From NCBI GenBank assembly GCA_004335835.1, contig RWJK01001657.1:34322-98321 (forward strand): DNA of 64,000 nt. The letters are read 5' to 3'. The position numbers and the translations under genes are program-made. Origin of the DNA: Scenedesmus sp. ARA3 (Eukaryota > Chlorophyta > Chlorophyceae > Sphaeropleales > Scenedesmaceae). Shown here in pieces: positions 1 to 64,000 of the stretch (its first letter is position 1; every line of letters begins with the position of its first letter). A model generated the notes under the pieces. It ran no database searches. It was not told where the DNA came from and was given only the letters and a program-made list of their open reading frames with translations.

Positions 1-743
1 ATATCGAACAGCACGTGCTCGACCATTTGGAGGGGTCTACAGGCCGATCGCACATCTCTGTAAGCCAAACTCAGCTCCTGCCACATGGCCCACGCTTAGA
101 TGCAGGCGATGCAAAGCTACAAACCACATGTTGACTTTATCCTATTACGTCGACACATCGTCGAGTTTGTTGGCGCATATGTCCGCCCTGAGGTAAACCA
201 CTGGCAGACAACCCACCCAGCTGCAGGTGACACCACGCTTCAGCGTGCGCAGCGATGCACAACAACGCTTTGAAAACGTTTCAGGTCGACGTTGCGGTGC
301 CAAATAAATGCGGCAGCAGGCTCAGCCTGCCTGAGCCTCCTGCAGCTGTGGGTCAAACCTTGGCCATAATGGCCCTGGTGCTGACAAACTGCTGCGCTGG
401 CGGCACAAGATGGATGCACAACATGCGCATGGCCAGCCTCAGCTGCTGCTGCCGAAGCCTTTTTTGCTTGCTGGCTGCGGCTTCTGGCCCTTGCGTGCTG
501 CCACCACTGGCGACTCCTTGAGGCCAGCGATGCGGGGCACCTGGCGGCAGCAGCAGCAGCAGCACGGCAGAACACTTGCAATTCATGCAACTCTGTGACT
601 TCACAGGTTGCATATGTTCCACAGAAGGGCAGCTGGCATGGCATGACTTGAGTTGTAGCTGACAGTGGGAGCAATGTCATGAGCATGCAAGCCATTCTGA
701 AGCGATGCGTGTGATGGCAAGCAGCAAGGTGACACTCATGGCT
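1..743. other. Downstream flank of the SET gene, no supported gene
   Basis: No reading frame here resembles a known protein. The open frames on both strands are short and composed of Cys, Ser, Gln and Ala from CAG/CTG-rich sequence, as in intergenic DNA elsewhere in the window. Part of it is probably the 3' untranslated region of the minus-strand methyltransferase, whose stop codon is at 744-746. Confidence 0.5.
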
Positions 744-3700
744 TCAAACGGCAAGTGCAAGATGCGCAAAGCTCAGTAATTGGTCATCATTCATGCCGCC
801 ATCGGCATCAGCCCATGCGCTGCCCACTGTCACTCTGCCGCCCACCTGCTTCAGTTTCTCTGCAAGCACCGAGATCACGCCCAGCAGCAGCTGCTTCCGC
901 TGGCTGCGGAACAATACTGCAGTGCGCATCTCAGGCGTCAGCTCCTGCTGCTGCTGCGGCTGCGGCTGCTGCTCTTGGGTTTGCCCTGCTTCACTGCTGC
1001 TGCTGCTGCTGCTGCTGCCGTTGAGCAGTGCCAGGTCCTGTTCTAGCCCTGTGCTGAAGTTCTGCAGTGCTGCCATTGCCATGCCAATGAGTATGCGGAT
1101 GGTTGCTGTCTGCAAAGCAGCAAAAAGAATGCTTAAAAATTGAGTGCAAAGGTGGTGCAAGGCGATTCAGTTACAAAGCATTGTATGGCAGGTGGCACAG
1201 CAGGTAGAAGGGTCTGCCGCTTGCACAGGGGCAAAGTCAAGCATGTGCAATACACAGAACCCGCAGGGTCACCCACCTCATTCTGCTTGTTGAGTGGTCG
1301 GTGCCAGCTGCCAAAACAGAGCATGTCACCAAAGCATGCCACCCCAAAGGTCATTATGGCACTGCTGAAAATCGGAGCACTGCCGCACCATCACACTGCA
1401 CACACGGGGTGCGAAAATCCCCTACCTCATTCTGCTTGTTGAGCGGCCGGTCCCAGCTGCCCAGCACTTCCAGTGTCAGCGCATCCATTTCGCTCTGGTA
1501 TGTGGCCACCAGCCCACGCGCTTGGTTAGCATGTCACCCCAGCATGTCACCTCAAAAAGATTACTACGGTACTGTTACAACTCCCGGCTCTGCAGCCTCA
1601 TCATACTGCACACGCAGAGTTACATGCAGAGTCACCCAAAGCCTCTTTTTTACCCACCTCATTTTGCTTGTTGAGCGGCCGGTCCCAGCTGCCCAGCACT
1701 TCGAGCGTCAGCGCATCCACCTCACTCTGGTAGGTGGCCACCAGCCCACGCACCGCAGCCAGCAGCCGCGGCTCAACAAAATTGGGGCCACCCAGCAGCA
1801 CCTGCAGTGCATGCACAACATAGCAGCAGAATTGTATGTTTAAGTGCCAGATTTTATGGGCGGATGCAGGTTCAGGAAGCTTGGGGCCACCAAGCAGCAC
1901 CTGCAGAGCACAAGCATATTGCAGCACATGTTGGCTGGCAGTGTGTGGAGCAGCTGCAGCCAGCAGCCGCGGCTCCACAAAGTTGGGGCCACCCAGCAGC
2001 ATCTACGACACAATTTGCACAATGCAGCACATGTTGGCAAATGGCTGTTTTGGCGGTGTGTTTATGTAGAGCAGCTGCAGCCAGCAGCTGGGCTCCACAA
2101 AGTTGGGGCCACCCAGCAGCACCTATGACACAATATGCACAAATTGCAGCATGTTCACCATGACAAGTTTGCAGTTTGGCGGTTTGGCAGTGTGTTTGCT
2201 TGAAGCAGCTGCAGCCAGCAGGCGCTGCTCAACAGAGTTGGGGCCACCCAGCAGCACCTGCAGTGCACACACAGTGCAGCACATGTTGGCAACGGCGCCT
2301 TGCTACGCACCCAAGCTAAGCACAACCCATACTCTGCCTGCGCACCTGCAAGCTGAGATGAGCAGCAATCGCTGGCAGCTCAAAGCAGCATATTCGCAGG
2401 CAGCCACGCCCCTCATACCATACCTGCAGGTTCTGCTTTGCGCCTCCCCCGCTGAGCCCCAGCTTAGCCAGGTGCTGCTGTCGCCACGGCGCCGCTGCGC
2501 TCAGCTCCAACAGCTTACCACTAGCATCGCGAGCGCCACCCGTCAGGGCAGCAGCCTGCATCGGCGGTACCAGCAGTCAACACAGGTTTGGGGTTTGTTA
2601 GACGATCAAGTGCTGTCAAATCCAGCAGCTGCGGCGAGCATCACGCGCACCGCCAGTCAATGCAGCAGCCTGCATCGACAGTGTCAGCAGCCAAGGCAGA
2701 TGGACATCAGTTTGTTACATTGGCTGTTGCATGCTGCCGCCCGGGCCCTGCCGCACTCAGGTCCAAACGCTTTCCAATAGCATCGCATGCACCGCCAGTC
2801 AACGCAGCAGCCTGCAAACAGCACCAGCAGTCAGCACATGTTTGGGTTTGTTAAATGATCAAATGCGCTCAGCTCCAGCAGCTTGCCGCTCGCGTCACGT
2901 CCACCGCCAGTCAATGCAGCAGCCTGCAAGCAATGTCAGCAATGAAGATGGAGCCCATGTGTTGTGTGTTGTTGTTCCATCAAGGTGTGCTCAGCTCCAG
3001 CAGCTTACCACTGGCGTCACGCACACCGCTGGTCAGGGCAGCCGCCTGCATTAGCGGCATTACAGTCAGCGCAAAAGGTGCCAGTTTGTTGCTCTAAAAG
3101 ATGAGCTCAGCTCCAGTCGGTATCCGCTGGCGTCACGTGCGCCACCGGTTAACGCAGCAGCCTGCATTGGTGGCATCAGCAGTGCGTGCGAATGGCGTCA
3201 GTTTGTTACGTCTGTTGTTACATCAAAGTGTGCTCAGCTCCAGCAGCCTACCACTAGTGTCACGTGCGCCACCGCTCAGTGCGGCAGCTGCATGCATAGT
3301 CACATGGTAAGTGTTAAGCAGTGAGTGAGCATGGACTCTGTGGTGTCGGGCCGCTGCCACACTCCAGCCCCAGCCCCACACTTACCAACTGTCATTCATT
3401 CACAACTGATCAAGCTTTGAAAATCGTGACGCCCGCACCTTGACCAGTTCGATGTCGAAGCGCAGCGCCACTCTGTCGTGCTCGTTATCAGGGCTCACGA
3501 AGCCATAGTCCATGAGCAGGAAGTCGTTGCTGAGCCGCCCATAGCTCAGCAGCAGCGGCTCGCCCACGGCAATCTGATACAGCAGGCAGGCAGCAGGCAG
3601 GTAGGCAGACACACATACACTGATTAACGTAATGTTGATGTGAGGAGTGGTCCAGATCACTGTCTGAGCCATCCGTAGCACAGCAGCAGGGATAAGGCTT

Positions 3701-6700
3701 CAGTTACCAGGTAGCCCCATGCTCGTATACAGCAGGCTGCCCATGCACAAAGTGACAAAGCGAAGTACAATCAACACCATCAGCAGCAGCAGCAGCAGCA
3801 GCCCACCTGCTTCTTTGCCACCATAGCTATTCCTCCCGGCACCGGTACCACCTCACAGTTGGGCTCAAAGCTGAGCCTTGCACCCATTGCTTGCAGCAAT
3901 TCCTCAACCCTTGTTTGCTAGATCACAGCAATGCACTGGCTTGCAGAGATCAGGCTTCACTCCCAAGGTTACAGCACGCTCGAGAACTGCACAGTATGCA
4001 AAATCAAATTACAAATCCAACACCAACAGCAGCAGCAGCAGCCCACCTGCTTCTTTGCGACCATAGCCACCCCTCCCGGCACCGGCTCCACCTCACTGTT
4101 GGGTTTAAGCTGAGCCTTAAACACACTCCCAGCAGGAAACTTGCAACTCATATGTGCCTATGCCACAAAGATGTTTGCCCATGAAGCACACAAGCACCAC
4201 CACCAGCAGCAGCAGCCCACCTGCTTCTTTGCCACCATGGCCACTCCTCCCGGCACCGGCACCACCTCACAGTTAGGCTCAAAACTGTGGTTGGCCATGT
4301 CAATCAGCGGCAGCAGCGCAGCAGGCGCTGCAGGGCCGGCCACCCTGAATGCACGTGACGTCACGACAGCAAGCGCCCAACCTGCAGGCAGTTGGCATAA
4401 AAATGTACACACTTGAGACTGGTATCTATCGTCACACAATCAAAGTGGTCCCGCTGCAAGGTTCTGGCACAGCCGCCGCCCCCAGTGTGATGCGACAGCT
4501 GCTGCGCACCTAAGCTGTTGGTGTCCATTGTCACGCCGTCAAAGGGGTCGGCAACAATCTGGTGCAACAGCAGCTGACACAGCAGCCAACACCAGTGTAA
4601 CAGCAACGTAACAGCTGCTGCGCACCTAAGCTGTTTGTGTCCACTGTCACGCCATCAAAGGCGTCTGCTGCTGAGCATGGACGGTGGCTGCCACGGCCGC
4701 AGTGTATGTCCATCAATCAGCATATAATGCAACAGCTGCTGCGCACCTAAGCTGTTGGTATCCACTGTCACGCCGTCAAAGGGGTCTGCTGCTGTGCCTG
4801 GCAGCTTGGAGAGCACGTCCAGGCTGAAGCGGTGCAGCCAGCGGCCGCGCTTCTTGACCTGCAACAGCAGAGCAGCACACAACAACATGCTTCAGACGCA
4901 GACCAGCGGCTGCAGCACGTCCAGGCTGAAGCGGTGCAGCCAGCGGCCGCGCTTCTTCACCTGCAAAAGCAGCACACAACAACATGCTTCAGACGCAGAC
5001 CAGCGGCTGCAGCACTGCAGTGCGAAGCGGTGCAGCCAGCAGCCGCGCTTCTTGACCTGTAGAAGCAGAGCAGCACACAACAACATGCTTCAGACGCAGA
5101 CCAGCGTCTGCAGCACTGCAGTGCTGAAGCGGTGCAGCCAGCGGCTGCGCTTCTTCACCAGGCCCGCGCAGAACGAGCACAACGTGCCGTAAGCTAGGAC
5201 TCAGGCTATCGAACAACAGGTGTGGCATTGCTCGCCGCGTTTGAGGTCGGCTGCTGTGCAGCAGCCAGCGATGCATGTGAGTTGGCGTTGTCCAGTGCCT
5301 CCTGGAAATACCATCAAAACAACCCATGCCCACTAGCAGCAGCAGGGTTTCAAACTGCCAATACCCACCCAAAGTAACATGCGAAACAACATGCCAGCAC
5401 CAGACACACCTGCTCGACTACTGGCAGGTACCTGATCGCCTCCAGCGCCTCGTGGGGGAAGAACATTTGGCACGCCAGACACGCCCACCAGCAGCTGTAA
5501 CGATCTCATCCGCCAAACAACATCAAAATAACATGGCAAATAACAAAATAACACACCTGCTCCACAACCGGCGGGTACTCGATCGCCTCCAGAGCCTCCC
5601 GGGAAAAAACATCAGCACGCCAGCAAGTCGCGTGAGAAAGCAGCTGCGATCATTCAAAACCTGTCAAGTAACACACAAAAAATGTCATATAACACAGAAC
5701 CCACCTGCTCGACAACCGCCGGGTACTCAATCGCCTCCAGCGCCTCTCGGGGGAAGAGCATCGGCACGCCAGACACGCCCACCAGCAGGTGTGAAATGTA
5801 CGTCGCAAAGTGACTGCCAGGCCCTGCGATTCGCTGAGTCAGCAGCTGCAGTGCCAGCTTGGCGCCCCACAGCTCCTCAGGGACCTGCCACATCAGGCTG
5901 AGCACCCTCAAGAGTACATCCATCAAAAAACACCAAGATGACAAGGAGTGAAAGAATAACACACCTGCTCCACAACCGGCGGTTAATCAATCGCCTCCAG
6001 CGCCTCCCGGGGAAAGAACATCCGCACGCCAGACACGCTCATAAGCAGATACAGGGTTGGCATCCCTCAAATAACATCAAAATAACATGACAAATAACAA
6101 ATTAACACACCTGCTCGACTACCGGCGGGTACTCAATCGCCTCCAGCGCCTCCCGGGGAAAGAACATCGGCACACCAGACACGCCCACCGGCAGGTACGA
6201 AATGTACGTGGCAAAGTGACTGCCAGGCCCTGCGATTCGCTGAGTCAGCAGCTGCAGTGCCAGTTTGGCCCCCCACAGCTCCTCAGGGACCTGCTGCATC
6301 AGGCTGAGCACCCCCACGGAATCGACCCACCAAAACAACATGACAAGTACCAGAATAACGCGTCTGCTCAACTTCTGGCGGTTATTTAATCGCCTCCAGC
6401 GCCTCCGGGATGAAAACATTGGCACACTAGCCATGTCCGCAAGCAGATGCAGGGTTGGCATCCCCCAAATAACACCAAAACAACATGACACGTAACAAAA
6501 TAACATACCTGCTCCACAACCGGCGGGTACTTGATCGCCTCCAGCGGCTCCCGGGGAAAGAACATCGGCACGCCAGACACGCCCACCGGCAGCTGTAACG
6601 ATTTCATCCGCCAAACAACATCAAAATAACATGGCAAATGACAAAATAACACACCTGCTCCACAACCGGCGGGTACTCGATCGCCTCCAGCGCCTCCCGA

Positions 6701-8498
6701 GGGAAGAACATCGGCACGCCAGACACGCCCACCGGCAGGTACGAAATGTACGTTGCATAGTGACTGCCAGGCCCTGCGATTCGCTGAGTCAGCAGCTGCA
6801 GTGCCAGCTTGGCCCCCCAAAGCTCCTCAGGGACCTGCTGCATCAAGCTGAGCACGCGTGCATCGCTGGACTCATCGTAGGTGAGCTGGCAGGCTCTGGG
6901 GAGTTCGATCAAGCGGCTGCCAGGCTGGGTGATGGCCTGTTGTAGCAGCGGGCAGAAGTATGCGGCATAGTATTAGGGTTTGAAGTTGGTGCTTCGAGGG
7001 CTGTGCTCGTCGTACGTGAGCTGGCAGGCCCGCAACAGCTCAATTAGGCGGCTGCCAGGCTGGGTGATGGCCTGCAGCAGCCAGCAACAGCATGCGGCCT
7101 AATGTTAGAGTTCAGAGCGGGTGCTTTTAGATTCTGACTCGTCGTACATGAGCTGGCAGGCCCGTGGAAGCTCGATCAGGCGGCTGCCGGGCTGGATGAT
7201 GGCCTGTGCAGGCAACAATACGAAAACAATATGATGTGTAGGGTTGTGGTTTTAGCAAGTGTGTTTGCACCTTGGCTTGTCGTAGGTGAGCTGGCAGGAC
7301 CGCGGAAGCTCGATCAAGCGGCTGCCAGGCTGGCTGATGGCCTGCGCAGGGTGAGGCATGCAGCAGCAACCAATCGTACATTTCAGCAAGTGTGTCTGCA
7401 CTTTAATTCAATGCAGGTGAGCTGGCAGGCCCGTGGCATTGCAATGAGGCGGCTGCCGGGCTTGCTGATGGCCTGCACAGGCAACAGTACGAAAACAATA
7501 TGAGGTGTAGGGTTGTGGTTTAAGCATGTGTGTTTGCACCTTGACTGGTCGTAGGTGAGCTGGCGGGCCCGCTGTAACTCGATCAAGCGGCTGCCAGGCT
7601 GGCTGATGGCCTGCGCAAGACTTGCAGCAGCAAGCAATTGTATGCCAGGTGCAGTTATAGGCCACTGCTTGTAACTGCTGGCAGCTACACACCGGGGGCT
7701 TGTCATAGCAGGCTGCTGACTCATCACGCATGATTTGTAAGGCCACAAGCATGATTTGTAACGCCACACAAGCCCCAGACAGTTGTTGGAGAGTGTCTTT
7801 CCCCTGCTGCTGCAAATCCAGGCTCACCCACTGCAAAGAGCCTCAACCAAACAACAAACTACGCCATGCATTGGGACACATCTCAGGGCTAGGCTGGGAG
7901 CTACTTCCAGCGTCGCACCTGTGTTGCAACCAGGCCCCAGCCCCAGCCTCCGTCGCTGCCAGGCTGTGCCATTGCACAGTGTCTCAACCAAACAACAATC
8001 AACACCATAACACTGAACTACAGGTTGCAAGTGCTACTAGGCTGGGAGCTGCTGCTGCTGCTGCCGCACCTGAGTTGCAACCAGGCCCCAGCCCGAGCCT
8101 CCATCGCTGCCGCTCAGATTTGCCATTGTTACGCCATTCACAGAGCCGCCATTGGCAACTACCCAGTCCACCAAGGTGTTGCTGCTGCTGCTGCCTGATG
8201 GTGGGCTACCGTCTGCTGCTGTTGCTGCTGCTGCGATGCATCTCCGTGTGGTGCAGCTGAGCTGCAAATAGCCGCTGCTGTGGCTGCTGCTGCTGCTGAC
8301 TGGTGCTGGTTGTGTGGGGTGCCAGTGGTGATATGGATCCCTGCTACTGCTGCTGCGAAGTGTGCTGCACAGCGATGTTGATCTAAGGGCGTTGCAGGCC
8401 AATCGGCCTAGCATCCTGTGCCTGGTTTGGCTGCTGCTGTTGCTGCTGCACGTCAGGGCAGACACAGGCAATGCTAAGCATGCGATTAAACGAGGCAA
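744..8498 (-). CDS. SET-domain protein lysine methyltransferase, RuBisCO LSMT-like, 8 exons
   Basis: Exons in transcript order: 8498-8070, 6936-6655, 4858-4747, 4381-4221, 3573-3439, 2555-2424, 1801-1658, 1109-744; phases join into 586 codons. It would transfer methyl groups from S-adenosylmethionine to a protein lysine. Residues 1-100 are rich in Ser, Arg and Ala and look like an organelle transit peptide; Met at 8414 is an equally good start. The SET domain then opens with LVDWVVANGG and GWGLVAT, continues through VPEELWGAKLALQLL, has the AdoMet-pocket motif LIDMANHS at about residues 300-307 and closes with GEPLLLSYGRLSND and DYGF. The LSMT-type substrate-binding domain follows (exons 6-8, with LGSWDRPLNKQNE and an acidic LEQD motif). 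The family also includes SETD3/SETD6-like enzymes, so RuBisCO or aldolase as substrate is inference. Almost every exon has partial copies of its ends in the flanking introns. Confidence 0.88.
1284..1510 (-). repeat. Downstream copies of SET exon 7 3' end
   Basis: Two incomplete copies of the 3' part of exon 7 (the segment encoding LEVLGSWDRPLNKQNE) with the GTGGGT-like donor lie in the intron after that exon, at about 1284-1320 and 1425-1510. They lack an acceptor of their own and are taken as junction duplications, not coding exons. Confidence 0.8.
1876..2265 (-). repeat. Upstream copies of SET exon 7 5' end
   Basis: About four copies of the exon 7 start (LLGGPNFVEPRLLAA, each behind a TGCAG acceptor) occupy the intron before the intact exon. 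Copy lengths differ and several diverge after 12-15 codons into unrelated intron sequence. Confidence 0.8.
2615..3300 (-). repeat. Upstream copies of SET exon 6 5' end
   Basis: Six further copies of the acceptor plus the first roughly 20 codons of exon 6 (AALTGG-RDASGKLLELS) are spaced about 115-130 bp apart upstream of the intact exon at 2555-2424. Each keeps the sequence TGCAGGCTGCTGC or a close variant at the junction, and none continues into the second half of the exon. Confidence 0.85.
3798..4115 (-). repeat. Downstream copies of SET exon 4 3' end
   Basis: Two copies of the segment encoding CEVVPVPGGVAMVAKKQ, each followed by the GTGGGCTGCTG donor region and a (CTG)n run, lie at about 4045-4115 and 3798-3880, downstream of intact exon 4. 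Confidence 0.8.
4425..4680 (-). repeat. Downstream copies of SET exon 3 3' end
   Basis: Three copies of the segment encoding DPFDGVTVDTNSLG and its GTGCGC donor sit at about 4635-4680, 4510-4555 and 4425-4445, the last much shortened and diverged. Confidence 0.78.
4905..5175 (-). repeat. Upstream copies of SET exon 3 5' end
   Basis: Three copies of the acceptor and first codons of exon 3 (VKKRGRWLHRFSLD) precede the intact exon at 4858-4747, spaced about 100 bp. The copy nearest 5150 has lost the consensus AG acceptor. Confidence 0.78.
5400..6590 (-). repeat. Downstream copies of SET exon 2 3' end
   Basis: A large intron array repeats the end of exon 2. Long copies, from PEELWGAKLALQLL through GVSGVPMFFPREALEAIEYPPVVEQ, occur around 5700-5900 and 6110-6310. 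Shorter copies of the last 20-30 codons lie around 5400-5480, 5555-5610, 5960-6030, 6360-6420 and 6500-6590. All end at a GTGTGTTA-like donor. Several copies carry frameshifts or substitutions. Confidence 0.82.
6990..7620 (-). repeat. Upstream copies of SET exon 2 5' end
   Basis: Five copies of the acceptor plus the first 20-odd codons of exon 2 (AI-QPGSRLIELPRACQLTYD) lie at about 7005-7070, 7140-7205, 7275-7345, 7415-7475 and 7545-7615, upstream of the intact exon at 6936. Spacing is roughly 130-140 bp. Confidence 0.85.
7895..7970 (-). repeat. Downstream copy of SET exon 1 3' end
   Basis: A single diverged copy of the end of exon 1 (GLVAT region plus donor) lies in intron 1, about 130 bp from the intact exon end at 8070. 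Confidence 0.6.
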
Positions 8499-9262
8499 AT
8501 GGCTTCAAGGCGTGCGGCATAAGGAGCGCAGACGTGGGCAATCCTGCCTGTTGAGCCGTTGATGTCAAGCATGCAATTGCTGGGTCATTCAAACTGAACA
8601 TACCTACTGCAGCAGTGCAACTCACCAAAGTGGTCTGCTGCCAGAGCACTGCCTCCCAGGCTGCAGCATATCTTGTTGGTGTGTTTCAACCCGCCAGCAC
8701 TTCCTCCAAAGGAGAAGCGGCTACTGCTGCTACTGCTGCTGTTATGCTACACCCTCACTGCTGCGCTCTTTGTCAGCTGAGTTGCCCGTGCACTGTGCGT
8801 ACGAAGTTTAAGCCTTCATCAAGCACAATGGTTCACTTTGGAGGACGTCAGGCGCTCGCACTGGCAGTCAAGCAGTCATCATTCTGCTGCTGACACTGTC
8901 ACATGTCAAGTTGCACGACACGGCAGCACTTGAGGTAACAAGCATTGCTTTGGTTCAAAGTTTGAACGAAGATAGAAACGTGTTTGCCGTGGAAACGCTT
9001 TTGCCTGTGCCGCAACTGACCGCTCCATCACGGAGTCCCTGCACTTTCACGGTTTGCGCTGGTGTGTCAAGCTCGTTCCCCATATACAGTCTTTCTGGTT
9101 CCGATCAACGGCTTGGGGGCTGCCTTCTGTGTCCCGCCATGTTGTTGTGAAATGTGCCAGCTCTTGCTGTCTTGTGCGACTTCTCAACAGCAAGGCAAAG
9201 CAGCAGCTGCCGCGATCGTTTCACTGCGGCGTTAGTCATTCTTAGATCGTCGCCTGTGTCAC
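8499..9262. promoter_or_regulatory. Divergent spacer between the SET and KANL3-like genes
   Basis: The two flanking genes are transcribed away from each other, so this 764-bp stretch must hold both 5' untranslated regions and promoters. I see no recognisable TATA element or other named motif, and no credible coding frame. Confidence 0.5.
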
Positions 9263-12232
9263 ATGGTTCGCTTCCATTGGCATGTTGAGGATGGCTTCGG
9301 GGCCTACACACCGCCTCAAGCTTCTAAGGAGGCCCCTGGCAGCTCCGGGGTGCGGCACGTGTCGGTGCAGGTAGAAATACCGGGCGAGTCCAGCCCTATG
9401 CAAGCCCTCTTCACCATCCCAGCGGGTTACTTGCACCCTGAGGGAGGGAAAGTCAAGGACGTTGGCATTGTGCTGGGCCATGGCGAGAACGCAGAGGATT
9501 GGGACGGCCAACTGCTTTCAGAGGTTGCCGTGACTCTGGCCAAGGCTGGTGAGCAGCAGCAGGAGCAGCCAGTGCAGTGTGCTGTGCTGCAACTGCCACA
9601 GCTGTCGCTGCCGCTGCTATGGCAGTGGTTGGCTAGGCATTGCTTGCACCGCTAGCAGTCTGGTGATTGATCAGAGCTGGTAGCCACTAGCACCCAGCAA
9701 GGATTTGTGACCAGGCATGCTTTCAGTTGATGGCTCGCTCTCTCAACTCAGCCCCTCAGGGCCTGAGCTGAGTACAGCGTGCCGAGCTTGAGTTGCTGCA
9801 GCTGCTGTTGCCAGTGGTGCAGAAGGCTGCTGGCGAGCTTGCACAGGAGATGCCTACTTGCCTTTTTGCTTCACAGCATGCAACTGCAGCAGCAGCAGCT
9901 GATCGGGCGCATAACAGCACGTTGACTGCAGCTGCTCCCAACCTGCTGGTAGCACTGCTGGGATGGTCGTCAAACATGTGCACATACGCAGAGTAGGTGC
10001 CTGTGCTGCAGCCCACACTGGGCCGTGCAATCGCAGCACAGCAGAAAAACTTTTGCAGCAACACATATGAGAAACTCACAATGGTCATGGGGCACCTCTC
10101 TGGCAGCTGCAGCGCAGATGCACAAGTTCATATTTTTTGAACCATGTGTTCCCCTCGCTGCAGCTCAAACTGCCTCCAGGTGGTGCCCTTACCCACTTGC
10201 ATCTGTAACAAGTCAACCAAACAACTAAACCCAACCCATCACATATGTCTGCATCTGTTGTGCTTGCAGGATACATCGTGGTGCGCTACCACAGCGCAGC
10301 AAAGGAGCTGCGGCGCCAGCGCATGTTTGAAAAGGCGCTGGACGTGTGCGCCACCAGTCCCTACGCACGCTGTGTGCAGCGCTGGGTGCTTGCAGGAATC
10401 GGCCACGGGGCGAGGCTAGCAGCAATTGTGGGGCCCAGGGCGCGCGGGCACGTGTGTGGCTACGTGTTCCTGTCGTACCCGCTCACGGTGAGTACGATAG
10501 AAGCCTAAAAGCAGTGGAAGCAGCTTGCAGGATGTTTCGACACAGGGTCCAGGCAATGGCAGCAGCTGGGATGTGGAAGGCATTCACAGCCGTAGTTCAT
10601 TGATGGTGAAGGCAGTTGTGGCAGCCGAACGGTCGTCTGCTGGGCGTGCCCATGCAGCGGTAGTTCGGGACATGCTTACACGAGCACTGCCGCCTGAGCT
10701 ATGCCGCAAAAGGGGCGCATCGTACGAAATGTACACGAGCTGCGCAGCTAGCCCAAATTTTTTGAACCAGGACGAATCCAGAATGTCTTGCTTGTACAGA
10801 AGCGTGGTACAACCATGTGGCTGCACACCGGCTGCTTTTAGTTGCTGATGCATGCCCCAACCGTCTTGTCACAATTTGACCGTTACTGTTGTTGTTGCTG
10901 CTTTCTTTGCCTCATTGCATATCCTGCAGGACTCGCTGCAGACAGCCAAGGGACCTGTGCTTCCAGACAGCAGCATCCTGCTGCTGCGCATCCCGGCCCC
11001 CGTGCTGTTCATACACGGCGGTGCGTTTGACTAGTCAACTCAACCAGCAATGCTTGGCAGGCGCAGCAGCTGTTGCAACGCAGAAAGCCACGTCCGTTGG
11101 TCTGTTGTGAAAGAGGTATCAGCTGGTTTGCATGCGTGCATCACCAGCATTGTTGGCAGGCGCCTGTGTTGGCGTTGCCAATGCAGCAAGGCACTTGTGT
11201 CTGTGCACACACACGTGCAGCGGCCTCAACTTGTGACCTCATCATGGTATCCTTATCCTTGCCGTGGCACATACCGTCTAAGATGGCGCCAGGACAGGAC
11301 CCACCTGTAACTACACTCTTGTCCGTCTGCTGCTGCTGACAACGAGATTGCATCTTGCTGTGTGAGCAGGCAAGGACCTCTCGGCCCCAGCCAGCCAGGT
11401 CCGCACAGTAGCAGCACAAATGAAGCCATCAGCAGAGCCTCGTCTCGTTGAGGTGCCAGATGCAAACGGCAGCTTTCAAACTGGCGAGCCCGCAGCACTG
11501 CAGCCGGAAAGCATTGCAGCAGTGGCGGAGCCTGTGTTGGAGTTCGTGAATGCGTTACATAGCGGCAGCGTGGGCTCATGCAAGCTGCCGCTGGCAAACC
11601 CACCAGGCCAGGGGGCGGTGCAGCTCTCAGAGTCTGCCGCTGCAGGCATCGCAGCACAAATTGCCATCTTAGATGAGGATGACACGCTCATCTATGAGGT
11701 AGAGCCGCTCGGGAGTGTAGCGGATGCAGCGGCGGTCAACGGGCAGCAGCAGGCGGCCGCGGCGCAGCAGCTGCTGCAGCGGCACGCGCAGATGCAGCTG
11801 CAGCAGGCGCTGGCGGCGCAGCAGCAGCTGGCGGCGGTGGTGGCGTCCAAGGCGGGCCTGCACCTACAGCAGGCGGCAGCGCAGCGTGCGGCGGCGGCTG
11901 CAGGAAGTGCTGCTGCGGCTGGTGCATTGCAGCAGAGCTTTGGCATACAGCTCAGCAAACTTCCTGGTGCTGCTGCAGCTGCTGCTGGTGGTGCACAGAG
12001 CGCTGGTGCTGTGGTGGCGCCTGTGATGCTGTCCGGGGTTCCTGCAGGAATCTTGACTGGGGGCCTGACCCCGCAGATGCTGGCAGCAGCGCAGGCGATG
12101 GCAGCGGCAGCAGCAGCAAAGCAGGGGATCAGGCCTGGCGGCGGCACACAGCTGGTGATGCCTGCGGGTGCAGGGGCACCGGCGGCGCAGCAGCAGCAGC
12201 AGCAGCAGCAAGAAGCGGATGAAGGACAGTAG
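9263..12232 (+). CDS. KANL3/TEX30-type alpha/beta-hydrolase-fold protein, probable pseudoenzyme
   Basis: Exons 9263-9548, 10270-10487, 10930-11020 and 11370-12232 join in phase to 486 codons. Residues 90-200 follow the TEX30/KANL3 pattern: the beta strand GIVLGHG, the GYIVVRY strand, AGIGHGARLAA where the nucleophile elbow should be, YVFLSYPL, and VLFIHGGKD carrying the acid. The elbow has Gly where the family enzyme has Ser, and the position of the catalytic His (DANGSFQ) has Gly, so hydrolase activity is unlikely. In animals KANL3 is a scaffold of the NSL histone acetyltransferase complex; a chromatin role here is inference. The last exon adds a roughly 200-residue tail rich in Ala and Gln with no fold I recognise. 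Start chosen at the first ATG of a frame that runs directly into the conserved strand. Confidence 0.72.
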
Positions 12233-13154
12233 CAGCCTGCTGGAACGCACAGGCCGTTGCGTAGACGCCAGGTGTTTGGATCTTTCACGTAGTTCGCTAG
12301 CGGTGCTGCCCAATGGGCTTGATGTTGCTGTCCTGCAAGCATGCACGTGCTTCTTCTACATATCGAATGCTGCATAGGCTGGAGGTGGCATGCCACATGG
12401 CCCAGTACCGTTGATACCAGTCAGACTATGGCGATGTGTCAAACGTTGGAGCGGTTTTCGGTGTGTGTGCCTCCCTTGAGTATCTCTTTAAGAGTCTTGT
12501 CTGCAGCTTCAAGTGCAATTCATGATATGGCGTCGTGCCGCAATGCTGCCTGATTCTTGCTTCTGATTGTGCAGCATGCTCGAGTGAGCACGCGTGGCAC
12601 GTCACAGACCAGTATCAAGTGGTTATAACGTGCATGCAGGTCATACATTACAAGCACATGCAACATAATGCGTACTCACACAGCGAGAAGACCCGGTGGG
12701 GCAGTGCGCTGGGACTCACCTCAGGCATCAAGTGGTCAATTGTTGGGGACTACACGCACTCTTCTCATCCTATGATGTGCTTTTCATCGTCAGGTTTATA
12801 GGCACGGTGCCAGCCCTTGTGAGCTGGACTGCTGCAGCACTGCTGAAAGGTGGGTGCAGGCATGCAGTTGTCATGATCACGAGTAGCCTGCCGGCTGCAG
12901 CCGGCGTAGCAGTCAAGCCATCCGCTTAAACAGTACGGTTGGTAGAGGTTGTACATTTTGGAAGAGGGGCGCTGCCGCTTCTGATTGCATTTGCGTTGAG
13001 CAAACCCCTGGTGACATAACACCATCGTACTGGGTTTGTTTGCTACACACCATCACCAAATTTTACTGCCAATACTTTCCATGTATGTAAACGCTTTTTT
13101 CTTGGCTGTGAACGTTGGGCCACCCATCGTCGATGCGATGCTGCAGGCGCTGAA
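12233..13154. other. Intergenic, no supported gene
   Basis: About 920 bp between two plus-strand genes. Open frames are short and composed of low-complexity residues. It may hold the 3' end of the KANL3-like transcript and the 5' region of the next gene. Confidence 0.45.
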
Positions 13155-15659
13155 ATGAGCAATGTGCCGCATGCCAAGCTCCAGTTGAATAAACGCTCCC
13201 TGAAGCTGTCAGGTCAGACGTATGCAGTTCAACAAAAGAAGCTCGAGCGCGTCTTGGCTGAGCAGCTCGAGGACCTTGAGTTGAAGGAGAACGCGATTGC
13301 AGCTGATCGCACTCGTGAGCAGGCGTGTGCCAAGCTTTTGACTTGAAATCATATTGCTGTCGGTCTTCTGACAAGCACGAACACTGTGTGGGGACTTTCC
13401 GCAGGTACTTGCCGACCTTGTTGCTCACCAAGAGGTTGTGATCGGCCTGCTGGAGCACCAACAAGACTGGCTGGCCACTCTTCTCCAAGATGAGCAAGCA
13501 AAGGAGCCGCGTGAGCCGCATCAGCTGGGAACTGCTACCACGGGAGGTAACCCCGGCAGCGCTGGTCTGCCTGGCGCCACTCAAACAACTGCTATCAAAG
13601 CAGAATACGATGAATCAGGTGGTAGCTGGGGCTCGCAGCTGCTGGGTGCTGCGCCGATGCCTCCCGCAGTCGGAGCTGCTGCAGCAGCAACAAAAGCAGA
13701 AGCAGGCGTGGCAGAGCCTGCAAGCCAGCAGCAGCTTGATGCAGCAGGTGGCATGAGCTACGTTGCAGGCCTGCTGGCTAACGCCACGCCTGCACAGCTG
13801 CGGCGGGTGATGCAGATGAAGGCAGAGGACTGGCAGCAGTACAAGCACGACCACTTCATGCGGCTCGTGGCGCTGCTGGAGCTGGTCAACAGGCCCTCAT
13901 GCTTGCAGGAAGATGACGAGGATGATCAGCTTGAACAGCAGCAGCAGCAGCAGCAGCAGCAGCTTGTTGCAGGGTCCAGGTCAGCTTCAGGATCTGGAGG
14001 CAGCAGGGCAAGCGGCGCCACTGCAGCAGCAGCAGCGCCTGCAGGACAGCACAGCCCGGCAGCAGCAGCAGCAGCAGCAGCGCCGCGCGGCAGCGGCCTG
14101 GAAGCGTTCGGCATCCCGCAGCGCTTCTGCGATGCTGTGGATGAGGGCATAACGCTGTCATTCCTGGCGTTATTTTTCAACCACCTGAGCATTACGCAGG
14201 CCTCCACAAATGCAGACCTGCCGCAGCAGGCCGCCCCCGCAGGCGTCTGGATGCGCGTGGTGAAGAAGCTGGACCTCACCGATCAGCAGCTGCTGCAGCT
14301 GCGCATAGCCAGCGAGGAGTTCACGCGCCTCAACCGCAGCTGCTCGCTTGAAGCCGAGGCGCTGATGGGCCGCGCAAACCGGCCCAGCCTGCTGCTGGCA
14401 GCAGAGGCGAGCATCCAGGCAGCAGCAGCAACCTCGTCCCTAGCCAGTGGCAGCAGTGGCAGCGGCGGCAGCGGCAGTAATGCGCAGCCGGCGAGCTCGT
14501 CCGGCGGGCCAGCTGGCAGCAATGCGTCTGGCAGCAGCAGCGCGACGCCAGCTGCATTCTCAAGAGAGGCAGCGACAAACATCAAATCTGAGGCTATGAC
14601 GCAGGCAGCACCTGAGACGTACTCAGCAACGGCAGCAGCAGCAGCAGCAGCAGCAGCAGAACAAGAGGCAGAAGCAGCAGCAGCAGATGGTGATGGTGAT
14701 GAGGATGATGATGGGCAGCTTGATGGGCTGCTGCAGAGGCACTTGCGGCTGCGCTTCCTGTACATGATTATGATCGGCATGTTTGTGTTCAACACGCTCT
14801 CTCGTGTGCAGATCGCGCAGATGACCGTCACGTGAGTCTGACTAGCTGTTTGGTGTGTTGCTGGTTTTGTCGTGAGTGCCTTTCACAGCTCGTGCAGCTT
14901 TAGTAATGTTGCAGCGCCATTGCGCGTACCCTGCGGATGCTTGGGGTCGGGTCTCAAGTGTGGCTGGGGTGTTCTGGTATAATGCTGTTTGTTCTCGTGA
15001 GTGCTGTAGTGTCTTGCGGGTGTCCTGCAGCTGTGTGGCCGTTCAAGTGTGGCTGGCGTGTGCATCTGACAGTGCTGCCCATGCTGCTGCCGTGTCGCCG
15101 GCTTGGGCTGTGCCTCAGCTGCTGCTCATCGCTGCTATCATCACTGCCTAGTTCGGCTCCGGCCCTGCTGCATGCCTGCGACTGCCGCGCCTGCTGCTGC
15201 TTGTAGCTGCTACCTTTGGTACCATGCTGCTGCTCCTGCTTCTGTAACTCTTGCCTATCCTGACAGCTGCTGTCTCGCTCCACCTGACACACATGTCTCA
15301 CCTATTCCGCTGCCCTTGTTGCCATTACTGCGGCTGCTGCCTGCAGCTGCTACCCATTCTACCCCATGCTCACAGCGGTTGCGGAGGCTGCGGCCACGCT
15401 GCACAAGCAGCGGCAGCAGGAGGAAGAGAAACGCATCAGGGCCAGGCGGAGGCAGCGGCTGTTCAACGAAGATCCAGAGGAGCAGCAGCCCGATGAGAAA
15501 GGCGATGAGGATGAGGAGGACGGGGACGACAGCAGGAGCAGCGCTTACGCGCGGCAGCAGCTGCGGCAGCACCAGCAGCAGCGCAGCAGGCTGCTGCAGC
15601 TGCAGCAGGCGTTCTGGCAGCAGCAGGTGCAGCATGGGCTGCTGCCGATGCAGCCCTAG
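13155..15659 (+). CDS. Coiled-coil, Gln/Ala-rich protein of unknown family
   Basis: Modelled as a first exon from Met 13155 to about 13314-13322, then 13405-14831 and 15347-15659. The second junction (14831/15347) fits in phase. The first does not with plain GT-AG sites: a GC donor at 13323 or an acceptor at 13376 would repair it. The N-terminal 55 residues and the following 30 are heptad-like and charged (KKLERVLAEQLEDLE, then HQEVVIGLLEHQQDWL). A conserved-looking core about residues 270-380 (FGIPQRFCDAVDEGITLSF, LDLTDQQLLQLRIASEEF) is flanked by Gln and Ala/Ser runs. A block near the end (LYMIMIGMFVFNTLSRVQIAQ) precedes a basic, acidic, then Gln-rich tail. The layout recalls C-terminal regions of some algal bZIP regulators, but I see no basic region and do not assign a function. 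Confidence 0.5.
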
Positions 15660-16248
15660 CATGCGTTGATGTCATGGGTTGTGCGGCGGCTTGTGCTGGA
15701 CGACTTTGCTTATCACAGATTGCTTTGTTTGTTGGGGCCAGGAACCTTTGAGTGTGGTCGGCGACGTAGTGCCACAAAACGCTGAGGGGTTCTCACTGCC
15801 CCCGTACGCTGTGCGGCGGGAGATCTGCAACTTTTGCTTTTCAGGATCGCATTCTTTGAGCCTGGGGTGTTACTGATCATGATGCGATAGTTGTTATGAC
15901 AGCTGTTACGACAGCTGTTATGACGTTGTCTTAGACACAAACCATTGGAGGCGGGTCTTGCCGCAGCATTTGAAAGGGCCTGCAGTGTGCCGCTTATTAC
16001 AGGCCTGTGTCAGCTTGCTGCTGCAGCAGGCTGCATTTCTTAAAGCACTTGTGTTGTGATTGCTGTTGCTTTTATTGCTGGGGTGTGCCCAGACAGACAG
16101 AGAAAGACATGCTGGCTGGGTTGGTTGCGGTCAGCCTTATTGTTGTGTGGCGTGGCGTCACCGATGTGGAGTTTGCACATTTTGGGTGCTTGCAGATGGG
16201 ACTGTTGCATTGGGAACCCTCAGGCACGCATTGGCAGTGAGGACAGTG

Positions 16249-16425
16249 AATGCACTGCTCTTGCAGACAGTCTAATGCACTGCTCTTGCGGACAGTCTAA
16301 TGCACTGCTCTTGCGGACAGCATAATGCACCCTCTTGAGGACAGCCAGATGCACTGCTCTTGATGGCGGTCGAATGCACTGCTTTTGAGGACAGTGGAAT
16401 GCACTGCTCGTGCGAGGACAGCACA
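16249..16425. repeat. 25-bp minisatellite, about 7 units
   Basis: Units begin AATGCACTGCTCTTG and end GGACAG followed by two to four variable bases. Starts fall at about 16249, 16274, 16299, 16325, 16349, 16374 and 16399; the first three are nearly identical and the later ones diverge. Confidence 0.85.
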
Positions 16426-16539
16426 GCTGAGCTGGTTGTGCAATTGCTTGGCGGGTTGAGTTTGCACCACTTTGTAGGTGGGACTGGATGCTTCAGATGG
16501 GACTGCTGTGGTGGGAGAATATCACAGCCGCATCTTCAG

Positions 16540-16935
16540 TGCGGACGATCTTGTTACATGCACTGCTCTTGCATGGACAGCACGACTGAGCTGCTTGCGC
16601 GGTTGCTGGGCGTGTGGAGTTTGCTCACACTTTGGATCGTTTCAGATGGGGCTGTTGTGGTGGGAGGGAGCCAAGGGCACATCTGCAGTGTGGACGAAAT
16701 AGTCAAATGCACTGCTCTGAATTGATAGCACGACTGAGCTGCTTGCGCATGGACAGCACAGCCGAGCTGCTTGTGCAATAGCTGAGTGTGGAGTTTGCTC
16801 ACACTTTATATCCTTTTCAGATGGGGCTGCTGCGGAGGGAGGGAGCCAAGGGCACATCTGCAGTGTGGATTATATAGTCAAATGCACTGCTCTAGCATGG
16901 ACAGCACGACTGAGCTGCTTGCGCGATTGCTGGAT
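16540..16935. repeat. Long tandem repeat, unit about 165-180 bp, 2-3 copies
   Basis: A block with GACAGCACGACTGAGCTGCT, a GTGTGGAGTTTGCTCACACTTT-like stretch, GGGAGCCAAGGGCACATCTG and AATGCACTGCTCT occurs at about 16555-16725 and again at 16735-16900, with a third partial start near 16895. The unit includes the minisatellite consensus, so the two arrays share an origin. Confidence 0.75.
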
Positions 16936-17249
16936 TGAGCTAGCCTGGCCCAGCACGCTGCATTGCAAATAGGCTGTCCTGTTCATTGCTGCGCTGGACA
17001 TCTACTGCTGCATCAGCGCAAGGCGCTGCTAGTCTTAAGTAGAGTTGGGTTCAGGGTTGTCATTGTGGCTTGTAATAAGCGCTGCTGTTCCGTGGCCGCC
17101 TGTTGGCGCCGCAGCATGCAGCAGCAGCAGCAATGCGGCTGCATGGCTGTGCCTCTGGCAGCAGCAGCTGATCATTGCCTGCTGCTGTTTTATGATAGGA
17201 GGCCAGCAGCAGCTGCTAACCTTGGTGCTGTTTTTGGCGGCCTGCTTTT

Positions 17250-17490
17250 CGTGGCTTGGCGTGTGCTGTACGTTTGGCTGGCATGCGCTACGGTTGCAGT
17301 TATGTGCTACGATCGCCTGGTGTTTGCTTTAAGGTTGGCTGGCGTGTGTTGCGGTTGGCTGGCGTGTGCTGTACGGTTGGCTGGAATGTGCAAGGGTTGC
17401 CTGGCATGTGTTACGATTGGCAGGGTTGCCTGGCATGTGTAAGGGTTGCCTGGCATGTGTTACGATTGGCTGGCGTGTATTGTGCTTTGC
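17250..17490. repeat. Degenerate array of GTTGGCTGGCGTGTG units
   Basis: At least eight imperfect units of about 20-26 bp with the core GGTTGGCTGGCGTGT or GGTTGCCTGGCATGT run head to tail. Two near-identical 39-bp units lie at about 17391-17470. Confidence 0.75.
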
Positions 17491-20397
17491 TGGCGCGTGC
17501 TGGCGCGCCTGCAGCAGGATCTGCAGCGTGGCACCGTCAGATGCATTGGCGGCGTGCGGGCTGTCTCAGTTGCTTTGTTTCTGGCTGTGTAGCTGCGCAG
17601 TTGCTGCGCTGCCAGTTCTGTGCGCTGCCGGTTTTTTTGTTGGTTTTCTTGGCCGGAATGGTGGACAATTGGCATGAGGAGCCGGTGTGCTTTGCGCTTA
17701 CTCTACTTGCCTTACTGATTGTTTTGTGTGCCTGTGTGCACGGCAGTGTTCCGGTGCTGCTAGTAGTGTTGGCGCCTGCTGCACTTGTCTTCTGCCTGAT
17801 GTGGGATGGTACGATTGAATATTGCATGAAAAGGCAAGGTGGGGCGCCGCTTGAGTTGGCTGCCTGCACAGTTGCAAGCGGGCTATGATGCACTGCATAT
17901 GGCGTCGTGGTGTGTCGTTGCTTTGAGAGAAGAAAGTTACATGTGGGTCCTGGCACCATCTCAGCTTTGTCACTTGTGAGCTTTGTCACTTGTGAGCAGT
18001 TGGCAGGGATGCACAGCTGTTCATTGCTGGGATGAGTCATAACACACTTGCAACTGTTGGTGTGCACTGTGCGATGCTGCTCATTGTTACTGCAGCCTGT
18101 ATGCACTGCTGTGTCAGGGTGGTGCATTGCACACAGACATGCTCTGCGAGCTTGCTGCTTGTTTGTTTTGTGGCTGCACTGTTTGGCTGATGGGTAGAGC
18201 ATGTCGACGTATTACACACTGAATGCATTACCCTCTTGGCACGTGTGCTTTATATATATCATCTATGCGTTATGCCCAAGTGCACTGCTGGTTGGTGAGC
18301 GCCGAAAGTGCTGTGCGTGTTTTGTGGTGTGCTATACTCGCACGCAGCCGCCAGTTGACTCAAGGAGAAACACGGCAAGGTACACACACTGTAGAACAGA
18401 TCCTCTTCTGCCTGTTGTATACCAATCGAATCAATTATTACACATGTCTCGGGTAGCCCCTTGGTGCTTGTCATGCTGTTTATTGCTTACTGGCTGTATT
18501 ATGTGATGAGCCGGACAACAGCACTGGCAGCAGCACTTGGGATGCTACGCAAAAAGCCCAAGAGAGCGAATTATTTTTGGCTTTTGGCCATAAGGTTCCT
18601 CAGAACAGGGCATAAGAGCTTACACTGCCGCCTGCACAGGGGTTTAAATGCCTGCATGCGCTTGTGGCAGCTGCAGTTTGTGTTGGCCTGATTGCAAGCC
18701 ACGACACATTATTTGGTGGCAGCACGTGTGTGGTAGCTTTGCATGTCAGCTGGGGTGGCGTTGCCTTTGCCGTGCAGTATTCATTGCTGTGCAAGGTCAG
18801 CATACATCACCTATATTGTTGAAACACACAGCAGCACGCGCATGCGGCACTTGGGTCACCGTTGCAAACAGGCACTGAAGCAACGGTGACACTGCTATGC
18901 TCTGCACTTGCGTGTATTTTGTGGTGTGCTGTGTGCAGCAAGTAGCCACTGTGAACAGGCTTTTTGGACAGGCAGATCATGGCAGCAGCTGTTGCCGGCA
19001 GGTATGATTGTGCATTGCTGTCCAGCTTACTTCGTTGGTTGCAGCCTGCACTCATTCAAACATGATGTGCAATGCACGCTTGCGCTTGTGCCTGCAGGCC
19101 GGTACTGTCTAAGCGGTTTTGAGTTGGCTGCCCCCATGTTGCAAACTGTTTTCAAAAAGTGCAGGGTAGTTGTTGCCGCCGGCAGCGTTGGCTGCAGGCT
19201 CTGCTTTGTGTGCACGAGTTGCCAGTCTATTAGAAACTGGTCCAAAAACCGACAGTCCACTTCAATGTGCTGCGGCAGGCGCATGAAAGCTGATGCGCTG
19301 CTGCAGCCGTTCGGCGTGGGGTGCCATGTACTGTGCTTCTTCATCTCTGTGTGTTTGTGCGGCCACGCGCTTCTTTTGTTCGTTGGTGTGAAATTCAGGG
19401 TGAAAGTTATGGCAGAGTGAAGTAGTGGGGTTTGTGTAGTGACCCTATGCAGCTGCTAGCTGCATGTAAGGACCACTCTCAACAGGCCCACTGTATATGA
19501 GGCCTCTAGTATCATGTTGGTTTGAGCATGTGGCTGCACCATGGTGTGCAGGGGTGGAACAGCTTGCTGGAAGTGTTGCCGCTGCTGCTAGGGAAATCGG
19601 CTGCTGGGTCATCATTGCCCCAACAGTCTTATGACCACCACCAGTGGAGTATCTGGATCTGCTGCTGCTGTGCTGCGGCAGGCGTATTGGTACCAGCTGT
19701 ATCATCCGCAGCTGCTGCGGTGATTTGGCTGCGTTTTGCACGGGTGGTGATGCCTCAAGAGTCTGCGGTGACTATCTGTCACACAGGCAGCTGCTGCTGC
19801 TGCTGCTGGCATGGAGAATTGGTCGTGTTGGATGAGCGTTCAATGAGCGCGCACCACAGCAGCTGCTGCTGCGCAACTGATCAGTAATTCCTCAAGCTTT
19901 CTGCAGCTGTGGTGGGGAGCAGGGAGCAGCTGTACCTGCCCGTGTCGAGGTTAGCGCTGACTGAGCTAGCTTATTGGGTTGGCCATTGCGTTGTTTTTTG
20001 GATGTGTCTTGACAGCTGGTTGTCAGCGTTGACCGCCTGCCTGGGCTGGTTCATTAGGTAACCTTGCTGTTGTGGTTTGAAAAGGCGCGACAGCTACTAG
20101 CTTGGTAGTACTCAGCTTGAGTGGTGCCAGAGGTAGGGCAGTCACCTTCTTTGGCTTCAGCTGCAGGGTAATGTGATGTCTGTATCCAGGATGAGATCTG
20201 ACATTAGAAAGGAGTTGATGTGTTGCATTTTAGAGGGTTGCGAGCAGCGCCCTCCGGGTAGGGTTGTGCAGCTGTCAGTGACGCGTGCGTACGTTGGCAG
20301 TGCGATGCTGTACGTGTGCTGTGCATCGTCTTTCAACAAGCTGAATAGTATTTTGGCATGTAAACTGCGCGCACGAACTCACAAACTACCAGGCAAC

Positions 20398-20811
20398 ATG
20401 CAGGCCACGCATATGGCCCAATCAACTTTGGTAGCCACACAAAGGTCCAGCGAACCTCGCCCCGGAGCATGCTATATCAGTAGAAGAGATGCATCGATTT
20501 GCTTGCTGTCTGCCGCTGGTGCGTATCGCCCGAGTAGCACGGGAAGAAAAGGTCCAGCAGCAGCAAGTGCATGTGCATTCAGCAGCAGTACACAGGACGG
20601 CGTATCTTTTATCGCTCCTGCAAGCTTCATTTGGTACAAGCAAAAAAAGTATATATCTTGGCTGCATGCAGGAGCGTTAGCCTATGGGCCAGCAGCAGTT
20701 GCAGCGCAGGCTGAGCAGCTTGCATCCCCACACGCTATCCAAGCAATGAGAGCAGCTGCAATCAGCGCTGCCGCCGCACCTACTGCAGCTGCAGCAGCAG
20801 CAGCACCACCT

Positions 20812-20842
<31 letters not shown>

Positions 20843-23800
20843 GCATTGTGCGGTGCAGTGCACAGCTGGACCCTTCACTGGCAGCAGCATTCATTGATGC
20901 TGTATATCAGACGGTGCAGCAGCAGCAGGTCATGCCGGAGCAGCAGCTGCAGGTGGAGCGGTACAAGCTGCAGACGCAGGAGTACAAGTACTACGCAGGT
21001 GGGGGCTATGTAATCTTGACTCTGTCGCTGCCATTAACTGTTTCCCCTGGGCGAGACAGTGGATGTGCCGAAGGCGAATCAATCGTCGGAGTTTACTTAC
21101 ACCCATGTAATCCCTAGATTGCACCAGCATCGTCATCATCGTGTCACCACACCCTGCCGTGCCTGCTGTACAGCCGCCAACCAGGCCCGCATGCCGGCAC
21201 TGTCCTAGCACGACAACACCTTAGATTGCACCACCATGATCATCAACATCATTGCACCACACCATGCCTGCTGTCGGCCGCCAACCAGGACCGCGTGCCC
21301 TGCCATGATGGCACATGTGAGCGAGCATTATGTTGCATCGTGCTCGTGCATCCTGCAACTATTTACACTGCCGTGCCTGCCGTGCCAGGCCCGCATGCCC
21401 TGCCATGGTGGCAGGGGCCTCATCTACACATGTGAGCGAGCATTATGTTGCATTATGGTGCATTGTGCTTGTACAAAAAGCAGTGCTGTGATAAGTGTTT
21501 GGGAGTCCTCGGCGCTGCAGCGCCGAGCATAGCGCCGAGCGAAGCGAGGTGGCCGGCGCTCAGCTCAGGCGAGTTGGTATATCAGTTTAAGCATATTTAA
21601 AGGCATTTAACAATTAAAAACGACGATTTGCAGTGAAGATGCAGCCGTATCGATGCTCTGCGGAACATATCATTCACCGCGAACTTGCAGGCAGGCACGC
21701 GGGCCTGCCGGCGCTACAGCGCCGGCAAATCCCCTAAAATCGCTTTGTTTGGCCGGCGCAGAGCTTCGGTGGCCGGCGCCGCGCCGGCGCGCCGGCAGTT
21801 ATCACAGCACTGACAAAAAGTGTATCCTGCAACTACCTGCGCTGCCGTGTCTGCTGTGCAGCCGCCAACCAAGACCGTATGCTGGCCCTGCCCTACCTGG
21901 AAGACAACAGCGGCGGCCTCAGCAACAGCACCTACTTCAATTTTGTGAGGTGAGGCACAGTGATGGACACCTTCTCTTCTTGCGCGGTGCCTGCCACTGC
22001 CAGCAAGCCACTGCCAGCAAGCCGCAGGTGAGATGAGGCCAGTCAACAGTGTGCTGCATGGGTTGAAGGCGGACTGTGCTGCATGTGTTTAATCCAGCAC
22101 GCAGAGCAAATGGTGCCACCGAATGGGGCCTCAGCAACAGCACCTACTTCAACTTTGTGAGGTGATGCACAGCGATGCCTACGCTACGGCGGCAGCAGCC
22201 AGTTTCATCAGCAGGTGTCTCTGGCTGTGCTGCAGGCGGTTTGCAGCGCGCGCATGGACGCCTGCCATTTTGTCATGCCATGCATGACATTGCCGCCTGT
22301 CTTTTGCTTCATTGCTTTCATGAAGTTCTCTCTGCAGTGCCAGCAGTCGGCTTTAGCATCTAACGGGATTTTCAAAACTTCTCATGTCAACTGTGCCGCG
22401 TCCTCCACCTGCATCCACTGCAGCTATGTGCTGTGGAAGGTCGTGGCACGCCACCTGCCCACCCCTCAGCAGCGCACCACCTTTTGCGCTGCTGCGGGCA
22501 GCGTGCTGCTGCAGCAGCTGGCTCCAGAGCTGCTGACGTCACTGAAAGAGGCAGCAGGAGCTTCTGGTGAGGGAGGGATGTAGCCGCTGCTGCGCCCAGC
22601 AACGCGGTGTTGGTTGTGTTGCGGGTGTTGTTGCTGCTGCGGTTTTTATCTTCAGTGTTAGTGCTGACATCACTGCAAGAGGCAGCAGCTGCTTCTGGTG
22701 AGAGACTGTTAGCCGCAGCTGCGCCCAGCAACGCTGTGTTGGTTGTGTAGCGGGCTTCCTGTTGTTGCTGCTGCAGTTAACATTCTCGGTGTTAGTGTGC
22801 ATGTGAGAGTGGATGGCAGCAGGTGCTCCGGCGTGCTGCTGCAGCAGCTGGATCCCGAGCTGCTGACATCACTGAGAGAGGCAGCAGCAGCTTCTGGTGA
22901 GGGAGGTATGTAGCCGCAGCTGCGCCCAGCAACGCTGTGTTGGCTGTGTTGAAGGCTTCCTGTTGTTGCTGCCGCGGTTTGAATTTTTTTGTGTTAGCGT
23001 GCGTGTGACAGTGAGTAGCAGCAGGTGCTCCGGCGTGCTGCTGCAGCAGGTTGTACCCGAGCTGCCGACGTCACTGCAGGAGGCAGCAGGTGCTTCTGGT
23101 GAGTGTGGATGGGAGCTGCAGGTGCTGCTTGCAGCGCTGCACTGCTTGTGGTTTGAGTGCCCTGGACTCTGGAACAGGGGTAATTATGTTGCCATGAAGG
23201 CCATAGCAGCGCCGCCATCGGCTACGCGCCCCAGAGGGGCGGCTGAGTTTAGTTCAGTTCTTTGTAAGTGCCCTGTTGTTGCTGCTGCTGTTTTACATAC
23301 TGGGCGCTGTGGTGGATGCAGCGCTTTTGCTGGTGCAAATGCTTGGGCTGCTGCCTGAAGTGAAGCTGACCGAATTGACCAGCACCCTGCATGACAGGCT
23401 GCGACGAAATGCTGCATGTTCAGCCAAGGCTGTCTATCGCTGTAATGGTACATTGTCTTGTTATCTTGATTGATTACTTGTGCTTTTTTTTCCTGCCGTG
23501 CGCTGCTGCTGCGCTGCTCATCTGCCCGCTTCCGCACACCCTGAAACTTCATCAATTGCAGGCGCCAAGGCGCCCGCAGCAGCATTTGTTGCCGCCGTGC
23601 AGCAACTATTAAACCTACTGCAGCAGCGCGGCTACATTTGCGGCTGGCAGCTGGTACTGGGCAGCTTACCTGGCGGCTGGCCTGCTGACTGGTCGGTGGC
23701 TGAGCAGCAGCTGGTGGGGCTTGAAGACCTGCAGCAGCAGCAGCCGCTGTCTCCTGGCCTGCAGTTCCAGGTATGAGTGTTTTGTTTGGCAATGGTCAGG

Positions 23801-24518
23801 CTCCATTTGAAGTGGCCTCTTGTGGTCGCAGCAGAATGTGCTTGCGTTCATGAGTGGGCAGGCAGGTGTTACAACTGCTATGGTGTGTAGGCAGCGTCTC
23901 CTGCACAGCTGCACAGCTGCTTCGGGAGCTTTAGCGGCCGTCATTGCTGAATTGCCGCCAAACCCGCATATGTGTTTCAAACTTGCTTGATGCCTGCCGG
24001 CTGCTGCAGCTTCACCTGCACAAAGTAGCTTACACAGCAACACAGTATGCGCCCCAGGTGTTGATTAACTACCCTGTCAATCAACACCTGGGGCTCATAC
24101 TGTGCTTGCTGTGTAAGCTACTTTGTGCAGGTGAAGCTGCAGCAGCCGGCAGGCATCAAAAGCTGCGTGTTGCTTGCACTAAGGACCCCTCGCTGCCACA
24201 ACAACTCAAGGATGACGCCCCTTTCTGCACATGATTTTGCAGGTTAAGCTGCAGCAGCCGGCAGACATTGAGGGCAGCGTGTCACTCCGCTCAGAAGAAG
24301 ACGGCTTCTGGAGCCGACACGTCAGCGCCATGACAGCAGCACTGCTGGCGGCCGGCGGTTACACCCCCGAGTCTGTTGACGAGTACTTCTACCAAGACAG
24401 CTGGCAGGGGCCCAGCAGTGCGGCTGGCAAGCTGCTGCTGCTGTTTGGTGATCCGTTGCAGCAGGTAGATGTGCCGTGGACACCCACCACACTTGTGCAA
24501 GACTGGACGCTGGCGTGA
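20398..24518 (+). CDS. Protein of unknown family, possibly plastid-targeted, 6 exons
   Basis: Exons 20398-20998, 21874-21949, 22424-22566, 23322-23447, 23562-23770 and 24243-24518 join in phase to 477 codons. The frame is open upstream to 20173, so the start is uncertain; Met 20398 is followed by a Ser, Arg and Ala rich leader like a transit peptide. After a Ser run, the conserved-looking blocks are DPSLAAAFIDAVYQTV, LALPYLED with STYFNFVSYVLWKVVARHLP, a helical ELLTSLKEA segment, LLLVQMLGLLPEVK, a GWQLVLGSLPGGWPADW block and a C-terminal block with DGFWSRHVSAM, SVDEYFYQDSW and LVQDWTLA. The aromatic pattern looks like a folded, conserved protein, but I cannot name the family. Introns 1, 2, 3 and 5 hold partial copies of adjacent exon ends. 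Confidence 0.62.
21170..21405 (+). repeat. Upstream copies of exon 2 5' end in the unknown-family gene
   Basis: Three copies of the junction CCGCCAACCAG/GCCCGCATGC or a variant, with roughly 70 bp of preceding intron that includes CATCATTGCACCACAC-like sequence, lie at about 21170-21195, 21270-21300 and 21385-21405, before the intact exon at 21874. Confidence 0.72.
21508..21800. mobile_element. GC-palindrome insertion, possible organelle-derived DNA
   Basis: This intron segment differs from everything around it. Perfect GC palindromes occur at 21508-21527 (CTCGGCGCTGCAGCGCCGAG), plus a near-perfect one at 21707-21726 and a dense GGCCGGCGCCGCGCCGGC cluster near 21770-21800. Between them is AT-rich sequence without CAG repeats (about 21585-21640). 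Short GC palindromes spaced by AT-rich DNA are typical of chlorophycean organelle genomes. An insertion of mitochondrial or plastid DNA, or a small mobile palindromic element, is inferred. Confidence 0.5.
22100..22165 (+). repeat. Downstream copy of exon 2 3' end
   Basis: The segment encoding LSNSTYFNFV with its GTGATG-changed donor is repeated about 210 bp after the intact exon end at 21949. Confidence 0.8.
22655..23105 (+). repeat. Downstream copies of exon 3 3' end
   Basis: Three copies of the stretch encoding LLQQLAPELLTSLKEAAGASG plus its GTGAGG/GTGAGT donor occur at about 22665-22702, 22828-22893 and 23035-23100, spaced about 190-205 bp and carrying the same following intron sequence (CGCCCAGCAACGCTGTGTTGG). 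Confidence 0.85.
23989..24157. repeat. Near-perfect 78-bp inverted repeat (hairpin)
   Basis: Left arm 23989-24066 and right arm 24079-24157 are reverse complements apart from one inserted base and one mismatch, around a 12-base loop. The outer part of the right arm copies the start of the gene's last exon (AAGCTGCAGCAGCCGGCAG, intact at about 24246-24264). It would fold as a long RNA hairpin within intron 5. Confidence 0.93.
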
Positions 24519-25549
24519 GGTGTGACTAGTGATTCTATGCGACTCGCATAGCTGATGGTTGCCCAATGAGCTCGCCATCATGGCCAATGATTGGCTCGAA
24601 ATCAGGCCCACTGGGCGCTGTGACAGCGGCTGTGGTCGCGTCGTGTAACACACAAGTCACTGTGGCTTTTGTCAGTGAATCTGCCAGTAATGAGCACTGC
24701 CGCAGTGAGGCTCACTAATGACCAGTGACACTCGCCAGAGTCTCTGGGTTTTTTTTGTTACCAGAGTCTCTGGTGCTGTCTGATGGTCCACTGCTGACGG
24801 TCCTCGAGACACAAGTGGTGGAACGTAAGTGTTACTGGACAGCGTGCCTTGTGCCGTGTGTCAGCAGGGTTACAGCTCGTACGTACACCTGTACAACACA
24901 GGTCATACACACGCTTCCAACGGACACCAGCGTGCACAAGCGTTGGCTCTTCAGGACGAGTTGGCCATGCCATGGCAGTGCCATCCACCAGGTCCCATGG
25001 CCACACTCCAAGCTGCCGAATACACCGCACACTGCGTGCCTTTTGGCAGAAGCAATCTTTTGCACTGTATGCATTGGCTGCCACATCTGTCTACGCCGCC
25101 AGCGCATGCCACAGCCCCTTGACACGTGCACACAAAGGATGCATGCTTGTGCCAACACGCCACGCGCCACACCCTACCATTGACACCCTGCTTGCTCAGC
25201 AGAAGGCTTCTGCGAGACCTGCACCAGCCATTCACTGCATGCCGCGCGGTGGCACCTTTTCTGGCCTATGAACACAAGTTGATGTTTATGCTGAGGATGC
25301 CTACGACCCAATGAAAACCCATCTTAATCCACCCTTCCAGCAACGATGCAGGCGTGTCGCTCGATCCTGCCCCACCCAAGCAGCAGCAACATCAACATGG
25401 GCTCTACTGCAGTGCTCCTGCTTCTTCATCATCAACTCCTCCTGCAGCAGCACCGGCCCAGCAGCCCACTGCTGCTGCGCGGTAGAACTGCCGCTGCTGC
25501 TGCTGCAGCAGCAGCAGCTTGGCGCCGTGCTGCTGCACCCGCCAGCACC
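24519..25549. other. Convergent 3' spacer
   Basis: Lies between the stop of the plus-strand unknown-family gene and the stop of the minus-strand kinesin gene. The open frames here show no recognisable domain. It contains a TGTAA element at 24644 that could serve the upstream gene. Confidence 0.5.
24644..24648 (+). terminator. Candidate TGTAA polyadenylation signal
   Basis: TGTAA is the usual poly(A) signal in chlorophycean algae. This one lies about 126 bases after the stop codon of the gene ending at 24518. Assignment is by position only. Confidence 0.35.
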
Positions 25550-25778
25550 TCACGTGGTGCGGACGTTGCGCCGCGCGACGCCGATCTCGCAGGCGTTGAC
25601 CTTGGCCGCAAAGCGCAGCGAGCACAGCGACTCCGGCGCAAAGTCGGAGGTGGGGCTGATGTTGACAAACATGAGCGTCTTGGCGTCGCCGCCCAGGCAG
25701 GGCTGCAGCAGCCAGGTGAGCTTGCTGTTGCGGTAGGGGATGTGGCTCTCCTTGTTGGCCAGCGACACAATCACGTCG

Positions 25779-25824
<46 letters not shown>

Positions 25825-28800
25825 AGTGGCGAAGCAGTGGATCGAACAGCGTCAGCGACGTGACATGCATGGAAGCAGAGCCTGCGGCAGTCTGCGCCGT
25901 CTGAGACTGCCGCTAGCAGTTACTAATGACTGTAATGGCTGATGACGCTGCACCCACGGCCTCTGCAGAAGATATTGATACTAGTAGAGCACTCATCCCA
26001 GTGCGCTGCTGCTGCTGCTGCTGCGTCCACCTCACTCACCAAGCGCGCTGAATCTCTTGTTGATGGCCTGCGCCTCCTTGAGCCGCTGCCACTGCTAATG
26101 GCCCACCCACCCCATGCGATGCTGCTGCCACAATCGAGTGTACCACCCCACCCCACTCACCCAGCGCGGACAGGCTCTTGTTGATGGCCTGCGCCTCCTT
26201 GAGCCGCTGGCCCGTGGCGCCGCTCTCCTTCACGCGCTCACTGCCCGCCAGGTCGATCAGGTTGAGCACGCCAGACACCTGGGGGCATGCAATTCGGGGT
26301 GACGTTTAGGTTCAAAGCGAGGTGACACGTAGATTACAAAGCAATGTGTGTTGAAGCAGACAAGGACGCCAGGCTTTCTGGTGATGGTAACAGTGTGTGC
26401 CCGCGCACCTTGAGCTTGCTGGAGTCATTGGTGCCCTCAATGCGCAGCGTGAACACTGCGTGGCTGCGGCTGCTCTGCTCATTGAGCTGCGTGCAGCCCA
26501 CGCTGCGCTTCTCCATCGCGCGGGACAGCAGCTCCTCCACGTCCTGCAGGGGCGGCAGCAGCAGCAGCAGTGCAAAGCGGCGTAATGTTAGTGCTGCATA
26601 TGCATCCAGTGTCGGTGCATGCAGGCGCTGGTGCATTAGTAGCAGTGCATGCATGCAGGCAGCAGCTTGGTGGGTGGGCGTCATCATCATCGTGTCAGAA
26701 AAACAAGCCATAGCAAAATCCCGTTTTGCCCAGCGGTCCACTGCTAATGGTCCGCTGCTAATGGTCATTTGCATTGCGGATTTGTGTACATCACAGGCTC
26801 AGCACCACGATACACGACAGCGCCACATGGCCTAGGCGTAGCGGGCTGACAGCTGCTGGTTGGCCGCACCTGTGGCGTGTTGACGTCGATCAGCGTGAGG
26901 TCAGACACGCTGGTGCCGCCGTTGGTGTCGTGTACCACCTGCAGCCGAAGCAGCAAACAGCGCAGCCTAAGACAAGCGGGAAGATGTCATGCATGACCAG
27001 CTTCTGTGTGCACCGGCAAGGTGCTGGCAGACGTTGCAGCTCACTACATCCGTGTGTGAGCAAGTGCTGCAAGTAGGCTCTCTCAGGCTCTGCCCACCTT
27101 GTGTGAGCGGCCGTCCGGCAGCTTCTTGCGCGCCAGCAGGTCCTTGTAGTCCTCGTTGTAAATCTCCAGCATGCTGGCCTGCATGGCAAAGCGCCAGCCC
27201 TGCTTGCCCAGGCTGCGGCTGCTCTCAAACACCTGCAATGCGGGGCAAGTGGACGTTGGGCAGGCACAGCTCTCAGCAAGGGTGGTGTTGCTGACGAACT
27301 ACTGCCCTGGCTGCGGCTGCTCGCATACACCTGCAGGCCAGAAGAGGCTAGAGGTGTTGTGCACAGGGCGCTGAGCAATTGGAGGAGCATTACCAGCAAA
27401 CCTGGGGAGAGGCTTAACAAACAGAACCCTGCCGCAACACTGTGGAAGGCTGCTGATGGCTGCCGACATGCACGCGTCTTGCTGCCCAGAGTTTTTTTCT
27501 GAGATGTGAGCCAGCAGGGAAGTCTGCCCACAGCTCTTCTGGGAAGCAGAGCATCAGTTTGTACAGTCTGCTGCATTCTGCATACTCCGCAACAACTGCT
27601 CCCTGGAGCCACAACGCACCTGCGCCATTGCGCGGGGGATGATGCCCCTGTTGTCGTCGTTGCCAAACATGGTGTACGTCTTGCCGCTGCCTGTCTGGCC
27701 GTACGCAAAGATGCACACCTGGAACACAACACAGAACAGGAATCCAGCAGTAGCAAGGAAGCTGAAAGGTCAGCAGCCTCAGCATTGTCACGCACACAAG
27801 TGCAGAAGTGTGCGCTCCAGCTGCACACAGAGGGCATGCAGGCTGTGATGCACACTCATGCTCTGGGTCTGTTTTGCAGCACTCAGCATGTCATTGCACA
27901 GCCTTCATAATACAAGAGAGGGGGATAAAAAGAGACTTTGAGCAGGGAGAAGGAATGCTTGCACATACTTTGCAGCACTGCGCCACACCATTGCTTGCAG
28001 GTGAACGATTGTGCATCTACCGTGCCCAAAACTGTCATATTACAACATACCTTGTGGCCGTCCAGTGCTGACTGGATGAGCTCGCTGATCTCCTCAAACA
28101 CCGCGCCCTGCCCGGCAGCCGGCCCAAACACCTTGTCGAACGCAAAGCTGTGCCGCTGCGGCGCCTGGCCGGTGAGGCTGCCCGGCACGGTGATGTCCAG
28201 GCCGCGGCCCAGCAGCTCGCCTGGGGGCGGCGGCAGCAGCAGCAGCAGCAGCAGCAGCAGGCATACTTGCGTATCACACGATAACCACAGCAGCGTTGTT
28301 TAAGGGGAGTTTTGACTGGGAGCTCCAGGCCAGCATGCACCTAAACAGGCCAGCATAGAAAATGTTGTTCTGCAGTAGCAGCAGCTCTCTTGGGTAACTG
28401 CAACAAGCGCTTGGGCTCGCCGCGGTCGGGGCAACTCTGTGGCCAGCGCGCCGCTGCAGCTGCATGTAAAGCACATCTGCTGCAAGTCATAGCAGTCTGC
28501 ACAGGCTGCTGGGCGTGCGGGCAAAGGCTTGCATGCTATATGGAATGTCTGCTGCTGCTCACCGCTGTTGGGGAACTCTGTGGCCAGCGCTCCGCTGCCG
28601 CCGTCGGCCGACATCTCGCTGCTGCTGGGCGGCCTCACACGCGCAAACACGCGGATGTTGCCCTTCAGCTCCTGCAGGCGGCAGCATCATGTTACGCCCG
28701 ATACATACTCCACTCGCCCAAAAACTGAGAACCTCAACCAGGAGCCATCGACAGGCTCAAAGGGGCAGGAAACGTCCAACAAGTCAGCAGCCAACGTGAC

Positions 28801-31800
28801 GGTCATCACATCACAAAAAGACCTCAGCACATGGCAAGCACTGCAGAGAGGCACAAGATGTGCAAGCCATATGCACAGCTGTGCCTCTGATGTCATAGAC
28901 TGCAGTGTGCTTCCAGAGCAGCAGCAGCAGCAGCACCAGCAGCAGCGCACCTGGATGGTGTTGTGCAGCTTGCGACGGATGAGCTCACTCTCGTACACGC
29001 GGCGCTCCGCATCAGCCAGGCTGGCCTGCAGGCCCTGCAGCTGGGCCTGCAGCAGCAGCAGCAGCAGCAGCAGCAGGGGCAGCACGTTGTCAGCAAATGC
29101 TATTCAAGATGTATATGATTAATAAAATGGCTCTGCATAGCAAGGTGCACAGAAGCGTACCGAGGCAAGTGTCTGCTGGCATGCTATCACATCAGTCTGT
29201 GTGACTGATGGCATTGTGCCTTGATCACGTCTATCACTCTGCATCCCTGTACAAAGCGCCGCCCACCTGCAGCTCCTTGACCTGCGACTCCCTGCTGTTG
29301 GCAAGGCTCTCGGCCAGCGCGTGTTGCTCCTGCAGCAGCAGCAGCAGCAGCAGCACTTTTGGCTGAGCAGCTGCGGTCCACGTCTGCTGCGTAGCACAGC
29401 AGCTGCTCAGCCATACCAGCAGGCGCACCAATCTGGATGCACGCATGCAAGCATTCACACAGAGATGAGGCATGCCGTTTCAAGGGCCCTGCAGGCAGGC
29501 AGTCACCTTTGCGCTGCCCAGCTCCTGGCGCATGGCGTCGATCAGGCTGCGCTGGCTGGTGAGCTGCGCCTCCAGCGTGGCCTTGCTGTGCTTGACTGCC
29601 TCCAGCGTCTCCTCGCTCTTGCCGCCAGCGTCCTTGTACCTGCAAAGAGATAATACAGGGGCGGCCTCAACATGTAGCGTAGCAGCAGGAGCTTGTACCT
29701 GTCCAAATCAAGCGCAGCAGCAGCTCAGCAGCAGCAGCAGCAGCAGCAAGCGTGGGTTCTGCGACAAAGAACGCAAGCGCAGGATTGAGCATGCTTCTGC
29801 TCCTCTGCGCCCGCCAGGCCCAGCACAGGTCTAGCTTGCTGAGGTAGCTGTCCAGGCTGCAGCTCACCATCATTACAACAGCACCGCCAGCACCAGACCA
29901 AGCTGGACTTGTGGTCTGTCCCAAACCCAGCCAGGCAACAAATACGCATGCACATGCTGAACCGCCTCCACTGCCCACAAGCACTTGTCCAGCTCCTCGC
30001 ACTCCTCCTTGAGCTCGGCAGCCAGCCGCTCATCAGGAAGCCAGCTTCTTAAAGCAGGCATATGCTGCCGCGACAAACCCCAAACCCCGTGAGCTCACTT
30101 TTCCAGCTCCTCGCGCGCCTCCTTCAGCTCTGCAGCCAGCCGCTCTTCTCCGGGCCCATTGCTGAATTCCTCCTTACAGGAGATCATCATCAATTATTAC
30201 GCATATGCTGATGCGCCAAAGCGTAAAGCCCCGCACTCACTTGTCCAGCTCCTCGCGCGCCTCCTTGAGCTCTGCGGCCAGCCGCTCCCGCTCGCTGCGG
30301 CCCGCCTCCACGTCGCAGCGCAGCACCGCCAGGTCGCGCAGCGCACCCTCGCGCTCCTCACGCAGCTTCTTGCATTGATCCTGCAGGCGTACATGAAGTG
30401 CACACAAGGCAGCAGCATCATGCAGTGTCTTGCAAGCCTGTTGTGTTGCTTGCACAGCTGCTTACATTGCTCCTGCAGGCGCAGATTACTATGCACACAG
30501 CAGCGCAGCAGTCCCGCAAGCGAATCGCTACACTAGACTGGCAGACACAAACACACTCAACAGACAAACACGAACGCACCTTCTCCAGCTCCAGCAGCCG
30601 CTCCTGGCTCTTGACCATGCCGCCCAGCTCAGCCACTTGGCCCTGCAGCGCGTCCTTCTCACGCGCCAGCTCGTCGCGGCGGCCCTTCTCGATCTGCGCA
30701 TGAGCACAGGCATGCAGCGCATCAGCAGGGCGCAGGGATGTAGGACACAGCACTTTCTGTGCACGCCACGCAGGGTCATGAGCAGCAGCTGTTTGAGTAT
30801 GAGCGGCAGGTGGTGAACATCACCAGCCGCAGCTAGCAAGGTTGGTAGCCAAACTCTGCCAGTGCATGTAGCTGTCAGCAGCTGCTGTTCATGCTGAGCC
30901 CACAGCTGTGTCACACTGCAACATAATGGCGTTGCAGCTTTCACTGGTGTGCAGCTGCAGATCAGCTGCTTCACATGCCTTTGCCATGGTGCCGCAGCAC
31001 GCACCTGCACGTCTCCCTGCAGGCTGGTGTTGTATGCCTGCAGCGTGGAGGCGTACGCCTGGCTCTGGCGCACCACATCCTCCATCTCCTTCACCTGCAA
31101 GCACCACAACCCACAAACCAGAGTATATATGTCTCAAGCAGTTGCAGGTGCTGAGTTTACATGAAACTGCAGCTGCAGGCGTTTTGAAGCGGCTTGAATC
31201 TGTGAGGTGCATGTGTGTGCATCTCCTGCCAAACATACACGTGCTTGCATCTGTGCAGCAGCACAGCTGCGCCTCTGCGTGTACATCATGCACGTACGCA
31301 ACTAAGTCACATCAGGTATCTGAGTGCATAGGGCGCTGCACGGCAACCTACGCCCCACCTTTGCCTCCTTTTCTGCCAGGCTTGCAGCAGTCTTCTCCAG
31401 CTCCGCCTGCACGCCCTCCAGCTGCTTCTGCAGCCCAGCCACCTCCTCACCACCAGCAGCCACGCGAGACTCAGCCTCCACCAGCTGCTGCTGCAGCTGC
31501 GCTGCGCGCGCCTCTGCCTGCATCATCGCAGCCTGCGCAGGGGGCGGCACCAGGTTGGGTTCGTCGACAGGGGTTTGTTGTCAAGGGCTGTGCTGCATGT
31601 TACATTGTTGCAGGAGCTGACGATGTGGTGCGCACGGCAGTGCACAGCATGGCTACATCAAAGTGCCCCCAGCTGCCGACACATGCCTGCTGCAGGTGAT
31701 TGTACCCCTAGACAAGCAGTGCTCGGCTTTTTCTTGTTTCCCACATCCTGCACATCAGCGCAACACGCCACCAACATGGCAAAAGACGAGCAATTTGCAG

Positions 31801-32511
31801 CCAGTGCTGCCACGCCAGCCAGCTGCTCCCATACCTCGTGGCTGTTGATCTGCTGCTGCAGCTCCTGCTGCAGCTTGCTGAGCTCTGCCTCCAGCTCAGC
31901 GATGCGCTGCTGCTTCTCAGCTGCATCCTGCTCCCACTGCTTAGCATCCATGTCTGCCTTGCCCTTGCCCTGCAGCAGGTGCCAGCCCAGGGCCCTGCAG
32001 GCATGCAGGGAGAGCAGCAGGCAGCAGCACATCAGGCTCCCACGTACACTTGCATAATGAGGCTGCTGTACTTGCTGCAACTGTATGGCCAACTTTGCTG
32101 TGTTCAGTGCGCATCCAACATAAACATGGACCATGATAGCCATCGCAGCATGCAGTCCTGCAGCAACTGCAGCTGGGCACGCTGCAGTTGAAGCGACATG
32201 TAGCGCGAGGCGCACAGCTGCAAGCATGACTTCGGTACTCACTTGAGCTCCTTGATCATTGGCCCCATCTCTTCCAGCTTCTTTGCAGGAAGCGTGCCCT
32301 TTTTGAAGGTAAGCTTCTTAGTCAGCAAGTCCTCGACTGACATGCCTGTCCTCTCTGCAATGTCCTCCCAGCTCTCCTCTGGCTTAGCTGCAGCATCTGC
32401 TGCAGTGGGTGCTGCTGCTGCTGCTGCTGCAGAGGTTGCGGAGACCCCACGCACGGCACGCTTTGCCTCTGGAATGCCGTCTAAAGGAGCTCCACGCCGC
32501 TTGCGCTCCAT
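25550..32511 (-). CDS. Kinesin-14, C-terminal minus-end-directed motor, 17 exons
   Basis: Exons: 32511-32243, 31994-31835, 31532-31359, 31094-31005, 30693-30580, 30380-30241, 29639-29507, 29329-29267, 29046-28951, 28671-28563, 28220-28051, 27718-27620, 27232-27098, 26938-26870, 26543-26409, 26278-26161 and 25779-25550. All junction phases agree, giving 767 residues. Residues 1-90 are a basic, Ala-rich head. About 100-413 is a long coiled coil ([33 protein letters not shown]). The neck [11 protein letters not shown] at about 418 marks a kinesin-14, with the motor at the C-terminus as in KIFC1/HSET and plant KatA/ATK1. P-loop GQTGSGKT is at about 513-520, switch I NEQSSRSH at 628-635 and switch II DLAGSER at 661-667; all are intact. 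Expected role: crosslinking and sliding microtubules in the spindle. It diverges from the GNAT gene. Confidence 0.95.
26038..26097 (-). repeat. Downstream copy of kinesin exon 16 3' end
   Basis: A partial copy of the segment encoding [17 protein letters not shown], with Ser-Leu changed to Arg-Phe, and its donor lies about 120 bp beyond the intact exon end at 26161. Confidence 0.8.
27300..27345 (-). repeat. Upstream copy of kinesin exon 13 5' end
   Basis: An acceptor followed by codons similar to VFESSRSLG lies about 100 bp before intact exon 13 (start 27232). The copy then diverges. Confidence 0.6.
28415..28465 (-). repeat. Downstream copy of kinesin exon 10 3' end
   Basis: A diverged copy of the segment encoding [11 protein letters not shown] lies in intron 10, about 110 bp after the exon end at 28563. 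Confidence 0.6.
29985..30150 (-). repeat. Downstream copies of kinesin exon 6 3' end
   Basis: Two copies of the coiled-coil segment [14 protein letters not shown] with its GTGAGC-type donor lie at about 30098-30150 and 29988-30035, after the intact exon end at 30241; spacing is about 110-140 bp. Confidence 0.8.
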
Positions 32512-33587
32512 GACGTTTGACTACAATCAAGCGGATAGATAAATATGTGCAAGTGTCTGGGTGCATGCGCTGCACTGTGCTGTGGACACAGCAGGCATTG
32601 CTAGGATATCAGCTGTGAGAGCACGGTTGCCAACGGCATAACATGCAGCAACATACAAGTCAAACTTGGCAAATGTGTGCATGCGCTGCTCCAACAGCTG
32701 GACGTGCCAAGCAGCAGCATACCTTTTCTGCCAGCGGCCGGCCAGTTGCTGCTGGCGGCAGCTTTGGTATGCGGCTCTCACGCCGCGTTACTTGGCCGTC
32801 CATTGCTGCTCAGCTGCCCTGCATCAGCACAAGCATACATGGCTAGAGGTGGGTAGAAGTTTTCATCAAGTGCTGCTGCTGAGGGTGGTGTGCTGCATTG
32901 TTCCAGGCAGCACCCCATCGCAATGCTTAGTTCTTGAACATTGCAATCGTACGTTCATGTGCGATTTAATGCAGCGTATTTAGCTCGACGTTGCTGATGT
33001 GTGCTCGCCCTCACTGTTGCTTGCTCCACAACAGCATCCAAAACTCACCACTGCTCGAGTTCCGACCACTGCCACTAAAATAGATAATTATGCTGAATTG
33101 TACAAACTGATTGAGCAGAGCTCCGCAGAGACAGCGGACTTGGGCCACGTTGCAAACTCTGGCTCAAACTATAATGTCTCTGGTCAGATGCACCGGAATG
33201 TAGTCTTCAGTGAGCGTATCGTATAGTTCCTTGCTGTAGTACCTGTTCTCGGTCTGGCAGACATTGTTCAGTTCAAATCGCTGTGACAAGGACAAGTGAC
33301 AAGCGCGTCTCTTTGTGCAGCAGTTGCGCTGCTTAGCATCAAACGGTGATTTTTCGTTCATAATGTACTATTGGGTGTGCTAATCGCAGCGTCAGACTCA
33401 GTCATCGCAACTCGGACACTGAGTTTGCCCAGTTGGCAGCAGCAGCAACAGGGGTGCAGCACTACTATGTGACCGCTACCCGTATCCTGCTGGTTTAGGG
33501 CATGAGTACAAACGACTAGATTCAGACCACACGTCTAAGCCTTTGGTTCGACCCGGTGGTCTGAGCAGTCGTAGCAGCAGCAAGGGC
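32512..33587. promoter_or_regulatory. Divergent spacer between kinesin and GNAT genes
   Basis: Head-to-head arrangement means this 1.1 kb carries both promoters and 5' untranslated regions. It is less CAG-rich than the gene bodies. No specific element could be identified. Confidence 0.45.
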
Positions 33588-34340
33588 ATGCAGGTCAGGC
33601 TAGCCACCTGCAAGCCAGAAATAGCAGCCTGTTATCCAGTGATGAAGCAACTGCGCTTGGATCAGCCCTGGATGGCAGATGCAGATACTTTTGTCACTAC
33701 AGTACAGCGGCTGCAGCAGCAGGAGCGCTATCAGCTGGCCAGCATGGTGCTGCAGGAAACAGGCTCCGTTGTTGCCGTAGCAGGCTACAGGATAGGGGAG
33801 TCCCTCGCTAATGGCAAAGAGCTGTATGTATATGGTGAGCTGCCTGCTGCAATGCTTGCTGCTGCTTGACCAGATCCAGAACTCCGCAGCTGGCAGGTTG
33901 CTGTGGTGATGCCGACAGTAGCCAGGCGCTCCGTCCATTACCTCAGGCAATAGACTAACCAGCAGGCTGCTGGTTAGTTGTGCCCGCAGAGTGCAGCGAG
34001 CCCTGCAGCTGCGGCTGTGCAGCAACGTGCTGCCCCAGTATTCTGTAACACAATGCCAGCTGCGGCAGCTTGACAGACACAGTGTTTGGTGGACCACATA
34101 TGGTGTGTGTGCCCTGCTGCCCGCTTGCCACACCTGTTGCACACAGATCTTGTCGTAGACTCTGAACATCGCGCATGTGGTCATGGCCAGGCACTGCTAC
34201 ACTGGCTGAAAGAGCAGGCAGCAGCGCAGCAGTGCAGTAAGCTGTGGCTAGTCAGCGGCAAGCAGCGCACAGGCGCGCATGCCTTCTATGCGGCAAGCGG
34301 GATGGACAACTTTGGTTATGTGTTCATGCAGGATGTGTGA
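33588..34340 (+). CDS. GNAT-family N-acetyltransferase, 2 exons
   Basis: Exons 33588-33834 and 34147-34340 join in phase (Gly/Asp codon split at the junction) to 147 codons. GNAT enzymes move the acetyl group of acetyl-CoA to an amine. Residues 1-80 give the N-terminal strands (VRLATCKPEIAACYPVMKQL, then SVVAVAGYRI). The second exon opens with motif A, DLVVDSEHRACGHGQALLHWL, whose R-x-x-G-x-G/A loop binds the CoA pyrophosphate. KLWLVSGKQRTGAHAFYAASGM matches motif B, with the Tyr/Phe expected near the thiol. At 146 residues it is a complete single GNAT domain, and the substrate cannot be told. ATG 33588 is preferred because the longer open frame begins with a non-ATG codon. Confidence 0.82.
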
Positions 34341-34611
34341 GCAACCAGGCTTGGTGAACGGCAGGGCCACCAGCAACGACAGTGCATCCATGGTCCTGCT
34401 GATTGTTGCGTATTGCATGGCTAGAGTATGACTGAGGGTGTGCAGGCAGTTGTTCCTGCTTGCCATTGGCTGAACTTCAAGTTCCGACCGTTACAGCCTG
34501 AGGGGCCCGCAGGCTGTGTCCATTGACAAATGCAATGGCGCGACTTAATGCTTGCTTTGGAACATGATATCTGTCGTTGCGCTTGTTTACCTGGAGCGGT
34601 GCAGCACACAC

Positions 34612-34616
34612 TGTAA
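34612..34616 (+). terminator. Candidate TGTAA polyadenylation signal for the GNAT gene
   Basis: TGTAA about 270 bases after the GNAT stop codon. Placement is by distance only. Confidence 0.3.
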
Positions 34617-35375
34617 CACACTGTGGCACTGTGACGGCAGCCATTTTCAGCACATGCCATGCACTTAATAAGAATAATAATAATAAAAATAATAATAATG
34701 CCATGCACTTGCATGCTGAAGACGCAACTTGCATTTGAATTGCAAAGAGCGCGGCTTCAACCGCCGGGCAGCACCAACGCTGCCACACCCGAAGCGGCTG
34801 TCTGTCACACAGGTTTTCACTGCAGGCATGCTCTGCACAGCTGTGTGCCGCTACACATGCCTTTCCACTGCGCAGTGCCTGCATGCTGCCCAAAGCAGCC
34901 TCGCTGTCATGTCGTAACATGTAACATACATGCAGTGCAGCACACTCGCTGCTGGGCATATGCCTGATGCATGATCCTGTCAACAACATGCACATGCGCA
35001 GTCTCCAAAGTCCCCGGGTAGCGGCAAGCGCACCAGCAACTCGCCCGCTGGGCAGCGTGATTGCAAGAAGCAAAAGCACCGATAGTTGTGTTGTGTCTGT
35101 GGCAGTGATAGCTTTGCTGTTCAGTGGTGCATCACACCTGGCAAACGTTCAGGTTGGTGCATTGCCAGCCTAGCTGGCCATCGGTCGCTTGGGAGCAGAC
35201 TTTGTATTTGTAAATCTATATGGCAGGCTTTGTATTTGTAAACCTATATGGCAGGCTTTTGTTGCCAATTGAGAGGTGTCGAAGCATGTGAGTTGGGTAG
35301 TAGCATGGGAGTGGTGACAGCATGGGAGGGGCTATGGTATGCACCTCTTATTGATTTTCACAACGGTGTCAGATG

Positions 35376-35640
35376 TCAGGTCTGAACAGCCTTGCTCTGA
35401 CAGCAGTCTGAAATATATCTGTCAATGTCTGAACATGTAACACTCTGAACGGTTCTGAACAGTTCTGAATTTTGCCAGACCAGGTGACATACCTGAAGAT
35501 TTAGTTACTTCAGACTGGTTCAGACCCTCCGGTTCAGACAAACACCTGACATCATTCAGACATAGTTCAGACAATGCTGTGCTGGTCTGAACCTGGTCTG
35601 AACCTGGTCTGAAACTAGTCTGTAACATTCTGAAAAACCG
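35376..35640. repeat. Array of CTGAAC / GTTCAG inverted hexamers
   Basis: The left half is dominated by TCTGAAC and the middle by its complement (GTTCAGAC, TTCAGAC). Then comes a tight run of GGTCTGAACCT repeated three times near 35580-35610. The two orientations can pair, so the block folds on itself. It has no open frame of interest. Confidence 0.8.
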
Positions 35641-36489
35641 GGTTCCTCAGAGTGATGGTGATGTGCCAGTGGGGTGCAGCAACAACCTGTGCATTGAGTG
35701 CAAAATGCATGCTGCCGGTCAAGCAACATGCTGGGTTGTCACTTGCGCTACAGCAATCCATGCATGTTGCCTTCGCCAGGACGACAGTCAAAACCTTAGT
35801 CAGCAGGCTGTTGGCCGTCAGCATGCCACAGCGACGCACCAGCACCAGTAAGAACCACTGTTAGGCAACCCTGACATGCCACACTGTGCAGAGTCACCAG
35901 TGGGCAGCTGCACACGCTGACCAACCACAAGTCCGACGACACCAAGCCGACATTTAGGCTGCAGTAGCAGACCATTCAATGCACCACGCACAAACGCCCC
36001 TAGCAACACGCCTGCACCTGCTTGCTGCGGCATATCCGTGCACCTGTTGCTGCAGCACACCACGTCACCGCTGCAGCGCTCAGCAGCAGTGGCAGGGCCG
36101 CAAAACAAGCACAGCACCACAAAGCAGATGCGCAGGAGTCTCTGCGGCTGCAACCTGCCATGCACAGAGTTCTTTGCGGCTACAACTTGCATGTTGCCGC
36201 TGCTGTAAACAGAAGGCCACAGGGCGATACAGAAGAAGACCCAAAGCCACCAACGAAAACGCTTCAAGCTTAATAAACTGGCTAGCTGTGTGCAGCCTGG
36301 GGATAAGCAGAGTGGCCGCCGCCTGCTGTGCATGCACAACACTGCTGCAATGCAGCAGCTGCCCACTCCACTGCGCAGCTGCAGCTGTGCGAGCTTTCAG
36401 CCCTTTCTGCTGCGCTAGAGCAGCTGTCATTTCACTGCGGCCGCATTCCGTGGCTGCCAGTAGAATCCAGGTAGATGACCCCACAACAG

Positions 36490-36690
36490 CTGCTTTGGAA
36501 ATTAGCTTCCTACTCATCCTCCCCGCTCTCCTCATCACAGAAGGCCACCTTGCGCTTGTCCTGGATTACTCCCAGTAAGCGCCAAGAGCGCCAACACCTG
36601 CCAAACCAGCTGCTGTCAAAGCCTACACACTATTCATCGTCGCCGCTCTCCTCATCAAAGAAGGCCACCCTGTGCTTGTCCTGGCTCATT
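36490..36690 (-). repeat. Downstream copies of DENR last exon, stop codon included
   Basis: Two copies of the end of DENR exon 3 (QDKRKVAFFDEESGEDE plus stop) lie at about 36618-36680 and 36500-36560, about 120-140 bp apart. Both keep the reading frame and a TAG stop after an acidic Asp/Glu end. Confidence 0.85.
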
Positions 36691-36760
36691 GCCAGTGACT
36701 GCCAGAGCAACAGCACCTGCCAGCTGCGCATAAAGCACACCAGTCAGGCTAAAAGCACAG

Positions 36761-38187
36761 CTACTCGTCCTCGCCGCTCTCCTCATCGAAGAAGGCCACC
36801 TTGCGCTTGTCCTGGATGAAGAAGACGTCGCCCTTGCCGATCTTGTGGCTGGAGCCGTACGTCTTGATGACCAGCTCAGCCAGCTTGTCCACAAACTCGC
36901 CCTGCAGCAGCAGCAGCAGCAGCAGCAGCACCAGCAGCAGCAGTGGCAGCAAAGCGTGAGGGCCGTACGTCTTGATGACCAGCTCAGCCAGCTTGTCACA
37001 AACTCGCCTTGCAGCAGCAGCAGCAGGAGCGGCAGCAGGAAACCCTCAGTTCCAGTGGATACGTGCATTTGTTAACATATTGCAAGGTTGCCCATGCAAT
37101 GCCGCAGTTGCATCTCTGCTCCACGCCTGTGGAGCAATGAATCACCGACGCCCCGAATGCAGACCTCTCACTACGCTGCCTTCCTTGCCGCTTCCCCACT
37201 GGTCTGGTCGTTGCTTTCGAACCCAGCGCCCACCTGCATGTCGATCTGCTCCGTGCCGCTGACATGATTCACCACTGAAGCTCGGCATTCAAACGTCCCA
37301 CTATCCTCCCTTTCTTGCGGGCTGCTCACTGGCCCATTCATATTCCGTCAGCCCTGCTCCCACCTGCATGTCTATCTGCTCCGTGCCTGTGGCGTTCTTC
37401 ACGACAGAAGCTCCACATGCGAACTTCTTGCCGAAGAGCTTGGCCGCCTCTGAGAGCTTCACGCCGAAGCCTTCCAGCCCGGTGACTGTGGTGACACACT
37501 TCTTCTTGTTGCGCGTGTGGCTCTCGAGCACCACCTGGTGACCAGAAGAGGAATGCGCTTGAGTAATGAGTTGTGAATAAGGCTGCTTGGGCTGTTGCAA
37601 TGCAGTTTGCTGCTGCGCCTGTTGCTCTGACTCCAGAGGACATCTTAATGTGTGCGGTGTGTGCTGGTTACACTGGAGGCACCAGTGTGGGGATACTTGT
37701 TTTGTTGGAACCACAGCTGCTGCACCTGCTGCTGCTGCTGCAGCCATCATCAGCCCCGCACTGCTCGCTGCTATCCCCTTGTTGCTGTGATAACAGTGCG
37801 CAGCTGCTGAACATCAATGTTGACACCCTGAATGCCTGCTGCGGTTATCACTTGAGGGTTTCTGATGCCAGTAACTACTTAGGTTGCAATGCAGCATGCA
37901 TGAAGCCAGCAGCATGCCGCAGCGCATCAACAGCAGCGGCGCCGCACCTGTGCCTTCTGCTTCTTCTTGACCTTGCCCCCCGGCAGCTGCTTCTCTATCT
38001 CGTTGCCGTGCTTGTCTTTTAGTGTGAGTGCTGCTAGTGCCTCTGGGCCGGCCTGAGCGGCCTTCCATCGCTTGTATTCATCGCAGTCCTTTGGCAGGAA
38101 CTCATTGAACTCAGCAGGTACCCCTGTGACAGGATCGTATTCAACGATCACGGGCGTGGGCAGCTGCGTCTCCTCCGTGTCGGACAT
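36761..38187 (-). CDS. Density-regulated protein (DENR/TMA22), SUI1 domain
   Basis: Exons 38187-37948, 37534-37364 and 36901-36761 give 183 residues, close to the 190-200 usual in the family. With MCTS1, DENR recycles the 40S subunit and promotes re-initiation. Residues 13-41 correspond to the N-terminal segment that normally holds a four-Cys zinc site, but its Cys positions are replaced (YDPVT where the family has YCxxC). A Lys-rich linker follows (about 71-80). The SUI1/eIF1-like domain spans about 82-165, with RNKKKCVTTVTGLEGF, KKFACGASV and TEQIDMQGEF. The C-terminus DVFFIQDKRKVAFFDEESGEDE is acidic. Intron 2 ends in a (CTG)n run directly before the acceptor. It is divergent from the PKG gene. 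Confidence 0.93.
36955..37015 (-). repeat. Upstream copy of DENR exon 3 5' end
   Basis: A copy of the (CTG)n-TGCAG acceptor plus the exon start (GEFV, then the same sequence shifted by a one-base loss, down to the KTYG codons) lies just upstream of the intact exon at 36901. Confidence 0.8.
37220..37268 (-). repeat. Downstream copy of DENR exon 2 3' end
   Basis: The codons for GTEQIDMQ and the GTGGG donor are repeated about 135 bp after the intact exon end at 37364. Confidence 0.8.
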
Positions 38188-39486
38188 TCGCTGGTGCTGC
38201 TGCTAGCTGGGCTGGTCGAGCAGGCGTGGCGTGCAGGCAGACAGTTGGGTAGGCGGTGGGGGCGTGCAATGAACAGTAACTTGTGATCTGACCAAACGAC
38301 TACTGTGTATGCAGCAAGCTTGATCAAACTTCAACATCAACCAGTCCAAACACCAAGCGTAAGACAAGGCACAGCGCGACTGGCGCCCTGCACATGTGCC
38401 GTGTCACTTTCGGACATCACTGGTTGTGTGGGGCACAGTGAGGGAGGTCTGACCGCTTTCCAACAATAGAAAGAACAAACGTATTAATTAGTATTGCTGG
38501 TGGCATCAGCAGTGGTCATTGGCGCTCTACGCAAACGTCCAGTCTAGTACAAGTAAACTGGCACCAGTCCTGCAGCCTGGCATCAGCTGTGGGCCATCAG
38601 CAGCTGCATCAACGCTATGCCCGCTAAATTACTTACGTGGCATATGGGTTAAGTAAGACGCACTAGAGTTTGTGCATCTGCTGCATGGTCTCTGATGCTT
38701 CAAAATTTGCCAGCTGGGCTGCCAATGTTTTTAGCCTGTGCCAGGCAGCAACTCGTGCGAGTGCCAACCTTGAAAATCAGCCTTTCAGCAAGATATGCTG
38801 ATTATGGGTGAGAGTGAAGCAGTCTTTTGGTACCGAGCTTATGGCATTGGCAAAAGCGCAGCTGTGACAGCTGGCCTAGCTGGCTGCTGTACAAAGACAC
38901 ATCTGCACGCTTCCTCCGTGTGTGCACCTTGCCGTTCTGACTGACAACTAAGCCTATTTTAATTTACATTGTTGAGAGTTTGGTTGCTTTCGAGCTGGCA
39001 CATACTTGTGTAGCACCATCATGATGTGATTACCAGTACTGTGCGCCCAGCTGCAAGCCTAGTCAGCACCCTCAAATTTCAACCGGTCTGCGCTAAGCCA
39101 GTTTCAAGAAAATAAGGCAAATGACGAGTAATGTGCCGGGCGTTTCATCTTGGCGAACACATACCCTGTATGGCAAACCTGGTTTGAGACAGCACCTGAC
39201 ACTGCTTGCTGCTGACTAACCTTCACTTGATTGATCAGCGGCGTTACGTCTTCTGTGATGTTGATCCGTTCTGGTATGCTTACTATCAGAGGTTACATTC
39301 CTGAATTCTGCGATTTCGTTGCGACTTCGTCTTGAGGGCTTGAGCGTCCACTCCTGTGCACCGCTTGCAGCGTGAGGGGCCGTAGCCCCACGTTTGACCC
39401 GCGGTTGTTTCGGAAAATCAGACAAGGTGGGGCTCTCCAAGCTTTGGCGCTTGCATAAGGACAAGCGCAAGGAGAAGGAGGAGCCC
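38188..39486. promoter_or_regulatory. Divergent spacer between DENR and PKG
   Basis: This 1.3-kb stretch between two head-to-head start codons has unusually few open frames and almost no CAG runs, consistent with promoter and leader sequence for both genes. No named element was recognised. Confidence 0.5.
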
Positions 39487-42400
39487 ATGGGCTGTACGCA
39501 AAGCCGAGCAGATCCGCCGGGTGCTCAGGGTGAATCGGGAGCTATGATTGCGACTGGCAACGCGGGGTAGGTGGCGTGTTGGGCTTGATCTGCCCATGCC
39601 TACTGTGCTGTCTCTCTCCAGCAGAACGCCTGGTTTCGAGAGTGACAGGCAACACAGCGCCTTGGATCAGGCAGCGAGAGCTAAAATATTGGTGTGTGTG
39701 CAGGCCAGCGAAGCCAGGGGGCGGGGCTCAGTCATCTACAGCTGCAGCTGTAGCTGCGTCACCATCACCAGCAGCTGTGCCTGATGCTCAGGTGAGGCAA
39801 ATGGCACCTGCAGCTGTGACCAACAGCATCTGCAGATGTTAGTCAGCAGTAATGTTTGGTATAACCACATCTCTACATCGTCCATCATGCTTGAAGCGAC
39901 CAATCACAGCAGCAACAGTACTGATGCTAGCGCAGGCAGGCGCGCTGCAGCACGCGTGTTGTGCGAGACCTCTATGCCCCTGCTTGCTGCTAATTAGAAC
40001 CTGTGCACTAGTCCCGCTTCTGGTGGCGTCGCTGCAGCACGTTCTTTGCGATGGCTGTGCCAGCTGTGCATTGTGCTGTTCCGCAGCAAAGGCAGCACAT
40101 GCAGCGTTGTCAAAAGCATACCGCATACAGTGCATGACAGACTGCCCATCGCTACCTACTCGCAGCAAGTTATCCGTGCGCACCATCGACGCATGCTGCC
40201 GGTCAACCCTGCCTGTTCATACAACCTGTGTACCTTGAAGTATCCCAGAGTGTGTTGCCCTCGACTGACAACGTGCACTGCTTGTGCTGCTCTGTATTCC
40301 CTGGCCTGACATGCAGCAGCCTCCCAAGCAGCCAGCAGCAGCTGCATCTGTGCAGCAGCCCCAGCAGCAGCTGGAGCCGCCCCAAGTTCCTGCAAAGCCT
40401 ACAGCTGTTCCTGCAAGCGCTGTTCCTGCAAGCGCTCCTGCAAGCGCAGCAAATGGGGAAGCAGCGCCAGCTGCACCTGCAGCACCCACAGCACCCAGCA
40501 TGCCAGCAGTAGCATCATCAGCAGCAAGGCCATCTGTTGCGCCCGAGGCAGCACCCGCAGCAGCAGCAGATGGCGGCAGCAGCGCTGGCGCTGCTGCGCC
40601 TGCAGCTGCGTCAACAGTTGGAGGCTCTGGGGGCTCTGGCATCGGGGGACACCAGCCAAAAGATAAGGAGCGAGCGGCAAAGACGCGCCGTGCTGCTGCC
40701 GGCTCAGAGGTAGGCTTCAGCGATAGCAGGTGGTGTGGTGTGTGCAGCTCTGCACGTTTATCTCACACAGCAAACAGCAGAGAGGGAAGCCAAGCTGCTG
40801 AAGGGTGCGGGTGCATCCCTGCGTGTACGGCATGAGTCGCTGGCACACACTGTGTGTGTATGCACTGCCGCAACTATGCTGCACATGGTCGTTTTGTCAG
40901 CAGGCTGGCCAACCTGCGGCCACCGCATGTCCCGCTGCCATGTGTGGTGCACTGCGAGTCATTCTGTAGCCACTCACAGACAAGCCACCTGATTCAGCGT
41001 CCCACAGCAGGTCCTTTGTCAGTGCAGTCACTCCATGTTCACTGGCACAGCACATGCTGACTTGCAGATGCGCGACATGCGGCTTGTCACACATTCATAA
41101 CATGTGTTATAACTGTCATTTTTGTTCCTGCAGGCCGTGCGTGACCAGATCAGGAAGATGGTGGTTGGTGGGCCGCTGGTGGCAGAGGATAAGAGGCGCG
41201 GCATTGATGCTGTTAGTGACAGCGAGGATGATGAAACGGAGCTGGCAGCAATGGAGCGCGATGTGGGCAGGTAAGTGGGGAAGTGCTGCAGCAATGCGGT
41301 GCTGGCGCAGCTGCCGTCCAGTTAAAATTGATGCTTTGCATTTGTTGTTCCAGCGACAGAGAGGATGATGAAACAGAGCTGGCAGCAATGGAGCGGGACG
41401 TGGGCAGGTGAGACAGTGCTCTGCTAGCGCAGCTGCTCAACAGCTGCTGATGTTTTGCCTTTGTTGAGCGATAGCAAGGGCGATGAGACAATGCAGTTGC
41501 AGTTAGCGACAGCGAGGATGATGAAACAGAGCTGGCAGCAATGGAGCGTGATGTGGGCAGGTGAGGCAGTGCTCTGCTAGCGCAGCTGCTCAACAGTGGG
41601 TGATGTTCCAGTTTGTTCGGCGCCTGGCATGCTGTTAAGCTAGCCTGCGTGCCAGGCGCTGCAGTAGGTGCGCGGGGCGTGTCGTATTTAAGGTCCTTCA
41701 AACCTGCCTCAAGCTGCGTTACAAGCGCATTCCGCATTGTTGTGCTTGCTCTGGAAGACATGTCATCATGAGCAAGCACAACAATGAGGACTGCGATTGG
41801 CGGCACCTTGTAATGTGACCTAGGTAGCATGTTCAAGCTGCTATGCATGCGCATGCTGTGCATTTCCTATCCCCCTCGCACTGGATAGTTGTGTGCTGCG
41901 GTGGCCCACTGCGTTGCTCGCAGGCTGGAGGTCTCAGGGCGCTCCGCCACCTCCCAGCCTCCTGAGGTGGCACGTGCATGTGCCTGTGTATATCTCATTT
42001 TCGCACTGCATTGTTCTGTGCTGCAGGCTGGACGTGTCTGGCCGCTCCGCCAACGCCAAGCCTCCCAACGTGGCACTTGCAGACTGCTTCACATGCCTGC
42101 GCTCAAATTACTCAAATTGGCACGTCGTGTATGTCTTGTTGCTGCTGCGCTGCAGGCTGGACGTGTCTGGCCGCTCCGCCACCGCCAAGCCTCCCGAGGT
42201 GGCTGCTGTGATCTTGGAGGCGCTGCAGCGCAACTTTGTGTTTAAGGGCATCCCCGACAACCTGCTGCTGGAGGTGCGTGGATATTGACAACCACAGGTT
42301 GACCCGTTTGCCAGGTATTCCCCATCGCTACGACGTCGAAGCATGGCTGGGGCAGCAGCAGCAGCAGCGGCGGTAGCAGCAGCAGCAGTTGGTTGACGAG

Positions 42401-45400
42401 TGCCGGCTTGCTGCTTATGCGCTGGGTCGGGTGATCACTGGCCATTGGGGTATACCATTTGTTGCGAGTGATAGCTAAACAGACAGCCGCAACAGCAGCG
42501 GCAGCAGCAACAGCAGTTGAGGGATGTAGGTTATCATGAGCCGACTGCGCTAACCTATTGTCATTGGTGTGGTGTTTGTCATGTGTGCAGACGGTGCAGC
42601 GCATGTTCTGCGTGACGTTCCCTGCTGGCGCGACCATCATCCAGCAGAACAGCCTGCCCTGCGCGGAGGACTGCATGTACTTCCTACAGAGCGGCAGCGC
42701 TGAAGTCGTCATCATGGGAGGCCTGGACGCATCAGCAAAGCACGGTGAGCAGCTGAGTGCAGTTGCGTTGCGACTGCTTTTGATGTAGCACAGCATCATC
42801 CTGCAGAGCGGCAGCGCAGAGGTGGTCATCATGGGAGGCCTGGACGCCTCAGTAAAGCACGGTGAGCAGCTGGTTGCAGACTGTACAGACTGCGTTGTGA
42901 CTGCTCTCGGTATAGTGCAGCATCAGCCAGGTGGTGGTCATGTGCACGGTGTGTATGCGACGCCAAGCACGGCGAGTTCAAGTGCATGTATGCGTTCAGT
43001 AGACACCTGGACAGCAACAGTAGATAGCGCAGCATGATGTTGCAGAGCGGCAGCACAGAGGTGGTCATCATAGGAGGCCTGGACGCCTCAGCAAAGCACG
43101 GTGGGTACCTTTATGCACCCTGCGTTCCAACTGCTTTTTGAATAGCACAGCATCAGCCAGTGCAGCGGCAGAGGTGGTCATCACGGGGGCTTGGACGCCT
43201 CAGCAAAGCACGATAAGCTGGTTGTTGGTTTATATTGCCTTCATTCTGCTCCTTGCTTGTTGGCTGCGAGTGCAAGCGCGGTTCAGGCTTTGCGCGCAGA
43301 GGGCAACACCTCTACATCCCACTCCAGGACACCTACCTACCACTGCGTTTGTAAACCATTGCAAACCAACTTGCACTCCACACATCCATGCACATGCAGG
43401 CGCAGAGGAGGCGATGCGTGTGGATGGCAAAGGTTGTACATCTATATCGTCATATCTTTGCTTTGTAACCATCATTCCCGTCACATGCACGTGCAGGTGC
43501 GGAGGAGGCGATGCGTGTGGAGGGCAACGCGGTGCGCATCAATGCAGTAATATGTTTGAATCATTATTGAGATTACGTCACATGCACATGCAGGCGCGGA
43601 GGAGGCGATGCGCGTGGAGGGCAACGCGGTGCGCATCCCGCAGCACCCCGGCTGGGTCTTTGGTGACGTGGCGCTGCTCTTCAACAGCCCCCGCACAGCC
43701 AGCGTGGTGGCGGCGAGCGATGTGGTGCTGTGGGCCATGGACAGAGCCACCTTCCTGCGCTTTGTGATGCGGCACGCGCAGGGCGCGCGCACGCTGCGCT
43801 TCGTGCGCAAGGTGAGAATCGGGGTTGTCTGCAGTTGATTTGGCGCAGCTCACAGCGCCACAGGAGCTGCTGGTTAAAAACACGACCCGGGGCGGAGGCG
43901 GTTGTGGAGATGATGTGCATGCATGTTGTGTACTCTTCAACAGCCCTCGCACAGCCAGCGTGGTGGCGGCCAGCGATGTGGTGCTGTGGGCCATGGGCAG
44001 AGCAACCTTCCTGCGCTTCGTGATGCGCTACGCGCAGGGCGCGGGCACGCTGCGCTTCGTGCGCAAGGCGAGAGTTCTGCAACACTCTTCTGTGGCGCAG
44101 TTCACAACAGCGTCGGGCGCCTGGGGCGATGCTGAAGGATTGTGGTGAACAGCAGAGGTGGGAGTGCTTGCATGTGTGCGGCAGTTGCAAGAAGCGAGTG
44201 ATGTGGTGCTGTGGGCCATGGACAGGGCCACCTTCCTGCGCTTCGTGATGCGGCACGCGCAGGGCGCGCGCACGCTGCGCTTCGTGCGCAAGGTGGGCTT
44301 CTGAAAGCTGACTCAGCTCTCGCATGTCGCTTGAGGGAGTACAGTCCAGGAGCAAAGCCCAGCGCGTAGAAGCCCGCGAAAGCGGCAATGCATGCCGTAC
44401 CGCCGCCATGTGCTGCAAGCCAATCGTGAGACATCGCCTGGTATGAGCTATGGCGCTGTGTATTTGACGGCATGTTTTTTTTGCGCCACACCATGTGCCC
44501 GCAGGTGCCGCTGCTGAAAGGTCTGTCGGATAACGATCTGCTGCGCGTGGCGGGGCGCATGCCAGAGCGCATCTACGCGGACGCAGAGGCGCTCATCCGA
44601 TACGGGGAGCGCGGTGATGAGATGTACCTGATCAGATACGGCAAGGCAAGTGTGTTGAGCCTGCGTGTTTGCAGTGTGCTTGCAGCCTTCGCAGCGTAGT
44701 TACGTGCTCGGCTTCGAGCATAAATGTAGGTGCAGATGCTGCTCTTAATCACCCTTCCTTCTCTACAAGTCCTGGAAAGTCAATAATTGGTGACCCGATC
44801 GCTGACTTTCAAGGGTGATAGGGAGCAGCATCTGCACCTACTTTTTTTATTGCGCTGTCCATTCCCTCTTTACAGGTGCGGGTGCCAGACGCCAACGGCG
44901 GGCTCACCCTGCTTGAGCCATGCCCCCAACCCTAAACCATGGTGTCTGAGCCCTTTGTAAACCCCTTGTTAACCCCCTTGTGTTGTTCTCTCTGTTGCCG
45001 CAGGTTTGTGTGCTGGTGCCTGACGCCAAGGGCGGCCACACACTGCATGGCGCATGTCGTCTTACCCCACAACCCGGTGTCCCTTTGCAAACTCTCTTGC
45101 ACTGCACTTTCTGTCGCTGCAGGTGCGGGTGCTGGTCCCTGACGCCAAGGGCGGGCGCATCGAGGTGGCGGTGCTGGGGCGCGGCCAGTTTGTGGGCGAG
45201 CGCTCCGTGATCAACGACAAGCTGCGCAGCGCGGACTGCGTGGCGCAAGGGCGCGTGCAGGTGCGCAATGCAGTTTCACGTCCGTTGTCAGTATGGCTTG
45301 TTGCATGGCTTTTTTGTTGTATAAACGGCAAGCTGCGCAGCGCAGACTGCGTGGCGCAAGGGCACGTGCAGGTGCGCAATTACTTTGTTGTTATCGTCAT

Positions 45401-48400
45401 TTTTATGAAATCCCTGCAGCAGCGTCTTGTCGTGCTGGTGCGCAGCGCGTCGTTGGATTGCGACATGGGCTGTGCTGCGCCAGGCACTTGACAACCTGCT
45501 CACGCCCCTCTGCTTTGTTCTAGCCTCTGTTGCTCAACCTTACCCGCTGTTATACACCCAACCGCAGGTGGTGGTGCTGCGCAAGCGCGACTTCTGGGAT
45601 GTGGACAACCATGTGCCGCCGATGCTTGCTGCTTTGCTGCAACAACTGTCACATAATGTGTCATTTTGTCACACTCGCTGCTGTGCCGCAGGTGGTGGTG
45701 CTGCGCAAGCGCGACTTTTTGGATCTGGACAACCCTCTGCTGGCGTGGATGCTGGACTATGACGCTGTGAGTGCAGTGCTCAAGGCGTTGCCTGCCTTCA
45801 AGAAGTTGAAGCAGGAGCAAATGGAGCACATCTTTGACAGGTAAGCGGCGGCGTTGATCTCCACTCTAGACTGTGTTTGGTTACAGCAGTTCTCTGCTAA
45901 CAATGAATGGCTTCTGGTTCGCGTTTCGCTTTGCTGGCATGTTTTTGCTGTGGGTGGGGACACGTACACACGGCCGGCTTGCTGCTCACTGTCTGCGGCT
46001 GAGTTTCTGCTCAGCACATACGTATGGGCGGGAGCGCGGCAGTCCCTGGCGTGCTTCAATCGGCAGTGCTTGATTGCACGCACCTTCAGCTGCAGTTGCA
46101 ACGCATAAAGCTGTTCTGTGCAAAAGATGCTTCTGCTGGTCTGCTTGCGTTGCATGGCTGCAGGTTTGAGGCGCGGCAGGAGCTGTACCAAGGCGACACC
46201 ATCGTGAACCAAGGGGAACCGGTGAGCTGCAGCGCTGCTGCAATTGTATGCTCCAGTTTTATCTGCCAGCAGTCGTATGGACTCAGCTTCTGCAACTGCA
46301 GATCGAATAGTATTCCTTGTCAGGATGGGTGAGGTGCAGCTGCCGGTGCGACCTGGTTGCATAACCCACAACATGATCTTTGTATGGCGCTGATGTGCAA
46401 CTGCAGATCGAGAAGATATTTGTGGTCAAGATGGGCGAGGTGCAGCTGCTGGCGCCAGACGGCAGCACCGTCACTGACACAGCCTTCGTGCGGGAAGCTG
46501 GCGGCTTCACATTCTTTGGGGACGCCTGCCTGGACGCCATCACGCGCAGTGCCTACACGGTAAGGCGTACAGAAATGTTTACGAACTCTGTGTTGTGACG
46601 TGATGAGGGCAATGCAATGCAAGGCTATTCTTCTGATGTGGTCTCTGTGGACAAGCAGCGAGTACTGCTGCTGGTATTGGCAGCGCCAGTATGGTTGATA
46701 AAATCAGGGATGGTGGTTGTGTCGAGTTTGTATGTTGCGGGAAGCTGGCGGCTTCACCTTCTTTGGGGACGCCTGCCTGGACGCCATCACGCGCAGCGCC
46801 TACACGGTAAGGCTTACAGATCCTGTTTTACGAATTGTTGAGGGCGAACCAAAACATCTGCGAGAGCTGCTGCCGTGAGGGTTGTACAGCAGGGGTTCAG
46901 TAAGCAAACCTTGCTGCTATTACCGACCGCGCCAGCATGTTTGTATTCACGACAACCCTGCAGCTCTTGTGTTCAGCGTGCCAGTTGCATTCTTGTACAG
47001 TTGTCTTGATCGTGATGGTGGTGCTATGCATGTTGTTCACACAATGCATGTCGCTCACGTGCTGTATGCAGGTGCGCGTGGCCAGCGAGATTGCGCACGT
47101 GCTGTCGCTGCCACGCCGCCAGCTGGACGGCTTCCTGGGCGCGGTGGGCAGCGGGCTGGCCAGCAGGGGGCAGGTGCTGGCTGCGCTGCGGCAGTGCAGG
47201 AGCCTGCAGGTGGGTGCTATGATATCAAGCTGGCTGGCTATGGTGTCAGGAGGTGGTGCATCTTGCTCCAAACGCTCAAGACGCTGTTGGACGCGCCTTA
47301 GATGCTGGCACAGCTGGATCACACCGGTACTACCTTTGGCAGTCATTCCATCTTTGGCAGTCGTGGGTGCAGACTGCGCGCGGCGTTGCAACTGTAAGCA
47401 GGTCCTTCCAGTGAACACGCCGCATTTTGTGTGGCACCGTCATCATCATTGTTCCTGGCTTCAAAGAACTGCTGTTTCCCACTGCAGGGGCTGCGCGAGG
47501 AGGAGCTAGCAGCAATTGTAGATGCGGAGAGCTGCTCACATCAAGACACAACACAGCTTGTCTCATTCCGTTTCCATTCCCTTTGCCTCCTGCCAACTCA
47601 AATCTCACTCCCCGTTGCCATTGCCCCTGCCACTCCCAAACCTGCATTACTCAGGCCCTGCGCGAGGAGGATCTAGCAGCAATCGTAGATGCCGGCGATC
47701 CCATCCGCTACAGCCCCGGCGAAGTGATCGCAATCGCACAACCCACAGCACCCGCTACAGCCTTCTACCTCGTGCGAACCGGCGAGGTGCTGCTGCTGCC
47801 GACGAGTGTGCAACTTCCTGCGGATACAACAGAGGTCGATGTGCATCAGGCGGAGCAGCTTGCTGCTGGCAGGCTGTTGGCTGGGGGGCTGTACAATGAG
47901 GCGGTGCTGTGTGCCCCTGCTGCGCCGCTGCAAGCACACCTGGTGGCGCGGTCACCGGGGACAGTTGTCATCTGCTTCGAGCTGGCCAGCATAACAAGGG
48001 CACTGGGCGCACCAGGTGGGTGACGGCTGTGTTACTGTGCTTGTGTTGCGTGTGGGTGCAGCTCCTGCACAGACTGCAGGCTGCCGTCCATGTACAGTAT
48101 CATAGAATCGGAAGCTATTCGAGCAGGCCGTGGTTTGATTGCAATGCGTAGCCTGTTAGATTGCTGGTTTGCACATCTGTTGATATGCAACTCCCTGCTG
48201 GTATGCGACGTGCTGCAGGTGGCTTGCTCCACCGCGGCGCCCAGCAGCAGCAGCAGCAGCAGCAGCAGCGCACCGCAGCAGAGCAGCAGCACGCGCTGCT
48301 GCAGCAACAGGTGGCCATGCAGCAGCAGCAGCAGCGCATGGCGGGGCTCGCGCAGCTGCAGCTGCAGCAGCAGCAGATGCTGGCGCTGCAGCAGCAGCAG

Positions 48401-51400
48401 CAGATGCAAGCGGCTGGCGGGCTGAGGGCAGTAGTCCCAGGGCAGGCCATGCCAACTGCTGTTGCTGGGCTGGATTCGCGGGGCACGCACATTGACTTTG
48501 CGGATCTGGAGCTGCGTCGTGTGATTGGCACGGGGCAGTTTGGGCTGGTGCGAGTGGTGCGGCATGTCAAGACAGACGAGGTGTTTGCGCTCAAGGTGAG
48601 CTATTGCTGAATTACTGCACAAAGTTCACGTACTGTCTGTGTGGCTGTGGGGGTTGGGCCGGTGCGAGATGTGAAGAAGGATGAAGTGTTCGCGCTGAAG
48701 GTGAGCTGTCGCTGAAACACAACACCAAGAGCATTTTTTCTGTGTCCTGGCTGTGAGGTTTGGGCTGGTGCGGGTGGTGCGGCATGTCAAGACAGACGAA
48801 GTGTTTGCACTCAAGGTGAGCTATTGCTGAATTACAGCACGATCAACGTGCGCTGTCTCTTTGTTGTTTGGTTTGGGCTGGTGCGAGTGGTGCGGCATGT
48901 CAAGACAGATGAAGTGTTTGCGCTCAAGGTGAGCTAGCGCTGGATCAACGCACACAGACAATGCGGCTGTCACTTGGGCTGGTGCTGGTGGTGATAGATG
49001 TCAGGACAGACGAGGTGTTTGCGCTCAAGGTGAGCTATTGCTTAATTACAGCACGATCAACGTGTGCTGTCTCTTTGTTGTATGGTTTGGGCTGGTGCGA
49101 GTGGTGCGGCTTGTCAAAACAGACGAAGTGTTTGCGCTCAAGGTGAGCTGTGACTGAATTACAGCACAAAGAACATGCGGCTGTCTCTTTGGTTGTAATG
49201 CTTGGGCTGGTGCGGGTGGTGCGGGTGGTGCGGGTGGTGCGGCACGTCAAGACGGACATGCCCATGCTCATGTTATCTGCTTTGTCGCAGGTGATGCGCA
49301 AGGCGCCGCTGGTGGAGGCGAAGCAGATTCAGCAAGGGGCCCCGTCTGCACACACCCTTCTCAGCCGCGTGCCTGCCTACTTGATTTGGAACATCTGTCA
49401 TTTCCCCGCAGGTGATGCACAAGGCCCCACTGGTGGAGGCGAAGCAGATCGAGCACGTGGTCAATGAGCGGGCCATCCTGGGGGAGCTGCAGCACCCGTT
49501 CTTAGTTGGGCTGGTTGGGGCATTCCAGGACGCGTCAAGCCTCTACCTGTTGCAGGTGCGTGTTTCACCAGAGTGAAGTGTTGCCTCATTCTTCTTCCTT
49601 CTGTTGTTGGCTGGGAGCTGCCGCGTCGACGAGCCGCTGCTGGCAGGTCCCACCTGGCATTGCTGCTTTGACGTTGGTTCGTGATGTGTGAGCTTTGTGT
49701 CGCATGATGGGTCCTGGGGGAGCTGCAGCACCGGTGGGGCTGGTGGGCGCCTTCCAGGGCGCCACAAGCCTCTACCTGCTGCAGGCGAGTGCAACACTTG
49801 AGATGAAAGCAGAAGTTGATTAGAGCAGTGTTTTGGTGTCTTTTTGAAGCTGCAGCACCCCCTCAAACTGTCATGTTCATTTGATGGTTGGTTAGATCTT
49901 GTTACTGTTCTGTTACGTTGTGCAGGAGTGGGTGCCTGGCGGCGAGCTGTTCCACCACCTGGACATCGAGGGCTCCTTCAGTGACGCCTCAAATCAACAC
50001 CAATATAACGTGTCATATCATGCTACACTCTTGTTACATCATCTTGTTACTTTTCCGTCACATTGTGCAGGAGTGGGTGCCTGGCGGCGCCGCTCCACCA
50101 CCTTGACACCGAGGGCCCCGCCCCTCCTGGCGCGTCGTTTTCAACACCAACATAACATGTCATATCATGGTACATATTGTTACACCTTGTTACTTTTCTG
50201 TTGCTTCCTGCAGGAGTGGGTGCCTGGCGGCGAGCTGTTCCACCACCTGGAGATTGAGGGCTCCTTCAGCGCTGTGCTTCCGTCCCAGAAATCATAAGAT
50301 GTTACACGTAGCTTACTATAAAGTTACATCTTGTCATTTTCTGTCACTTTTTGCAGGAGTGGGTGCCTGGCGGCGAGCTGGTCCACCACCTTGGCATCGA
50401 GGGCCCCGCCCCTCCTGGCGCGTCGTTTTCAACACCAACATAACATGTCATATCATGGTACACATTGTTACATCTTGTTACTTTTCTGTTACGTTTTGCA
50501 GGAGTGGGTGCCTGGCGGCGAGCTGTTCCACCACCTGGACATTGAGGGCTCCTTCAGTGACGCCACGGCCTGCTTCTATGCGGCCAACGTGCTGCTGGCC
50601 ATGGAGTGCCTGCACGCGCGCGGCATCGTGTACAGGGACTTGAAGCCAGAGAACCTGCTGCTGGACACGCAGGTGGGATTCTGTGTTTGTGTGCCATGAC
50701 ATGTGGTGTGTGATTGTCTTTGTTGTGCACGAGGCATCGTGTACAGGGATCCCAAGCCGGAGAACCTGCTGCTAGACACGCAGGTGGGTGGATGGAGCGT
50801 GGATATTGCTTTGTGTGGTCATGTTGGGTTTTAGATGTAGACAGGTCTTTGGGTGCTCAGTGCACAGGGATTTGAAGCCAGAGAACTTGCTGCTGGGCAC
50901 GCAGCTGGGTTTTGGTGTGCGTTTGTGTGCCCTGACATGCAGTTCGCTGCTGGCCATGAGTGCCTCCATGCACGGGGCATTGTATACAGGGACCTCAAGC
51001 GGTAGAACCTGCTGCTGGACACGCAGGTGGGTGGGACGGCAGCGTTGTTCTTGTGCTATGTTCATTTGGATGTACGCATATCCCTGGGCACCAAGTGTAC
51101 AGGGATGTCTAGGCGTAGAACCTGCTGCTGGACACGCAGGCGAGACAAGCTGACGTGAATGCTGTGGTTCTTGGTGTTGTATTGCTTATTACGTCCTTGG
51201 GCATTGTGTACAAAGACCTCTGGCAGGAGAACCTGCTGCTGCACACGGAGATGGGTGGGACTGGAACGTTGCGGGCCTGTATGCGTACCACACTGCGTTG
51301 ACTGCTAAGCATGCAGCTGGTGAGACGACGTGACGTTGGCACTGCCCACGTACACATAGCAAATCACTGGTGTTGCGCACACAAGTCGTGGCAACTAAAC

Positions 51401-51724
51401 CAAACATGCATATGCTGCCCTTTTTTTCGCCCTTTTGTCTTTTTGTTTTCCCCGCAGGGCTACATCAAGATGGCCGACTTTGGCTTTGCCAAGAAGATTG
51501 GCAGCGAGCGCACCTTCACCATTTGCGGCACACCAGACTACCAGGTGGGCCGCTGCCCGGGGTTTTGGCTCAATCATCAGCAGGGTTCACCAGCAGGGTT
51601 TTACAAGGTTGCAATGCCTTTGGCTCCGTGATCTGCACTGTCAGGTGCTTGAGCAACGCCATGACTGATGAGACCTGCTGCTGCTGCCTGGCTGCTCATG
51701 CCACATGCCTGCGCGCTGCAAACT

Positions 51725-51768
<44 letters not shown>

Positions 51769-52398
51769 GCTGCTGCTGCCAGGCGCCTGAGGTCATCATG
51801 CGGCGCGGCACCACGCGCGCAGCAGACTACTGGGCGCTGGGCGTGCTGGTGTTTGAGATGCTGGTGGGCGACCCGCCCTTCAAGAGCCTGACAGGTGCGG
51901 TATAACTGTGGTTTGTCTATATGTTATATAAGTGTTATTTGACTACTGGGCGCTGGGCGTGCTGGTGTTTGAGATGCTGGAGGGCGACCCGCCCTTCAAG
52001 AGCCTCACAGGTGCGTTATAACTGTGGTTTGTCTATGTTATAACTGTTTTAGGACTACTGGGCGCCCAGCGTGCTGGTGTTTGAGATGCCGGTGGGCGAT
52101 CCGCCCTTCAAGAGCCTCACGGTTGTGTCGTCTGCATGACTTGGAGCCATTTTACACACTGATCGAATTGTTTGGTGCTGCTTGCATACAAGGATGAAGG
52201 GATGTGGTTGCCACAATGCTGATTCTTTGCCGCGATTCCTCGGCTTTGCAAGTGCATACTCACCAAGCGGCTGAAGGGGCAGTATAGTAGCAGGTCATGT
52301 AGCTCGCAGAGACGGTGTGCCACCAGCGTTGTGTGCTGCACATGCATGATCAGACTGCGACAGTGCTCAACTTGATCTGATTAAGACTGTATTGTGCT

Positions 52399-52431
<33 letters not shown>

Positions 52432-52547
52432 TGCTGCCAGGTGACCCCTGGGACACCTTCAGGCGCACACTGTCTGGCCGCTTCTACGTGCCGCACTTCA
52501 TCACCGACGCGGCAGCAGACCTCATCTTCAAGCTGCTGCAGGTGGGC

Positions 52548-52583
<36 letters not shown>

Positions 52584-52733
52584 AGTGTTTGTGCCTGTTG
52601 CTGGCTTTGCTCATTCGCTGTGTTGCTGCGACTGTGAAGCTGTTGCCGTGGGCTGCGGATGCCAGCGATGTCAAGCTGCTGCTTGCCCCAGCGCAAGACC
52701 TCGGCCATCTCTCACACCCTGCAACGTTGCCGC

Positions 52734-52823
<90 letters not shown>

Positions 52824-53149
52824 AGGTCAACCCGGAGAAGCGTCTCGGCTGCGGCCCCAGCGGCATCGCCGAAATCAAAGCCCACCGCTGGTTCTCCCGC
52901 ATCAACTGGGACGCGCTGGCAGCCAAGCAGCTGCCTGCCCCGATCCAGCCGCGCCTAAAAAGCCTGCTGGACACATCAAACTTTGACGATTTCGATGATG
53001 CTGAGTCAGACGGCCAGATGAAGGGACACATGGGTGGGCTTGCGGCGGCTGGAGCAGCTGGGGCGGCTGGGGGCGATAAGGGTGTGGTGGTGTGGGACAC
53101 GTGGCAGTGGATCGGCGGCGGCACGCAAGGGGCGGGCGGGATGTGGTGA
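39487..53149 (+). CDS. cGMP-dependent protein kinase (PKG), four cyclic-nucleotide domains, 21 exons
   Basis: Exons: 39487-39566, 39704-39791, 40317-40709, 41134-41270, 42156-42273, 42591-42744, 43594-43811, 44505-44645, 45123-45260, 45692-45840, 46164-46221, 46407-46559, 47072-47209, 47655-48015, 48219-48595, 49412-49555, 50502-50672, 51458-51544, 51783-51894, 52441-52541, 52826-53149. Phases agree throughout; 1213 residues. The N-terminus MGCTQS fits N-myristoylation at Gly2 and palmitoylation at Cys3. A Pro/Ala-rich linker leads to four CNB domains (about 260-395, 397-515, 525-650, 655-775). The first three have phosphate-binding cassettes with Arg followed by Thr or Ser (PRTAS, LRSAD, TRSAY), the pattern linked to cGMP. 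The fourth lacks this Arg. A Gln-rich linker precedes an AGC kinase (about 870-1200): GTGQFG loop, Lys in [32 protein letters not shown], then the AGC tail. This resembles apicomplexan and ciliate PKGs. Confidence 0.94.
41340..41565 (+). repeat. Downstream copies of PKG exon 4 3' end
   Basis: Two copies of the segment encoding [18 protein letters not shown] plus the donor (GTAAG or GTGAG) lie at about 41350-41412 and 41505-41565, after the intact exon end at 41270. Confidence 0.88.
41619..41787. repeat. Two short hairpins in PKG intron 4
   Basis: Arms GCGCCTGGCA (41620-41629) and TGCCAGGCGC (41650-41659) form one stem. CATTGTTGTGCTTGCTC (41735-41751) and its exact complement (41770-41786) form a second with an 18-base loop. 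The segment lacks the CAG-rich composition of its surroundings. Confidence 0.8.
41920..42095 (+). repeat. Upstream copies of PKG exon 5 5' end
   Basis: Two copies of the acceptor plus codons for [16 protein letters not shown] lie at about 41924-41975 and 42027-42080, before the intact exon at 42156. Both retain TGCAG or CGCAG acceptors. Confidence 0.87.
42790..43205 (+). repeat. Downstream copies of PKG exon 6 3' end
   Basis: Three copies of the segment encoding [21 protein letters not shown] lie at about 42795-42862, 43030-43102 and 43155-43212. The first two keep the GTGAGC or GTGGGT donor. The last is diverged and frame-shifted. Confidence 0.86.
43395..43545 (+). repeat. Upstream copies of PKG exon 7 5' end
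   Basis: Two copies of the CATGCAG or GTGCAG acceptor plus codons for [14 protein letters not shown] lie at about 43397-43430 and 43495-43540, about 98 bp apart, before intact exon 7 at 43594. Confidence 0.85.
43935..44295 (+). repeat. Downstream copies of PKG exon 7 3' end
   Basis: Two long copies of the segment running from [19 protein letters not shown] to RFVRK, the first starting at 43940 and the second at about 44195, follow the intact exon end at 43811. The first copy's donor has changed from GTGAGA to GCGAGA. Confidence 0.88.
44726..44841. repeat. Intronic foldback, miRNA-precursor-like
   Basis: GTAGGTGCAGATGCTGCTC (44726-44744) pairs exactly with 44823-44841. Inside, ATCACCCTT (44748-44756) pairs with AAGGGTGAT (44811-44819) and GGAAAGTCA (about 44774-44782) with TGACTTTC (44803-44810), leaving a 20-base loop. 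A T run follows the right arm. It lies in PKG intron 8. Confidence 0.87.
44872..45045 (+). repeat. Upstream copies of PKG exon 9 5' end
   Basis: Copies of the acceptor plus codons for [11 protein letters not shown] lie at 44876 and 45003, before intact exon 9 at 45123; spacing is about 120-127 bp. Confidence 0.84.
45320..45700 (+). repeat. Copies of PKG exon 9 3' end and exon 10 5' end
   Basis: A copy of the exon 9 end ([13 protein letters not shown] plus GTGCGC) lies at about 45327-45372. A copy of the exon 10 start (VVVLRKRDF, then diverging) lies at 45568-45612, upstream of the intact exon at 45692. Both occupy the same intron 9, one from each side. Confidence 0.85.
46300..46345 (+). repeat. 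Upstream copy of PKG exon 12 5' end
   Basis: The acceptor CAACTGCAG with codons related to [15 protein letters not shown] is repeated about 105 bp before the intact exon at 46407. The copy has a premature TAG. Confidence 0.8.
46736..46812 (+). repeat. Downstream copy of PKG exon 12 3' end
   Basis: A nearly perfect copy of the codons from [23 protein letters not shown] plus the GTAAGG donor follows the intact exon by about 245 bp. Confidence 0.88.
47486..47540 (+). repeat. Upstream copy of PKG exon 14 5' end
   Basis: An acceptor followed by [12 protein letters not shown] codons lies about 170 bp before intact exon 14 at 47655. Confidence 0.82.
48650..49260 (+). repeat. Downstream array of PKG exon 15 3' end, about six copies
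   Basis: The segment encoding [18 protein letters not shown] with its GTGAGCTATTGCTGAATTAC intron start is repeated after the intact exon end at 48595. Copy donors fall at about 48702, 48816, 48929, 49030 and 49143; a sixth, partly expanded copy is at 49200-49255 with GTGCGGGTG repeated within it. Spacing is 101-114 bp. Confidence 0.92.
49290..49340 (+). repeat. Upstream copy of PKG exon 16 5' end
   Basis: GTCGCAG followed by codons for [13 protein letters not shown] precedes the intact exon (49412) by about 120 bp. Confidence 0.86.
49710..49790 (+). repeat. Downstream copy of PKG exon 16 3' end
   Basis: Codons for LGELQH, then [15 protein letters not shown] with small deletions, follow the intact exon end (49555) by about 230 bp. 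Confidence 0.82.
49925..50430 (+). repeat. Upstream array of PKG exon 17 5' end, four copies, 144-bp period
   Basis: The acceptor plus codons for [21 protein letters not shown] start at 49926, 50071, 50214 and 50358, with the intact exon at 50502, so the period is 143-145 bp throughout. Copies 2 and 4 share damage (GAGGGCCCCGCCCCTCCTGG), implying that a two-unit block was itself copied. Confidence 0.93.
50735..51255 (+). repeat. Downstream array of PKG exon 17 3' end, five copies
   Basis: The segment encoding [17 protein letters not shown] and donor is repeated after the intact exon end (50672), ending near 50782, 50908, 51026, 51140 and 51250. Later copies accumulate stops and lose the GT. 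Confidence 0.9.
51935..52120 (+). repeat. Downstream copies of PKG exon 19 3' end
   Basis: Two copies of the codons for [23 protein letters not shown] lie at 51940-52010 and 52053-52122. The first retains the GTGCG donor and the TATAACTGTGGTTTGTCTAT intron start; the second has lost the donor. Confidence 0.9.
52735..52825 (+). repeat. (CTG)n run ending in the acceptor of the last PKG exon
   Basis: An almost uninterrupted run of about 29 CTG/CTGC units ends CTGCTGCAG directly at the exon 21 acceptor, so the repeat takes the place of the polypyrimidine tract. Similar shorter runs precede exons 19 (51725-51780) and 20 (52400-52438). Confidence 0.95.
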
Positions 53150-55895
53150 GGTTTTGGGGTTTAGGGATGGAAAGGGCGGGGTTTAGGGTTGAGGGTGCGG
53201 GAGGGTGGCGGGTGGGGTGCATTGCAGCGGAGATGGTTGTGCGGCGAGCAGGGCTGGCGAGCAGTGGTGTGTGCGGTGAGGTTGGCAACATGCTGGAGGG
53301 TGTGGGTTCGAGATGTGCAGAGCGGCAACACTGCTGGCAGCAGCTAGCGGCTGTGCAGTCTGCTTGCTGCCGGGTCTGCCGTTTCAAACCTTGGTTGCTT
53401 GCGGGTGTCAGAGTCATGATTGTGAAGGTTGAGTGCATGGCCGTGGTGTTTCGATGCATGGGATGAAAGGGCCGGTGACGTCTAGGGGGTTTATACGTGT
53501 GGTTTAGGGGCCGGGGTAAAAGCTGGGGTTTTAAATGTGTGACGGATGGCACAGGGGGCAGGTGTGCGGTACTCGGCAGTGCATGTGCATCTCGTTCAAT
53601 CTTGTAATGTACTCATATTTTGGGGTCCAGGCAGGAATAACTGGTGCAGCTGTGAAGTGTGTTGTTACATGTGTCAGTAACACGTTTCAGATGTTGACGA
53701 CACACCCACATATGCCGGGCCTGCACGTGTGTTTCCTTTCCCACTTCACTTGCTACTGCAACTCGTCCTGGGCGTGCGCTCGGCAGTTATGCACCGGCGG
53801 GGTCCGCCCGCCGTTTAAATGTGCATTTCGAACAACGTAGGTTTGCTGCATCCCGTCCAACACTTCTGTGAAGCAAAGCGTCTTTCGATCAGGCAGTGCG
53901 CAAAAGCAGGCAGTGGTGAGCATCTGCATCTGCCAGCCGCAGGAAAGCCTTGCAGCCTTGCAGTGGCGCGCATTCCCTGGTACCCTCCTTGTCTGTTGTT
54001 GTGAGGGCTGTTTCAATGCAGAACTTGGATGCATGTGGTGCGGCTGCTGCAGCCGCATGCGGCATTTCTTGCTGTCATCTTGGCAAGATGTGCGTTGCTG
54101 ACGCCTTGTGCTTCTGGCGTTGCCAGCATGGGAAAGCGTCTGATTGCTGTCATGTTGGACAGAGGTGGCATGCGAATGCAAGCAGGACAGCGGGTGCGTC
54201 CTGCGAGGCTCAGTTGTGGCAGGGTTGCTGCTGCTGCTGCTGCAGCTGCTGCTGGGCTTCGGGATGCAGGGTCACCCTCGCACAGCATTGGGTTTTCAGC
54301 CGCCTTGTGCTGCGGATGTGTGACTGGAGCGCTGAGCGCGGTTGTTGAGGTGTGTCAATAGGAAGGTCTCGGCGAGTTGAGCATTATCTGATCGGTATAT
54401 GTGGGTTGTGTAGGGTGTGACCTACTTGCGTCAATCTTCTGTGCATGCCGCTTGGGTGTTTGCTGCCATGGTACAGGAGTGTGACAGGAAGTGTGAGGAG
54501 GAGTGTACATGCAGCCTCACACAAAACATGCACGCATGCAGCCTGCATGTGTGCACTTTGTGCACTCACGTCGGACCATTTGCGCCCAACTCTGTCGAGT
54601 CCAAACACCGGCGAGTTGTGCAGGTGGTCTGCAAGCACGTGCAGGCATTGCGCCTTCTTTTTTCACGGGCAGATGAGTGCAGCAGTGAAGCTAGGTTCGT
54701 ACAGAAGTCTCGTACGCACGCGTGTTTCGTGCGCACGTGTGCATGCCAGCTTGCTGATCAACAACGTGTCACTTGTTATGCCCTCCAGCATGCTGGCATG
54801 TTATTGTTCATGCTCCCGCATGTTACTTTTCATGTCATGTTTTAGCGCCCCGAGCATGCTGGCATGCTGGCATGCTGGCATGGTCAGCCCTGTGGCATCC
54901 TCAGCCTTCCAACAATCGCGCAGTGTCAACAGAGAGGCTGCGTTTGGGTGCGTGTCAGCAGTCCAGCGTTGACTTAGTGCTAGGAATGGTGGTCGTGTCG
55001 TGCACTGTCAATTCGCGTCAGCAGTTGCATCAATTGGAGCACTTTTGGATGGAGAGTGAGAGGCAATGGCTCAGCCTGGCCCTGCAGTTTGTTTTTTTGT
55101 ATGTACTGATACTGCGTTGGCACATGGGCTGTAACACACTGATGAAGACTGTACGTGTGCGAGGACTTAACATACTGAGGGGCAGGTTGTCGGAGCAGGA
55201 GGAAAGAATTCGGCTGGGGGCGCAACCGCAGAGGCGTCTGCAGCAGGTCAGCACTAGAGTCTGAAGTTGAAGCAGCCATGATGGCCTGGGGAGCCGTCTA
55301 GCTATGCGAGTATGCATGATGTTGCATTATGCTTATGCTTGTCATGAATGCAGCCGGCAAATTTATATATATGCCATGATAGGGCTTTGCCATGATCATC
55401 ATAGCATGATTAGTCACAGCACGCACAGCACCGCTGCGTCTTTGCGATGGTGAGCGAGAAAGGCTCCCATCGCTGCAACATATCTTACGTAATGGTTCAA
55501 ATGCTTTCATTATTAGCTACATATCTTGCTGAGTCAAAAGAAGCCAAAGCCAAGCCGGGGTGCCGGGGTCCACGGAACAACCTTCGATCAAAGGCTTGCA
55601 GGACACATGTGCGTTTATGAAACAGTCAAACTTTACTAGTTAAGACTGCTGATGGGACTTGGTATGCACCCAAGGGCAACCACGTGCTGTGTGCACTTGC
55701 TGCTGTGTGCTGCTGCAACATCTTGTACCAGGCACACACCCGTTGGGCGCAGCTGATCGCGTAAAGTTTTGCAGGAAATAGTAATAACTGCTGCCAAGCC
55801 ATCAGTGTGCGCGCCCATAAACAGCTATCAGGCTTTGCAGAACAGCATGTCATCATCTCTGCTGCAGGGGCCTTGAACCTGGCTGAACACTCCAT
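53150..55895. other. Intergenic stretch with telomere-like and GCATGCTG repeats
   Basis: No gene recognised in 2.7 kb. TTTAGGG-like stretches are scattered at 53150-53195 and 53500-53520. A GCATGCTG run lies at 54850-54890. A TGTAA at 53603 may serve PKG. Frames on both strands are Cys, Ser and His rich and unconserved in appearance. Confidence 0.5.
53603..53607 (+). terminator. Candidate TGTAA polyadenylation signal for PKG
   Basis: TGTAA about 450 bases after the PKG stop codon. Assigned by position only. Confidence 0.3.
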
Positions 55896-56557
55896 ATGCA
55901 GCTAGCAGAGCAGCCATCCCCTGGTCAACAGACACCTGTGCTGGTCAAACATTCTAAGTCAGCACTCGCCAGCCCGCCGCAGATCTTTGGCTTGGCGCAG
56001 CAGCAGGATGCAACACATGAAGCACCGCCACCATCAGCAGCAGCAGCAGCAACGGCGGCAGCAGCAGCGCCAATCTGCAGTCATAAAAGCATATGCAGGG
56101 AGCTGCACCTGACACATTACGGCAGCAGCAGTGATGAGGGCGGCAGAGATGCTGCGCCAGCGCTGGCTGCTGCTCCCGGCGCTACTGCCGCTGCCGCTGC
56201 TGCTGCTGCTGCTGCTGCTGCCTTGGTGAAAGGTGATGGCAAGCAACAAGGCGCTGCAGAGGGTGTCCTGCAAGCAGAAGATGACACAGCAGCAGCAGCA
56301 GCAGCAGCAGCATCTGTTGCTGAGGAAGCAGCAGCAGCAGCAGCAGCAGAAGTAGTGCATTTTGGCAACCAACACGTAGCAGCAAGGGGCTCAACAATGC
56401 AGGCTGCGCCAGCAGCTGCAGCAGACCTAGTGCCGGCAGCAGTAGCAGCAGCAGCATGTGAAGACAGCAGTGCTGCAGACGAGTCGGCGGCTGGCGTGCT
56501 TGCTGCTGCTATTGCTGCACCAGATGAAGCTGTACCTATTCTGGAGCAGCCACCACT

Positions 56558-56602
<45 letters not shown>

Positions 56603-56782
56603 TGCACCGGCAGACACAGAGGCAGCAGGAGCAACAGACACACCACAGCAGCAGCAGCAGCCAGCAACACCACCAGCAGAAGCCGCAGAATCGGCAGACA
56701 CAGGAGCGGCAGAGGCAGGTGCTTCGGCAACAGCAGCAGCAGCGCCGGCTGAACCAGAGGAGCAACAGGAACCAGCAGCAGC

Positions 56783-56813
<31 letters not shown>

Positions 56814-57049
56814 CCTGCCGGATCAGAGCTGCAGCAGGATGCAGCAGAGGCAGCAGCAGCTGATGCCACGCCCTTGTCAGGATCTCAGGCGAAGTGCCAA
56901 ACAGCAGCAGCGGCAGCAGCAGCGGCAGCAGCAGCGCCTGCTGCTGTTGCTTGTGATGCAGCAACAGCACAAGGGAGGGAAGTAACAGAAGAAGAAGAAG
57001 CAGACGCAGCAGCCAATCCCGCTGACAGTGCCGCAAATCATCATCAGGC

Positions 57050-57086
<37 letters not shown>

Positions 57087-57169
57087 CAGGCAGAGGATAG
57101 TGAGGACTCGCAGACCTCTCAGCAGAGGCGGCAGCAGAAGCAGCAGCAGGCAGAGGAGTCGGAGACCTC

Positions 57170-57200
<31 letters not shown>

Positions 57201-57394
57201 CAGCAGTCACCAAAGCGCAAGCAGCTCTGGCAAGGCAGGCTGCGCACATCACAGCAGCCGCCTGCTGCATCCAATGCAGGCGCACCAGCAGCAGCAGCAA
57301 CAGTAGCAGCAGTGCCTGATGCCGCGGCAGCGGCAGCAGCAGCAGCAGCAGCTGCAGACACAGCTATGGGAGAAACGCGTGCATCCCAGCAGCA

Positions 57395-57428
<34 letters not shown>

Positions 57429-58329
57429 GACAATGGTGTGCCGCGCTGGGCTGCTGCTGCTGGCGGCATGCCTCGCCCTTTCCTGCAGTGGCAGAGCCCG
57501 CAGGAGCAGGTGCAGCAGCTGACTCAGCGCCTGCAGGAAATGGAGGATGCAGCGGAGCCTAGTCAGCAGGAGCTGGCAGCTTTCCTGCAAACAGACGACT
57601 TCAAAGCACACCTCAGGCAGTGGAGGTGGCAGCAGCAGCAGCAGCAGCAGGGTTTGGCGCCAGGTCAGATGCCAGGTCAGATGCCAGGACAGCAGCAGCA
57701 GCAGCAGCAGCAACTAGGGTTTGCGGGCACTGCAGAGGGTTTAGGGTTGGGCCGCAGGCAGATGCCTAGTTATGAGCAGCTGTGTCAGTTCATGCAGGCA
57801 GAGGTACCCCAGGCACTGTTTGCACACTGGCAGCAGCAGCAGCAGCTGCAGCAGGCAGTGCAGCAAGATGCGGAGCAGCAGCGGCAGCAGCAAGCACAGC
57901 GGCGGCTGCAGCGGCAGCAGTGGGAGGCGCAACAGGCGACACAGCCGCAGCGGCAGCAGCAGCGGCAGCAGCAGCAGCAGCAGCAGTGGCAGCAGCAGCA
58001 TTCGTACTGGTCAGAAGATGATGACACTGCTGCAGACGACAACTTGCAGCATGATGGGTATGACCAGCCTGACTTGGGCATGGGTTTAGGGTTTGACTTT
58101 GACTTGCAGCTGGGTTCAGGGTATGGGCAGGGCTCAGGAGCGGCCTCTGTCTCAGGCGGTAGCGCATCACAGCAGCAGCAGCAGCAGCAGCAGCAGCTGC
58201 GGCAGCAGCAGCAAAGAAAGCGACGCCAGTCAACTCCTGCAACTACAGCAGCAGCAGCAGGTGCTGGCAAGCCCCCAAAGCAGCCCGCCAGCAGCAGCAA
58301 GCACGACCGGCAGCAGAAGACGCCTCAAC

Positions 58330-58363
<34 letters not shown>

Positions 58364-60009
58364 CAGTGTAGATTATGACGGCACTGGTAATGCAGCAGAC
58401 GGAGAAGAGGAAGATGTGTCACATGGCAGCGCCAGTCATCACACCCAGGAGCAGCAGGAATCTCCTAATGCTGCTGCAGCAGCTGCTGCTGCTGCTGCTG
58501 CTGCTGCTGCAGCAGCTGCTGCCACAGCCGTGGCCGCTGCCTTCACACGCATTAAACCTGTCAGCCAGGCAGTAGCAGCAGCAGCAGAGTCATCAGAGCT
58601 TCTTGGTGCCTCGGCCGATTCCACCCCTCTGGCAGCAGCAGCAGATGCAACAGCAGACACAGCAGCAGATACAGCAGCAGCAGCTGAGGCAGCAGCAGAT
58701 GCAGCAGCAGATGCAGCAGCAGCCGAGGCAGCAGCAGCCGCAGCAGCCGGGCTGTCGCTTGAAGTAGGCCAGCAGGGTGTGGCAGCGCCACAGCTGTGGC
58801 TGCTGCATTTGCAGGCAGCAGCAAGGTACCGCAGCCCGTTGCTGATCAGTGCGGCTGAACTTTGTGCAGGGTGCTTGCGTCAAGAGCCTGAAGCAGCAGC
58901 AGCAGCAGCGGATGCAGATGCGGATGCAGACTCAGCTGGTATTGAGCCGGAAACAGCTGCAAAAGCACCAGCACCAGCACCAGCAGCAGCAGCAGCAGCA
59001 GAGGCGGATGCAGAGGAGTCAATCTCAGCTGGGGTTGTAAGAAAAGCAGCAGCCGCAGCAGCAGCAGGTTCAGCAAGTGTTACCCTTGCTGCTACTGCTG
59101 GCGGTGGCGGTGGGGCCAGCAGCAGCAGCAGCAGCGCTGGCGCATGTGCTGGCGGGCTGGGCGTGTGTGAAGTTGCTGCTGCTGCTGATGTGACTGAGAA
59201 GGGGCTGTGCTTGTGCGAAGATGCCTTTCCAGGGACGCTCAGCATCCTGGAAGGTGAGCCTTTTTCGAGCAATGCAACTTGCTGGGATGTGGTTACACAT
59301 GCTTGCTATTGCTGCTGGTGTGACAGAGAAGAGGCGGTGCTTGTGTGAGACGCCTTTTCAGGCACCCCCAGCTTCCCCAAAGGTGATCACAAGCAATGCA
59401 ACTTGCTGGGATGTGGTTACACATGCTTGCTATTGCTGCTGGTGTGACAGAGAAGAGGCGGTGCTTGTGTGAGACGCCTTTTCAGGCACCCCCAGCTTCC
59501 TGGAAGGTGAGCCTTTTTCGAGCAATGCAACTTGCTGGGATGTGGTTACACATGCTTGCTATTGCTGCTGGTGTGACAGAGAAGAGGCGGTGCTTGTGTG
59601 AGACGCCTTTTCAGGCACCCCCAGCTTCCCCAAAGGTGATCACAAGCAATGCACAACAGTACTACTGTTGTAGTACATGCTGGGATGTGATGCGGCATGT
59701 TTGTGTGTGTTTCAGCAGGCACAAAGCACAGCACAAGCTGTTGCAGCAAGATTATGCTCACTGCATGACATGCTGTGTATACGCTGTGTTTTTCTGCTGC
59801 TGTGTGCCGGCGCTTGTCCCTCTGGAGGTAAAGCAGAGCAGCTGCTGCTGTCCCTGTACAAACAGCCGGATGCGCAGCAGCGGCAGCAGCGCCGCAGCAA
59901 GCGGCGCAAGCAGTGGCGGGGCACACAGCAGCGCAAGAGAGCGAAACGTACAGCAGCTGCAGCAGCTGGCCCTGTTGCAAGCCCTTGTAACAGCCCTTGT
60001 AGTGGTGAC

Positions 60010-60105
<96 letters not shown>

Positions 60106-60189
60106 GAGGATGCAGAGGAAGGCGACTGCTCAGATGATGATGCAGCTGACATTGATTTGGGTGGTGAGCATGAAGATGCCCCGAGCCCT

Positions 60190-60239
<50 letters not shown>

Positions 60240-61477
60240 TGGAGATGATGACGGCACAGCAGATCAAGCAGCAGCAGTAGATGATGAAGCAGCAGCAGAT
60301 GACATCGCAGCAGCAGAGGTCCAAACAGCAGATGAAGCTGCAGCGGATGAAGCAACAGCAGATGATGAAGAAGCAGAAGCGGCCGGAGCAGCAGGTGAAG
60401 TAGCAGATGATGAAGAAGCCGGTGAACAAGCAGCAGCAGCAGCAGCAGCAGCAACAGCGATAGATGAAACAGCAGCGGCAGGTGATGGAGCAGCAGATGA
60501 GGCAGCAGCGGATGAACGGGACACAGCAGCAGCGGCAGGTGATGAAGCAGGGCAGCAGGACAATGAACAAGGGCCTGAAGCTGAAGCAGAAGCAGCAGAT
60601 GTAGCAGCAGCAGCAGCAGCAACAGCAGATGGCAAAGCAGCACATGAACAAGGTGCAGCAGCAACAGCAACAGCAGCCTGTGAAGCAGGGCAGCAGTATG
60701 ATGGCCAGGGGAAGGAATCTGCCATGCATGAAGCAGGCAGTGCAGCTGCAGAGGTAGACTCAGCAACAGCAGTTGTTGATGACCCTGCTGCTGCTGCTGC
60801 TGCTGGTGACCTTCAGCATGCTGCAGCTGACACAGCGGACGCAGCAGCGGCAGCAGCACTAACAGCAACCTCAACAGCAGCAGCAGCAGCAGCAGCGCCT
60901 CAGCCAGTTCTTGTGCTGCTGAGTGCGCAGCCTGAGCCTGGCATGACCTGCATACCAATGCTTCAAAAAGCCCTTCATGAAGCTCCTCTGCCTGATGCAG
61001 CGGCAGCGGCAGCAGCAGCAGCAGGAGGCGCAGATGGCTTGGCCGCCGCAGCAGCAGAGGCTGCTGCAGCTGCTGCTGCCGCCTCCGGCGGTCAGGTGCT
61101 GTTTCTTGACCAAGCTGACCTGCATCAAATGCTGGCAGCAGCAGAAGAGCTTGGCTGTGCTGAAGCAGCAGCAGCAGCAGCAGCAGGCAGAGCAGGGGTG
61201 CTTGCAACCGCTGGCAGTGCTACTGTGCATCAACCAGATGCATATGGCGCAGCTGCTGCTGATGCCACTCAGCCTGACACGCCTGGAAACGTGGCAGCTG
61301 CTTCTCAGCAAACACCACCAGCAGCAGCAGCAGATGCTAGCCGCATTGGCACCGGTGGCAGCAGCGCACGGCCAAAGCGGGCAGCTGCCATTGCCGGCGT
61401 GGCTGCTGCTGCAGAGGCTGCTGGTGCTCCTCGGCACAAGCGCAGGCAGTCTGCCCAGCAACCACCTGAGGGCCTCA

Positions 61478-61526
<49 letters not shown>

Positions 61527-62835
61527 AGTGCAGGCCTGGCTGCAGCAGCTGCAGGCGGAGCACTTGGTTGATCATGAGCATGCTAGCGTGCATTGGGACG
61601 GCTTCAGGCTTGCTGTGATGGGCTCGCAGCTGGCCTACCTGGCGCGGGAGCTGCAGCTGCACGTGAGTTTGAATATTGCTATATTGTCGTTGGTGTTGGT
61701 GACACGTTATGTTTCCCCCTGGCATGAGAATGGCTTCAGGCTTGCTGTGATGGGCTCTCAGCTGGCCTACCCGGTGCGGGAGCTGCAGCTGCACGTGAGC
61801 TTGAATTCTGTCATTGCGTCGTTTTTACTTTGACGACAAAGTGTGTTGTAGGCTCTCAGCTGGCCTACCTGGCGCGGGAGCTGCAGCTGCACGTGAGTCT
61901 GAATGCTGCCATTATGTCATTGCTATCTTGACAAATTATGTGATGGGCTCGCAGCTGGCATGCCTGGTGCGGGAGCTGCAGCTGCATGTGGGCAAATTAT
62001 GTTATGGTGTCATAAGTATGTTAGTGACCACTATGTGGCTGCAGTGAGGCTTCAGGCTTGCTGTGATGGGCTCTCAGCTGGCCTACCTGGCGCGGGAGCT
62101 GCAGCTGCACGTGAGTTTGGATTCTGTCATTCTGTCATTTGTATGTTCTGACAACATATGTGATGGGCTCGCAGCTGGCCTACCTGGTTCAAGAGCTGCG
62201 GCTGCACATGAGGTTGAATTCTGTCATTCTGTCATTTTCATTTTGACAACAAAGTATGTGCTGGGCTCTCAGCCACTGCACGTGAGTTTTAATTGTGTCA
62301 CGTTGTTTTAACTATGTTTGTGACAAACTATGTATTGGGCTGAAAGCTGGCCCACCTGGCGCAGGAGCTGCAGCTGCACGTGAGTTTGATGCATAACTAG
62401 GAGAAACACTTTGGTGTGAGTTTGAACTTTGTTGTAGTATGATATTACCAGGGGGTATTTACATGCGGGTCCTGGCACCATCTCAGACTGTTTGAGCTGC
62501 AGCAGGCGACCAGAAAGTAAAGCGAGTGATCACCATATAACCCCTGCGCTGCTGCTGCTGCTGCTGCCATATTTGTTGCAGGTGCCTGCTGCGGTGGTGC
62601 TGGAGGCCATGGCTGCTTGATCACTCACACACCGCGCTCCTGCTGCTCCTGCTGCTGCTGCTGCTGCTGCCTCTTTATTGTTGCAGGTGCCGGCTGCTGT
62701 GGTGCTGGAGGCCATGGTTGCTTACGTGGCAGCAGCAGATGCCGTGGCAGCGCAGCATGTGGGGATCAGCGGGGGCTACCCTGCTAATTTGGATGGCATC
62801 ATCGCAGCACGGCGCTGGCCGACTGCGTTGAACAA
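55896..62835 (+). CDS. Giant Ala/Gln-rich protein of unknown function, 3' end not found
   Basis: Exons 55896-59253, 59828-61662 and 62687-62835 join in phase and encode about 1780 residues; the reading frame is still open at 62835 (phase 2). Most of it is Ala and Gln runs from CAG-type repeats. Ordered-looking islands are few: WQSPQEQVQQLTQRLQEMEDA (about residue 530), LQTDDFKAHLRQWRWQ, an acidic patch near EEDVSHGS, the basic RRSKRRKQWRGTQQRKR (about 1140, a likely nuclear signal), a long acidic DE/Ala region, then EVQAWLQQLQAEHLVDHEH and the C-terminal HWDGFRLAVMGSQLAYL and VPAAVVLEAMVAYVAAAD. A nuclear regulatory protein is a guess from composition. Met 55896 opens the frame. Exon junctions are multiply duplicated. 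Confidence 0.55.
59260..59660 (+). repeat. Tandem copies of exon 1 3' end in two alternating forms
   Basis: After the exon end at 59253 a unit of 124-129 bp, running from VTEKRRCLCETPFQ-type codons through a donor to GCAACTTGCTGGGATGTGGT, is repeated three times. Donor contexts alternate: GTGAGCCTTTTTCG, GTGATCACAAG, GTGAGCCTTTTTCG, GTGATCACAAG. A roughly 250-bp dimer has therefore been duplicated. Confidence 0.93.
60008..60103 (+). repeat. (CAG)n run in coding sequence
   Basis: An almost pure run of about 32 CAG codons encodes polyglutamine within exon 2 of the giant protein, closely followed at 60192-60238 by a run of GCA codons for polyalanine. Confidence 0.95.
61700..62385 (+). repeat. 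Downstream array of exon 2 3' end, about seven copies
   Basis: The segment encoding FRLAVMGSQLAYLARELQLH and its GTGAGTTTGAATTCTGTCAT intron start recurs after 61662, with copy ends near 61797, 61893, 61988, 62111, 62208, 62283 and 62380. Spacing is about 95-135 bp, and later copies are shortened. Confidence 0.92.
62575..62625 (+). repeat. Upstream copy of exon 3 5' end
   Basis: A (CTG)n run, TTGTTGCAG and codons for VPAAVVLEAMAA, then a stop, lie about 105 bp before intact exon 3 at 62687, which has the same (CTG)n and acceptor. Confidence 0.9.
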
Positions 62836-62879
62836 GTGAGCTGGCCTGATAGGTATTCATATTTGTTAGTGTTGGTGAC

Positions 62880-63830
62880 AATGGTGTGGTTTGAGGGCTT
62901 CAAAACGTCTTGTTCGGACCCGTAGTCACCGGCCGGGAAAGTCTGGATGACATAATCGCGGTGTGGGGAGAGAGAGGTCTGTTACAGGGGTGGGCAAGCT
63001 ACCACTCTAGATTGGCGTCAATTGCCCCACCTGCGCGCGAGAGAGAGGGGTTACACTGGTGTACTCACGCGGCATGCGCCACCACTAACACCTGAAAGGA
63101 CTTGAAGCTGCAAACAGCTCAGCTCGGGCTGTCGCTCAAATGAGGTCAACCCCATGAAAACATCTGTGTGTGAGAGCAACTTTGGTTATGCAAGCATAAC
63201 CGTTTCTCCCATCACCCGCAATTCTGGTGCAATCAAAATGGTTTGGTGTCTGAACATGAACGCACTGTTCTAAACAGTGTGAGTGACAGCACACTATACA
63301 TATTGCAGTACAGTACGGCAGGCTGAACTCAAGCCGCTGAATTGATTAGGCAAATCATGGCAAGGCAGCAGTCTGAAGGCAGGCTGTCTGTTGAGGGTCA
63401 GTCATGGCTGCATGTTGCAGCAGACGTGTAAGGACACCTGCGCGGAAGAGAGAGAGGGGTTACACCTGCGCGGAAGAAGAGGAAGAAGAAGAAGAGGGGG
63501 GTTACACGGTGTGCACAGGCAACTACGTTGCAACGAACACCCGAAAATCGCAGATGAATCAGCAAAACTGGCTGTCACTCGGGAGACTCACCCCAGAAAG
63601 TCTCTGTGTGTGTAACTTGACATATGGCCTTGCAGGCAAAGCCCTTCGCGGATAGATAGATAGAGGGGTTACACGGTGTGTTCATGCGGCATACGCCGCC
63701 ACAGACACCTGGTAAAATAGGAAGCTGCAAGCAGCTCAGCCCTTCGCGGCGCTCGCCGGCTGCGCTCAACAAGCGAGCATATATGGGTCCACACGCCGGG
63801 CTATGCAGCATACCCCCAAAGGTTCGTTTG
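62880..63830. repeat. Repeat-rich tail with GGGGTTACAC units
   Basis: Three related units begin GAGAGGGGTTACAC or similar and run to CTAACACCTG, GAACACCCG or GACACCTGG: about 63048-63124, 63463-63545 and 63660-63739. Units 1 and 3 also share GAAGCTGCAAACAGCTCAGC or a close variant. Each contains a short hairpin. No coding frame is convincing. Confidence 0.72.
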
Positions 63831-63928
63831 ACGACGGTGTCTGCTCATGGTCCGCCCCTTCAGGGTCTCCACCCTGCGGGCAAGCCGGCAAGTTCAGCAT
63901 CCTCCCAGACTGGGCCTTTTGCTACGAG

Positions 63929-63949
63929 ACCCAGGTTCGAATCCTGGGT
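63929..63949 (+). other. tRNA-like T arm / pol III B box
   Basis: ACCCAGG, the seven-base loop TTCGAAT, and CCTGGGT form a perfect stem. The stretch GGTTCGAATCC at 63934-63944 is a consensus internal B box. I could not find a matching acceptor stem, D arm or anticodon arm upstream, so a full tRNA is not claimed. A tRNA-derived short element or tRNA fragment is more likely. Confidence 0.45.
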
Positions 63950-64000
63950 TAACCACCTGTGTCTGGGCACAAACAGCACCTCAAATACGGACTCAGGGGG

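What the first reader, a model, noticed from the sequence alone, without database searches (positions are those of the whole stretch)
744..62835. Exon-intron junctions are duplicated outward across the window, under one positional rule
In the SET, unknown-family, kinesin, DENR, PKG and giant genes, introns contain partial copies of neighbouring exons. Every copy I could place obeys one rule: 5'-end copies (with acceptor) lie upstream of the intact exon, and 3'-end copies (with donor) lie downstream. I counted over 30 junctions affected and found no exception. Tandem duplication of 95-200 bp segments spanning a splice junction would produce exactly this, because the extra copy lands in the intron and leaves the reading frame intact, whereas duplications inside exons would be removed by selection. 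The result is introns full of decoy splice sites, and an intron-growth process I do not know as a described genome-wide mode.
Basis: partly seen in the sequence, partly recalled or inferred. Interest (0 to 1): 0.93.

Follow-up and report, generated by a model that had tools for sequence, protein, structure and literature searches.

The report
Partial exon copies lengthen algal introns
In several genes of a freshwater green alga (Tetradesmus obliquus or a very close relative) introns have grown by repeated head-to-tail duplication of short stretches spanning an exon's end, so that dead partial exon copies line up on the outer side of each intact exon.

Summary
In eight genes I probed 115 exon ends; 39 carry partial copies in the flanks. 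Of 93 copies reaching the exon end, 92 obey the rule (55 of 3' ends downstream, 37 of 5' ends upstream); one weak CAG-rich match breaks it. None was inverted at this threshold. On other contigs 22 of 26 matches obey; the other four stem from one mispredicted exon. The rule follows from the geometry of tandem duplication. Copies show no coding constraint, intact exons do. Annotated T. obliquus PKG proteins lack copy sequence. Arrays make up 13-80% of intron bases in hit genes; without them introns average 189-319 bp. The effect is uneven: two window genes have none (introns about 510 bp), and 8 of 52 sampled loci elsewhere have any. Unexplained: exon-derived parts of copies are far better kept than adjoining intron-derived parts, beyond simulated decay, and no spacing is below 94 bp. 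Exchange with the intact exon is a candidate, not shown. A new variant of a known kind.

The parts
39544..53149 (+). PKG-like gene (cyclic-nucleotide-binding domains + protein kinase); 17 exon ends affected, 36 copies; arrays 55% of the intron bases measured
   Evidence: Pfam on P0001, 99% to T. obliquus P0001/P0002, counts; gene start inferred from P0001
48219..48595 (+). intact PKG exon whose 3' end + donor is repeated downstream
48661..49142 (+). five 3'-end copies with donor GTGAGC, units about 101-115 bp
50502..50672 (+). intact PKG kinase exon with copies on both sides
49926..50407 (+). four 5'-end copies (acceptor + first part of exon 50502-50672), units 143-145 bp
50727..51250 (+). five 3'-end copies of exon 50502-50672
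43594..43811 (+). intact PKG exon with 5'-end copies upstream (43276-43540) and 3'-end copies downstream (43933-44067, 44194-44292)
51941..52120 (+). two 3'-end copies of exon 51783-51894
744..6936 (-). SET / Rubisco-LSMT-like gene (modelled exons; first exon lies further upstream); 8 exon ends affected, 31 copies; arrays 77% of intron bases
   Evidence: Pfam PF00856, PF09273
5410..6592 (-). seven 3'-end copies of exon 6655-6936 (downstream in gene sense)
7000..7615 (-). 5'-end copies of exon 6655-6936 (upstream in gene sense; five in the scan)
1869..2257 (-). 5'-end copies of exon 1658-1801; 3'-end copies lie at 1277-1519
2611..3293 (-). 5'-end copies of exon 2424-2555
36510..37534 (-). DENR (SUI1) gene, second and third exons with copies; two copies (36684-36631, 36566-36510) are of the terminal exon's stop-codon end, so not splice junctions
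   Evidence: Pfam PF01253
25554..32520 (-). kinesin gene, lightly affected: 4 exon ends, 5 copies; also the one weak exception
   Evidence: Pfam PF00225
20885..24518 (+). gene without Pfam match; 4 exon ends, 6 copies (e.g. 22662-23098)
59173..59629 (+). young array: three 3'-end copies of the exon ending at 59253, intron parts up to 100% identical
61722..62379 (+). six 3'-end copies of exon 61483-61662; one 5'-end copy (62582-62618) of exon 62687-62839
9263..12231 (+). abhydrolase-like gene (label by eye) with no copies (negative)
13405..15660 (+). gene with no copies (negative)

Best explanation
These are tandem duplications of segments mostly about 94-260 bp long, each running from inside an exon across its end into the intron, often duplicated again into arrays. 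Because the extra unit falls outside the intact exon the message is unchanged and the duplication can persist; a unit inside an exon would change the protein. The copies have no coding role and decay; their net effect is longer introns. Shown: direct orientation, side, exon/intron make-up, neutral pattern in copies against constraint in the intact exon, share of intron length. Inferred: the duplication event itself, the filtering by selection, and that splicing uses the intact exon's sites (supported by annotated proteins, no RNA was seen). Not covered: the better preservation of exon-derived parts and the 94-bp floor.
For: 92 of 93 end-reaching copies on the side that tandem geometry requires; 22 of 26 on other contigs, the other 4 from one wrongly predicted exon start; no inverted match over 120 exon ends; among 88 exon-overlapping alignments no whole-exon copy and none inside an exon. 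TRF reports head-to-tail arrays with periods of 97-406 bp over the same places. Intron part of the unit homologous in 47 of 78 neighbouring pairs, 98-100% in some young pairs. Private changes of copies: 62 silent, 126 replacement, 2 stop against 55.5 silent expected; 21 frame-shifting against 3 in-frame gaps; changes placed on the intact exon 21 silent, 1 replacement (86 copies, earlier exon bounds). Removing arrays brings mean introns of six hit gene stretches to 189-319 bp, near the means of 230-302 bp printed for four other green algae against 462 bp for T. obliquus (PMC5966456 Table 1, passage seen).
Against: Passive decay after duplication does not give what is seen. Exon-derived parts are 0.89 identical to the intact exon (86 copies) and 0.85 to each other (105 pairs), the adjoining 40 intron-derived bases 0.67 and 0.67 (unrelated baseline 0.58; exon above intron in 21 of 21 groups, earlier bounds). 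Simulated decay gives 0.85 against 0.83-0.84 between copies, and settings with enough indels to bring introns to 0.65-0.67 put about 6-7 times too many gaps into the exon parts. Softening this: in 33 pairs picked by their intron match the gap is small (0.84 against 0.88). Random placement also predicts intron-only and intergenic duplications; few were found. The two spared genes have long introns too (means 504 bp over 3 introns and 515 bp for 1), so arrays are not the only source of long introns.
Confidence: 0.85

Rival explanations
1. Tandem duplication plus local exchange: the intact exon, fixed by selection, keeps overwriting (gene conversion) or crossing over with its partial copies, so exon-derived parts stay alike while intron-derived parts drift apart.
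For: Step in identity at the splice junction, repeated on other contigs (0.91 against 0.66, 22 copies); neutral pattern of private changes; mismatches within copies somewhat clustered (263 close pairs against 207.5 expected, 76 copies). Site patterns among exon parts do not fit one tree: 83 of 148 informative pairs incompatible against means of 16-26 in tree and 8-18 in star simulations, 0 of 300 runs reaching 83 in each of six settings; copies alone 55 of 82, 1 of 200 runs; after trimming doubtful inner ends 49 of 76 against means of 10-17, with 0, 4 and 0 of 300 runs reaching it. Intron parts show no excess (118 of 350 against 206 of 531 simulated).
Against: By fraction instead of number, star-shaped histories reach the observed 0.56 in 111, 87 and 154 of 300 runs, though with far fewer informative sites. 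The rise of incompatibility with distance vanished after trimming (898 of 2000 permutations), so recurrent mutation at hot sites is not excluded. Homology of 30-60 bp is short for conversion (recalled). Identity does not fall toward the junction edge as conversion tracts would suggest. Odds lowered from 0.40 to 0.35 on re-reading the star fractions.
Confidence: 0.35
2. Copies are functional alternative exons or splicing decoys kept by selection.
For: Exon parts and splice dinucleotides well kept (GT 43 of 53, AG 33 of 37).
Against: No codon-level constraint, 21 frame-shifting gaps; copies lack the other exon end; dinucleotide retention near the in-copy control of 0.76; T. obliquus PKG proteins and a related protein lack copy sequence.
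Confidence: 0.07
3. A junction-targeted process: duplication is initiated at splice junctions or exon ends rather than at random.
For: With exons and copies masked, 31 of 39 remaining repeat pairs in introns adjoin a copy or exon end; of ten intergenic stretches (16.9 kb) two hold repeats.
Against: With units of about 120 bp and short ancestral introns most random placements span an exon end (my estimate, about 3 to 1, not computed in a call); intron-only pairs decay on both sides and are harder to see; stop-codon ends are copied too (DENR, 2 copies).
Confidence: 0.12
4. Assembly artefact or mobile introns (introners).
For: Repeats in a draft of 1567 contigs.
Against: Copies differ by about 10-15% and recur in 8 loci on other contigs; of 51 introns searched against 59 other blocks and each other there were 4 cross-gene matches, 3 of them to kinesin loci from a stretch holding a kinesin exon copy.
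Confidence: 0.03

Closest known systems
Intron gain by tandem genomic duplication (AGGT model; review PMC3443670, passages seen; Hellsten 2011 and Gao and Lynch 2009 as cited there)
   Same: Short tandem duplication within a gene, tolerated because splicing removes one copy.
   Different: There an exonic segment with a proto-splice site makes a new intron. Here a real exon-intron boundary is duplicated and an existing intron grows.
[quoted passage not shown]
   Same: Tandem duplication around splice signals alters gene structure.
   Different: Few cases, exonic, changing intron position; no arrays and no growth of existing introns in the passages seen.
Tandemly duplicated, mutually exclusive exons (for example Dscam; PMC3236188, start of abstract seen in a listing)
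   Same: Exon copies beside the exon.
   Different: Those are whole alternative exons; here copies are partial and show no coding constraint.
Minisatellite-like tandem arrays with concerted evolution (recalled)
   Same: Head-to-tail units, higher-order duplication of two units.
   Different: The unit contains the end of a living exon, which stays fixed by selection and may act as a master copy.

Membership tests
Tandem repeat array | head-to-tail direct copies at similar spacing | tested here: met
   92 spacings, 95-688, median 124; no inverted match at threshold
Intron gain by tandem genomic duplication | duplicated exonic segment becomes a new intron | tested here: not met
   none of 88 exon-overlapping alignments lies in an exon; they lie in the flanks of the source exon
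Intron gain by tandem genomic duplication | short tandem duplication inside a gene that leaves the message unchanged | tested here: met
   (protein-level evidence, for PKG only)
Mutually exclusive exon duplication | whole-exon copies with both splice sites | tested here: not met
   0 of 88 alignments cover a whole exon
Mutually exclusive exon duplication | copies under coding constraint | tested here: not met
   62 silent of 190 private changes against 55.5 expected; 21 frame-shifting and 3 in-frame gaps
Introners | one sequence shared by many unrelated introns | tested here: inconclusive
   4 cross-gene matches among 51 introns against 59 blocks, none introner-like; small sample
Concerted evolution by gene conversion | copies exchange sequence (non-tree-like site patterns) | tested here: inconclusive
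   excess incompatibility in number, but star-history fractions similar and no distance effect after trimming

The most novel reading that the evidence does not exclude
Intact exons act as master copies: their intronic partial copies, which have no coding role, are repeatedly rewritten from the exon (by DNA conversion, or even from spliced RNA/cDNA, which would explain why similarity drops at the splice junction), while the intron parts of the same units drift apart. Copies closer than about 94 bp are purged because they compete with the true splice site, so the floor measures the reach of splice-site competition.
Probability: 0.25. Interest if true: 0.8.

Novelty: new variant of a known kind. 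Interest (0 to 1): 0.6.

Why it matters
How introns lengthen without transposons is, to my knowledge, poorly documented. Here one genome shows a readable record: in five of the six hit gene stretches with introns measured, 27-80% of intron bases (13% in kinesin) lie in arrays seeded at exon ends, and taking them out leaves 189-319 bp per intron. The arrays also give natural tests of how splicing picks the true site among near-identical ones, and of whether exons can homogenise their own debris.

Tried and rejected
Self-training gene finder: ran away into hundreds of tiny exons; replaced by fixed splice profiles and hand-picked coding stretches. The first scans used some exon bounds off by 1-15 bp; the count was repeated with corrected bounds, and searches use those. 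The first codon test mixed neighbouring copies and suggested a silent excess in copies; with each copy confined to its own stretch it disappeared. Idea that copies are complete mini-exons with AG and GT at their inner ends: not borne out on reading the inner ends. Idea that incompatibility grows with distance between sites: withdrawn after trimming. Rows left out: profile and unit tests dropped groups with misplaced ends and short exon parts; (threshold 24, CAG cut 0.45) gave 26 matches, of which I set aside 4 ('5end down', all at C850, exon start predicted at 751 although the kinesin match begins at about 667). CAG-rich matches were discarded in all scans and not counted. Literature: nine searches listed no paper that by title or abstract describes exon-end arrays in introns; only open-licence PubMed Central papers are held, so this does not show that none exists. 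Passages seen: PMC5966456, PMC9860276, PMC3443670, PMC2891723; other papers only as listings with the start of the abstract.
Full report
What it is. The window lies in an 87-Mb, 1567-contig genome. Its PKG gene encodes a protein 99% identical to annotated Tetradesmus obliquus proteins, so this is T. obliquus (Scenedesmaceae) or a very close relative. No ribosomal RNA test was answered.

Observation. I modelled eight genes (checked) and probed 115 exon ends with up to 60 bp of exon plus 6 bp of intron against the flanks of that exon, up to the neighbouring exons. 39 ends have copies. 92 copies reach the end and obey the rule, two lie on the right side without reaching it, and one weak CAG-rich match breaks it. 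No inverted copy passed the threshold over 120 ends, though a 34-nt inverted piece sits in a hairpin. One shuffle per flank gave no match (earlier bounds), and among 88 exon-overlapping alignments there is no whole-exon copy and none inside an exon (earlier bounds). Copies per affected end: 17 ends have one, the most is seven; 10 of 29 affected exons are hit at both ends.

Why the rule holds. If a segment from inside an exon into the intron is duplicated in tandem, the intact exon is always the inner partner and the partial copy the outer one. The rule is evidence for tandem duplication, not an independent law. Dispersed copying would have put copies on both sides and in both orientations.

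Elsewhere in the genome. In 52 kinesin and kinase loci on other contigs, 26 matches were found at 267 counted exon ends (exons under 30 bp were counted but not searched); four come from a wrongly predicted exon start and were set aside; the other 22 obey the rule, at 10 ends in 8 loci. This sample favours long exons and has at most 1.5 kb of flank, so it is probably a lower bound; the window looks richer than average. Within the window the abhydrolase-like gene and the gene at 13405-15660 have none, and of ten intergenic stretches two hold repeats.

Copies are dead, exons alive. Changes private to one copy split 62 silent, 126 replacement, 2 stop, with 55.5 silent expected; codon positions 58, 60, 72; gaps 21 frame-shifting and 3 in-frame. 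Where at least two copies agree against the intact exon, the change is silent in 21 and replacement in 1 (86 copies, earlier bounds). Two T. obliquus PKG proteins, and a 79% identical EukProt entry named like a transcript reading frame (species not named), contain no copy sequence.

Effect on introns. Arrays from the exon end to the outermost copy make up 55% of intron bases in PKG, 77% in SET, 55% in the no-Pfam gene, 80% in the one intron measured in the giant gene, 27% in DENR, 13% in kinesin and none in the two spared genes. Without arrays mean introns are 235, 189, 315, 202, 319 and 241 bp. Against this, the spared genes have introns of 504 (mean of 3) and 515 bp (one) without any array. 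A published table gives a mean intron of 462 bp for T. obliquus and 230-302 bp for four other green algae (PMC5966456, passage seen).

What simple decay does not explain. Within a copy the exon-derived part is much better kept than the intron-derived part beside it, with the drop at the junction (earlier bounds), also on other contigs (exon above intron in 21 of 22 copies). Simulated passive decay with the same kind of detection does not reproduce this at the observed low rate of gaps in exon parts. Two results soften it: in 33 pairs chosen by their intron match the difference is small, and intron parts are detectably homologous in 47 of 78 neighbouring pairs, so duplication of whole units is well supported. 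Exon parts show more non-tree-like site pairs than simulations without exchange, which points to exchange among copies and exon; but star-shaped histories give a similar fraction and the expected growth with distance is absent once doubtful ends are trimmed. I leave this open.

Spacing. The 92 window spacings are all 95 bp or more (median 124; remainders modulo 3 are 33, 34 and 25) and the 22 elsewhere run from 94 to 168, though the scan could have seen shorter ones. I infer either a limit of the duplication process or removal of closer copies that compete in splicing.

Verdict. What is new, as far as my searches reach, is the scale, the exon-end seeding in several genes of one alga, and the unexplained preservation step.

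Noticed in passing
window 23987-24159: Near-perfect long hairpin (54-nt arms 100% complementary, inner 29-nt arms 93%) in an intron; one arm holds a 5'-end exon copy (24131-24170), the other an inverted one. Looks like a recent fold-back duplication.
   Followed up: partly
window 44722-44845 and 41722-41799: Two further inverted repeats (35-nt arms at 89%; 39-nt arms at 85%) in PKG introns, possibly small mobile elements or fold-back events.
   Followed up: no
window 16165-17478: Intergenic minisatellites with units of 20-75 and about 175 bp; the shorter units have no counterpart among the exon-end arrays counted.
   Followed up: no
window 55887-61830: Very long open stretches rich in CAG/GCA repeats (giant gene), with one perfect run of about 31 triplets.
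   Followed up: no
window 63040-63770: Local direct repeats near the end of the window (72-75% identity).
   Followed up: no
window 44645-44646: Probable GC-AG intron (donor GC) in the PKG gene.
   Followed up: no
window 48822-49084 and 50120-50490: The strongest intron matches link every second unit (94% at 214 bp, 98% at 288 bp), so recent duplications probably copied two units at once.
   Followed up: partly
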